Assembly: GCA_036345935.2 (NCBI GenBank)
Contig: JADWOT020001336.1
Coordinates: 24,856 to 88,855 of the forward strand
Source: Taenia hydatigena
Taxonomy: Eukaryota; Platyhelminthes; Cestoda; Cyclophyllidea; Taeniidae
DNA length: 64,000 nt
Direction: 5' to 3'
Numbering within the stretch: position 1 is the stretch's first letter; each line of letters starts with the position of its first letter. Below, in pieces: positions 1 through 64,000 of the stretch. The translations under genes were made by a program, and so were the position numbers. Below the pieces are notes generated by a model. That model was not told the origin of the DNA and searched no databases. It worked only from the letters and a program-made list of their open reading frames with translations.

Positions 1-3000
1 TGACTGAGATTCGCTCCTCTGGTGTTTTTGCCTTAACCTGTCACTTCACAATCAGTGAACGGTGGTGATTGAGTCTTAATTTGCTTGAATCTCAATAACC
101 AAGTATGAAGATATGCTGAGTTTACACTTTTGCAAACGCGTAGCCATGAATCGCAATGGCTAGACTGCATGTCAGTAAGTTTGACAAAATCTTGGTGAGG
201 GTGTTCTGTGTGTGATAACAGGGAGAGGAAGTCGAAATACACCAAGGGTAAAACACGTGAGGTTTCAGTTATAAAAGGAGCACATTTTATGATGCAAAGT
301 ATTGAATAACAGCCGAATGGACCGTTCCCGACCACGTTCTTCCTAATTTCGCAGTGATTTACGCTGTGTTGGCTGCCTTTTGGAAACAAAATAACTGCAC
401 AAACACTGGCAATGGAACCTTATACTTGCTTCCGTTTTTATCTGCCTTGATATTAGCTTTGAGTGGAATGAGAACTCTGGGGTTTATTACCTCTTGTAGT
501 TGCTTTGAGGCGTTCTCCAGTCAGATTTTGACCATTTGGGATTGACTTCTCCCTGCCACTTTTGCATTTTTTTCCTTTATTCCGTACTTCACCACTCGTC
601 TTAAAATTCTTGTCGTCTCCATGTCTTTATGACACCTTTTATTCTGCTATTGATCAATTTTTAGTAGGAGAATCCTTTAATCCACTATTTTTGGTGTCGT
701 GTTTGCTTTTCAGGTAAGTCAGTTGCTCATCTTTCTGAAAGTGTACCACTCCATTGCATTTGGATGCGCTTATAACTGCTGGACACTTCAGCAGCCCTCA
801 GTGCAACACACGACCAGTTGGGAATTCATGAAGTCCTATTTATCATCTTTTTATCGGATCTCACTTTATTCCGATGCCGTGCATTTGGATCAGTGAGACA
901 AGGCCGGTGCGTAAGAAATAGAGGTTCATGGATAGGAAGTGCCGCAATTTTATTAACTTATACGGTGCAATCCCGAGTACCTTTTTTGCTGAACTAAATG
1001 CTTAGAGACTAGTTTCCTATGGCGTATTTTGCGACGAACGGCACTACTATTAATTAAATCAACAGCAGAATCAGTAGAATTCTGCATGATTGGGTGGTTT
1101 GTAGCTCTGGTTTCTACTTTACCGCTTTATGGGTGGCTACTATTATCCATATGCTTGAGCTCTTCGCATAACCATTAACCTCTAGAAATTGTTGCAGCAA
1201 CTCGATTTCACAAATTGAGGTTTTTAAGCTCCAGATTTTCGTTTTGGTCTTCTATGCAGCACTCCAAAGCCTTCCCGAGCAGGTCACCACAATTAAATGG
1301 CAAGCAATTTAAAGGCTAAGCTGTTGGCTACAATGATATTTGAACCTAAGGAACCAATTTTGATTCTTGGGGTGTAAATGAGAAATAGAGCGGCGAAAAT
1401 TATTGCCCGGAGTTAACAATATTTGGAAGCTCAAGATCGGGTCCTTGTCAAAAATGGTAGTTTAGAGGTATTTCAGGGCTGATGTGGAAAACTTCATACT
1501 AAAGGATCAACTGCGCCTGTTTGACTCGGTTGTCGATCTCCTCAATTTCAAGTTGACAATACGTTTTCATATCGTTTCCTCTCCAAAATTGCTGGTTATT
1601 TCGAAGTGTCAAAGAGCAATTAGAGACGCCACAAACTTTCGATTGTGACCTCCGTAGCTATCGTCAGTCGGCTGTACTGTATCGCCTTAACAGATACATC
1701 GGTTTGGTCCCCAAATGATTTGATTGAGGATGATGCCATTTGGCTAAGGATGGTGGTGAACATATTGATGGCGCTCGGCCAGTCACATGGCTTGAGCATA
1801 CCGCTTGTCACTTGGAAGCTCACTTTTGTAAGCACAAATTGCTGGCAGTTACTTTATTTACCTAAGTGCAAAGTAACTTTGCCATGGGCAGGTTTGGCCT
1901 CACGCAGCATCGAAATTGGGTACACAGGGTGTCAATATTACAGGTATATGGCTAACAGAATTGAATTTGAGGCCGCAGGTTTATGCCTGATTTTGAAATT
2001 ATGGAATGACAGAATTAGCTAGCCCTTGATGCAACGACAATATTGCAGGCAAACATGTAACTGGGCCAAACACAGACTTGGAAGCTGTTAGAAGAAAAAA
2101 GATCGGAGTCCTTCACCTTTCAGGATGTTATAAGCAGCTGCGTATTCTGATTCGGATTTACCAATTCTTTTCTTTTGCCAAAATTAAAAACCACTTAGTT
2201 TGGTTAGTAGGAGTGGTGATGCTTTGAGTAGCATAAGTTTAAAGCATTTGATGAGAGACGCGTACTTCTTTTTCAAGTAAACTGATATCAGTAAGTCTTT
2301 AGCTAAACTAGTTCTGAGAGAATAAGCGGTGAAGCAAGAACATTTAAAGCAAACTTGCTAAATGCCACTCTTTAAGTGGATGTCATCCATTTTAGAATCC
2401 TTAACAACACGTACTTTTTCTTCCTCTATTTATTATAGGCGAAATTGCATTGGCAATTCTGTTAAGGGAAGTAACGGTGGTAACACGTAAAACTGCTATT
2501 CAAGGTTGTAAAATGAATGTTCAGTGTAGATATTTCTCAATAGCTGGAAAACTGAGTGCATAACAAGTGGTTATCAGGCATTTTAGCTCATAAGCCAAGC
2601 CTCGGTAAACGTTGTTCAAGGCTTCTTGCCAAATCCCAGGAGTGAGGTGCCTACGTTTCAAATTTTGGCTCGAACGATGACGCTGATGTTGCTTTGTTGG
2701 GTAAGGTCGTGAATTGGTGGAACTTGCGGTACACGAAGAGTTTGATGAGGAGTATTAAATAGGGTTGTGGCCTTGAGAATCCATTTTTGGGTCTGGAACG
2801 GGAGCGCTTTGCAGGTGAGGCCGTTGTCTTCAAAAGATTGCTGACATTGGTTTAAGTGTAGCTCTAGTTCATCAGCATTATGTATGCGGAAGACAGTGCT
2901 AATGAACTGTGAGGTCGGTATTTCAAAGTTTGAAGGCGATCGATGGGAAATCGTATCCTTCGTGGTTTTGAATTAGTGAGAGAGGCCATAATTGTAAATG

Positions 3001-4321
3001 CTGGCTGCTGAGTTATGCATTAGATTTACGAAGGAATACTACGTTCTTAGCAAAATTAACTCGTCGGTTGCATATTCGTGAGTTTGTGGTGTTTAATAAT
3101 TGGAATGTGAAAGCAGTAGGATAACACGTGAGCACCCACATGACTACTTGAAAATAAATAGTATGGTGATTTTTTTCAAGCTTATGCCAAACAATGATAA
3201 GAAGTGCAACATTGGTCTGCGGCAGGATATAAAGATTGTCTTAGGCATGCAGTGCAGATAATAGCGGAACTGGAACCGATCCATCAGCTCACAGATTCGC
3301 ACCGTCAGTCTAATGTGGCATGAGTGACCAGCAGTAAAGACATGCCAAATGCGCCAATTCATCCAGTCACACTTTAACTACCACATAAATCCTTCCATAT
3401 CTCACCGCGGCAAAGCATAGCACCTGATTGGAGGAGAGGGGCTGGAGACGAAAGTGGGTCAGGGAGTGAGTACGAAGGTAGAGGCGTGGGAAATAGGTGG
3501 TGGTAAAGGGAGTGGAGAGGAATGGGGAAGAAGGAAGGCAGCTGGTGGTGGAGAGGTTGTCTATTAATTTAGGCATTGTCCTAATAGTGTGGATGTCGAG
3601 AATTAGAGGCTCCTACTAGACATGTTAATAATGCAACCTCTTTCTTTTAGTGCAACTAACTGTCTTTGGTGGCAAAAGCCCAATCAAGTACATTGAACTA
3701 ATGTAGGCTGAAAGTGGTGTCCAGCCTAAAACTCATCATCACAAGGAATATCCTTGCGATAAAGATCAACGATCTCAGACAGCTGGTTAAATGTGCAACT
3801 GGTAGGCCTCAGAATTTCTGTCATCGACTGTTAGAATCCCAATCACTATCCAAAACCCACGTCATAAAAGAAGCAATGGTTTTGCGCTTTTTATTTAGAA
3901 AACGCTGCGGTCAAAAAAAGATGCACATCCGCTACTTAGGTGCAGTAACAGATGCAAACTTCTACGATAAAACTTGAGCGGAATTTGTTCCCATTTAAAG
4001 CAAGGGAGCGTTTATATCTGGAAGGCTATAGCAAGAGGGGCCCTCCGAGTATCATAGCGGCATTAATAAGATCAAAAATGCCACGGTGACGGATCCGAAT
4101 ATTGTGCATAACGGTCCGAAGTACAGCAACCCTCCATAGCAGTCGCAGTTACTATGGGCGTCAGAACATCGAAACAAACGTAGCGGTTTCTCGAAGGGAA
4201 AAAGAACCGCCAGTGCCGGCACAAAGCAAACTTTAAAGGCAAAGGCCATTAGTAAAACAAACGAAGGTATTCCTTTCAGAACAGTCGGTCTACAAGTGCT
4301 GAAGTTCAGAATAGACATTGG
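1..4321. other. Unpaired left flank, no recognised gene
   Basis: This region has no second copy in the window. The longest stop-free stretch (1645-2022, plus) begins at GTG and has no recognisable motif. A frame near 2660-2860 (plus) with VVNWWNLRYTKSL, a stop, then GLENPFLGLERERF looks like decayed coding sequence of unknown family. The rest shows nothing I can support. Confidence 0.5.
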
Positions 4322-4487
4322 TTGCCAGGACAATGCTGTAATGCCACCTGACGCGATGTCTTCTCGACTTGCAATCAGTCAGCCAGTGATGTTTATTCAC
4401 GCCATAACTGACTGCATTTTGTAATGCCACAGAATGCAATTGACGAAATCTAATTAGACTGAGTAGTTGTTTAATTTTACTTAGCAG

Positions 4488-4760
4488 CTAAGTGATAAGA
4501 CATATCACCACCAATTGCAAGAACAGCACAATCAACTAGAGTTGCAGGCACAACTGAAGCTCAGATCTATTAAATTTGAGTACATTAGTGAGTTTGGGAA
4601 TGTTTTGAGATTAAAATATGTGTATTTAAAGCAAGACTATGATAACGTACAAGAGCAGATCAACATTAAGGGAAATTTAGGCACTTGGACACTCCTCAGA
4701 TCATTTTATTTCGGCCCCGCTGAGAGTCCATCTTTGGTGCAATTGTGCGAAGTCGTATGA
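4488..4760 (+). CDS. Coiled-coil-like exon, unrecognised (P1 left arm)
   Basis: After a strong acceptor (ttaattttacttagcag) an open frame runs LSDKTYHHQLQEQHNQLELQ... to a stop at 4758-4760. It is rich in Gln, Leu and Glu with heptad-like spacing. All three arm copies keep it open, with only Val/Ala and Ile/Met changes in the third. This may be the last exon of a coiled-coil protein; no upstream exon was identified because the P1 edge lies only 166 bp away. Confidence 0.35.
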   Translation, partial: LSDKTYHHQLQEQHNQLELQAQLKLRSIKFEYISEFGNVLRLKYVYLKQDYDNVQEQINIKGNLGTWTLLRSFYFGPAESPSLVQLCEVV

Positions 4761-6656
4761 GTTGTACAGCGAGTCATTGACAAGCGTTGATAGCTCTGAG
4801 TTGCAGAAGTGATATCTCACTGGCATCGCCCAGTTCTAACGCGTAACATCACATAAGGATCTGTTTTCCGTGCTTACCCCTTTGCCCAATTTGATGTTTG
4901 CACTCATTTGCAGTCTTAGCAATGGAATTTGATGTGCATGGGGCGCATAACTTGGGTTTAATAAAAAAACGAATCAAAGAACAAATGCAAAGAAGCAAAC
5001 ACCGAACCAACCACAGTTACCAATTCATGAATTAGGGATCTCTTATGCTACATCAAACAGAGGCTGCGACATTCAATGACCCAAGTGATGAACTGGGATC
5101 AAGACGTAGCAGGAAGGCCATGAAATGCATTTATGATACCTTTAATATGTAGCCATATGAAAAGGTGCGAAAAATGCATCATTAAATAGTGGCTTAATAA
5201 AAGCTGCCACTTAGCTGCTATGAGTGACTGCAGCACATACTGAAGGCGAGACAGTACATGCGCCGGATGTCGCAATGTAGGGCGTCAGGGGTAGTGGCTG
5301 GGTAGACGCAGGATCGTATGTTAGGTTAGAGGTCCTTGGGCAACTTGAGGTCAGTGCATTATAATGACAATAACCTAGGCGTAATGGATGTCGATCGCAA
5401 GTCAATGGTAATGGTAGTCCTCAGCGGCCGTTCATTGTTGAGCATAGCCATTGGGGCGTCTGCATTACCGCACGTTGAATTGTGTGTGCATGAGTTACAG
5501 CTGCTGCAATCTAGGACCAGGAATCGATTTGGGCTTTTTACCGTCGTAAAAAGGTTACGAGTTCATTTTTGGGCCGTTAATTACATTGCGCATCAATGCA
5601 AATGAAAAATGTTACTGCACTTTTCTTTACGATAATGCGAATCGCACGGAGAACAGAGCTTACAAAAGCATCCTCTACAGACAGGCCTTCTATTATAATG
5701 ACGGAAAATGGCCTACCATCATGGCTGGTAGTTACCGAGGGCTAATCCACCAAATGTGATTAGTTGTAACCTAAGTCATCACTCATCGTCTGATAAATTA
5801 AATATCAGAAACTGCAGTCTTTATCGTAGTTTGCCTCTTGCACGTTGCAAAACCACACCTTATGCATTTAGTTGATTAACTTGTGCAAAGAACGCAGCTT
5901 GTGCATCCTCCTGCAGCCTCATTCAAATACGCTTGGGTTTTTTCTGGAATAAAAATGACATGCCAACTTCATTAGAGCATCATTTCTGGTCTCACGAATC
6001 AAGTATTGGTAAAGAAGAGAAATATTTGCCTTAATAAACGCGTTGTATGTGATGCAAATAAGCTATAGCCAAACAAGACAGAAAAAGCAATTGGTTTGCT
6101 TAAAATCCCGTGCACAGGTTTTTAATCTCTGATCATGTAATTGTGTATTTCTCTTCAAAAAGTGCCCAAAAGGGCATGCGAGTAGGTCTCGAGATCAAAT
6201 AGAGAAGTTGAGAAGGTGAGGAAGTAAATTTACGGCAATATTCCCGCTCAGCAGTCTGCTGCACTCACATCTTCAACCCACAGCTCAGCTAGGGTGAGGA
6301 ATACGCTTACCGCAAAGACAATAAACAGTGCGGTATCCTTATGTCCTGCTTGAGACGCACAGCATAATTTCGCATTGAACGTAAGGGCACCATGTAGAAT
6401 AACGCCAAGGAAAGTTTTCTAGCACTTAAGTTGTTCAATATGCTGCATCAATTTATGAATGTTTCCGGAGTAATAAGATGGCAATAGAGTCCACATTTGA
6501 CGTTTTTCGCTCCAAAGCTCGCCCATATCTGTAATTCAAAAAGTATAACGCGCTTTCTTGTTTTCTTTTATTTGTGATTACGCTTTTTAAAGAACCGCTG
6601 CAGAATGTTGCACTACCCCAATGCATTTGACAGAGCGAACAACATTGGTGTTACAC

Positions 6657-6896
6657 CTACACAGACATGTCATCGCTCACAATTATATTGAATGTCTCCA
6701 TGCTTTGAGAAAGGTAGCAATCACCGGTTTCCTTGACTTTCACAGTGAGATGGTCCACTTTAAGGTTGTCAGTTGGGATGCTATGAATGTAAAATGATTT
6801 CGATCGTATTTTTGTCCACTTAGCTGCGAAGACACTGTGGCCTAATGTCAAATCCATTTCCAGCGGTGTCTGCGTTACTATTCTAAAGAAGAGCAT
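6657..6896 (-). CDS. 79-codon frame, unrecognised (P1 left arm)
   Basis: ATG at 6894-6896, stop at 6657-6659. The product alternates polar and hydrophobic residues (FYIHSIPTDNLKVDHLTVKV) like a beta-rich extracellular domain. The mirror copy is identical. In the third copy (about 55260-55500) AAG TGG has become AAG TAG, breaking the frame. It is probably a relic exon. Confidence 0.25.
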   Translation of the reverse strand: MLFFRIVTQTPLEMDLTLGHSVFAAKWTKIRSKSFYIHSIPTDNLKVDHLTVKVKETGDCYLSQSMETFNIIVSDDMSV

Positions 6897-7879
6897 AGCA
6901 CAAGCCTTAGAGAGTAGCCACAGACTATCTTGACTGCTTCCTTATGTTCCGTTCTTATTCTATGTTTCCATAGTGATGCACAATTTATTCCAAGACACGC
7001 ACACAACAACACCGGTAGTGGGCATTACTCCTAGGTATATGCTCAGCTCCACTTATCAACACTTCGTGAGATGTGTAAGGAGAGGGTAGGCAGCAACGTA
7101 CAAGGAGAGCATTGCAATGCGTTGCTTTTCTTTCGGATTATCCAGCGTAAAATAAATTCTTCTTAACGAAACATCCTGGTTATGTGCCTACACATGCATC
7201 TTTCCATGCAAGCATGACCTACACCGTCCCATAAGGGAAACCGGACCGGCAAGTTATGCCTTCAATTTGATTTATTTTTCAGAATATCTGTTTAAATTGA
7301 GACAAAAATAAATAAACTACTGCTGATCTTAATTCTAGGCGCAATCACAAGTGCCCTCAGCACAATACTGTAGTTTAACCAGCAATAATAACACAATGCA
7401 AAATTCAGTCCAAAATATGTGGTGTCTTGACCAGGAGGTCAATATGACAATTTGCAAAACAGGCGAAATGCAATTTAACTCACCATCAATATTGCAGAAT
7501 AAAAATAGATGCAATGACAAGAACCTCATAGTAGGTCTGTCTACGCATTCGTTCATCCAAAACCTGTGCCCATAACCTGAATCGGTTTTACAGCTTTATG
7601 ACCCACTTGTCACCCCTTACACTGTCATATTATCCTAGCTCCATCTTTATCTTCCATTACTTCGGTCTGGTGCATTCGACATGCAACTCTCTGATCACCT
7701 CCGTTGCTGCCACTATCTGCTTTCCGAGACCTGGTTTACCGTGCCTTATTCAGCATGCAAAAGCAGCATTGAGACGCATGACAACGGCATGAAAACAACA
7801 TCGTCTACTTCTCTACGCCTCTTGATGAAGTGAACGTTAATGGAGTGAATGAGGAAGAGCGAAGGATTTGGCGATACTT

Positions 7880-8165
7880 AGAGTGTAAAAAAGCAAGTAC
7901 CAGCTCCATCTCTTTACGAATGCACCAGCAAAGTCACTAACGCGTGCGAAAATGCCCTTTCTGTGATTAGATATCATGGCGCAGTTAAGTCCTCCAGGAA
8001 AAAAGGGAGGAAGAGAAAAAGCAAGAGGAAAGCTCTTCTTCTGTCTAATCTGCCAGCCTGTCTTTTCGATCGGTCGAACATGCCACAGCACATGCAGACA
8101 CATACGACGGCGAAGAGATGCCTCTGTTCTCATTGTCGTCGACCATTCATTAGCTATATTTTGCC
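7880..8165 (+). pseudogene. Snail-type C2H2 zinc-finger relic (P1 left arm)
   Basis: From 7884 the plus strand reads ECKKAS...SLRMHQQSH (finger 1, second Cys lost), stop, KCPFC, then a degenerate VLQEKREEEKARGK, FFCLICQPVF, a one-base frame change, DRSNMPQHMQTHTTAK, CLCSHCRRPF. The order matches the Snail family array: L.MH..(T/S)H, KC..CGK.FSRPWLLQGH, GEKPF.C..C...FADRSNLRAHLQTH...K..C..C...F. The DRSN.(R/P).H.QTH block is distinctive. Two stops or frame changes show it is dead. Confidence 0.7.
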
Positions 8166-9211
8166 CATCTAACAACTAAGAAGTTGCTTAGTCCCCACTC
8201 TTGCTTTAGCCAACATTAAGAATGATGCTTTGCTACCTGCATTGTCAAAACAGCAAAAGTCCATAACACTATCTCTGTCGCTTTGGGCAAAGAGTTGGAG
8301 ATGTTTTATCCCAAATTTACGCGTTGACCTTATTAAGGGCCTGTGCTATGCGTTTCTACGTTGTAGCAAACTGACGGCATTCTATTAATGGTAGTAAAAA
8401 GCAACGTTTCCTTTCATTTTGATCAAAATGGGCAGCAATAAATCAAATAAGCGCTTACCAAATATGTCGCTTATATTAGTGATGCCACGCCAGTGCCTTA
8501 GAATGCTGAACTAAATTATGCAATAGCAAATTTTGCTCATTTGCAAATGCTGTTGTTCAAACTTATTTTTAAAACACGTACTATTGTAGAGTACTAAGTG
8601 AAAGTCCTGGATATGCTGCAAGTGCTTTGTGCGATGTCGCCATTTACTAACTACGTCAATTAAGTCAATGAGGAAAAGACCACGATTGCGGCAAATGAGC
8701 TCAATACCTTACACACAGTGCTTTAAGGCCAGTTTAGATTTTAAAGGATATCCCGCTTACAGCTTCGTACCCCGTCACTTTTGCCTTTCCACAGAACCGT
8801 CAGCGACGTAAATATCTAAAGATGTGCCAGATACGTCGACATGAAAGCCTACTAGCTTTTTTGACATTCCACTATATTATCTCGTTTGTTGTGATACTTT
8901 AAGCAGCATGGTCATCTTAAGCTGTCTTTACATTTACTATTGCACTCAATGATGCAGCGAAGACTCAAGCTATTGGAAGATAATTGAAAAAAATAGCTTT
9001 ACAGCTAAGAGTCGGCTTTTACTTTGCCCAGTGCTCTCATTACATGGGGTCAAACAAGCCTAGATTTCGTCCCACTACTGAATTATTAAATGGGTGACGC
9101 ATTCTGATATGATAAGAAGGAGAATCAGTCTGCTACAACAAGAGGGTTTGTGCCACCTTTCATGCCTTCACCTTAAAGTTCGCTGTCCGCAAGTCGAGTA
9201 GTTCTTTACCC

Positions 9212-11000
9212 GAATCCTGATATGAGATAGAGGAATGCAGCTGCCCAAATGGACAATGGCGCAGATGTCCACAGACTCTGATGGCTTATAAGTTCAGGTA
9301 AGGTCGCGTAAAGGTCGTCTCACGTTTTAATCTACAGCCCTTGTTATTCGGGGTGCTGGCTAGGTGACGGTATAAAGCGACGACGCCTCTAACCCTAAGG
9401 TATTAGCAATCGATGCCTTGACTATGTCCAACCTCCAAGAGATCACCATTCTCACGTCACTAACATCGACAAGACTAATCGTATCGGAAATATTAACTGC
9501 TCTACTCTTACGGCCACGCATCTCTTGCCCATTCAACGTGGCATAAATTAAGATGCTTTGCATTGACTCATGCTAACTGCTTGCATCGCTATCGTTGACG
9601 GATGGTAATCAAAGCCTGTCCAACCTGGACGTACCACCAGCACCATCGATAACAGACCGCACAAACCCACCAGCGACAGTGGTTCTTACAGTGGTGATTA
9701 TGAATGCAGAGTCAAGCACCAGGTTGCACAATTCTTCGATTTAATCCATAGAAAGCGATCTTAGCCAAAGCCATTGTGCAGCGAAACTACATGTAGGGTG
9801 AGTCACGGCACAACCCAAACACTGCAGTGACGACCCGAACATTTGTTTGCAGCCGATTTTGTCCATGCGTCAAACTCTGTATTATGGGCGCAGTACACGG
9901 TACTGTTGATTAGATCTGACTAACCTATCAAAAGGCTAGAAGTTGCGTAAAATACCAAAATAATAGACGAAATCACGACACAAGGCTCGGAGACAATACC
10001 TTACATTTGATGAATGCACCTCATACAGAAATGCTCTCTATTCTTTATAACAAAGAAATTTCCACTTTCATTCCAATTATTAATCCTTAACTCGTAATTC
10101 GTTTTCATGTAATATTTACAGAGGATAACTAACAAGTTGTTTTCACACTGATCGATAATTCACAGCAAGCATAAATTTTGCAACCTTCCTTCTTAGCTTC
10201 CATTATTCCCGTTGTAAATCTCACCTCATGTTCAAAGTTAATAAACATGCTATGAAAAGGCATATCTTTTCGCAACCTCATCACAAAATTTAAGAATTAT
10301 TAAAGCAAAATATTTATTGAAGGAAAACATTAGATCTCACATAAGCATGACGATTGATACAAAGGAACTGGTCATCTAAAACAATAAAAGGATTGCATTA
10401 TAAGAAACGAAAAAATTGAAAATAGTGCCATGCAGCGCGTGTCTAAATGTAAGTGTTTGTGCAAATTAGCGCACTCGGAAGTAAGGGGAAAAAATGCTGG
10501 TGCAGTTGACTGCGTGATTCGTTGCATTAAACTAAATATGCCTAAAGTCATATTTAAAATCTATGCAGGGCATAACTCTCAATGCAAAAGCTGCGTTTCT
10601 TACACAAAAGTGGGTGAAGCTATCAAAGCAGTCACCTAAAATTCCGATAAATAACAGTTATGCAGCACAGCGAGAGCATAGGAAATGGTACAATCAACAC
10701 TGGCAATGGCAAAAAATACACTACATCAGGTGGTGCTTAGGCAAACACTGAGTAGCGACTCCAAAACACTATGATACACTTGCAGCAGCCTGTGTTACTC
10801 CCTTCAACATTGAGCGTCATGGGTCAAAGCACTAACAATGCAATAGCTTACCCATCTTTAAGCGCATTAACCATTTTAAAATCGGATAGACTACCATGGT
10901 GTGCTGTAAAATTGTCCAAGGGCGAGGCACCTTATTCTTCATGGTCTTCTAAAAAAGGAAAGAACACTTGGAATTACAGTAGCATGAGTTATAACAGTCG
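9212..11000. other. No gene seen
   Basis: AT-rich single-copy sequence between the P1 left-arm edge and the end of the CELF-like gene. Frames near 10430-11049 are short and lack splice or domain support. Confidence 0.5.
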
Positions 11001-13094
11001 TTACGACTTGTGGCTTATAAAAGATCTACCTTCAAGGCGCTTCAATTGAACTTTCAATCTTTTCCCTCCCAAAGCATATCCATCCATTGCGCGGATCGCG
11101 TTCTGCGCACTCGCGGTATCGTCGTAGCTGACAAAACCTGTAAAAATGGACACACCGCGGTTAGCAGAGAACGTGGCTGCATAAAGGACAATTAACTAAA
11201 CATGAGTACCTACCAAAGCCCTTGCTTTGGCCTGTCGCTCTGTCCAAAAATATCTTCACACTCAATACTCGCCCAAATGGTGCAAACAGATCGTGTAAAT
11301 TCTTTTCACTACATTCCTGAGGAATATGGAAGATGAACAGGTTGGAGCCTTTTGGGCCCCTTCTCACTGATTCCCGTCCAACGGGTTCTTGGTGATCAGG
11401 GGTGTTTGCAATTTGGGCGGCGTATTGAGCAGCCACTGCTACTGATGGCAAAAGAAGATAATGTATCAAGAACATTCTTAAATATGGGCAAATAAAAGGA
11501 GAAGCATAGACTCACCATACCCAAACTGGGGATTGATGCACACAGGTGGGTAGGTAGCTAAAATTAACGCACGATGATGAATGGCCATAAAGGCATAATT
11601 TCCACAGCAAAGGACGGCAAACAACAACTCACCTGCGCTGTTATAGGAAGTGCCTGGCATTGTAAGTTGCACATTCCAACTCGGGTAAAATTGGTTGGTT
11701 TGAAGTACCTCAGTAGCAAGATATTGCTGTTGCTGCTGCAGCATGAGCTGCTGTAAGTTGTGTTGAGCCACCATAGATGCAATGTACTGCACCACTAAGG
11801 GATCATTTTTTGCGTTGTCGGTTACAGCAGCAGCTGCAGGATTCGGCCATACTGGGAACGAAATCGCTGCACTTGGCAGGACCTGTGCAACTGCTGCGGA
11901 ACCCTGTAATGGTAGAACAGCCCTTTCATCTCAGCCTTTGCCTACATATGTAACCTTCAGAAGCATTTTAGTCGTCAGCAACTAAAAAGGGCCTTGCGCA
12001 TATAGTAGAAGCATAATTTCCTTAGCTAATCCACAAACGAATGTGCTTACGGATTGTAGCGTCGGAAGACAATGGCCGAGGTCACAACCAAGTGGCGCAG
12101 TAACGGCCATGGGGTAATTTATTTGGAAATTTGTAGTAGACTGTGCAACATTATGACCTCCGAGAGAGATCACAGCTGGAGTCGAACTTGAGCTCGATGG
12201 TAACATGTAGCCGTTGAGTAGAGGCATCGATCCGGCTGCTTCCATGTTTCTTTCGTAAGGTGCACCAGTAGCCGCTTTCGGCGGCAAATTATCTGAGTTC
12301 TATCAAAAAGCAACCATTGTTGCTAAATACGAGAAGGCATGGATATTTCACGGCCGTACTGCAGCCCAATTCCAAGTACTTACGGGTACTGTGGAAATTC
12401 CATCTGCAATAGTCAACGGACTAGGTCCTCTTGGGTCAAAGGAGTCCTCCGAGGCACGATCTTTGGTTTAATAAAATGTAATTGTAAAATAAAGCAAAAG
12501 CGACGTCAGTGGAAAAAGAAACCATGAAAAAACATTTTCTAACTTCACGGCCTCCTAAACTTGCATAGCAAGCCCTCCCTTTCAGTAGTAGATAGGCCTT
12601 CCTATCTAATACTGACGAAATCGGTCGCGACTTTCCTACATTAAAATCAGCCACAACCTTAAAAATTGCCTTGGCTGAGCTAACCTAGGAGCTCGCATTT
12701 AAATATCAAAAAAGGTAATAATTTTCAAATGTGTCACTTCGCTTGGCGTGTACTACTAACAAACTGGGGTGGATAAAAAGGGGTTGGGGCACATTCCGCT
12801 CTTGGTGGCTCTCCTAAGAGTACCGTCAAAACATCAACGAGTAAAGAAGATAGGTCAGCCAATTCTTGCTTATCACTATCTTATTTTTAAACTGCGGAGT
12901 GTCAAAAAAGGGAATAATTTGGCAGCTGTACGCAGAAACCGGGTGGTTTCATGAAAGAATGAAGTTTACAACCCTAAGAACATACCATTTGACAAGGACA
13001 CTATAAATGTAAGGCACTCACCGGAATTTCTGCCCTCCTGAACTTGAGGTGCAACATTAGAGTTAGAACTGGCTGATTCCGCTCTACGATCCAT
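11001..13094 (-). CDS. CELF/Bruno-like RNA-binding protein, single C-terminal RRM
   Basis: Seven exons (minus strand, 5' to 3'): 13022-13094, 12384-12460, 12051-12299, 11633-11903, 11516-11557, 11214-11441, 11001-11137. All junctions are GT-AG and phases agree throughout, giving 1077 nt, about 358 residues and a stop at 11001-11003. The start ATG is 13092-13094. The N-terminal two thirds is low-complexity, rich in Ser, Ala and Gln, with a poly-Gln run coded near 11730. The C-terminus is one RRM with RNP2-like LFIFHIP and RNP1-like SKGFGFVSY, ending [17 protein letters not shown], the hallmark of CELF RRM3 (established family knowledge). CELF proteins normally carry two further N-terminal RRMs; none is present here and exon 1 has its own ATG, so this is a shortened paralogue. 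Likely role: splicing or translation control (inference). Most introns are 61-147 bp; the first is 561 bp. Confidence 0.85.
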
Positions 13095-13485
13095 GCGCGT
13101 AGGAATGCAGTACAATGAACGATTCAGGACTACGTGTCACCCTAACACGAAATTTGGACCTGAGTGGTGCTACTGCTACTCAGCTTTGATATTTATACGT
13201 TTCTTTGGTGCGTCCGTTATCCATATTCTAAGCGCTTATTCGCCAATGGATGAATCACAACTCCTGCATTATTGGTTGGGAGTGATCAATGAGAGAATGA
13301 GGCATCTGATTGGACATGCCGATGAGTCTGCACAACTATTGGATCAGCGCCTTGTGCATTACGTTATGGATGAGCAAGTTAACCTTCTACATAACACTGG
13401 CCCAGTTAGTGTCAAAACTAGCGATTTTTATCGCGTCTGTCATAAACTAGAAAAGACTGCTAATATTATTGTTTGTCTTATATGA
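13093..13485 (+). CDS. 130-residue frame resembling a bMERB domain
   Basis: ATG at 13093-13095, stop at 13483-13485. It is head-to-head with the CELF-like gene: the two ATGs share the bases ATG/CAT at 13092-13095. The C-terminal 80 residues match the layout of the bMERB (Rab-binding) helix of MICAL and EHBP1 proteins: an acidic start, LLHYWLGVINER (compare W..LVNE+), a Gln/Leu-rich helix, a KTSD step and a final LEKTANIIV (compare L..IV.+RD.LV). No other domain is visible, and the Arg/Glu density is lower than in true bMERB helices. The mirror copy stays open. It may be a relic or a young gene, and may not be translated. Confidence 0.4.
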   Translation: MRVGMQYNERFRTTCHPNTKFGPEWCYCYSALIFIRFFGASVIHILSAYSPMDESQLLHYWLGVINERMRHLIGHADESAQLLDQRLVHYVMDEQVNLLHNTGPVSVKTSDFYRVCHKLEKTANIIVCLI

Positions 13486-14429
13486 CTTTACTCAATAAAT
13501 GGGTAATGAGATGTCCTTTTGTGGTGATTTGGCGTATAAACGCGGTCTACAATGGGTAAAACTCTTAAGTCAGCTGCTGAACTTGATAATGCCTCCCAAC
13601 GAAAGAAACGGAATGGCATTTGATGTGACACTTATTTTATCCCTTAGGGCGGACTAATTCACATCCACGTGAATTTGACCTAAGAATAAGTAGGACAAAA
13701 TGTGGTTCGGACCATTCGTGGGACATTTGATTCGACTTCATGGCCCGCTTGAAGCATCTAACATAACTTTGAGTTTGACATAAGGATGCCATCTTCGAGC
13801 CGAGATCAAAATACGCCCGGCAGGATCTGTGTGGTGGTATGTTTTTTGCAAGTTACTTTAAAAATTTGTTCATCCGATTTATGGTACAAGTTTATGCGTG
13901 TTGCTTGAGTAATCAACTGGAATTGAAGATCACAATTAGCTTTTTCATCCCAAGTTAAGCGCACTTAAGTCTCGGTTATAAGAGAATGATAAGTCTATGT
14001 TTTTTTTTGGAAAAATTCAAAGAGCGGGATTCATTCTGTGACATGCACGAGTACTTATTTGGAATTGATTTTCCTTTTTTGACAAGATGAACTAGGTAAC
14101 TCTTAATGGCATTTCGCCCATGATAATAAAACCACGGTAATTAGACTCATAACTCCACACAAATTATCTCTACTGATGAAACACTGGAAAAAAGCCAGTT
14201 GGAGAGACTTGTTAAAGTCAGTCACTGACTAATTCAATGCGCGCACTTTGATAAGATTTTGCCTGTATTGAAGAGAGAAGGAGATAGCACCTATGACGAG
14301 ACACGGGTAGAGTGCTGGTGAGTAATCGAGAAGTCAACCAGCTATGCAACCACTTAAACTTCATCCGTTTCGTTCTAAGACTAATTTTGCAATGCTTTTA
14401 CGTAACTGATCATAAAATATAAAACTGAG

Positions 14430-14640
14430 TTGGATAGAAAAGTGACTTTTACTAAAGGCAAAATGGGTGAGTTTAAAGGGAGAAATAAAGGCTAAGTCCT
14501 GCAACCCAAAATGAAACGTCTATTTCCTGACATCGATGCAGCGAAACACTCGACAAAATCCACCATTACCAGATTAGAATCATGCAGAAATTTCGTCAAA
14601 ATTTTGCCTCAGCCTGCATAGTGGTAGTCCTAAACACAAT
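14430..14640 (+). repeat. Member of a diverged coding-derived repeat (left arm)
   Basis: The plus strand here, its mirror on the minus strand (61485-61676) and the minus strand of 27925-28310 share an ancient sequence. Common features are a start AAGTGAC.TTT, then K-V-(L/V)-..-M-(K/R)-R-L-F-..-I-(D/N)-A-A-K, then a shared tail before GAATTTATGA.CTC. In the left copy the frame is stopped (GGC TAA); the right copy reads GGC AAA. Confidence 0.55.
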
Positions 14641-15306
14641 TTGTGCCGGTTGATCTAACATCAAGGGGAGGTCATAAATTCACTCCACGATCTATTGATT
14701 GAGGCCAACTATCTTTGAAATTGAATCGTTTTGTCTCCATGGAACAAGATAATATTAGCCTAGGGGAAATATGCAGTTAATATTTTAAAGGACGCGATTC
14801 ATTTCATAGAAACTCACACCCAAGACCGGTGGCGTTATATACTTCGAAACTACAAGCTTTGCCGAAACTTAATTTTCGGTGGCCGCCTGCGTCGGCATCA
14901 ACTGCATTTTGAAGTGGTGCTACTTTGGAGTGCATAGACTAAGCGCGCTCCGACTTTTACTTTACATGAGGTTATCGGCACTACGAAGTAGAGAAATTTG
15001 ACATTTGAAGTGGACTGTGGTACACTTGAAGCCTAGCTGTAACACACTGAACGCATTTTTAATTTACGACACTTGCGTGACACCTCTGGATAGACTGTAT
15101 CAGCTCCCTATGAAGGTGTTAAAAGTCAGGCGTCGCGCTAAGTGGTCATCGTTGGCGGCCATCCCCGTATTTTCTTTTGGAGTTTTAGAGGCTCTTGAGA
15201 CCTTACAATCATACTCAACCAGCATTAATTTGGCCATATAATATTGACCTCGGAAGCTGTGGTAATCATTCTGACCGAGAGATTAGTGTTGCGAAAGTGT
15301 GGCACG

Positions 15307-15453
15307 CTAGTGAAAAAGTGAACCCCATTCCAGCATCGGTGGTTGTTCGAGTTTAGCTAAAGTCCCGTCTGGATGCCTCATGACAAATATCCATTGCTGG
15401 CATGGTTCAGATGATATTGGTTGCTGTCGACCAGCTGAGTCTTTATCCGACAT
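15307..15453 (-). CDS. Short frame with a histidine-phosphatase-like start
   Basis: ATG at 15451-15453, 48 codons, stop at 15307-15309. It contains QQWIFVMRHPDG, resembling the RHG box of TULA/UBASH3-like histidine phosphatases (WVFVMRHGER), with the Gly-Glu replaced by Pro-Asp. No convincing continuation of the fold follows. The mirror copy is also open. It may be a relic of a first exon. Confidence 0.3.
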   Translation of the reverse strand: MSDKDSAGRQQPISSEPCQQWIFVMRHPDGTLAKLEQPPMLEWGSLFH

Positions 15454-16292
15454 TGCGGTATTACATCACGCTGGGTAATAATCATGCCTGCATTGATTTT
15501 TAGACTGCTCTTCCCAGGTCAGGGGGTCGGGCCTAAGTTAAATTAGCAAATTTCGTAATCGCGCCTAATGACACGCACAGATTTGGTAAGTCTTGCAGCC
15601 AGACACAATCCTTGTCATTATTTATAAAGATACAGTTTATTACAACCTGTTCAATCACGATTAGATCCATTTGCTTCCTTGCAAATACGTCCCTGTGCTT
15701 GTGCTAATTTGACGAAACCCAGTTTGATTTTTTGGAATCAGCAAGGTGATCGTCAGTTTAGGCAAAACATGGATTAAGCCTAGCATCTGCTTCTGATGTT
15801 TGGCCAATGATGAAAGGGTGAAGGAACTAGTTGTTTAAATTGCACCTAATTGCGGTTTGATTGCTTTCGCTCAATTTATACAAGGACAATGTCTGTTTTA
15901 AATACCCAGGAACAGATGTGTGAGGTGGACATGCAAAATACTGGGCGCATAAAATTTACCTAAAGACTGCAGCATGAAATCGCTGTCTGTATTGCGTATA
16001 TGTCTGTTCAGAGCCGTTACTTGGTGTACAATTAGATTTTATGAGTGCAGACGGGCCCCAGATCTATGCTGTCTGCAACCCAATGCATGCTAAAAAAGTG
16101 CGGAATCGAAGACGGACACAAAAGTTGATGCGTAGCCAGAAGTGCAGACCATATCCACTCTAAGTGTTGCCTTTAACATTGAAATCAACATGCAAAGCTT
16201 ATTTGCTGTAATTAGTGAGTGCAAATATTTAAAAAAACATCTCGGCAGTGAGATGCAGCTCACCATGACGAGAAGTTAACCTGAGGAGTAAC

Positions 16293-16619
16293 GTGAGGAA
16301 GGGATGGGATTCTGTGGGCGGCATCTCCTACTTGGAGGTAAAAAAGGACAGCGCCTGTGATGGGCACGAGCATAACGTTAATCGGTATTCAAGGAATCAC
16401 GCAGACGTGCAACACAATGAGCCGCGTATGCTCTGCTCTTATATTCACCTCAAAGTATATGTTTGTGTTCTTTTCGTAGGACTCCCTGCGCTCTGCCGAG
16501 TTGGTCTGAACAGCAAAATCATGTTTATTGGAATAAGAATGTTTTCCAAAACTAATGCGAAGAACCTGGGTAAAGAACTACTCGACTTGCGGACAGTGAA
16601 CTTTAAGGTGAAGGCATGA
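16293..16619 (+). pseudogene. 108-codon open frame crossing the P1 right-arm edge
   Basis: The frame has no ATG at its start and runs through the P1 edge at 16568 to TGA at 16617-16619. Mirror versions lie at 59487-59813 (continuous) and 57879-58139 (shortened by the replaced stretch). The product has no recognised domain. Its value is structural: its continuity in two places shows that the right-arm junction is ancestral and the left-arm junction at 9211/9212 is new. Confidence 0.3.
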
Positions 16620-17613
16620 AAGGTGGCACAAACCCTCTTGTTGTAGCAGACTGATTCTCCTTCTTATCATATCAGAATGCGTCACCCATTTAATAATTCA
16701 GTAGTGGGACGAAATCTAGGCTTGTTTGACCCCATGTAATGAGAGCACTGGGCAAAGTAAAAGCCGACTCTTAGCTGTAAAGCTATTTTTTTCAATTATC
16801 TTCCAATAGCTTGAGTCTTCGCTGCATCATTGAGTGCAATAGTAAATGTAAAGACAGCTTAAGATGACCATGCTGCTTAAAGTATCACAACAAACGAGAT
16901 AATATAGTGGAATGTCAAAAAAGCTAGTAGGCTTTCATGTCGACGTATCTGGCACATCTTTAGATATTTACGTCGCTGACGGTTCTGTGGAAAGGCAAAA
17001 GTGACGGGGTACGAAGCTGTAAGCGGGATATCCTTTAAAATCTAAACTGGCCTTAAAGCACTGTGTGTAAGGTATTGAGCTCATTTGCCGCAATCGTGGT
17101 CTTTTCCTCATTGACTTAATTGACGTAGTTAGTAAATGGCGACATCGCACAAAGCACTTGCAGCATATCCAGGACTTTCACTTAGTACTCTACAATAGTA
17201 CGTGTTTTAAAAATAAGTTCGAACAACAGCATTTGCAAATGAGCAAAATTTGCTATTGCATAATTTAGTTCAGCATTCTAAGGCACTGGCGTGGCATCAC
17301 TAATATAAGCGACATATTTGGTAAGCGCTTATTTGATTTATTGCTGCCCATTTTGATCAAAATGAAAGGAAACGTTGCTTTTTACTACCATTAATAGAAT
17401 GCCGTCAGTTTGCTACAACGTAGAAACGCATAGCACAGGCCCTTAATAAGGTCAACGCGTAAATTTGGGATAAAACATCTCCAACTCTTTGCCCAAAGCG
17501 ACAGAGATAGTGTTATGGACTTTTGCTGTTTTGACAATGCAGGTAGCAAAGCATCATTCTTAATGTTGGCTAAAGCAAGAGTGGGGACTAAGCAACTTCT
17601 TAGTTGTTAGATG

Positions 17614-17899
17614 GGCAAAATATAGCTAATGAATGGTCGACGACAATGAGAACAGAGGCATCTCTTCGCCGTCGTATGTGTCTGCATGTGCTGTGGCATG
17701 TTCGACCGATCGAAAAGACAGGCTGGCAGATTAGACAGAAGAAGAGCTTTCCTCTTGCTTTTTCTCTTCCTCCCTTTTTTCCTGGAGGACTTAACTGCGC
17801 CATGATATCTAATCACAGAAAGGGCATTTTCGCACGCGTTAGTGACTTTGCTGGTGCATTCGTAAAGAGATGGAGCTGGTACTTGCTTTTTTACACTCT
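17614..17899 (-). pseudogene. Snail-type C2H2 zinc-finger relic (P1 right arm)
   Basis: It is the exact mirror of 7880-8165, with the same frame change before the DRSN block. Confidence 0.7.
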
Positions 17900-18882
17900 A
17901 AGTATCGCCAAATCCTTCGCTCTTCCTCATTCACTCCATTAACGTTCACTTCATCAAGAGGCGTAGAGAAGTAGACGATGTTGTTTTCATGCCGTTGTCA
18001 TGCGTCTCAATGCTGCTTTTGCATGCTGAATAAGGCACGGTAAACCAGGTCTCGGAAAGCAGATAGTGGCAGCAACGGAGGTGATCAGAGAGTTGCATGT
18101 CGAATGCACCAGACCGAAGTAATGGAAGATAAAGATGGAGCTAGGATAATATGACAGTGTAAGGGGTGACAAGTGGGTCATAAAGCTGTAAAACCGATTC
18201 AGGTTATGGGCACAGGTTTTGGATGAACGAATGCGTAGACAGACCTACTATGAGGTTCTTGTCATTGCATCTATTTTTATTCTGCAATATTGATGGTGAG
18301 TTAAATTGCATTTCGCCTGTTTTGCAAATTGTCATATTGACCTCCTGGTCAAGACACCACATATTTTGGACTGAATTTTGCATTGTGTTATTATTGCTGG
18401 TTAAACTACAGTATTGTGCTGAGGGCACTTGTGATTGCGCCTAGAATTAAGATCAGCAGTAGTTTATTTATTTTTGTCTCAATTTAAACAGATATTCTGA
18501 AAAATAAATCAAATTGAAGGCATAACTTGCCGGTCCGGTTTCCCTTATGGGACGGTGTAGGTCATGCTTGCATGGAAAGATGCATGTGTAGGCACATAAC
18601 CAGGATGTTTCGTTAAGAAGAATTTATTTTACGCTGGATAATCCGAAAGAAAAGCAACGCATTGCAATGCTCTCCTTGTACGTTGCTGCCTACCCTCTCC
18701 TTACACATCTCACGAAGTGTTGATAAGTGGAGCTGAGCATATACCTAGGAGTAATGCCCACTACCGGTGTTGTTGTGTGCGTGTCTTGGAATAAATTGTG
18801 CATCACTATGGAAACATAGAATAAGAACGGAACATAAGGAAGCAGTCAAGATAGTCTGTGGCTACTCTCTAAGGCTTGTGCT

Positions 18883-19122
18883 ATGCTCTTCTTTAGAATA
18901 GTAACGCAGACACCGCTGGAAATGGATTTGACATTAGGCCACAGTGTCTTCGCAGCTAAGTGGACAAAAATACGATCGAAATCATTTTACATTCATAGCA
19001 TCCCAACTGACAACCTTAAAGTGGACCATCTCACTGTGAAAGTCAAGGAAACCGGTGATTGCTACCTTTCTCAAAGCATGGAGACATTCAATATAATTGT
19101 GAGCGATGACATGTCTGTGTAG
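18883..19122 (+). CDS. 79-codon frame, unrecognised (P1 right arm)
   Basis: This is the identical mirror copy of 6657-6896, open from ATG 18883 to TAG 19120-19122. Confidence 0.25.
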   Translation: MLFFRIVTQTPLEMDLTLGHSVFAAKWTKIRSKSFYIHSIPTDNLKVDHLTVKVKETGDCYLSQSMETFNIIVSDDMSV

Positions 19123-21018
19123 GTGTAACACCAATGTTGTTCGCTCTGTCAAATGCATTGGGGTAGTGCAACATTCTGCAGCGGTTCTTTAAAAAGCGTA
19201 ATCACAAATAAAAGAAAACAAGAAAGCGCGTTATACTTTTTGAATTACAGATATGGGCGAGCTTTGGAGCGAAAAACGTCAAATGTGGACTCTATTGCCA
19301 TCTTATTACTCCGGAAACATTCATAAATTGATGCAGCATATTGAACAACTTAAGTGCTAGAAAACTTTCCTTGGCGTTATTCTACATGGTGCCCTTACGT
19401 TCAATGCGAAATTATGCTGTGCGTCTCAAGCAGGACATAAGGATACCGCACTGTTTATTGTCTTTGCGGTAAGCGTATTCCTCACCCTAGCTGAGCTGTG
19501 GGTTGAAGATGTGAGTGCAGCAGACTGCTGAGCGGGAATATTGCCGTAAATTTACTTCCTCACCTTCTCAACTTCTCTATTTGATCTCGAGACCTACTCG
19601 CATGCCCTTTTGGGCACTTTTTGAAGAGAAATACACAATTACATGATCAGAGATTAAAAACCTGTGCACGGGATTTTAAGCAAACCAATTGCTTTTTCTG
19701 TCTTGTTTGGCTATAGCTTATTTGCATCACATACAACGCGTTTATTAAGGCAAATATTTCTCTTCTTTACCAATACTTGATTCGTGAGACCAGAAATGAT
19801 GCTCTAATGAAGTTGGCATGTCATTTTTATTCCAGAAAAAACCCAAGCGTATTTGAATGAGGCTGCAGGAGGATGCACAAGCTGCGTTCTTTGCACAAGT
19901 TAATCAACTAAATGCATAAGGTGTGGTTTTGCAACGTGCAAGAGGCAAACTACGATAAAGACTGCAGTTTCTGATATTTAATTTATCAGACGATGAGTGA
20001 TGACTTAGGTTACAACTAATCACATTTGGTGGATTAGCCCTCGGTAACTACCAGCCATGATGGTAGGCCATTTTCCGTCATTATAATAGAAGGCCTGTCT
20101 GTAGAGGATGCTTTTGTAAGCTCTGTTCTCCGTGCGATTCGCATTATCGTAAAGAAAAGTGCAGTAACATTTTTCATTTGCATTGATGCGCAATGTAATT
20201 AACGGCCCAAAAATGAACTCGTAACCTTTTTACGACGGTAAAAAGCCCAAATCGATTCCTGGTCCTAGATTGCAGCAGCTGTAACTCATGCACACACAAT
20301 TCAACGTGCGGTAATGCAGACGCCCCAATGGCTATGCTCAACAATGAACGGCCGCTGAGGACTACCATTACCATTGACTTGCGATCGACATCCATTACGC
20401 CTAGGTTATTGTCATTATAATGCACTGACCTCAAGTTGCCCAAGGACCTCTAACCTAACATACGATCCTGCGTCTACCCAGCCACTACCCCTGACGCCCT
20501 ACATTGCGACATCCGGCGCATGTACTGTCTCGCCTTCAGTATGTGCTGCAGTCACTCATAGCAGCTAAGTGGCAGCTTTTATTAAGCCACTATTTAATGA
20601 TGCATTTTTCGCACCTTTTCATATGGCTACATATTAAAGGTATCATAAATGCATTTCATGGCCTTCCTGCTACGTCTTGATCCCAGTTCATCACTTGGGT
20701 CATTGAATGTCGCAGCCTCTGTTTGATGTAGCATAAGAGATCCCTAATTCATGAATTGGTAACTGTGGTTGGTTCGGTGTTTGCTTCTTTGCATTTGTTC
20801 TTTGATTCGTTTTTTTATTAAACCCAAGTTATGCGCCCCATGCACATCAAATTCCATTGCTAAGACTGCAAATGAGTGCAAACATCAAATTGGGCAAAGG
20901 GGTAAGCACGGAAAACAGATCCTTATGTGATGTTACGCGTTAGAACTGGGCGATGCCAGTGAGATATCACTTCTGCAACTCAGAGCTATCAACGCTTGTC
21001 AATGACTCGCTGTACAAC

Positions 21019-21291
21019 TCATACGACTTCGCACAATTGCACCAAAGATGGACTCTCAGCGGGGCCGAAATAAAATGATCTGAGGAGTGTCCAAGTGCCT
21101 AAATTTCCCTTAATGTTGATCTGCTCTTGTACGTTATCATAGTCTTGCTTTAAATACACATATTTTAATCTCAAAACATTCCCAAACTCACTAATGTACT
21201 CAAATTTAATAGATCTGAGCTTCAGTTGTGCCTGCAACTCTAGTTGATTGTGCTGTTCTTGCAATTGGTGGTGATATGTCTTATCACTTAG
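21019..21291 (-). CDS. Coiled-coil-like exon (P1 right arm)
   Basis: It is identical in mirror image to 4488-4760. The sequence beyond its acceptor differs from the left arm only past 21457. Confidence 0.35.
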   Translation of the reverse strand, partial: LSDKTYHHQLQEQHNQLELQAQLKLRSIKFEYISEFGNVLRLKYVYLKQDYDNVQEQINIKGNLGTWTLLRSFYFGPAESPSLVQLCEVV

Positions 21292-22229
21292 CTGCTAAGT
21301 AAAATTAAACAACTACTCAGTCTAATTAGATTTCGTCAATTGCATTCTGTGGCATTACAAAATGCAGTCAGTTATGGCGTGAATAAACATCACTGGCTGA
21401 CTGATTGCAAGTCGAGAAGACATCGCGTCAGGTGGCATTACAGCATTGTCCTGGCAATCAAACCTCCGCCTGCTTACTCACATTAGAGTATCTCTCATTG
21501 TGAGCCTAGCGATGAGTTCTAATCGAGTAACAGAACAGGGTTGTGCGAGCAGACACAAAGTCGGTTAAGCGTGAACATAATTTTTGCAGAACTGAAGGGA
21601 CACACTAGTGAGTATTCGATTCATCGTGGAGAAGTCTATCTTCTTCTCAAGGGATGTAAATGCAGATGCATACTTGGCCTAAACGCAAGTTTGAAGTGGG
21701 GCAGAGTGTCGAACAAGCGATTCATTATCCTATGCCCAACGTTAACTTAATGAGAAAGAGACTAGAAGGTGCATGTGGGCTTGACTGCGTTTGACTGAAA
21801 TCCTAGTCTACTGGTCATGAGAATGATGGCATCAGTAGAGGATTTGGATAGATTAATTCTACCACATCGATTGCCTTCTGCTCTAGAGCTGGTAATGACT
21901 CTGCTACCCTCAATGATATCAGCACATTTTCTCACTGTTAAGCAAAGGAACAGATAGTCTTCCTTCGTCTAATGTCAATGTATTGCGATTGGGCTGAAGA
22001 CCGCATAGACGCAGAGCAACGACTTCGCTCACGCGTGTCGCTTGGATTAGCGTCACATGCAAGGAACCAGTAGGAAACATACTCTTAACTGATTGGCTTT
22101 CACTAAAGCACGCGCCGCTATAGTACATGGATCGGGTTGGTTTACTGGTGGCGCTGATGATAAACTTGAGCACACAAAGTGCAGAGAAGAGAAGTGGTTG
22201 GACAGTCGCATTCGAAACGGATTTTGGAT

Positions 22230-22520
22230 TGCAAACTCACTATGCAGTGGCAGGCGTACTACAGCCCATAAATCTCTGCTTGTAATGATCTGGTCATTCT
22301 AGTACGTTACCGCATCGACTCAGTAGCAATTCGCTCAAAGATATCGTCCATGAAGGAGTTCATTTCACACATCGTCTTCCAGGAGATGCCCGCATCAGGA
22401 TGGACTTCGCCCGACGCCATCAATGCAGGTAGCATAACTCATTTTTGACTTCTTCTCTTTCTCTTTCACCGTATTCTGTGCCTTCACCCTTTATGCCTTC
22501 TTCGCAGCCTTGCCTGCCAC
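22230..22520 (-). pseudogene. Histone H2B pseudogene (left arm)
   Basis: This is the mirror copy of 50535-50825 and shares the stop after the N-terminal tail and both frameshifts. It was already dead when the arm was duplicated, or gene conversion has kept the arms alike. Confidence 0.78.
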
Positions 22521-22599
22521 TACCTCAGGGATCATGACAACCTCTTCCCTTCAGTGGAACGCAACAGCATTACTGACAAAGTTCACGTCGCCAATGGCA

Positions 22600-25500
22600 T
22601 AGGCGCCTGCCCATCGCAACTACCACAAATGGATTATTAATATTCTCTTTGGCCTGATCATATAGAGAGAAGAGCATGCTAGCAGCCCGCCATAGTTTAA
22701 CACCATTGCTATGATGCTACTTTTGGCATGAGCCTGGAAACACCATTTTGGCTGACCTTAGCCTGTTCGTTTGTTGTATGCGCTACTACTAGTTGCTGGT
22801 CAGTACGGTGTGCTTGCGTAAATCATGATGAAAATACGGGAAAATACCATTCGGCTGGTAGTACATTTGTAACTCATTTGCTTGTCTTTTAGGCCATTTT
22901 ATCTACTTTCTAGAGAAAGCAAGCAGTCCAACTCGTATCAGAGTCACTTGAATTAGTCCGTGCTGTACGATAATGAACTTAAAAATGCAACTGTTCCGAA
23001 TGCGAATTAGGTGGCTTTAGTTGGGAAATTCAAGCTCACACTTACAAATAGATGCCAATCAATGCGGCGGCTTCTCAAAATTTTATCTTTGTACGAAACC
23101 TGTGGGTGACACAGAAATAACTCTACCTGTCGATTTTTTCCGACATTGAAATATCGACAGTTGTGCTAGCCTGCCCATGAATCTGTCCTTATAAAACAAA
23201 AGTCTTATCCTTCCATAAGCAATCCTTTTTCATGCAACAATCAGTGGTACTTGTGTCTACAAGAACTATAGATACTTCATTATTAGTGCTTATATTTAAA
23301 TGCATGCAAGCCTCCAAATCTTCCTTCAGCAGTGCTTGTGTCGGGCTAGAGAGCTAGTAAGTGTTTATTCACATCCTTAGAGGCGTGGTTGTAGAATATT
23401 TAAAAAATTTACCAAAAGCGTAATGCTTATAATCATATCAGTGATTTCACCATCCACGGTAGCTCATTTTCACCAACTTTTGGCTTATGCACAATAATCC
23501 TTTCCCTGAAGTTACGACTTGTGTCACACCTATTTATCGGCCATGATAAGTACCCTAGTAAAGTTCCAATGAAGACAGCTCGTCGCAACGTTTGAATTTG
23601 GTCTCAGGTCACAAGCATTAAATAGTCGCATTAACCGGTCACACGTGCACGTAGTGAAGCAGTTAACTTGCCTCACTGCACAAATCCATCTCACCATCTG
23701 CCAATGTACAAGATTGTCGCAACTTAGAGTAAAAATCGAATAGCACCGCATGTAAGCGTTTATCCTACCAAGTCGATAATTTTAAGGTCTGTGTGTTCAG
23801 TCTATTTACTTTGGGAATTACAAATAGCTAGTTGTTGTCAAAAGTAAATTAATGTTGCAAAGGCTTTCTTATGGTGGGCAAAATGCGCAAAATCTCCCTT
23901 TCAAATCTCATTTTCTGATACTATATGATTAATTGTGCACCCTAATTTGAAGAGGAGGAGGGACGCGGATGACCGTGAAATTGTAACTAATGAGCGCACC
24001 CAGAATATGTTGAATGCAGTACATTATAAGCATTAAATTCAATGCAGCAATGACAACTAAAAATTGTCCCTTCAAGGCACTGCCTTGCACTTGCGGTCGG
24101 TTTGATAGTCATACAGGTGAAAGAATCAAACGCATATCGTGCTTTGAACATCGGGTTCATATCATTTAATAAAAAGGGATACAATGTAGCCGCGTCGTTT
24201 GCTGCAAATGCAAATCCGAAACAGATGGTCGGTTTGCTGATGATTAATGCAGCTTTGTCGATTGCGCTGGCCTGCATCGTCCAAGGGGCTGGATAAATGC
24301 ATTGCCATTTCTTTTAATGTGTACATGATGCATTAGCATAAAGCTGGGCATGCAGCCCATTTAATTCAATCTTGACTTAATAACCATAGATTCTATGCTA
24401 TTACTCGCGTTGCCCTGACAAATCTTGGATATTTTCATACTTGAAATCCCGCTTCACATTCCATTAGTTAAAGAAATTGCTGCGTTTTAAATCTACATCC
24501 ACCGCGTTCCCTTCGTAAGCTTTAACGCTAACCAACACTTTAAAAATCACATTAACTGGCGCATAAGCTCATTTTGAAAAGGAAAATTATTGGCATCTCT
24601 TGGTTAATAACTGCGCAACATTCCTTTACTTACTGCCCAAATAAGCCCTAATTTTCTTCAATGAGGTTTTCTTTGGCTTGCATTATCATTGACAACTTTA
24701 TCACCCTCCGTTGGTGTGCGCTCTTTTATAGAGGCCACTTCGATTTCTCCCTTAAAAGTGGTCGAAATTTGAGAAAGATCTGTAGATTTTGGCATTATTT
24801 TGCGTGAATATCTACTGTATATGACGTGGTCTCATCACCTCATTGTGCGGAAAGTGCCTTGAAAATTAGCAGATGACTTTCTCGACAAATGAACTTAGTC
24901 ACGACAAATCAAGGCGACTGCAGTCCAAACCGCGTATTAACACAATAGTTAAGTGCTAAGTAGGCGCTACTGAATCCAACCGCCATCGCGGCGCGTGCCT
25001 TTGTGTGAGCCAACCAGCTGCAAGCAATTTTCTTACTGACTCGTTGAAAGCGATACGTAGCCATGAGGGCGCGCGTGGGAGAAGTCATTGGTCTGCGCTT
25101 CTGTGTCCTTCCCTCCCATCGAAATGTACCTGCTTTGCAGAAAGCAAAATGGTCGTAGGTTCCAATGTGTGCACATTTCTTATGCGTTGACTCTGTAGCA
25201 TAAATCAGGCAACGTGATGAACTGATGCAATTATCTTCTTGCCTGATTGCTCAAAAGCCCACCCAACACACATAATCAGGATCAAATGTCCCTTAAACAT
25301 GTCCTTTCATTGCATTGACGATGGACGTGCACAGACTCTGTCATCGCCTAGACCAAATCCACATTTTTGCATCCATTACCACATCCAACAAGATGAAGAC
25401 GCGCTCTTACACATGGTACAGCCATGCCATGTTGCATGAATTTTGGTCAAACTTAACTGACTGTGTCTGTGTGCATGGTCCTACTCTGCTACTGCATTAG

Positions 25501-25774
25501 AACTTGATGAAGCCTGGATAAAACGACGGGCACAACGTATGACACACTGATATCTGCATAAAGGAGAGGGTCAATTTTCCAGACCAGTGACCTCTTGCCA
25601 TTTGACACTTCATCTTACTAGACCCGCAATCAGGGAAAGTGGTATTAAGTCACGAAGGGGATGGCTTTGTGTTATGTATGAGCATTAGAGTCAATTATTT
25701 GACTTAAGCAGGCTGCTTTCAACAACATCTCTCTTAACTAACACCTCTGCGCGTGGAGAACTTAAGGCAAGCTC
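22600..25774. other. P2 arm stretch with no recognised gene
   Basis: Mirror partner is 47281-50455. A frame at 23987-24277 (minus) and its antisense are open in both arms but show no family. A 73-codon frame at 23530-23751 is cut short by a stop in the mirror copy (TAG at 49486-49488). I see nothing further. Confidence 0.45.
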
Positions 25775-25775
25775 N

Positions 25776-26149
25776 TCAATGTGACTCTTGATGCTCTCCT
25801 CTTGCGTGCTGGTAGATGAATGCTCGCGCTTCATTGGATCTAATTCATAGTTGTCAGTTGGGCAGATTGTTGCCGGTGGCACGATAAGAACGTCTGAAGG
25901 AGAGGGATTCATTGATGAGGGTAAGGACAGCACGCGCATGCCGAAGGGCTTCGGTTAGAATGCCATTGCCATCATTACAACCATCATCACTGCCTTTATC
26001 AGCACTTTCCTCCTTTCCAAATAATTACCAGTCGTTGAGTTGGCGATTTTGAAAGCTGCTCTTGTTACTGATGCAAGATGAGCATCTTCTTTCGCCGCTA
26101 GCCCCTCTAGCGACTTTAAGAATTTTGTAATCTGATCCATATTTTTCAT
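25776..26149 (-). CDS. Two adjoining open frames beside the N, unrecognised
   Basis: ATG at 26147-26149 opens MKNMDQITKFLKSLEGLAAKE for about 40 codons. From about 26030 a second frame (SADKGSDDGCNDGNG, LTEALRHARAVLTLINES) is open in another phase, and from 25939 a Ser/Thr/Pro-rich frame runs up to the N at 25775. Past the N it appears to continue as ELALSSPRAEV, but the mirror arm shows that tail joined to quite different sequence, so the join is doubtful. It may be exons of one gene or an assembly chimera. Confidence 0.25.
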
Positions 26150-27625
26150 ACGGTCCTCTTCAACTGACCAAGCTAAAAGCAGCAGTCAGTGTATTTATAC
26201 GGATGTTGAGCTGACCTAAACTGTTAACTAATCAGTCGCGATACGTTGCTTGATCATCCGGGGATGTATGGGCTGCTCAACCCGTTTTTAACAGTTCTAT
26301 CGTGTCATACCGACCTGGTTAAAAAAGTGATATTTTTGATATGTTTATGCGTTCACATCCACCAATTACTCCTTTCCCTTTGACCTACCACTTTAAGTTC
26401 TTAAATTTCAGACCATGCCATGATTAGATGCAGGAAATATCATCACTTGACCCAATGAAACTAATTTTTCGCTTTGGCGCAACTTAGTCTCTTGTATTTG
26501 GTTGACTGAATCCGTGTTCCTAGTCTTGGAAGAGTTGAAGGTATGTGGCTCATTATATTTAATGGCAGACCAGGACATAAAGCCCTAATTCAAAGGTTTT
26601 TGCCCAGTTTAGGCATGTGATATTTATTCCTTTTGCACTCACATTGGTGGAATCATTTCACAAAGGAAAAGGATGAATGATTCAGTTCTTTGTCATGCAC
26701 GTGTATCTTCATACATTTGCTTCTTAACTCCTTATTATGGCAAGGCATAATAGGAGATGAATTTCCTTGGTTTTCAAGATATTCATGAAAGCGCTTCAAA
26801 GTCATTGCAGTAGTATTCACGGCCGCCAAATGGGTGTACGTCAGTAAAACGGACTTGAAACAAATTTTATTGCGACGATTGGCAGATTCATATTGTTAAC
26901 CACGCCAGGTTAGTATATACACGAAAATATGCTCATTTTTCTATTCGTTAGGGCATCGAAGAGGACTCGTTGCCTTTTGTGTCCCAGCGAAAATAAGGGT
27001 AGGAACCGAAGCAGATCCTGAGATGGTCTGTTTTCTAGTAAAATTCTTATTGCGATACCATAATACGTCACGCTCACAACACATTGTGATCAAAGCTTGT
27101 CATTACTCAGTGGTACAGCACGTTCCTCGCCGCACGCTAAAGTTATATTGAGACTATTAGAGAGATCAAGACGGCGAATGCTTAAGTAAAGTGACCAGGC
27201 GTTAAATGCTTTATGTGCTGATCCGCTTTTGCTTAATAATGCTGCATTGATGTAGATGCAAACAGATTACTCTAAGGGACATTCACGAAAACTCCAGTTC
27301 ACCACCGCCTTTCGCCCCACCTGCTGTGCTTTTTCTCTCGAAGTGTGCTGATAGAGGCGTCACTTCAGCACCGCTGTTTCTCTTGAAAAGGCATTTTTGT
27401 CTATACCTCCGCTGTTCAAAAGGCTGTGGTAAAGGCTTTGCGTCTTTGGATTGGTGTTATTGCGCAAAAGCCTACCGAGCCTAAAATGTTTGCGCATTTA
27501 CTTGGTCCTATCCACACCTAGTGCTTGTATATTTGAATTCACTTATCAAAATATGTTTTGATAAGGATAGTGTTGAATCTCGCAATGAAAAAACGGGGCT
27601 GATTTTTTGTTGAGTATTTCATGAG

Positions 27626-27904
27626 ATGGGCTCTCAGCAGTTCCTACTTTGTGACGAAAAGTGGCTCATCTTGCCTTCCTTGTGTGCCACTGTCTTTCCA
27701 GCCATTGACCCAACCGGAGATGTGAGTTGTGGATGCCTTAACTTACCTGTCTACTTAAATGACACAAGTGAACTACTGTTCTTAATTAACTTCAGTGCGA
27801 TTGAAGGAGCATTTGACAAAGTACGGCGACGACGACATCCGGTGCACATCTGTATTCGACGGAGTGCAAACAGAAGACAAATTGTTGAGTGGCGACAAAT
27901 TTAA
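27626..27904 (+). pseudogene. Cytoplasmic dynein heavy-chain C-terminal relic
   Basis: An ATG-started 92-codon frame contains CLNLPVYLNDTSELLFLINF, matching the extreme C-terminus of cytoplasmic dynein 1 heavy chain (LPVYLN.TR..L.F.VDF), followed by a basic RRR tail where the real protein has FYERGVAVL. The upstream residues do not match the expected preceding domain, and a dynein gene would be over 12 kb, so this is a fragment. It sits in the left-arm interval that has no mirror partner. Confidence 0.5.
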
Positions 27905-27924
27905 ACGATCACACAATAAATATT

Positions 27925-28310
27925 TGAATGAATTTATGATCTCTTTTGATGCTAGATAAACCAATACAAATTGCGCTTATAACCATCACTATGAAAGCTG
28001 CAGATAAAATCTTGACGAAGTTCTTTGATGATTTTGATCCAGCGCTGATAGGCTTTCTAGTGAACCAATCTATTCAACGATGGAGATAATATCAGTGCAG
28101 TACAACTGAGTTTAAATATATTTGTCAAACTTTTCCACTCAATGAGTAATTTGCACCGATGTCAGCTACATGGGCATCGAGGCGGGTTTCGCTGCATTGA
28201 TTTTAGAAAATAAACGCCTCATGTGGTGTTTTACGACTTTTCATTTATCCCTCTCTTAAAGCTTTCCTATTCTACTTCCAAGAAACGTCACTTTTTTCAA
28301 ACCAACTTGA
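27925..28310 (-). repeat. Third, more diverged copy of the same repeat
   Basis: The minus strand carries MRRLFSKINAAK where the others have MKRLFPDIDAAK, and the 27925-27970 flank matches 61430-61460. It straddles the edge of the unpaired interval (28242). The right arm keeps only its first 50 bp or so (about 44470-44521), so the arm difference begins inside this repeat. Confidence 0.5.
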
Positions 28311-28806
28311 CAGTATGTGAATAGTTCCCTAATAGTTTTGCGTGCGCAGTCAATCAAAGTTAGTCTAAGAGCCAAATATATGAGGTTTAGGATGTTGTAC
28401 ATTCGAGTAACTTCTTTGAACACCAACTAGCTTTCTGCTTGTGCCTCATCATGGATGTTCTCTTTTTCCTCTCTGGAATATAGAGTACTTCTACAAGGAT
28501 CGCAGCCCATCCACGCGTTAATTTCCAGGTTAACAACATCTAAATGATCTCTTGGAGGCCTCGCATTCACTAAACGCTGAAGACAAACATTGTGTGTTGC
28601 TTACAATTTTAAAGACAATGAAAAGAGCAGGTATAATTTCTGCTTCAGCCGACGCATTTACGCATATGTTCACCATGAAAATGTGCATCGTTCTTGCTGC
28701 AGACAGCATACCAACGAGAGCAAAAGTACTAAAGCACGTATACAATTTGTCCAAGTTTCATCTAGCATGCATCAAGGGAGAATTTGGTTGTGATCTACTA
28801 ATTAGT

Positions 28807-29025
28807 TAAAATAGCCATCCTGCTTGTCACTAAGTCAAAGCGTGTATTACGATAGCAAAGCATCATCAACAGAAAATATAAGCTGGTTAGGCCGGTCACA
28901 GAAGCCTTGCCTTTTTGTATAGGCTCTCCTAACTTGTGCATTTGCACTTTAACCAAAGAGTGTAAATTCAAAAGTTGCACAGGTAAAGTTAAGTTGATCA
29001 CCTCACATTTCAAAGACGTTAGCAT
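28807..29025 (-). pseudogene. Possible C2-domain relic (left arm)
   Basis: This is the mirror of 43737-43955 with the same frame change and stops. It lies close to the edge of the unpaired interval 25776-28242. Confidence 0.33.
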
Positions 29026-29890
29026 CCTTCACGATTAGATCCGGTAACTTTGAGAATATGTGCTTAGTTTGCCTGATATGTTGACTCAAGTCACCCTTAG
29101 GCTGCTGCACGATAGACTAGCACAAATGAATTCTTATTTCTAGCGTATCGTAGGAAGGTGAGGCAGTCGACGTGGAAATCTATTTCTAATTATCTGGATT
29201 GAGGGCTGTGAGGACCCGACCGAATACATAACACATGCAGAAGAAAGTGTCAGCATAGGGGTGTTTTTCAAATCAGCATCATTTCGTGCAAAATGCAGCT
29301 CATTGAACAGCACAGACGACAGGACGAATCCGAATGTGTTGCCAATGCAACAATGACATCTGAAACATTGGTGCTGCACACTCTGACTGGCTCAACACCA
29401 ATGATCCCATCACCGATCGATGACATAGAACACTATGAAATATTCATCCTTTCCTCCTAATAAATTCAACACCTAATGAATAACAAAAACAATGCCTTGC
29501 AGTGACGGCATCACGACTTAACTGCAACCTAGCAAAAATAAAAAGACGGAGAAGTGTATGCATAAGAAGATTAATACTGAAAGGCTAACACGGCAGACTT
29601 ATTTACATTTTAATTTTTAGTCAGAGAATTTGTAGCTCGCTTTTTGGGACCTAAGGAGCATTGCGACCTCCCTGGATCTGAAACCTCAATTCCGCCTTTG
29701 TAAGCCTATCACGAGCCGCTGAGACATGCTGCGCCAATTAACAGCAACACAGTTGAAGGCACCATCCTAGCTTAAAGAGCCAACAGGAGGACAACATTTT
29801 AAAGCCAAAGAAGTTTTGAGGTAAGAACGAGGAGAGACAAGCTACTATCCTCTCCGATATTTCATTTGCTTCTTTCATCCACTTTCGAAG

Positions 29891-31161
29891 TCACCCCGAC
29901 AATTTTGATTCAGGCATTATATAGACCGCCGGATTCCAATGGACAACGTACTCCTTGTCAACTGCAGGCGGTGACTTCTTGTCGAGGTCAGAGAAGTAGG
30001 AATACAAAAGAGCCTGCTGTGCATTCATGCGAGATGGCAAGTCGTAGGGAAGAATTTAATAGTTTCAAACGGGCTTGTGACTACACGTCAACAAACACTT
30101 CACATCCTCAGGGCAGACAAAACAATGCGAAGTAAGTAGTATACATTTGTTTGTTGAAAAACCACATTTATTCATGGAAAAATCGAGAAGGTAGAATAGT
30201 GGTGACAACAAGAAATACAGAGAAGAGGCGTGAGACGCGAATGGCCACTCATGGTTAACAAAACAAGACCGTCCGCATCAAGTGCATGCATGATCTTTAT
30301 TCGGAAGCAAAGTCCATTGGCGCGCTAAGACGGAAACAATCCAGGCTTATATAACGCCTAACCGAGTTGCCTCTGTCAGTACCCCCTTTATTTAGAATAG
30401 GCGGGCAAGTTGGCTTACTTCTGAGTAATCACTGAATAGCGGATCTCCTGCGGCCGATTCTGCAAAAATGCAGAACAGAGACCACATATCTTCGCTGCAT
30501 CAATGGAGATTCCCACTCAGCAGAACCTCACGAGAGCGGTACCAAAGGATGCCGACCTGCAGCATTTTAAGATTAGTCAGTCAAACAAATACTTTGGAGC
30601 GTTTCAAGGAAATCAGAAACCAACTCATGAGCCGACGGGCAAAGCTAAATCCAGCCAGCTTTGCAATGCTTCAATTAGCATCGACCAACACGCTTTGAGG
30701 TTTAAATCACGGTAGATAATGCCCCCTACGTGGTAATGCCAAAGTGCCTGCAGCATTTCGTGCATGAACGAGTAGATGCGAAATCAGTAAAAGTATAACT
30801 CTAATTTAACAATTCCTAAAAACAATCTGGTTTGTTCTATAATTAAGATCCAAATGCCGCCTGAGATCCATATTCAAGTGTTCAAAATCTAGGTACATAT
30901 TTGTCCAGTACCCAGAATAACATGACCTAAACTATAGGAGGTCATCTATCCCTAGGATTTACGACACGATATTATAATGTTCGAGATGTTATAGCATCAC
31001 AATTTCTCTGGGAGCAGTTAAGGCGCACCTTAATCAGAATGCTCAAGCCTAATTCACTTCAAGGCCATTAAATGTCCCGACTTTCGATCAGGACACTTGT
31101 AAATAACCCCGTACGTGCGTAGAACGTTAGAGCAAATTGTTCGCTAAACATCCTTCAGTTT
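29891..31161 (-). pseudogene. cdc2/CDK1-type protein kinase pseudogene (left arm)
   Basis: This is the mirror copy of 41690-42871. It carries the same in-frame stops and frameshifts, but keeps the 89 bp at 30382-30470 that codes the conserved stretch after DMWS (GCIFAE...PLF.G.SE.DQL..IF in active kinases). It is therefore the more complete of the two dead copies. Confidence 0.82.
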
Positions 31162-31899
31162 TTTGGTCCGTTAAATGCTCGAAAGATCGAAAGCTGACAT
31201 CACCGTGAAATGGACAGAATAAAATTTAAATTAACTCAGGCTATGGTTGGTTATTTGAAGGTCGGCAGCGAGCCACTTTAAACAGCAATCACCCTGCACA
31301 CTGTTGCGATTCGTTTAATCGCAAAGCAGATGCCAAATTTAGGCACAAAGCTGTTTACGCTAACAAAGCAAATAATTATCGCAACTAGAAAAGTCCTTTA
31401 AAGTCAATTTGCAACTGGTTAGGGCACTTGTTAGTTTGGTTTGAGCTAAACATTTCAGCATCACTCAAAAGTTATTAATTCTGTCCATCATTATGCCAGC
31501 TTGACAAACAAAGTTAATCAAAGTTAGTCGCAATCGTCAAAAGGCATAATTTAACTTGAAACTATGCCAGAAACCATTCAATAAGGACAAGGAAAATGTG
31601 CTAGCGTAAGCTGATTGCCAGAATTCTTAGCAATGGCAATGAAGCGTCCCAAGACTTCCTCGAGGGCGAAGGGAGGCACAACACCATGACAAAATATCTG
31701 TATGCATATATATATTCAGCATGTGGTGGAAACGGAACTGATGGCATGGTCCGGGGTCAGTCCAACCGGTTAGGGCATTATGGCTACCTAAATGACCGAA
31801 ACGGGCAGTCCGAACGAACAAAGTATGACATGGCTTCCTTCTTCTTCCGACCCTCGTCCGCGACCTGTCCCTTTGTGAACCTCCTGCGTCAGCCACCGC

Positions 31900-32280
31900 A
31901 ATGCACTCAGTGATGTAGAGACATCCACGAGCTAGTCATCCTAAGAGATGCTCGACCACTGCATCACTGATCTCTCTTTACAGTTCGACTCGGCTTAGTG
32001 TTTCGTCGGGTTCGAAAACTAACTCGAGAGCAAGAGATTCTACCGAGCATCCGTATGTCTATTTAAGGACGTTAGTATACGGGTCTCCATAAAAAGGTAT
32101 ATCAAAGAGATCTCTGCAACGAAAGATTTCAGATGGTTCATGGCTAGTGTCGCTTCAGTAATCAATAGTTTCCTTGCAGAGCACGATGGTAGGGTAGAGC
32201 CGAAAAAGGACGTCGTTCTCAGCCAACCTGTTATAGGATTTCAAAGATTCTCCCATTCCTTGCCCATGCACTTCTTTTGA
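31900..32280 (+). pseudogene. Decayed coding sequence, unrecognised (left arm)
   Basis: A single frame with a few stops reads ALSDVETSTS, EMLDHCITDLSLQFDS, then an open run of about 85 codons (KRFYRASVCLFKDV, YIKEISATKDFRWF, SFLAEHDGRVEPKKD) to TGA at 32278-32280. The consistent frame and amino-acid make-up suggest a true protein origin, probably helical. I cannot name the family. The mirror lies at 40571-40951 on the minus strand. Confidence 0.4.
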
Positions 32281-33190
32281 ACTACCATAATTCATTACAT
32301 GTAGTATGGATCAAAACATGAATTCTCTAAAGTTGAGTTTGCTTTCCACTACCACCAATTTAGTGACTCGAGGCTTCCTTGAAGGTAAATGTAAGCATAA
32401 TACTAGGGCATAATATATATATAGTTGCCAAGCAAAGGAAACAAGCTGATGACATGGCCAGGCTAGAGAAATATAAAAATCTAAGCGACCGAAACCAAAA
32501 CCAATGGTCAGAACAAACCCATTATTACAAAAAGCTATTGATATAATGCACTATGAATAATATTTCCAATAGTGTATGCAACCATTATGCTACGTGGTTC
32601 TTACAGCTTAGACTCAATTATTCAGTGTGTTTGCGATTTGTTAAAGAGCTAAAAACTGGCAGGCTTACGGTGTCAATGTGCAAAGCATTCCACTTAGTGA
32701 ATGCATGCGTGTCATCGTAGGCATGAAACAATGCTAATCTTGACCTTTAATATGGATAGTAGAAAACAAGCTGTCAAAAATTTAGCAAAAAATGCTAAGT
32801 AAATCGCATAAATAATGCTACAGCATGCGTGCAGTCACCTTTATTACGGTTTCTCCATATCAATTTATTACCATTGATGACGCACGTATCTCGATAGTCG
32901 CCAGCATCTCAAACTAGTCCTCCAGTATGGAACTTGATAAATCAAAGGTGACTATTTTTGTTTAACATGCGTGTAACATGTGCAGGGAAAATTGCCCATT
33001 GCGTGTACCACCGAAGAGACATAAGCACTGAGTTAGCTTGTCATTTTGTATCATACTAACTACAACTGGTGGAAAATAAACAAGCATATGGCTGTGATCT
33101 GGTTGTTTTTAGCTGCATCGTGCATGCCAGTGTCAGCACATTACCAAGTTGTGCTCAGATTTAAGTGCCGAAATTCGATCGTTCTGGTAT

Positions 33191-33518
33191 TCAAATTTGC
33201 GCTCTCTTATTGTCGTACGAGTAGGAAAGCAAAAATAAAGTACCACCTAAAACCGATAAGCATGCCAGGAATAGCAAAAGTTAGACAAGTAACCAGGTAG
33301 TACTGCATTTTACCGGCTTCTGTGTCGTTTTCCTCCCTGTTTTGCTTCTTGAAGTTGTGTGGAATTGCTACACGAGCATGATTTTGTTTTTCAATTTTGC
33401 ACGCGCACAAATGAACGTCGGCGAAGACATCGTCATGGTCATAATTCTTGAATGGCCAGCAACCAATAAGAGAAAGAAAACCGCGCCCGCACCAATCGTC
33501 ATGTTTACGTTGGTTTTG
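33191..33518 (-). pseudogene. Group III phospholipase A2-like fragment (left arm)
   Basis: This is the mirror copy of 39333-39660 (exons 33314-33518 and 33191-33246). The splice signals and open frame are the same, as is the loss of the catalytic His and Cys pair. Other frames across the same bases are shadows. Confidence 0.48.
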
Positions 33519-34838
33519 CTTGGCAAGAGAACAAGGGAACGCTTTAATTAGTTAATTAAGTAACTGCATTCAGCTTTGTCCAACCCTAAGTCTAAACACA
33601 AATTTACCCTTCGCTACACAGTGCAGCTTTAATCAATTTGACTTAACGAGATAAACCAGTAGAATCAATCCACTTGCTAAACCACAAATGATCTCTGTTC
33701 TGACTTGTGGTCTTTCATCTCGATTTTATCCTACTAGCAGACTATTGTACACCTTATCAACTGGAGGAAACCAAGCAAAGAGCATAGCTGTGACTTATAT
33801 ACTGTAGCAGTTTAACTTTAAGCAATCAGGGTTACCATCTTTTTGATCAATGCTATCCTTCTTAACACCTCCACCTTCCTTCCAATTTCTTTTGTTTATT
33901 TCGTTGATTAAGCTCGCTAACTGAAATAACTCCCCTGCAGCTGCATACACTTTGTTGTGTCTGTGGAAACCTTTCAGCGCGCTGTGCTTTAATTATTCTT
34001 TTGCAATTGCGCAAAATATTTTTTCTTGGGCTTGTGCATTTGACTAAGCAAAATTGGTTGCTTTTCACACAGATGACAGCATGGCAGCACCATTTTGGTC
34101 TTTGAGCAAACATCAAAATTGGTGCAGGCCAAATCCACTGGACAAGAACAATGAAGCAAAACCGAAGAAAAATTGTACTCGACTTCAAAATGTTTAAAGG
34201 TTAGACACTAAAACACTTTAACATGGTAAGCAAAGGAAAGGGTTAATTAGTTCTTTAGTAATTGGGAAGTGACAATTGGTTAGTACTCTAAAAGAACAGA
34301 TTAAAGCGTTATAATGGATGTTCAACATAGATTGGAAAAAGGAAATTTTCTGCTTTTACGTTGAAGTCAACTAATGGGCGTGACAGAAGCTCTCACTTAT
34401 TGAAAACGAAGGCAAGAATTTTCGATTTTGGTTCTGATTAAGCTGAAATTGTGTACAAAATAGCCATTTAAATAAAATTAAGGGATGGTTTTCAAAAAAC
34501 AGATTTGTTCTTGACGCGAACATTAGTATTGTTGCGTAAGCAAGCAAAGGATGTGATTTTGGGTTAACATTTTATCATAAGCTGTTGCCAACCGCTTTCA
34601 AAACAAATGCACCAAAGAATCAACCAGTCAAACCCCTTGTATAAATAACGAATCCCTCAGCACAACAAGGTGGTTTTGTCTTCTGCCTTCATTTACTATT
34701 TAGTCCCAAATTATTTGATAACAAGTTATGTGCACGATGAAGTAAATTGTTAAGTGTAATTTAAATGCGAAAAATGCAAAACTTAGTGTAATTCTGGCAT
34801 TACTTTTCAACATGCGCACAGTCCAGAGTGGCTTGAAT

Positions 34839-37173
34839 TCATCCAGCTGTTTGTATTATAAGGTGCTCATAAATAATTACAATTTGCTTGCCTGTTTGAC
34901 TCTGATATTCTAAAATTCAAGAAAAACAACTTATAATTTTCAAACAACTTACACACGAATAATTAGGTGCTGTATCCACTGACATAATTTTCATGCCTAA
35001 ACTTACTCTTGCAAGCTTCCACTTCCGGCGATTCACCTAAACAAATGTAATGCTTTTAATTCTTTGGGAAAACTAATAAGGCTAAAATGCTTACTTCAAG
35101 ATATATCAGCGTAACGTTTCGAGTGGTTTCTTACCGTCTTGCATCCAATCAACAGTGACGATCAGAATTGTGCTCAAATCATTCCAGCCAAAAATGTCAT
35201 AGTTAGCATCGCCATTTCTTGAAACGTTCACGGCAAATATTCTAAGATTGGCTTGTGTATCTTGCAACAATTCGCCTTTAAAATGCGAGAAATAGTGTTT
35301 GCGATCCGATTGTACTTAAGGGTGTAAAGGGCTGTTTAGATGCAAAATTGAAACATGCTGCGGAGGTCCCACTGCTTTGTTACAAGTTTTGCTCCCTCCC
35401 AAACACAAGCAAGTTTTGTGTTTACCGTAAGGAGCACCTACAAGTTATGCGGTACCGATGGATTAAAAATGGTGTAGGCCATGGTTGCAAACAATGACAA
35501 CCAAGAATACACAACTATGCAAGGGGAATAAATCAATGAATTATAAGCACTTAAAAAGGTGATGTACCTTAGACTGAAAGTTTGCACCCTGATTACCAAA
35601 TTTTAGCTCAACCTGTGTTTGGCCTTGTCCAAATCGGGAAAGTGGAAATGACGCTTTTAAGTTGATTCCACCTGCACGAAGACAACTTGCATGAAATACT
35701 GTTTTATTTCGAATCAATAACACTGTGCGCATTTTTATCTACCACTTATTTGTTGAGCGAACTAACCCATACTCCTCAACACCTTAAATTTCTTACCTTC
35801 TTGTGGCTCCTTGAAGTCACAATTTGGTGCGAAAAATACTGTTGAGAATTCGTTTCGTCCGCTGTTTACTATCAATCCTACCTGGTTCAATACCTCAGTA
35901 AGAGTGACGAGTGCAAAATCTAAAATGGCACAATCCTTCAAAAAGTAACAGCAGTTTCCACTCTTGTACTTGCCATTTTAATGATGTGTGTTTCCTGTTA
36001 TTTGCATCACGACAACTCAAAGGTTTTTTTTAATTATCAACAATTACCTAAGGATTGAGTAATATGAACAGAGTAAGGGGTCGTTGGCTTACGAACCTCC
36101 ATCCTGTCGGCAAGGTTGACCCCAAATTTGTTCTCCAAGATAGCACTTATTATCTCTAATCGTCATTCTGGATACGGTGTCATCGTCAAAAGCTACATCT
36201 ATCGACTATAATAAACAGAAAAATCCTGTTACGACGTTTCAGCAGGTGAGCGTGTTGGCTGCACAAGCCGATCATGCTGGCTTTGCGTAAATCATGCAAA
36301 GCAGAAATCAAAAAGAAAGTAAGTAAGTCGGACGACGTGAAGAATAATATTTACATCTGCAGTCACTTAAAGCGTACCGGACTTTCGGGTAGACGAAGAA
36401 GCATTGAAGGTGAAGGTCCACTTGTTGTACCAATGACACGAGAGCCCCATAAATGTGAATTTGCTCCTGTTTAATAGTGTAAAAGCATTCAAGTGCCGCC
36501 TAACATCTTCAAATACAGATACTGAATGCGCCGCTAAATAAAAGCAAGTGGCGATTTTATAAGAGCATTTCTTTATGCAACGAAATACACAAAATTAAAA
36601 TTGATACAATGCTATTACTGCTCCTGAATTAACCATTCTTCTAGTGAGTGTTGCAAAATAGCTCAAAGCGCAAATCCAAACACAACTCAAATGTGGGACC
36701 TGATATTTTAGTGCTCTCGTCTTATGAGACCAGAGTATTCTTTTGCACGACAGTACATTGCTTTAAATATGACCAGTTGCAATGTCTACTGCAAAAGCAT
36801 CGCTGATGTTTTGATTTGAGATTTGCTGTGGCAGCCCCTTTCATTTGAGTAATATGTGCTTAGCCATCACTTATCTTAGTAGGATGCAATGCTCCCTTTG
36901 GATGGCTGTCAACCAGTCAAAAGTAGATTCTTGTTTAATAAGTTATCGATTATTGATTCATGCCAAGCAAAAATACTTAGAGACTACACATTTCAATTAA
37001 CACGGCTTTCAGTATCGCACTGTGCAAACAATAGCTGGCATTTAAAGGCTTGCACATTGCAAAAACAAACAACAACTTGAACTGATAATGTTAGCAAAAA
37101 ATTCAAAGTGCATAAGCGAATACGCACCTGAGAAATAGACAACGAAAACGAGCACTGCGGTGATCTTCAACAT
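34839..37173 (-). CDS. Multi-exon secreted protein, unrecognised (possible degenerate vWA-like fold)
   Basis: On the minus strand, exon 1 (37128-37173) codes MLKITAVLVFVVYFS, a signal peptide, with donor gtgcgt. Phase-compatible exons follow at 36097-36198, 35797-35919 and 35568-35671 (or a shorter version ending near 35589), then about 35124-35291, 35007-35036 and 34839-34909 (stop 34839-34841). The join between the exons near 35570 and 35290 is uncertain: a possible small exon near 35438-35449 fits only one phase. Visible features are NKCYLGEQIWGQPC, a strand-helix pattern around VGLIVNSG...FPLSRFG, and LRIFAVNVSRNGD...YDIF. The order DDTVS, VGLIV, FPLSRF and IFAVNV loosely recalls a von Willebrand A fold, but the metal-site motif is imperfect, so this is tentative. 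It is the only clearly gene-like unit in the P2 centre and has no mirror copy. Confidence 0.6.
36234..36474 (+). CDS. Possible small plus-strand gene inside an intron of the secreted gene
   Basis: An open frame ends at 36474 and is followed by AATAAA near 36535. It can be read as two exons (acceptor tttcag before 36235, a gtaagtaag donor near 36317, acceptor ctgcag near 36361) or as one uninterrupted 66-codon frame from ATG 36274. Its C-terminal part is basic then polar (GLSGRRRSIEGEG). It lies antisense within the first intron of the 34839-37173 gene. There are no homologues I recognise. Confidence 0.25.
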
Positions 37174-39332
37174 GACACCTGTGTCTAACTAGCCAAATGC
37201 TTTGTGTGCGCTTTATATGCCTGCCAAGCTGGCTTCATCGATATGATTGGCTGATTTGATCGTATGATTTGAACTGTTAATAGGGGATAGAAGTGCCCAT
37301 TCCACACAACAGAAATGCGTGAGGTTAAGCCTAGCACTTGTAAGAGCGTGTTGCGAAAACGCCAACATCTTTCTAATGGGCATTTGGTTAATAATTACAG
37401 TGTAGTCAAATCGTTATTAATGAGTGTTGGAATCGTTTTACTGCTGTTTAAGTCAGGAGTGATTGGTGCATATAAGTTGTAAGCACTGCTGTAGGTGATG
37501 AGATTTGAGAAAATTACTTAAAAGCTGTAGTATTACAGCATGACGCCTCACGCATATCGTTTATTTTAATCTGATTGGGTCTCGTTGTAAATACGGTGAG
37601 TCATTTGGGCCTACTGGTGCAAGTAAGCGATTTGCGGTTTCATTTCATTTTCGCCCGCATTAGGTATCGGACCAATTTCAAACATAACATGAAACGCAAG
37701 TAGGAAGAGTTACAACACGGTTAGCCTAGGGAACTTGATTAAGTATGAGTAAAATCTCAGCTAAAACAATGCAGTGCGTCTTGTAACAATTGTGCGACTT
37801 CTAAATATTATCATTTGAATTAGTTTGACAAATTTGACTATTGAAATCCGACACAAAGCAATTTCACGATTTTCCTGCTAGTATCTGCAACAAAATGTAC
37901 AACTTCATTGCAACCAATTGCAGCATTACGTCTTTACTGACAGCACAAGGTGACAATTATCTCCCAAACACAGATACGAGTCAGGGCACTACACCCCTTT
38001 AACAACTGCCGGCAGTCGACAAATTGCACCAGACTTCAAAATAACTAATCTTAAGGCCTTTTCAAAGGGGTTTTAAAACAACTGAAATGCAATCAATTTA
38101 CACGTCGTGCGAATGAAATATGAAAGCTAAGGTTCGTTGCAAATGAAATCGTGGTGTGCAAACTAAATGATGAAGTTGACAAAACGCAGGCTGAGGGATT
38201 CGTTATTTATACAAGGGGTTTGACTGGTTGATTCTTTGGTGCATTTGTTTTGAAAGCGGTTGGCAACAGCTTATGATAAAATGTTAACCCAAAATCACAT
38301 CCTTTGCTTGCTTACGCAACAATACTAATGTTCGCGTCAAGAACAAATTTGTTTTTTGAAAACCATCCCTTAATTTTATTTAAATGGCTATTTTGTACAC
38401 AATTTCAGCTTAATCAGAACCAAAATCGAAAATTCTTGCCTTCGTTTTCAATAAGTGAGAGCTTCTGTCACGCCCATTAGTTGACTTCAACGTAAAAGCA
38501 GAAAATTTCCTTTTTCCAATCTATGTTGAACATCCATTATAACGCTTTAATCTGTTCTTTTAGAGTACTAACCAATTGTCACTTCCCAATTACTAAAGAA
38601 CTAATTAACCCTTTCCTTTGCTTACCATGTTAAAGTGTTTTAGTGTCTAATCTTTAAACATTTTGAAGTCGAGTACAATTTTTCTTCGGTTTTGCTTCAT
38701 TGTTCTTGTCCAGTGGATTTGGCCTGCACCAATTTTGATGTTTGCTCAAAGACCAAAATGGTGCTGCCATGCTGTCATCTGTGTGAAAAGCAACCAATTT
38801 TGCTTAGTCAAATGCACAAGCCCAAGAAAAAATATTTTGCGCAATTGCAAAAGAATAATTAAAGCACAGCGCGCTGAAAGGTTTCCACAGACACAACAAA
38901 GTGTATGCAGCTGCAGGGGAGTTATTTCAGTTAGCGAGCTTAATCAACGAAATAAACAAAAGAAATTGGAAGGAAGGTGGAGGTGTTAAGAAGGATAGCA
39001 TTGATCAAAAAGATGGTAACCCTGATTGCTTAAAGTTAAACTGCTACAGTATATAAGTCACAGCTATGCTCTTTGCTTGGTTTCCTCCAGTTGATAAGGT
39101 GTACAATAGTCTGCTAGTAGGATAAAATCGAGATGAAAGACCACAAGTCAGAACAGAGATCATTTGTGGTTTAGCAAGTGGATTGATTCTACTGGTTTAT
39201 CTCGTTAAGTCAAATTGATTAAAGCTGCACTGTGTAGCGAAGGGTAAATTTGTGTTTAGACTTAGGGTTGGACAAAGCTGAAAGCAGTTACTTAATTAAC
39301 TAATTAAAGCGTTCCCTTGTTCTCTTGCCAAG

Positions 39333-39660
39333 CAAAACCAACGTAAACATGACGATTGGTGCGGGCGCGGTTTTCTTTCTCTTATTGGTTGCTGGCCATT
39401 CAAGAATTATGACCATGACGATGTCTTCGCCGACGTTCATTTGTGCGCGTGCAAAATTGAAAAACAAAATCATGCTCGTGTAGCAATTCCACACAACTTC
39501 AAGAAGCAAAACAGGGAGGAAAACGACACAGAAGCCGGTAAAATGCAGTACTACCTGGTTACTTGTCTAACTTTTGCTATTCCTGGCATGCTTATCGGTT
39601 TTAGGTGGTACTTTATTTTTGCTTTCCTACTCGTACGACAATAAGAGAGCGCAAATTTGA
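39333..39660 (+). pseudogene. Group III phospholipase A2-like fragment, catalytic residues lost (right arm)
   Basis: Two exons are inferred: 39333-39537 (acceptor ctcttgccaag, donor gtaaaa) and 39605-39660 (acceptor ggttttag), with matching phase and a 67-bp intron. The first opens near WCGRG, has the family spacing to an FKNYD block, then a His/Asp-rich stretch. The second, after NDTEAG, reads GTLFLLS. In group III phospholipases these positions are WCG.G, F...D.CCR.HD and NDT...VGTLFF (family knowledge). The Cys pair is Asp-Asp here and the catalytic His is Ala, so no enzyme activity is expected. I found no signal-peptide exon. Despite the losses the frame is open for about 70 codons. It could be a dead copy or a repurposed protein. 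Confidence 0.5.
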
Positions 39661-40570
39661 ATACCAGAACGATCGAATTTCGGCACTTAAATCTGAGCAC
39701 AACTTGGTAATGTGCTGACACTGGCATGCACGATGCAGCTAAAAACAACCAGATCACAGCCATATGCTTGTTTATTTTCCACCAGTTGTAGTTAGTATGA
39801 TACAAAATGACAAGCTAACTCAGTGCTTATGTCTCTTCGGTGGTACACGCAATGGGCAATTTTCCCTGCACATGTTACACGCATGTTAAACAAAAATAGT
39901 CACCTTTGATTTATCAAGTTCCATACTGGAGGACTAGTTTGAGATGCTGGCGACTATCGAGATACGTGCGTCATCAATGGTAATAAATTGATATGGAGAA
40001 ACCGTAATAAAGGTGACTGCACGCATGCTGTAGCATTATTTATGCGATTTACTTAGCATTTTTTGCTAAATTTTTGACAGCTTGTTTTCTACTATCCATA
40101 TTAAAGGTCAAGATTAGCATTGTTTCATGCCTACGATGACACGCATGCATTCACTAAGTGGAATGCTTTGCACATTGACACCGTAAGCCTGCCAGTTTTT
40201 AGCTCTTTAACAAATCGCAAACACACTGAATAATTGAGTCTAAGCTGTAAGAACCACGTAGCATAATGGTTGCATACACTATTGGAAATATTATTCATAG
40301 TGCATTATATCAATAGCTTTTTGTAATAATGGGTTTGTTCTGACCATTGGTTTTGGTTTCGGTCGCTTAGATTTTTATATTTCTCTAGCCTGGCCATGTC
40401 ATCAGCTTGTTTCCTTTGCTTGGCAACTATATATATATTATGCCCTAGTATTATGCTTACATTTACCTTCAAGGAAGCCTCGAGTCACTAAATTGGTGGT
40501 AGTGGAAAGCAAACTCAACTTTAGAGAATTCATGTTTTGATCCATACTACATGTAATGAATTATGGTAGT

Positions 40571-40951
40571 TCAAAAGAAGTGCATGGGCAAGGAATGGGA
40601 GAATCTTTGAAATCCTATAACAGGTTGGCTGAGAACGACGTCCTTTTTCGGCTCTACCCTACCATCGTGCTCTGCAAGGAAACTATTGATTACTGAAGCG
40701 ACACTAGCCATGAACCATCTGAAATCTTTCGTTGCAGAGATCTCTTTGATATACCTTTTTATGGAGACCCGTATACTAACGTCCTTAAATAGACATACGG
40801 ATGCTCGGTAGAATCTCTTGCTCTCGAGTTAGTTTTCGAACCCGACGAAACACTAAGCCGAGTCGAACTGTAAAGAGAGATCAGTGATGCAGTGGTCGAG
40901 CATCTCTTAGGATGACTAGCTCGTGGATGTCTCTACATCACTGAGTGCATT
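40571..40951 (-). pseudogene. Decayed coding sequence, unrecognised (right arm)
   Basis: This is the mirror of 31900-32280 with the same stops and the same long open stretch. Confidence 0.4.
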
Positions 40952-41689
40952 GCGGTGGCTGACGCAGGAGGTTCACAAAGGGACAGGTCGCGGACGAGGG
41001 TCGGAAGAAGAAGGAAGCCATGTCATACTTTGTTCGTTCGGACTGCCCGTTTCGGTCATTTAGGTAGCCATAATGCCCTAACCGGTTGGACTGACCCCGG
41101 ACCATGCCATCAGTTCCGTTTCCACCACATGCTGAATATATATATGCATACAGATATTTTGTCATGGTGTTGTGCCTCCCTTCGCCCTCGAGGAAGTCTT
41201 GGGACGCTTCATTGCCATTGCTAAGAATTCTGGCAATCAGCTTACGCTAGCACATTTTCCTTGTCCTTATTGAATGGTTTCTGGCATAGTTTCAAGTTAA
41301 ATTATGCCTTTTGACGATTACGACTAACTTTGATTAACTTTGTTTGTCAAGCTGGCATAATGATGGACAGAATTAATAACTTTTGAGTGATGCTGAAATG
41401 TTTAGCTCAAACCAAACTAACAAGTGCCCTAACCAGTTGCAAATTGACTTTAAAGGACTTTTCTAGTTGCGATAATTATTTGCTTTGTTAGCGTAAACAG
41501 CTTTGTGCCTAAATTTGGCATCTGCTTTGCGATTAAACGAATCGCAACAGTGTGCAGGGTGATTGCTGTTTAAAGTGGCTCGCTGCCGACCTTCAAATAA
41601 CCAACCATAGCCTGAGTTAATTTAAATTTTATTCTGTCCATTTCACGGTGATGTCAGCTTTCGATCTTTCGAGCATTTAACGGACCAAA

Positions 41690-42871
41690 AAACTGAAGGA
41701 TGTTTAGCGAACAATTTGCTCTAACGTTCTACGCACGTACGGGGTTATTTACAAGTGTCCTGATCGAAAGTCGGGACATTTAATGGCCTTGAAGTGAATT
41801 AGGCTTGAGCATTCTGATTAAGGTGCGCCTTAACTGCTCCCAGAGAAATTGTGATGCTATAACATCTCGAACATTATAATATCGTGTCGTAAATCCTAGG
41901 GATAGATGACCTCCTATAGTTTAGGTCATGTTATTCTGGGTACTGGACAAATATGTACCTAGATTTTGAACACTTGAATATGGATCTCAGGCGGCATTTG
42001 GATCTTAATTATAGAACAAACCAGATTGCTTTTAGGAATTGTTAAATTAGAGTTATACTTTTACTGATTTCGCATCTACTCGTTCATGCACGAAATGCTG
42101 CAGGCACTTTGGCATTACCACGTAGGGGGCATTATCTACCGTGATTTAAACCTCAAAGCGTGTTGGTCGATGCTAATTGAAGCATTGCAAAGCTGGCTGG
42201 ATTTAGCTTTGCCCGTCGGCTCATGAGTTGGTTTCTGATTTCCTTGAAACGCTCCAAAGTATTTGTTTGACTGACTAATCTTAAAATGCTGCAGGTCGGC
42301 ATCCTTTGGTACCGCTCTCGTGAGGTTCTGCTGAGTGGGAATCTCCATTGATGCAGCGAAGATATGTGGTCTCTGTTCTGTACTGACAGAGGCAACTCGG
42401 TTAGGCGTTATATAAGCCTGGATTGTTTCCGTCTTAGCGCGCCAATGGACTTTGCTTCCGAATAAAGATCATGCATGCACTTGATGCGGACGGTCTTGTT
42501 TTGTTAACCATGAGTGGCCATTCACGTCTCACGCCTCTTCTCTGTATTTCTTGTTGTCACCACTATTCTACCTTCTCGATTTTTCCATGAATAAATGTGG
42601 TTTTTCAACAAACAAATGTATACTACTTACTTCGCATTGTTTTGTCTGCCCTGAGGATGTGAAGTGTTTGTTGACGTGTAGCCACAAGCCCGTTTGAAAC
42701 TATTAAATTCTTCCCTACGACTTGCCATCTCGCATGAATGCACAGCAGGCTCTTTTGTATTCCTACTTCTCTGACCTCGACAAGAAGTCACCGCCTGCAG
42801 TTGACAAGGAGTACGTTGTCCATTGGAATCCGGCGGTCTATATAATGCCTGAATCAAAATTGTCGGGGTGA
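41690..42871 (+). pseudogene. cdc2/CDK1-type protein kinase pseudogene (right arm)
   Basis: Kinase subdomains read in order on the plus strand, with stops and frame changes between them: YGVIYK...HLMALK (glycine loop to VAIK Lys), IRLE, PREIVML...HLEHYNIV (helix C region), FEHLNMDLRRHLD, MLQALWHYH, GIIYRDLNLK (HRDLKPQN loop), VLVDAN..IAKLAGFSFAR (DFGLAR), LWYRSREVLL (activation segment), EDMWSLF, ARQW, and a better-preserved end MNAQQALLYSYFSDLDKK. The IRLE, MDL and YRSREVLL motifs and the FSDLD tail point to the cdc2/CDK1 family. The first 0.7 kb is intronless, suggesting a retrocopy, though about 170 extra nt lie before the C-terminal block. An 89-bp stretch coding IFAE...PLFSDYSEVSQLARLF is deleted here but kept in the left arm. 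Confidence 0.82.
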
Positions 42872-43736
42872 CTTCGAAAGTGGATGAAAGAAGCAAATGA
42901 AATATCGGAGAGGATAGTAGCTTGTCTCTCCTCGTTCTTACCTCAAAACTTCTTTGGCTTTAAAATGTTGTCCTCCTGTTGGCTCTTTAAGCTAGGATGG
43001 TGCCTTCAACTGTGTTGCTGTTAATTGGCGCAGCATGTCTCAGCGGCTCGTGATAGGCTTACAAAGGCGGAATTGAGGTTTCAGATCCAGGGAGGTCGCA
43101 ATGCTCCTTAGGTCCCAAAAAGCGAGCTACAAATTCTCTGACTAAAAATTAAAATGTAAATAAGTCTGCCGTGTTAGCCTTTCAGTATTAATCTTCTTAT
43201 GCATACACTTCTCCGTCTTTTTATTTTTGCTAGGTTGCAGTTAAGTCGTGATGCCGTCACTGCAAGGCATTGTTTTTGTTATTCATTAGGTGTTGAATTT
43301 ATTAGGAGGAAAGGATGAATATTTCATAGTGTTCTATGTCATCGATCGGTGATGGGATCATTGGTGTTGAGCCAGTCAGAGTGTGCAGCACCAATGTTTC
43401 AGATGTCATTGTTGCATTGGCAACACATTCGGATTCGTCCTGTCGTCTGTGCTGTTCAATGAGCTGCATTTTGCACGAAATGATGCTGATTTGAAAAACA
43501 CCCCTATGCTGACACTTTCTTCTGCATGTGTTATGTATTCGGTCGGGTCCTCACAGCCCTCAATCCAGATAATTAGAAATAGATTTCCACGTCGACTGCC
43601 TCACCTTCCTACGATACGCTAGAAATAAGAATTCATTTGTGCTAGTCTATCGTGCAGCAGCCTAAGGGTGACTTGAGTCAACATATCAGGCAAACTAAGC
43701 ACATATTCTCAAAGTTACCGGATCTAATCGTGAAGG

Positions 43737-43955
43737 ATGCTAACGTCTTTGAAATGTGAGGTGATCAACTTAACTTTACCTGTGCAACCTTTGGATTTAC
43801 ACTCTTTGGTTAAAGTGCAAATGCACAAGTTAGGAGAGCCTATACAAAAAGGCAAGGCTTCTGTGACCGGCCTAACCAGCTTATATTTTCTGTTGATGAT
43901 GCTTTGCTATCGTAATACACGCTTTGACTTAGTGACAAGCAGGATGGCTATTTTA
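43737..43955 (+). pseudogene. Possible C2-domain relic (right arm)
   Basis: The frame from ATG 43737 gives LVKVQMHKLGEPIQKGKAS, resembling the YVKV.L...G..I.K.KT strand of synaptotagmin-type C2 domains. After a one-base frame change near 43885 the sequence reads NQLIFSVDDALLS, a stop, YTL, a stop, LSDKQDGYFN, like the F.V....L...TL.L.V.D.D..... strand. The order and spacing suit a C2 domain, but the Ca-binding Asp residues are not clear. The left copy differs by two residues near the start (QPLD versus QLLN). Confidence 0.35.
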
Positions 43956-45470
43956 ACTAATTAGTAGATCACAACCAAATTCTCCCTTGATGCATGCTAG
44001 ATGAAACTTGGACAAATTGTATACGTGCTTTAGTACTTTTGCTCTCGTTGGTATGCTGTCTGCAGCAAGAACGATGCACATTTTCATGGTGAACATATGC
44101 GTAAATGCGTCGGCTGAAGCAGAAATTATACCTGCTCTTTTCATTGTCTTTAAAATTGTAAGCAACACACAATGTTTGTCTTCAGCGTTTAGTGAATGCG
44201 AGGCCTCCAAGAGATCATTTAGATGTTGTTAACCTGGAAATTAACGCGTGGATGGGCTGCGATCCTTGTAGAAGTACTCTATATTCCAGAGAGGAAAAAG
44301 AGAACATCCATGATGAGGCACAAGCAGAAAGCTAGTTGGTGTTCAAAGAAGTTACTCGAATGTACAACATCCTAAACCTCATATATTTGGCTCTTAGACT
44401 AACTTTGATTGACTGCGCACGCAAAACTATTAGGGAACTATTCACATACTGTCAAGTTGGTTTGAAAAAAGTGACGTTTCTTGGAAGTAGAATAGGAAAG
44501 CTTTAAGAGAGGGATAAATGAAATGATCATATGGGTTCGCATCATGTCCATAGGCATATCTTCGGCAATCGCACTTATTTTGCAATGAGCGCTTGTTGCA
44601 ATGACTTGATATCTTCCGTTTTGTAGGCATTTGGCGCAATGTATTTGGTAGAATGCGAACACACGCATTTTTGTAAGCAAAATTAGTAAGTCTTCAGTGA
44701 TGCTTACTTCCAGATATTGCCTTTTGCTTTAGACGAATTCCCCAGTAAGGAAAAAGAATTCAGTGCACAGATCTTGAATTTGTATATCATCAAGGATTTT
44801 GTACTGGAAGGTCTAAGCGTTTAAATCCAATTGAAAGTTGCTAGGCAAATATAATAAGGAAAGCATTGCATTGCATTGCGTTACGTCATACCGCATAGGC
44901 GGTGCAGACATTTCAGACGATGCCACAGTAATGCCACATTGTTGACAGTTGAGCGTGTATTTATAAACTAATGGGTATTTTATTAAAATATGAACATATT
45001 TTCAAATGCGATAACCAAAAATTATTTGGTTGCTTTCTAGAGTTCTCCACTGAATATCTTAACTTACTGCATACGCGTGTAGACTTATCTTTGTGCTCTA
45101 CGAGTAGGAATGCGCTTGATATTTGGCAGAAATGCAGTAGTTGCTTCTTTTGTTGTTTTTTTCCTGATCACTGTTACACACAAGTGTGAGGTTCTATAAA
45201 AGCGTTAGAAAATTGAGGTACAAATTCAAAATGTTGCAATGTCTTGGAGTGGATACAGCCTAGAGAATAAGGATGGAGTTGTAAAAGATGGCATGTTATT
45301 GCCGATTATGAAATTGTAAAATTCAGCATGGCCCAAGTCACCTTTACTAATTAAGCTGAGCATTGGAATCCTTTGGATTTTACAGGGGACATTAATGTAG
45401 TCAGTTTTCTAAAGGTTACATTAGGCTATATCTAATGATAACTACGTAAACGAAGAATATTTACTGCCAG

Positions 45471-46036
45471 GTGAGCTCAATTTAGTCATTTACCAGTCGG
45501 TAAGGCATCTGTCGTACAGCTCAGGCTGGATCAAGGAAATATACAGCATGAGTCTTGGCAAATCCGTCACTGGTTACTCAGTAAGTGGCCAACGTTCAGT
45601 TTTTTATTAGAGGCAGCCCTTAAATTGATAATTCTGCTAAGATTCTCACCAAAATGAAGCTAATATAAAATGGAAACCATCGATCATGATTGCAAAATTC
45701 TCATATCTTGCCACCTACACACACTATTGACAGCTACATAAGCTTTTAGTGGGCACGGATCAGTCGCCTTGAGTCAAAATTTACCACTAAATACAAAGCA
45801 ATTCATTAACAGTTGACGCAAGCAATGATCTTTCTTTTAAGGCCCAGAGTAAAGATGGTGATCTTGACCAGGCGGATTGTCTCACTCAGAAGCAAGCACT
45901 AAAGGTTATGTGCAGACCTGCTGGCACCGGAATATTGTACCAAATCTACATCACATCACACAGTTGCAATAAGCAAAAGAAATGCAAGTCGTCGTTGAAC
46001 ATGGTGATCAACAATAGATGTTATTTTGCTTGTTGA
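45471..46036 (+). CDS. 3' part of a Cys-rich, secreted-type gene (two exons)
   Basis: Exon 45471-45580 lies between an acceptor (ttactgccag) and a perfect donor (gtaagt), reading ELNLVIYQSVRHLSYSSG... in one open frame. Exon 45848-46036 (acceptor ctttcttttaaggcccag) continues in phase for 62 codons to TGA at 46034-46036 with seven Cys (DCL, VMCRP, HSCNK, KKCKS, NRCYFAC). AATAAA follows at 46191. Upstream exons are unclear; a frame SGYSLENKDGVVKDG near 45260 may be one, and no ATG or signal peptide was found. No family is recognised. It lies only in the unpaired right-arm interval. Confidence 0.45.
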
Positions 46037-46652
46037 ATTATTTTCAAGGAGCGCCTTATTAATTTGAACGCTTCTTGTTCATGACTCAATCATCATATGC
46101 ACCATGCGAATCTGCCAGCATGTTTTATCAGGTTTCTAGGACACTCCTACTCTCCGCATTCGCCTACCGGATGCGAGTATACCACAAGCAAATAAAGAGT
46201 CTCATTTATTTAAGCTCCGTAATATTGACCACGCTAATCAATACTAACCAATTTTGTGAAAAAGTACATAAAATGCTGGCCTACACTTGATTAAACAAAG
46301 TACACCTACCTTACTTCCTATACGCACTACTTAACATAAAGATCGTATTCTAATTACACTGTGCTTATACTGACAAAATGTGCCAACAAAAACAAGGTGA
46401 CACGGTTGTAAAGAAACAGCTGAAGCGCAATATTTTGTTCAAATAAGCATTGCTGTTATGCTCGCGCATGATCAGCCACATCCTGGAGCTAGCTTAAAGA
46501 CAAAGGAAGACAAAATCGGGTGGAATGCGCGCAATGCATAAGGTAGGGCCTAAGACTGATGGTCTGGGGTAAAAGACAGCGCACTTCGCCACAACCGGAA
46601 GTCAGAGGTTAAAAGTAGCTCCTTTTTCAATATTGAGAGCTAAACGTGGTCT

Positions 46653-46919
46653 CTATCTTACCTCGAGCTTCTCCATTGACACCCTTCCGATCAACTTACG
46701 AGGTCGACCATTACATAATGGTCGGTCGTGTGAGATATTTGTGGAATTTGCGTCATTTAACGCAACACCGCAAACTGCGCACACTTGTGTGCCAGAGGAG
46801 CTGGAGTCAGACTGACCAAAGCATGCTGCCTCAGTCACCACCATTAAAGCTGCTTCAATGGTCACAGAAGTAGCCTCAGAGAATGTGTAACAGAGCTTTA
46901 ACGCGGCTAAGATCATCAC
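46653..46919 (-). CDS. Possible exon with a CxxC pair, unrecognised
   Basis: The minus-strand frame is open to a donor-like gtaaga after MEKLE (near 46660). It contains TQVCAVCGVALND, a CxxC pair, followed by a His and another Cys. This could be half of a zinc-binding module. No ATG is clear in good context, and neighbouring exons were not found. Confidence 0.25.
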   Translation of the reverse strand: MMILAALKLCYTFSEATSVTIEAALMVVTEAACFGQSDSSSSGTQVCAVCGVALNDANSTNISHDRPLCNGRPRKLIGRVSMEKLEVR

Positions 46920-49900
46920 AGCAGAATTTAAGGTAGGGGGACCGATTTCCTGGCATTACTAGACGCCGTCTCATGTCCCCCATTTTTGTAAGCTCTTGTC
47001 GCTCTCTCATTTGCCCATTCATCATGCCAAACACTTACCCACTTCATACCATTTCAGCCCTTTCTGCATGGTCATCATTACTTCTCGTTCATAGTTCTAG
47101 TAGCTTCGTTCATTCACTGTTTTTACATTCATGTATTGCTTACGGCTTCATTTGTCAACTCAATTATTTTTTCTATCTGCTCGATAATTTTTATTATTTA
47201 CTTAATTCTTCTGATCAAACTAGCTGATGTGTTTCGTTTTAAATATTCTGACAAAACTCTTAGATTAGTTGCGTGTTTTGAGCTTGCCTTAAGTTCTCCA
47301 CGCGCAGAGGTGTTAGTTAAGAGAGATGTTGTTGAAAGCAGCCTGCTTAAGTCAAATAATTGACTCTAATGCTCATACATAACACAAAGCCATCCCCTTC
47401 GTGACTTAATACCACTTTCCCTGATTGCGGGTCTAGTAAGATGAAGTGTCAAATGGCAAGAGGTCACTGGTCTGGAAAATTTACCCTCTCCTTTATGCAG
47501 ATATCAGTGTGTCATACGTTGTGCCCGTCGCTTTATCCAGGCTTCATCAAGTTCTAGTGCAGTAGCAGAGTAGGACCATGCACACAGACACAGTCAGTTA
47601 AGTTTGACCAAAATTCATGCAACATGGCATGGCTGTACCATGTGTAAGAGCGCGTCTTCATCTTGTTGGATGTGGTAATGGATGCAAAAATGTGGATTTG
47701 GTCTAGGCGATGACAGAGTCTGTGCACGTCCATCGTCAATGCAATGAAAGGACTTGTTTAAGGGACATTTGATCCTGATTATGTGTGTTGGGTGGGCTTT
47801 TGAGCAATCAGGCAAGAAGATAATTGCATCAGTTCATCACGTTGCCTGATTTATGCTACAGAGTCAACGCATAAGAAATGTGCACACATTGGAACCTACG
47901 ACCATTTTGCTTTCTGCAAAGCAGGTACATTTCGATGGGAGGGAAGGACACAGAAGCGCAGACCAATGACTTCTCCCACGCGCGCCCTCATGGCTACGTA
48001 TCGCTTTCAACGAGTCAGTAAGAAAATTGCTTGCAGCTGGTTGGCTCACACAAAGACACGCGCCGCGATGGCGGTTGGGTTCAGTAGCGCCTACTTAGCA
48101 CTTAACTATTGTGTTAATACGCGGTTTGGACTGCAGTCGCCTTGATTTGTCGTGACTAAGTTCATTTGTCGAGAAAGTCATCTGCTAATTTTCAAGACAC
48201 TTTCCGCACAATGAGGTGATGAGACCACGTCATATACAGTAGATATTCACGCAAAATAATGCCAAAATCTACAGATCTTTCTCAAATTTCGACCACTTTT
48301 AAGGGAGAAATCGAAGTGGCCTCTATAAAAGAGCGCACACCAACGGAGGGTGATAAAGTTGTCAATGATAATGCAAGCCAAAGAAAACCTGATTGAAGAA
48401 AATTAGGGCTTATTTGGGCAGTAAGTAAAGGAATGTTGCGCAGTTTTTAACCAAGAGATGCCAATAATTTTCCTTTTCAAAATGAGTTTATGCGCCTGTT
48501 AATGTGATTTTTAAAGTGTTGGTTAGCGTTAAAGCTTACGAAGGGAACGCGGTGGATGTAGATTTAAAACGCAGCAATTTCTTTAACTAATGGAATGTGA
48601 AGCGGGATTTCAAGTATGAAAATATCCAAGATTTGTCAGGGCAACGCGAGTAATAGCATAGAATCTATGGTTATTAAGTCAAGATTGAATTAAATGGGCT
48701 GCATGCCCAGCTTTATGCTAATGCATCATGTACACATTAAAAGAAATGGCAATGCATTTATCCAGCCCCTTGGACGATGCAGGCCAGCGCAATCGACAAA
48801 GCTGCATTAATCATCAGCAAACCGACCATCTGTTTCGGATTTGCATTTGCAGCAAACGACGCGGCTACATTGTATCCCTTTTTATTAAATGATATGAACC
48901 CGATGTTCAAAGCACGATATGCGTTTGATTCTTTCACCTGTATGACTATCAAACCGACCGCAAGTGCAAGGCAGTGCCTTGAAGGGACAATTTTTAGTTG
49001 TCATTGCTGCATTGAATTTAATGCTTATAATGTACTGCATTCAACATATTCTGGGTGCGCTCATTAGTTACAATTTCACGGTCATCCACGTCCCTCCTCC
49101 TCTTCAAATTAGGGTGCACAATTAATCATATAGTATCAGAAAATGAGATTTGAAAGGGAGATTTTGCGCATTTTGCCCACCATAAGAAAGCCTTTGCAAC
49201 ATTAATTTACTTTTGACAACAACTAGTTATTTGTAATTCCCAAAGTAAATAGACTGAACACACAGACCTTAAAATTATCGACTTGGTAGGATAAACGCTT
49301 ACATGCGGTGCTATTCGATTTTTACTCTAAGTTGCGACAATCTTGTACATTGGCAGATGGTGAGATGGATTTGTGCAGTGAGGCAAGTTAACTGCTTCAC
49401 TACGTGCACGTGTGACCGGTTAATGCGACTATTTAATGCTTGTGACCTGAGACCAAATTCAAACGTTGCGACGAGCTGTCTTCATTAGAACTTTACTAGG
49501 GTACTTATCATGGCCGATAAATAGGTGTGACACAAGTCGTAACTTCAGGGAAAGGATTATTGTGCATAAGCCAAAAGTTGGTGCAAAATGAGCTACCGTG
49601 GATGGTGAAATCACTGATATGATTATAAGCATTACGCTTTTGGTAAATTTTTTAAATATTCTACAACCACGCCTCTAAGGATGTGAATAAACACTTACTA
49701 GCTCTCTAGCCCCACACAAGCACTGCTGAAGGAAGATTTGGAGGCTTGCATGCATTTAAATATAAGCACTATTAATGAAGTATCTATAGTTCTTGTAGAC
49801 ACAAGTACCACTGATTGTTGCATGAAAAAGGATTGCTTATGGAAGGATAAGACTTTTGTTTTATAAGGACAGATTCATGGGCAGGCTAGCACAACTGTCG

Positions 49901-50534
49901 ATATTTCAATGTCGGAAAAAATCGACAGGTAGAGTTATTTCTGTGTCACCCACAGGTTTCGTACAAAGATAAAATTTTGAGAAGCCGCCGCATTGATTGG
50001 CATCTATTTGTAAGTGTGAGCTTGAATTTCCCAACTAAAGCCACCTAATTCGCATTCGGAACAGTTGCATTTTTAAGTTCATTATCGTACAGCACGGACT
50101 AATTCAAGTGACTCTGATACGAGTTGGACTGCTTGCTTTCTCTAGAAAGTAGATAAAATGGCCTAAAAGACAAGCAAATGAGTTACAAATGTACTACCAG
50201 CCGAATGGTATTTTCCCGTATTTTCATCATGATTTACGCAAGCACACCGTACTGACCAGCAACTAGTAGTAGCGCATACAACAACCGAACAGGCTAAGGT
50301 CAGCCAAAATGGTGTTTCCAGGCTCATGCCAAAAGTAGCATCATAGCAATGGTGTTAAACTATGGCGGGCTGCTAGCATGCTCTTCTCTCTATATGATCA
50401 GGCCAAAGAGAATATTAATAATCCATTTGTGGTAGTTGCGATGGGCAGGCGCCTATGCCATTGGCGACGTGAACTTTGTCAGTAATGCTGTTGCGTTCCA
50501 CTGAAGGGAAGAGGTTGTCATGATTCCTGAGGTA

Positions 50535-50825
50535 ATGGCAGGCAAGGCTGCGAAGAAGGCATAAAGGGTGAAGGCACAGAATACGGTGAAAGAGAAAGAG
50601 AAGAAGTCAAAAATGAGTTATGCTACCTGCATTGATGGCGTCGGGCGAAGTCCATCCTGATGCGGGCATCTCCTGGAAGACAATGTGTGAAATGAACTCC
50701 TTCATGGACGATATCTTTGAGCGAATTGCTACTGAGTCGATGCGGTAACGTACTAGAATGACCAGATCATTACAAGCAGAGATTTATGGGCTGTAGTACG
50801 CCTGCCACTGCATAGTGAGTTTGCA
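50535..50825 (+). pseudogene. Histone H2B pseudogene (right arm)
   Basis: ATG at 50535 opens MAGKAAKKA followed by a stop, then a Lys-rich tail (KEKEKKSK), the start of the histone fold, a frameshift, [27 protein letters not shown], a second frameshift, and ITSRDLWAVVRLPLHSEFA. These match H2B motifs (HPDTGIS, MNSF.NDIFERIA.E, ITSREIQTAVRLLLPGELA). The copy is intronless, as H2B genes are. The missing C-terminal helix, the stop and the frameshifts make it a dead copy. The same lesions are present in the left arm. Confidence 0.8.
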
Positions 50826-51763
50826 ATCCAAAATCCGTTTCGAATGCGACTGTCCAACCACTTCTCTTCTCTGCACTTTGTGTGCTCAAGTTTATCATCA
50901 GCGCCACCAGTAAACCAACCCGATCCATGTACTATAGCGGCGCGTGCTTTAGTGGAAGTCAATCAGTTAAGAGTGTGTTTCCTACTGGTTCCTTGCATGT
51001 GACGCTAATCCAAGCGACACGCGTGAGCGAAGTCGTTGCTCTGCGTCTATGCGGTCTTCAGCCCTATCGCAATACATTGACATTAGACGAAGGAAGACTA
51101 TCTGTTCCTTTGCTTAACAGTGAGAAAATGTGCTGATATCATTGAGGGTAGCAGAGTCATTACCAGCTCTAGAGCAGAAGGCAATCGATGTGGTAGAATT
51201 AATCTATCCAAATCCTCTACTGATGCCATCATTCTCATGACCAGTAGACTAGGATTTCAGTCAAACGCAGTCAAGCCCACATGCACCTTCTAGTCTCTTT
51301 CTCATTAAGTTAACGTTGGGCATAGGATAATGAATCGCTTGTTCGACACTCTGCCCCACTTCAAACTTGCGTTTAGGCCAAGTATGCATCTGCATTTACA
51401 TCCCTTGAGAAGAAGATAGACTTCTCCACGATGAATCGAATACTCACTAGTGTGTCCCTTCAGTTCTGCAAAAATTATGTTCACGCTTAACCGACTTTGT
51501 GTCTGCTCGCACAACCCTGTTCTGTTACTCGATTAGAACTCATCGCTGGGCTCACAGTGAGAGATACTCTAATGTGAGTAAGCAGACGGAGGTTTGGTTG
51601 CCAGGACAATGCTGTAATGCCACCTGACGCGATGTCTTCTCGACTTGCAATCAGTCAGCCAGTGATGTTTATTCACGCCATAACTGACTGCATTTTGTAA
51701 TGTCACAGAATACAATTGACGAAATCTAATTAGACTGAGTAGTTGTTTAATTTTACTTAACAG

Positions 51764-52036
51764 CTAAGTGATAAGACATATCACCACCAATTGCAAGAAC
51801 AGCACAATCAACTAGAGTTGCAGGCACAACTGAAGCTCAGATCTATTAAATTTGAGTACATTAGTGAGTTTGGGAATGCTTTGAGATTAAAATATGTGTA
51901 TTTAAAGCAAGACTATGATAACGTACAAGAGCAGATCAACATGAAGGGAAATTTAGGCACTTGGACACTCCTCAGATCATTTTATTTCGGCCCCGCTGAG
52001 AGTCCATCTTTGGTGCAATTGTGCGAAGTCGTATGA
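51764..52036 (+). CDS. Coiled-coil-like exon (third copy)
   Basis: It has the same frame as 4488-4760 with two conservative changes. The acceptor is cttaacag instead of cttagcag. The frame remains open although flanking sequence has several substitutions. Confidence 0.35.
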   Translation, partial: LSDKTYHHQLQEQHNQLELQAQLKLRSIKFEYISEFGNALRLKYVYLKQDYDNVQEQINMKGNLGTWTLLRSFYFGPAESPSLVQLCEVV

Positions 52037-53407
52037 GTTGTACAGCGAGTCATTGACAAGCGTTGATAGCTGTGAGTTGCAGACGTGATATCTCACTGGC
52101 ATCGCCCAGTTCTAACGCGTAACATCACATAAGGATCTGTTTTCCGTGCTTACCCCTTTGCCCAATTTGATGTTTGCACTCATTTGCAGTCTTAGCAATG
52201 GAATTTAATGTGCACGGGGCTCATAACTTGGGTTCAATAAATAAATAGATCAAAGAACAAATGCAAAGAAGCAAACACCGAACCAACCACAGTGGCCAAT
52301 TCATGAATTAGGGATCTCTTATGCTGCATCAAACAGAGGCTGCGACATTCAATGACCCAAGTGATGAACTGGGATCAAGACGTAGCAGGAAGGCCATGAA
52401 ATGCATTTATGATACCTTAAATATGTAGCCATATGAAAAGGTGCGAAAAATGCATCATTAAATAGTGGCTTAATAAAAGCTGCCACTTAACTGCTACGAG
52501 TGACTGCAGCACATACTGAAGGCGAGACAGTACATACGCCGGATGTCACAATGTAGGGCATCAGGGGTAGTGGCTGGGTGGACGCAGGATTGTATGGTAG
52601 GTTAGAGGTCCTTAGGCACCTTGAGATCAGCACGTTACAATGAAAATAACCTAGGCCTAACAGAAGTGGTAAGATATCAAAGAATATCAGTGGCGTAATG
52701 GATGTCGGTCGCAAGTCAATGGTAGTGGTAATCCTCAGCGGCCGTTCATTGTTGCGCATAGTTATTAGGGCGTCTGCATTACCGCACGCTGAATTGTGAG
52801 TGCATGAGTTACAGCTGCTGCAATCTAGGACCAGGAATCGATTTTGGCTTTTTACCGTCGTAAAAAGGTTACGAGTTCATTTTTGGGCCGTTAATTACAT
52901 TGCGCATCAATGCAAATGAAAAATGTTACTGCACTTTTCTTTACGATAATGCGAATCGCACGGAGAACAGAGCTTACAAAAGCATCCTCTACAGACAGGC
53001 CTTCTATTATAATGACGGAAAATGGCCTACCATCATGGCTGGTAGTTACCGAGGGCTAATCCACCAAATGTGATTAGTTGTAACCTAAGTCATCACTCAT
53101 CGTCTGATAAATTAAATATCAGAAACTGCAGTCTTTATCGTAGTTTGCCTCTTGCACGTTGCAAAACCACACCTTATGCATTTAGTTGATTAACTTGTGC
53201 AAAGAACGCAGCTTGTGCATCCTCCTGCAGCCTCATTCAAATACACTTGGGTTTTTTCTGGAATAAAAATGACATGCCAACTTCATTAGAGCATCATTTC
53301 TGGTCTCACGAATCAAGTATTGGTAAAGAAGAGAAATATTTGCCTTAATAAACGCGTTGTATGTGATGCAAATGAGCTATAGTCAACCAATTCAGAAAAA
53401 GCAATTG

Positions 53408-54674
53408 AAAATCAGCGAGTGATAAAAACATGGCAACACTGTCAATCAGGTAGAACGTTATATTAAGCAAATAGTATAAAGGGCATGAATAAAATCTGCA
53501 TGTAGAATAACTCTAAATGATGTGAGCTGTGCTGCTTGTATTAAGGCAAGAGCAATAGTTAAAGCAAAACCATCCAAATTTTACTCAAACCGACAGTCAC
53601 GCAACACATTAGGGATAGCGAAAGCCACACGCCCAAATGATAACCCACTCAAGCACTCGGAGGTGACATCTAAAATGTAGTGCCAAAGCAAATAAAATCT
53701 CATGAAACTATTATTAAGAGTAAAACTTTGTACATAGTAGATTGCTGACGATACGACAGCGCTTAAATTAGTTCAAGAAATCGGCAAAGATTAGAGGAAA
53801 GGGCTGTAAGGCAAATTGGTCGTCCACTAGACAGTCAAAGGCAAGATGCATCATTTTCGATCGGCTACTAAAACAAAACAATATTTTGAAAGGCATTGTG
53901 CAAGAAGTATTAACGGTCTCTAAGATCTGTAGCGGTAAAAAGTTTACCTTGGAGCGCCTTAGATGAACCATTAAACTCTTCCTTCCCAAAGCCTATCCAT
54001 CCGTCGTACGTATCGTACCATGTGCACCTACAGCTTTGTGAACAGACACACTGCGTTCAACATAGAACGTGGAAATTTTTAAGGCATTTACTCTTGTACG
54101 CACATCTGATTTGCTCGGTTGCTCTGCCCAGAAACGCGTTCACACTTATCACCCGTCAAAATGACGAATGCAGGTTCTTCAGGTCCAATCCACTGCACTC
54201 TTACAGGAGATGAAAATAAACAGTTTGAAGTCTTCAATACCACTCTGGTGTGAGCAAAAGGGCAAAATTTATTAGGAACTTATTTTAAAGGAGGCCGTGT
54301 AAATTGATGAACACCTGCGACATCAACAACGTGACATATCTAACGTGCCACACAATTTAGCTTCTAGGGTTGGGCGAAAATACACCTTGGTGAAGGCGAC
54401 CCGACACGCAGAAGACTAGAGAATCGCGATGCATATGCTATTGTAAAGGCTACGATTCAGCCCTCAGTAGCGAATCCAAAGATTCATGATTTTAGTAGTT
54501 GGTATGAATTCAGAGAAAATTCTATCGGGATCCGGCAAGATAAGTAAAAAGTATCAGACAGTGATCAGTGGTCACTGTAAATGGTAGACCCCGTAGTTGT
54601 GTACCGTGTTTGCGTGCATTGTAACTAAGCCTATTCGTAAAGGTGCAATCACTCCGTGAGTTTCCCTGTACTTG
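53408..54674. other. 1267-bp segment present only in the third P1-arm copy
   Basis: The flanking words gcaattg (left) and gtttg (right) are adjacent in both P1 arms (around 6093-6100) but are separated here. Both edges show the trinucleotide ttg. No terminal inverted repeats are visible. It contains a decayed CELF fragment on the minus strand (53942-54235). Whether it was inserted here or lost from the other copies cannot be decided from this window. Confidence 0.85.
53942..54235 (-). pseudogene. Decayed CELF RRM fragment (intron retained)
   Basis: On the minus strand the sequence aligns by eye with the last two exons of the CELF-like gene at 11001-11441: SNLFIF near 54225, an AGTGTGAA...GGGCAGAGCAAC stretch, then, past a recognisable relic of the intron, the ATGGATGGAT...GCTTTGGGA...AGGCGCTCC end. 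Stops and frameshifts break the frame. Because the intron is retained, this came from DNA duplication and not from a retrocopy. It lies in the 53408-54674 segment absent from the P1 arms. Confidence 0.75.
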
Positions 54675-56474
54675 GTTTGTTTGAAATCCCGTGCACAGGT
54701 TTTTAATCTCTGATCATGTGGTTACGTATTTCTCTTCAAAAAGTGCCCAAAAGGGCACGCAAGTAGGTCTCGAGTTCAAATAGTGAAGTTGAGAAGGTAA
54801 GGAAGTAAAATTACGGCAATATTCCCGTACAGCAATCTGCTGCATTTACATCTTCAACCCACCGCTTAGCTAGGGTGGGGAATGCGCTTACCACAAAACA
54901 ATAAACAGTGTGGTATCCTTATATCCTGCTTGAGACGCACATCATAATTTCGCAATGAATGCAAGAGCACCATGTAGTAATATGGCTAAGGAAATCTTTT
55001 AACACTTAAGTTATCCAATAGACAGAATTAATATGTGAATGTTTTCGGAGTAATAAGGTGGCATTGAAGTCCACACTTAACGTTTTCCACTCCAAAGCCC
55101 ACCCATATCTGTTGTTCAAAAAGTTTAGGGCGCTTTTATGTTTTCTTTTATTTGTGATTAAGCTTTTTAACGAACCGCTGCAGAATGTTGCCCAAGGTTA
55201 ACTAAAGCACCACCCTAATTCATTTGACAAAGCGAACAACATTGGCGTTGCATCTACACAGACAAGTCTTCGCTCACAATTATATTGAATGTCTCCTTGC
55301 TTTGAAAAAGGTAGCAATCACCGGTTTCCTTGACTTTCACGGTAAAATAGTCCACTTTAAGGTTGTCAGTTGAGATGCTATGGATGTAAAATGGTTTCGA
55401 TCGTATTTTTGTCTACTTAGCTGCGAAGACACTGTGGCCTAATGTCAAATCCATTTCAAGCGGTGTCTGCGTTACTATTCTGAAGAAGAGCATAGCACAA
55501 GCCTTAGAGAGTAGCCACAGACGATCTCGACAGCTTTTTACGTTAAGTCCCTATCCTGTGTTTCCATAGTGATGCACAATATATTCCAAGACACGTATAC
55601 GACAACACCTGTAGTGGGCATTACTCCTAGGTATATGCTCAGCTCCACTTATCAAAACTTCGTGGGATGTGTAAGGAGAGGGTAGGCAGCAACGTACAAG
55701 GAGAGCATTGCAATGCGTTGCTTTTCTTTAGGATTATCCAGCGTAAAATAAATCCTCTTTAACGAAGCATCCTGGCTGTGTCTACACATGCATCTTTCCA
55801 TGCAAGCATGACCTACAACGTCCCATAGGGAAAGCTGGACCGGTAAGTTATGCCTGCAATCTGATTCATTTTCCCGAATTATCTGTTTAAAGTGAGGCAA
55901 AAACAACTGAACTGCTGCTGGTCCCACTTCTAGGCGCACTTACAAGTATTCGCAGCACAATACCGTACTTTAACCAGTAATAATAACATGGTGCGAAAAT
56001 TTGGTTTAGAATGTGTGGCCTCTTTTTGACCAGGAGGTCAATATGACAATTTGCAAAAACAGGCAAAATGCAATTTAACTCGTTATTAATATTACAGAGT
56101 AAAAATGGATGCAATAACAAGAACCGCGTGACAAGTCTGTCTACGCATTCGTTCATCCAAAACCTGTGCCCATAACCTGAATCGGTTTTACAGCTTTATG
56201 ACCCGCTTGTCACCTCTTGCACTGTCATATTATCCTAGCTCCATCTTTACCTTCCATTAATGCGGTCTGGTGCATTCGATATGCAACTCTCTGATCACCT
56301 CTGTTGCTGCCACTACCTGCTTTCCGAGACCTGGTTTACCGTGCCTTATGTAGCATGCAAAACCAACATTGAGACGCATGACAACGGCATGAAAACAGCA
56401 TCGTCTACTTCTCTACACCTCTTGACGAAGTGAACGGTAATGGAGTGAATGAGGAAGAGCGAAGGATTTTGTGA

Positions 56475-56750
56475 TGCTTAGAGTGTAAGAAAGCATGTAC
56501 AGGCTCCGCCTCTTTACGAATGCACCAGCAAAGTCACTTGCGCTTGTGGAAATGTTTTTTCTGTGATTAGGTATCATGGCGCAGGTAAATCCTCCAGGAA
56601 AGAGAAAGAAAGAGGAAAGCAAAAGGAAAGCTCTTCTTCTGTCTAATCTGCAAGCCTGTCTTTTTCGATCGGTCGAACATGTCACGGCGCATGCAGACAC
56701 ACACGACGGCGAAAAGCTGCCGCTGATTTCACTGTCGTCGACCATTCATT
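56475..56750 (+). pseudogene. Snail-type C2H2 zinc-finger relic, least decayed copy
   Basis: This is the third P1-arm copy. Finger 1 keeps both Cys (ECKKACTGSASLRMHQQSH), and the stop after finger 1 is absent (HLRLWKCFFCD). An extra T near 56660 puts FFCLICKPVFFDRSNM in one frame, so the finger broken elsewhere reads through. It is still disrupted by stops in the linker and after AKSCR. This suggests the other copies took further damage after separating from it. Confidence 0.65.
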
Positions 56751-58210
56751 AGCTATATTTTACCCATCTAACAACTAAGAAGTTGCTTAGTCCCCATCCT
56801 TGCTTTAGCCAACAATAAGAATGATGCTTTGCTACCTGCATTGCCAAAACAGCAAAAGTCCATGACATTATCTCTGTCGCTTTGGGCAAAGGGTTGGAGA
56901 TGTTTTTATCCCAAATTTACGCGTTGGCCTTATTAAGAGCCTGTGCTATGCGTTTCTACGTTGTAGTAAACTGACGGCTTTCAATTAATGGTAGTAAAAC
57001 GCAACGTTTCATTTTGGTCAAAATGGGCAGCAATCAATCAAAAAACGCTTACCAAATGTGCCGCTCATGTTAATAATGCCTCGCCAGTGCCTCAGAATGC
57101 TGAACTAAATTACGCGATAGCAAATTTTACTCATTTACAGTCGCTGTTGTTCAAACTTATTTTTAAATGACGTACTATTACAGAATACTGAAGGAAAGTC
57201 CTAGATTATGCCACAAGTGCTTTGTGCGATGCCGCCATTTACTAACTGCGTCAATTAAGTCAATGGGGAAAAGTCCACGATTGCGGCAAATGAGCTGAAT
57301 ACCTTACACATAGTGCTTTAAGGCCAGTTTAGATTTTAAGTGATATCCCGCTTATAGCTTCGTACCCCGTCACTTTTGCCTTTCCACGGAACAGTCAGCG
57401 ACGTAAATATCTAAAGATGAGCCAGATACGTCGACATGAAAGCCTACTAGCTTTTTTGACATTTCACTATATTATCTCGTTTGTTGTGATGCTTTAAGCA
57501 GCATGGTCATCTTAAGCTGTCTTTACATTTGCTTTTGCACTCAATGATGCAACGAAGACTCAAGCTATTGGAAGATAATTGAAAAAAATAGCTTTACAGC
57601 TAAGAGTCGGCTTTTACTTTGCCCAGTGCTCTCATTACATGGGGTCAAACAAGCCTAGATTTTGTCCCACTACTGAATCATTAAATGGGTGACGCATTCT
57701 GATATGATAGGAAGGAGAATCAGTCTGCTACAACAAGAGGGTTTATGCCACCTTTCAAGTCTTCACCTTAAATTTTCCTGTTCGCAAGTCGAGTAGTTCT
57801 TTACCTGGGTTTCTTCGCATTAGTTTTGGAAAACATTCGTTGTGTGAAGCACATTATGACGGAAATCCTATCCCTCCTTTAAAGCTCACCTATTCTTATT
57901 GCAGTAAACATGATTTTACTGTTCAGACCAACTCGGCAGAGCGCAGGTAGTCCTACGAAAAGAACACAAACATATACTTTGGGGTGAATATAAGAGCAGA
58001 GCATACGCGGCTCATTGTGTTGCACGTCTGCGTGATTACTTGAATACCGATTAACGTTATGCTCGTGTCCATCACAGGCGCTGTCCTTTTTTACCTCCAA
58101 GTAGGAAATACTGCCCACAGAATCCCATCCCTTCCTCACGTTACTCCTCAGGTTAACTTCACGTCATGGTGAGCTGCATCTCACTGTCAAGATGTTTTTT
58201 GAAACATTTG
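56490..58210. repeat. Tandem duplication, first unit
   Basis: This unit corresponds to arm positions about 7889-9211 followed by the flank equivalent to 16567 back to about 16220. It ends at acatttg, directly before the N at 58211. It differs from the second unit by scattered substitutions and by a replaced stretch near 57840-57900. Confidence 0.85.
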
Positions 58211-58211
58211 N

Positions 58212-58480
58212 AAAAGCAAGTACCAGCTCCGTCTCTTTACAAATGCACCAGCAAAGTCACTAACGCGTGCGAAAATGCCCTTTCTGTGATTAGATATCAT
58301 GGCGCAGTTAAATCCTCCAGGAAAAAAGGAAGGAAGAGAAAAAGCAAGAGGAAAGCTATTCTTCTGTCTAATCTGCCAGCCTGTCTTTTCGATCGGTCGA
58401 ACATGCCACAGCACATGCAGACACATGCGACGGCGAAGAGCTGCCGCTGATCTCACAGTCGTCGATCATTCATTAGCTGT
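58212..58480 (+). pseudogene. Snail-type C2H2 zinc-finger relic, tandem second copy
   Basis: This copy starts right after the N and lacks the first Cys residues. It shows SLQMHQQSH, stop, KCPFC, FFCLICQPVF and then, in another frame, DRSNMPQHMQTHATAK. Its lesions resemble those of the P1-arm copies more than those of the adjacent first unit. Confidence 0.6.
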
Positions 58481-59884
58481 ATTTTGCCTATCTGACAACT
58501 AAGAAGTTGCTTAGTCCCCATTCTTGCTTTAGCCAACACTAAGAATGATGTTTTGCCACCTTCATTGTCAAAGCAGCGAAAGTCCGTGACATTGTTTCTG
58601 TCGCTTTGGGCAAAGGGTTGGAGATGCTTATATCCAAAATTTACGCGTTGGCCTTATTAAGAGCCTGTGCTATGCGTTTCTACGTTGTAGGAAACTGACG
58701 GCATTCTATTAATGGTAGTAAAATGCAACGTTTCCTTTCATTTTGATCAAAATGGGCACCAATCAATCAAATAATCGCTTACCAAATATGTCGCTCATAT
58801 TAGTGATGCCACGCCAGTGCCTTAGAATGCTGAACTAAATTACGCGATAGCGAATTTTGCTCATTTGCAAATGCTGTTGTTCCAACTTATTTTTAAAACA
58901 CGCACTATTGTAGGGTACTAAGTGAAAGTCCTGGATATGCTACAAGTGCTTTGTGCGATGTCGCCATTTACTAACTACGTCAATTAAGCCAATGAGGAAA
59001 AGACCACGATTGCGGCAAATGAGCTCAATACCTTGCACACAGTGCTTTAAGGCCAGTTTAGGTTTTGAAGGATATCCCGCTTACAGCTTCGTACCCCGTC
59101 ACTTTCGCCTTTCCACAGAACCGTCAGCGACGTAAATATCTAAAGATGTGCCAGATACGTCGACATGAAAGCCTACTAGCTTTTTTGATATTCCACTATA
59201 TTATCTCTTTTGTTGTGATACTTTAAGCAGCATGGTCATCTTAAGCTGTCTTTACATTTACTTTTGCGCTCAATGATGCAGCGAAGACTCAAGCCATTGG
59301 CAGACAATTGAAAAAAAAATTAACTTTACAGTTAAGAGCCGGTTTTGACTTTGCCCAGTGCTCTCATTACATGGGGTCAAACAAGCCCATATTTTGTCCC
59401 AATTCTGAATCATTAAATGGGTGACGCATTCTGATATGATAAGAAGGAGAATCAGTCTGCTACAACAAGAGGGTTTGTGCCACCTTTCATGCCTTCACCT
59501 TAAAGTTCACTGTCCGCAAGTCGAGTAGTTCTTTACCCGGGTTCTTCGCATTAGTTTTGGAAAACATTCTTATTCCAATAAACATGATTTTACTGTTCAG
59601 ACCAACTCGGCAGAGCGCAGGGAGTCCTACGAAAAGAACACAAGCATATACTTTGAGGTGAATATAAGAGCAGAGCATACGCGGCTCATTGTGTTGCACG
59701 TCTGCGTGTTTCCTTGAATACCGATTAACGTTATGCTCGTGCCCATCACAGGCGCTGTCCTTTTTTACCTCCAAGTAGGAGATGCCGCCCACAGAATCCC
59801 ATCCCTTCCTCACGTTACTCCTCAGGTTAACTTCACGTCATGGTGAGCTGCATCCCACTGTCAAGATGTTTTTTTAAACATTTG
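58212..59884. repeat. Tandem duplication, second unit
   Basis: It restarts immediately after the N at arm position about 7889 (aaaagcaagtacc), repeats the same path, and passes acatttg at 59884 into unique flank. It could be a true tandem copy or two alleles placed in series; the single N at the junction leaves both open. Confidence 0.85.
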
Positions 59885-60651
59885 CACTCACTAATTACAG
59901 CAAATAAGCTTTGCATGTTGATTTCAATGTTAAAGGCAACACTTAGAGTGGACATGGTCTGCACTTCTGGCTACGCATCAACTTTTGTGTCCGTCATCGA
60001 TTCCGCACTTTTTAGCATGCATTGGGATGCAGACAGCATAGACCTGGGGCCCGTCTCCACTCATAAAATCTAATTGTACACCAAGTAACGGCTCTGAACA
60101 GACATATACGCAATGCAGACAGCGAATTCATGCTGCAGTCTTTAGGTAAATTTTATGCGCTCAGTATTTTGCATGTCCACCTCACACATCTGTTCCTGGG
60201 TATTTAAAACAGACATTGTCCTTGTATAAATTGAGCGAAAGCAATCAAACCGCAATTAGGTGCAATTTAAGCAACTAGTTCCTTCACCCTTTCATCATTG
60301 GCCAAACATGAGAAGCAGATGCTAGGCTTAATCCATGTTTTGCCTAAACTGACGATCACCTTGCTGATTCCAAAAAATCAAACTGGGTTTCGTCAAATTA
60401 GCACAAGCACAGGGACGTATTTGCAAGGAAGCAAATGGATCTAATCGTGATTGAACAGGTTGTAATAAACTGTATCTTTATAAATAATGACAAGGATTGT
60501 GTCTGGCTGCAAGACTTACCAAATCTGTGCGTGTCATTAGGCGCGATTACGAAATTTGCTAATTTAACTTAGGCCCGACCCCCTGACCTGGGAAGAGCAG
60601 TCTAAAAATCAATGCAGGCATGATTATTACCCAGCGTGATGTAATGCCGCA

Positions 60652-60798
60652 ATGTCGGATAAAGACTCAGCTGGTCGACAGCAACCAATATCATCTGAAC
60701 CATGCCAGCAATGGATATTTGTCATGAGGCATCCAGACGGGACTTTAGCTAAACTCGAACAACCACCGATGCTGGAATGGGGTTCATTTTTTCACTAG
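60652..60798 (+). CDS. Mirror copy of the histidine-phosphatase-like frame
   Basis: This is the P2 partner of 15307-15453, with ATG at 60652 and TAG at 60796-60798. It keeps WIFVMRHP and the full length, with a Leu/Phe difference before the end. Confidence 0.3.
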   Translation: MSDKDSAGRQQPISSEPCQQWIFVMRHPDGTLAKLEQPPMLEWGSFFH

Positions 60799-61484
60799 CG
60801 TGCCACAGTTTCGCAACACTAATCTCTCGGTCAGAATGATTACCACAGCTTCCGAGGTCAATATTATACGGCCAAATTAATGTTGGTTGAGTATGATTGT
60901 AAGGTCTCAAGAGCCTCTAAAACTCCAAAAGAAAATGCGGGGATGGCCACCAACGATGACCACTTAGCGCGACGCCTGACTTTTAAACACCTTCATAGGG
61001 AGCTGATACAGTCTATCCAGAGGTGTCACGCAAGTGCCATAAATTAAAAATGCGTTCAGTGTGTTACAGCTAGGCTTCAAGTGTACCACAGTCCACTTCA
61101 AATGTCAAATTTCTCTACTTCGTAGTGCCGATAACCTCATTTAAAGTAAAAGTCGGAGCGCGCTTAGTATATGCACTCCAAAGTAGCACCACTTCAAAAT
61201 GCAGTTGATGCTGACGCAGGCGGCCACCGAAAATTAAGTTTCGGCAAAGCTTGTAGTTTCGAAGTATATAACGCCACCGGTCTTGGGTGAGAGTTTCTAT
61301 GAAATGAATCGCGTCCTTTGAAATATTAACTGCATATTTCCCCTAGACTAATATTATCTTGTTCCATGGAGACAAAACGATTCAATTTCAAAGATAGTTG
61401 GCCTCAATCAATAGATCGTGGAGTGAATTTATGACCTCCCCTTGATGTTAGATGAACCGGCACAAATTATGTTTAAGACTACCA

Positions 61485-61676
61485 CTATGTAGGCTGAGGC
61501 AAAATTTTGATAAAATTTTTGCATGATTCTAATCTGGCAATGGTGTATTTTGTCGAGTGTTTCGCTGCATCGATGTCAGGAAATAGACGTTTCATTTTGG
61601 GTTGCAGGACTTTGCCTTTATTTCTCCCTTTAAACTCACCCATTTTGCCTTTAGTAAAAGTCACTTTTCTATCCAA
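61485..61676 (-). repeat. Member of a diverged coding-derived repeat (right arm)
   Basis: This is the P2 mirror of 14430-14640. It is open for 63 codons (MKRLFPDIDAAK core). It is strongly basic, which suggests a nucleic-acid-binding or ribosomal origin, but no family is recognised. Confidence 0.5.
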
Positions 61677-62969
61677 CTCAGTTTTATATTTTATGATCAG
61701 TTACGTAAAAGCATTGCAAAATTAGTCTTAGAACGAAACGGATGAAGTTTAAGTGGTTGCATAGCTGGTTGACTTCTCGATTACTCACCAGCACTCTACC
61801 CGTGTCTCGTCATAGGTGCTATCTCCTTCTCTCTTCAATACAGGCAAAATCTTATCAAAGTGCGCGCATTGAATTAGTCAGTGACTGACTTTAACAAGTC
61901 TCTCCAACTGGCTTTTTTCCAGTGTTTCATCAGTAGAGATAATTTGTGTGGAGTTATGAGTCTAATTACCGTGGTTTTATTATCATGGGGCGAAATGCCA
62001 TTAAGAGTTACCTAGTTCATCTTGTCAAAAAAGGAAAATCGATTCCAAATAAGTACTCGTGCATATCACAGAATGAATCCCGCTCTTTGAATTTTTCCAA
62101 AAAAAACATAGACTTATCATTCTCTTATAACCGAGACTTAAGTGCGCTTAACTTGGGATGAAAAAGCTAATTGTGATCTTCAATTCCAGTTGATTACTCA
62201 AGCAACACGCATAAACTTGTACCATAAATCGGATGAACAAATTTTTAAAGTAACTTGCAAAAAACATACCACCACACAGATCCTGCCGGCAGTATTTTGA
62301 TCTCGGCTCGAAGATGGCATCCTTATGTCAAACTCAAAGTTATGTTAGATGCTTCAAGCTGGCCATGAAAGTGCCGCAGCTTCAAGTAATTTTACGTTTA
62401 ACATCCTCTTAGACTTACTTAGATGGCAGAATGTATGCATAGATGGAAGTACCTTTGCCTTTTGTGCAGGATAAATATCGAGATGCTTTCACAAAAATCG
62501 TGTAAAGGGAATTTCTAGTGTGGTTAAATTCCAAGAGTGCATTCCTGTAATCTGCATCAGAATTTCCTTGCAAAAATAAGGCGTTTATTGCCAACCGTAA
62601 TCACTAATCACTATGTTTGATTCCTTTCACACATCCTTTTCTAAATTTGGACTAACTTGCTTCCTCGAATCAGCAAGAATTGCTCGAGATAATGCACATT
62701 TGTACTTTACCGTTGGAAGTCGAATCAAATGTCCCTCAAATGGCCCGAACCACATTTTGTCCTACTTATTCTTAGGTCAAATTCACGTGGATGTGAGTTA
62801 GTCCGCCCTAAGGGGTAAAATAAGTGTCACATCAAATGCCATTCCGTTTCTTTCGTTGGGAGGCATTATCAAGTTCAGCAGCTGACTTAAGGGTCTTATC
62901 CATCGTAGACCGCGTTTATACGCCAAATCACCACAAAAGGGCATCTCATTACCCATTTATTGAGTAAAG

Positions 62970-63362
62970 TCATATAAGACAAACAATAATATTAGCAGTC
63001 TTTTCTAGTTTATGACAGACGCGATAAAAATCGCTAGTTTTGACACTAACTGGGCCAGTGTTATGTAGAAGGTTAACTTGCTCATCCATGACGTAAGGCA
63101 CAAGGCGCTGATCCAATAGTTGTGCAGACTCATCGGCATGTCCAATCAGATGCCTCATTCCCTCATTGATCACTCCCAACCAATAATGCAGGAGTTGTGA
63201 TTCATCCATTGGCGAATAAACGCTTAGAATATGGATAACGGACGCACCAAAGAAACGTATAAATATCAAAGCTGAGTAGCAGTAGCACCACTCAGGTCCA
63301 AATTTCGTGTTAGGGTGGCACGTAGTCCTGAATCGTTCATTGTACTGCATTCCTACACGCAT
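62970..63362 (-). CDS. Mirror copy of the bMERB-like frame
   Basis: This is the P2 partner of 13093-13485 and is open over the same 130 codons. I count three silent and three replacement differences (Ala/Val, Arg/Gly, His/Pro). That is near the neutral expectation and gives no sign of purifying selection. In this copy the frame also stays open upstream through the antisense of CELF exon 1. Confidence 0.35.
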   Translation of the reverse strand: MRVGMQYNERFRTTCHPNTKFGPEWCYCYSALIFIRFFGASVIHILSVYSPMDESQLLHYWLGVINEGMRHLIGHADESAQLLDQRLVPYVMDEQVNLLHNTGPVSVKTSDFYRVCHKLEKTANIIVCLI

Positions 63363-64000
63363 GGATCGTAGAGCGGAATCAGCCAATTCCAACTCTAATG
63401 TTGCATCTCAAGTTCCGGAGGACAGAAATTCCGGTGAGTGCTTTACATTTATAGTGTCCTCGTCAAATGGTATGTTCTTAGGGTTATAAACTTCATTCTT
63501 TCATGAAACCACACGGTTTCTGCGTGCAGCCGCCAAATTATTCCCTTTATTGGCACTTTGCAGTTTAAAAATAAGATAGCGATAAGCAAGAATTGGCTGA
63601 CCTATCTTCTTTACTCGTTGATGTTTTGACGGTACTCTTAGGAGAGTCACCAAGAGTGGGATGTGCCCCAACCCCTTTTTATCCACCCCAGTTTGTTAGT
63701 AGTACACGCCAAGCGAAGTGACACATTTGAAAATTATTACCTTTTTTGATATTTAAATGCGAGCTCCTAGGTTAGCTCAGCCAAGGCAAATTTTAAGGTT
63801 GCGGCTGATTTTAATGCAGGAAAGTCAGGACCGATTTCGTCAGTATTAGATAGGAAAGCCTATCTACTACTGAAAGAGAGGGCGTGTTATGCAAGTTTAG
63901 GAGGTCGTGAAGTTAGAAAATGCTCTTAATGTTTTCTTTTCCCACTGACGTCACTTTTGCTTTATTTTGCAATTCCATTTAATTATACCAAAGGTCGTGC
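63361..64000 (+). CDS. Second CELF-like gene copy, 5' part only
   Basis: This is the P2 mirror copy of the gene at 11001-13094. Exon 1 is 63361-63433 (ATG GAT CGT AGA..., donor gtgagt), the same 73-nt length and phase as the left copy, with a few amino-acid changes (Asn for Ser, Ser for Pro, Pro for Gln, Asp for Gly). Exon 2 would start at 63994, after accaaag. The joining codon changes from Asp to Gly. The gene leaves the window seven bases into exon 2, so whether the copy is intact cannot be judged. Confidence 0.6.

Follow-up and report, generated by a model that had tools for sequence, protein, structure and literature searches.

Long, near-perfect inverted repeats have been described in Caenorhabditis, where a three-species comparison of gene pairs at orthologous positions led to the inference that they are actively kept alike (Zhao et al. 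2007, PMC1803023). Fold-back inverted duplications, in turn, are known from human copy-number variants, cancers and yeast (PMC3907307, PMC10622511). The published genome of the tapeworm Taenia hydatigena (PMC8384839) measures 308.5 Mb with 46.7% unclassified repeats, and was assembled from PacBio/Canu contigs with mate-pair scaffolding by SSPACE and later Hi-C; the main text of that paper, supplements aside, contains no occurrence of 'palindrom', 'inverted', 'CELF', 'CUGBP' or 'RRM', and no title among the literature matches listed concerns tapeworm palindromes.

Here we analysed a 64,000-bp stretch of T. hydatigena DNA (the window) that forms the end of C627, an unplaced 88.9-kb contig consisting almost wholly of repeats in an assembly of 306.0 Mb, chromosome-size contigs included. 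All but a few of its bases (63,918 of 64,000) matched at least one of eight other contigs at ≥80% identity, and searches of the window for tRNAs and against Rfam gave no match. The mirror-image DNA of the window is three different things: a palindrome, P1; a second inverted duplication, the P2 core; and an outer palindrome around the P2 core. Taken together, these are likely to represent a repeated palindromic unit, a separate and recent inverted duplication, and an outer palindrome made by scaffolding; the unit, the common inner junctions of its copies, the arm identities, the mosaic of variants, the single Ns and the contigs contradicting a join are all direct observations.

The palindromic unit P1

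Self-BLAST recovered both P1 and the inner arms of P2, so that the inverted duplications reported in the initial annotation are present as claimed. P1 is a real unit lying within one contig (coordinates are positions in the window unless a contig is named):

4318–9211, forward strand: P1 left arm (self-BLAST), differing from the right arm at 3 of its 4,894 bp
9212–16567, no strand assigned: P1 spacer of 7.36 kb, 98% identical to C1218
16568–21461, reverse strand: P1 right arm, reverse complement of the left arm
53407–54671, no strand assigned: 1.27-kb segment found in the right arms of C1218, C299, C688, C104 and of contig B, a part of C627 delimited below

The P1 arms are 99.94% identical without gaps (self-BLAST), the mismatches falling at 4321, 8559 and 9182. 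The outer and inner left-arm junctions recur in C1218, and the inner junction also in C892. Among the seven units of the P1 family visible on both sides, six have the inner junction, with inverted arms, at a constant place; the exception (C627:282–15829) consists of a left arm and spacer with the right arm absent, and has an N between arm and spacer. Outer arm ends vary, the left arm of the copy at C627:282–7186 extending beyond that of P1. Arm identity across units ranges from 88 to 99.9%: beside P1 in C627 at 99.94%, it is 99.7% over 1.6 kb in C299 and 98.3% over 2.4 kb in C892 (values that cover partial arms, which stop at a contig end or an N), 93.8 and 96.3% in C1218, 90.1% in C386 and 88.4% in C688. 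Arms are therefore at least 98% identical in three of six two-armed units and below 97% identical in the other three.

Both P1 arms and the C1218 left arm lack the 1.27-kb segment (an absence of 1.2–1.3 kb); the copy at C627:282–7186 has it in its left arm. The inner 3.1 kb of the arms contains 168 informative sites, at which the C1218 arms differ while both P1 arms agree; both P1 arms carry the C1218 right-arm base at 138 of these, the left-arm base at 30 and another base at none. The left and right states are arranged in blocks, with 21 switches against a shuffled mean of 49.3 (none of 10,000 shuffles was as low), and the outer part of the P1 arms is closer to the C1218 left arm (98.8 vs 97.7%). 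In the tree of arms, P1 and C892 each have their two arms as sisters, which is not so for C1218 and C688, and the informative P1 sites showed no sign of GC bias (70 S, 75 W). Because of the mosaic shared at 168 sites and the shared absence of the 1.27-kb segment, arm-to-arm gene conversion appears to be the best reading of the 99.94% identity, C1218 serving as a single comparator that is colinear with P1, could be either allelic or paralogous to it, and leaves the donor arm unassignable. Such conversion had been proposed in the initial annotation, and the proposal seems to hold for P1, but near-identical arms occur in only half of the two-armed units. P1 is like mammalian X and Y palindromes in its arms of above 99.9% identity and its mosaic of arm-specific variants, and unlike them in having no sign of selection on its gene piece and no GC bias (PMC3723533, PMC8981503).

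The P2 core and its flanks

The second inverted duplication and its surroundings comprise:

25776–28238, no strand assigned: segment x, left flank of the P2 core, with no homologue beyond the core's other side
28239–34661, forward strand: P2 core left arm (self-BLAST)
30383–30470, forward strand: 88-bp segment that the left arm shares with C684 and the right arm lacks
34662–38189, no strand assigned: P2 core spacer
38190–44523, reverse strand: P2 core right arm, with 2 bp of shared sequence at its inner junction and 1 unmatched base at its outer junction
44524–47279, no strand assigned: segment y, right flank of the P2 core

The P2 core sits within one contig, and its arms differ by nine substitutions and one 88-bp indel (self-BLAST). 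When compared with C684, which carries x, arm and spacer without the P2 right arm, the nine differences split 5 : 4 between the arms, and together with the one-sided 88-bp deletion they form a pattern such as two real copies would give. In all four other contigs fetched across 44525 (C1218, C297, C752 and C893; further copies of y exist in the genome), y continues into other sequence and never into a P2 arm, and neither right-arm junction was found in the relatives fetched, both being seen only in C627. The core is probably a recent inverted duplication, separate from P1, with some chance of its being a chimera.

It may have arisen with hardly any shared sequence, through joining at a break or a template switch, and we infer a break-repair origin of this kind. 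C886 probably contains a second such inverted duplication, with arms that run for 1,995 bp or more with 0 mismatches, 2 shared bases and breakpoints other than those of the P2 core. Both are like described fold-back inverted duplications in having a spacer and almost no shared junction sequence (PMC3907307, PMC10622511); unlike those, the P2 core lies in a repeat-rich compartment and its right arm ends in y, so that two joins would be needed.

We think it unlikely that everything here, including the identity of the P1 arms and the P2 core, is an assembly artefact in which read correction blended copies and chimeric reads made fold-backs. The window is repetitive throughout, a setting in which the correction of noisy long reads mixes copies, and the confinement of both P2 right-arm junctions to C627 among the contigs fetched would fit such an origin, as would the 100% identity of the C886 arms over 1,995 bp, which a chimera would also yield. 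However, the P1 structure recurs from unit to unit, arms that are 4–12% apart stay distinct in C1218, C386 and C688, and the differences between the P2 arms, deletion included, have their ancestral states divided between the arms. Moreover, missing-adapter reads give spacer-free fold-backs, whereas the fold-backs here have multi-kb spacers.

Dispersal of the unit and its gene piece

At least 36 near-full copies of the spacer piece 12000–14000, the window's own included, were found at 87–100% identity, a lower bound since 40 of 172 candidates were scored. Close copies of the family lie nearly all on contigs not known as chromosome-size; copies on chromosome-size contigs are located at 0.20 and 0.42 Mb of C8 and at 0.97 Mb of C5, and sequence resembling y at 0.40 Mb of C5. 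The spacer carries a gene piece:

11001–12275, reverse strand: 3' part of a CELF/Bruno-like RNA-binding gene, five exons with a terminal stop, the 5' edge of the first exon being approximate
12275–12051, 11903–11633, 11557–11516, 11441–11214 and 11137–11001, reverse strand: its exons

This piece showed a Pfam match to RRM_1 (2.3e-10), with CELF chains among its PDB matches, and its long-coverage relatives are from taeniid tapeworms. A nematode origin, to which short introns and GC content might have pointed, is rejected in view of these relatives; genome searches for SL1 RNA and for cuticle-collagen domains also gave no match, a weak negative by itself because the two queries gave none in control genomes either. 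Its introns are retained within the repeat body. No gene was found in the P1 arms with Pfam on part of the arm ORFs, the gene piece being in the spacer. Same-contig pairs of close copies of the piece are inverted in 10 of 11 cases (p 0.012); with close and distant CELF-like pairs pooled, 22 of 29 are inverted (p 0.008), and 12 of 17 within 50 kb (p 0.14). Across eight copies, dN/dS was 0.53–1.40 in 27 of 28 pairs and 0 in the remaining pair, with a frameshift in two copies and a stop in one. The piece drifts neutrally, with dN/dS about 1. That the P1 spacer houses a functional single-copy CELF gene is a reading that we reject, given how many copies there are and that they drift neutrally.

P1 is one member of an old, dispersed and amplified family of palindromic units. 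The unit (inverted arms, a 7.4-kb spacer and a dead CELF gene piece) would have had a single origin as an inverted duplication and then been copied many times, and the arms of some copies, P1 included, may have been homogenised by gene conversion. The family is like the Caenorhabditis case in that a compact invertebrate genome harbours long inverted repeats that are nearly perfect and that an active mechanism may keep alike; unlike the gene pairs described there, it is a dispersed, neutrally drifting unit in which three of six two-armed copies are near-identical between arms (PMC1803023).

Dispersal in high copy number, with inverted arms and constant inner junctions around a body, might also be expected of a Foldback- or Polinton-like mobile element that has long terminal inverted repeats and, as its body, the spacer. 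We find this decidedly improbable: the outer arm ends differ among copies, no target-site duplication was seen by eye at the outer ends of P1, and introns are still present in the gene piece that this body would carry. No transposase, integrase or polymerase domain turned up when Pfam was run on 40 ORFs out of 710 frames of ≥40 residues, a negative result that covers part of all frames and that non-autonomous copies, which could be domain-free, would also give.

The outer symmetry and the scaffold joins

Beyond the old palindromic unit and the P2 core, the mirror symmetry of the window involves the following parts:

Up to 25774: contig A
12454–25774, forward strand: 'outer left arm' of P2, the end of contig A, of the same repeat family as 47280–64000
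25775: single N joining contig A to contig B (which starts at 25776), contradicted by C1218 and C684
47280–58210, reverse strand: 'outer right arm' of P2, the part within contig B
58211: single N joining contig B to contig C; the joined ends stem from different copies and share an overlap of about 1.7 kb at 87.6%
58212–64000, reverse strand: contig C, 99.6% identical to C299 (a 19-kb contig) over 5,790 bp

The outer blocks at 12454–25774 and 47280–64000 mirror one another around the P2 centre (36425) at 88–98% identity by block, and the lengths and identities of the inverted blocks leave chance no role. The two single Ns inside the window fall exactly on edges of homology blocks, whereas by our estimate, with the 48 edges of 12 block pairs spread over 64 kb, a random base would lie within 1 bp of an edge in about 0.2% of cases. 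In the sequence fetched, all four Ns (three in C627, one in C892) are on homology edges; C1218, C299, C104, C688, C684, C297, C752, C893 and the first C886 stretch contain none.

At the first join, C1218 passes unbroken from the position matching 25774 into 47279 and continues in the direction of 44525, being contiguous at C1218 55998|55999, and C684 carries other sequence upstream of the equivalent of 25776, with one weak 311-bp match (72%) to contig A in opposite orientation. Self-BLAST gave no match between segments x and y. At the second join, the arm of contig B is 91.9% identical to the C299 right arm, against 99.6% for contig C. From these sequence comparisons, the outer palindrome of more than 51 kb appears best explained as the product of two wrong scaffolding joins. 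Contig A, which should read into y, would have been scaffolded onto the P2 core from the wrong side, and paired reads reaching a P2 arm, where they cannot separate its two copies, are the cause that we infer for this first misjoin; contig C would have been attached to contig B despite their overlapping ends. SSPACE puts a single n between overlapping contigs, a behaviour for which we found no printed support in the literature.

The initial annotation had instead proposed that coordinates reflect around two centres, with P1 nested in the left arm of a real P2 palindrome exceeding 51 kb. The mirrored blocks are real, and those on either side of 36425 do match in reversed order. However, they do not form one continuous nested structure: the symmetry requires both single-N joins, C1218 and C684 contradict the join at 25775, each from one side, x and y are unlike, and contig C belongs with C299. 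The outer palindrome and the nesting are thus unsupported, and we give a true nested palindrome only a very small chance. False duplication by the assembler, which the initial annotation had itself raised, applies to the outer palindrome, whereas P1 holds as a real inverted repeat.

Taeniid tapeworms are hermaphrodites and are not known to have sex chromosomes, a point in which the host of P1 also differs from those of mammalian X and Y palindromes. Ampliconic palindromes of a sex chromosome, as the initial annotation suggested, or of a B chromosome have hardly any chance, a B chromosome retaining a small one, even though human Y palindromes hold RNA-binding genes and close copies of the family are concentrated on contigs not known as chromosome-size, since copies also lie on C8 and C5, the gene piece drifts neutrally, unlike ampliconic Y and W genes, and its taeniid relatives and the hermaphrodite biology of tapeworms make the sex-chromosome reading and a male/female depth comparison inapplicable.

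With the outer palindrome read as a scaffolding product, the window provides a caution: in a repeat-rich draft, a single misjoin added to a genuine inverted repeat can be enough to build a mirror-symmetric scaffold of tens of kb, and the sign to watch for is a homology edge that coincides with a single N. If the conversion in P1 is real, palindrome arms would be homogenised without a sex chromosome and without a selected gene, which would separate the mechanism from its usual explanation, the rescue of Y genes, and the many copies would be replicate palindromes within one genome for measuring conversion rates. It is possible, and we suggest it tentatively, that this hermaphrodite tapeworm has a palindrome-rich compartment that is Y-like without being a Y, in which an inverted-repeat unit with a dead gene occupies dozens of places, the arms of some copies are kept alike by gene conversion in the absence of selection on a gene, and new inverted duplications arise alongside, palindrome dynamics themselves thereby contributing to the growth of the genome to about 300 Mb.

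Mirrored blocks and the join at 25775

Self-BLAST of the window (GC 41.3%) recovered the palindrome with 4.9-kb arms proposed in the initial annotation (P1) and the mirrored outer blocks behind a second, proposed to exceed 51 kb (P2), although the join at 25775 on which the latter depends is contradicted by two other contigs of the assembly, C1218 and C684.

Features of the window's contig, C627, and of C892 (window coordinates unless a contig is named)
4318–9211 / 16568–21461, inverted: P1 arms, 4,894 bp, 3 mismatches, no gap
11001–12275, minus strand: 3' part of a CELF/Bruno-like RNA-binding gene, in the P1 spacer
28239–34661 / 38190–44523, inverted: P2 inner arms, 9 differing sites and one 88-bp indel
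25776–28238: x, left flank of the P2 core, 2,463 bp
44524–47279: y, right flank of the P2 core, 2,756 bp
25775: single N, on a homology-block edge, between contig pieces A and B
58211: single N, on a homology-block edge, between pieces B and C
C627 8411: single N, the third of C627; the two flanking blocks share an overlap of 151 bp (35133–35283)
C892: single N, exactly at the start of arm homology

The outer blocks are mirrored about the centre of the P2 core at lower and uneven identity: 27 mismatches over 4,314 bp in the block adjoining the first N and, further out along the arm, a divergence that varies from 0 to 11% per 100 bp, with about 9% over 19688 to 16222 and 2.8% in 17890–13737. 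Within the window, x and y gave no match to each other. C1218 (20001–62145 compared, no N) is colinear with C627 17624–50629, the A side including P1, at 97.8% up to 44543 and 97.6% beyond a 1.27-kb insertion; at the position of the window's first N, C1218 runs unbroken into y (55998 corresponding to window 25774, 55999 to 47279). C684 carries x, the P2 left arm and the spacer at 97–98%, and the 2.9 kb ahead of x there differs from A, to which it has a single match, of 311 bp at 72% and in opposite orientation. Since C1218 continues into y and C684 lacks A before x, the join is unsupported from either side; the outer palindrome is best read as a scaffolding artefact, and the proposed nesting of P1 in one P2 arm loses its support. 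The likely cause is assignment of read pairs to the wrong P2 arm: pairs that start in A and span y to end in one arm could have been placed on the other with a near-zero gap, because y and x are of 2,756 and 2,463 bp.

Homology-block edges coincided with Ns in all four cases in the sequence fetched (three in C627, one in C892). Either side of 58211, about 1.7 kb overlaps at 87.6% identity; the right side matches C299 at 99.6% over 5,790 bp whereas the arm to the left is 91.9% identical to the right arm of C299, so the two sides are different copies. The scaffolder SSPACE marks an expected overlap between contigs with a single n, a behaviour for which no published statement was found in the literature. 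The assembly comprises 306 Mb in 1,354 contigs, and the window ends where C627 ends. The description of Taenia hydatigena genome v1.2, a Hi-C version, gives 308.5 Mb, GC 43.0% (above that of the window), and the use of Canu, Pilon and SSPACE (PMC8384839); the chromosome-size contigs and single Ns of the present assembly agree with it. Contigs C886, C386 and C893 are exactly 168,000, 193,000 and 52,000 bases long and the end of C892 is the beginning of C893, as cutting at round-number positions during Hi-C correction might leave them.

The P2 core

The P2 core lies inside one contig with no N. Polarised by C684, the 9 differing sites show the ancestral state 5 times in the left arm and 4 times in the right, and the 88-bp segment occurs in C684 as well, the pattern expected of two real copies. 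The junctions of the right arm are private to C627 among the contigs fetched: C684 exits the P2 spacer into other sequence with 2 bp common at the junction, one unmatched base lies between right arm and y, and in the four other contigs fetched there (C1218, C297, C752, C893; the genome has further y copies) y runs on into the post-spacer sequence of C684. C886 carries another inverted duplication of this arm, which starts about 390 bp further on at a different arm position; its junction likewise has 2 shared bases, and its arms show no difference for at least 1,995 bp.

A further inverted arrangement of P2 sequences was observed at C297:112465–119177, where one P2 arm piece is flanked by spacer pieces that are inverted relative to each other, both 96% identical to the window. 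The arm part 31637–32532 has distant relatives (about 66–73%) on chromosome-size C1, C3, C4, C5, C6 and C9 (best 40 of 1,584 first-look candidates scored) and is probably an older interspersed repeat.

P1 as a dispersed unit and probable homogenisation of its arms

The 12000–14000 segment gave 74 matches, 36 of them spanning at least 1,629 of 2,001 bases at 87–100% (the window's own counted), a lower bound from the best 40 of 172 candidates. At the protein level, at least 82 of 150 listed CELF exon matches (the best of 470 candidates) reach 71% identity or better across no fewer than 96 of the 116 residues. The initial annotation likened the proposed nested structure to the ampliconic palindromes of sex chromosomes; tapeworms are hermaphrodite. 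Close copies lie almost all outside contigs known as chromosome-size, the exceptions being on C8 (0.20 and 0.42 Mb) and C5 (0.97 Mb); y-like sequence also occurs on C5 at 0.40 Mb, and C8 and C5 carry hits at 15.1 and 13.9 Mb too. Of the 64,000 window bases, 63,918 have a match of 80% or more somewhere in the 8 other contigs fetched. A segment of about 347 bp in piece C (62369–62715; site in A, 13739) is absent from A, C892 and C1218, and most family copies carry it, judged by the gap between match pieces.

Among contigs picked mainly by match rank, six of seven units visible on both sides have inverted arms that join the spacer at one shared junction (C104 starts within the spacer and is not counted); the seventh, C627:282–15829, has left arm and spacer with no right arm within the next 9 kb.

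Two-armed units sharing the inner junction, with arm identity
C627 P1: 99.94%
C299: 99.7%, 1.6 kb up to contig end
C892: 98.3%, 2.4 kb up to an N
C1218: 93.8 and 96.3%
C386: 90.1%
C688: 88.4%

The common junctions imply one founding duplication before amplification, and the near-identical arms of three units therefore need later homogenisation. Over their inner 3.1 kb both P1 arms share the same blockwise mosaic of the C1218 arms: of 168 sites that distinguish the C1218 arms and are alike in the P1 arms, 138 follow C1218-right, 30 C1218-left and none another state. In the outer part the P1 arms are closer to the left arm of C1218, at 98.8 versus 97.7%. A 1.2–1.3-kb segment present in the right arm of C1218, C299, C688, C104 and piece B is missing from both P1 arms. 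In a FastTree tree of 14 arm sequences (C386 left out), the P1 arms form a sister pair with support 1.000 and the C892 arms another with 0.999. The left arm of C299 falls with piece C within the C299 clade, and neither the C1218 nor the C688 arms pair. The P1 arms were probably homogenised by gene conversion. Against this, half of the two-armed units have no homogenised arms, and a read-correction step that blends copies could also give the P1 mosaic.

Where a contig carries two close CELF copies (at least 71%, at least 96 residues; 16–222 kb apart), they lie inverted to each other in 10 of 11 cases (p 0.012); adding two partial matches gives 12 of 13 (p 0.003). With close and distant CELF-like matches mixed, 22 of 29 neighbouring pairs are inverted (p 0.008), and of the 17 pairs lying within 50 kb, 12 are (p 0.14); this count omits the pairs on C2 and C5, of which one is direct and one inverted, as well as the 15.1-Mb hit on C8 and the second exon hit of one C764 copy.

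The CELF gene piece

The piece has five exons on the minus strand, 300 codons and a CELF-type RRM3. Among its 8 best-matching copies, the window's own included, dN/dS was 0.53–1.40 in 27 of 28 pairs and 0, with no amino-acid change, in the other; two copies carry a frameshift and one a stop. Among the best 120 of 2,248 protein relatives, five span at least 75% of the product, all from Taenia or Echinococcus (two from T. solium, at 52% over 75% and at 38% over 98%; one each from E. granulosus and T. asiatica, at 37% over 98%; one from T. crassiceps, at 35% over 90%), and the rest at most 46%. A second set among the listed exon matches, at least 52 at 41–47% identity, mostly in frames of 109 residues that contain one or two in-frame TAG codons and nearly all off contigs known as chromosome-size, is possibly a second amplified CELF-like family.

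The CELF piece is a decaying passenger of the repeat unit. Overall, the window contains one real palindromic repeat unit, with probable conversion between the P1 arms, and a P2 core that is probably one recent inverted duplication.
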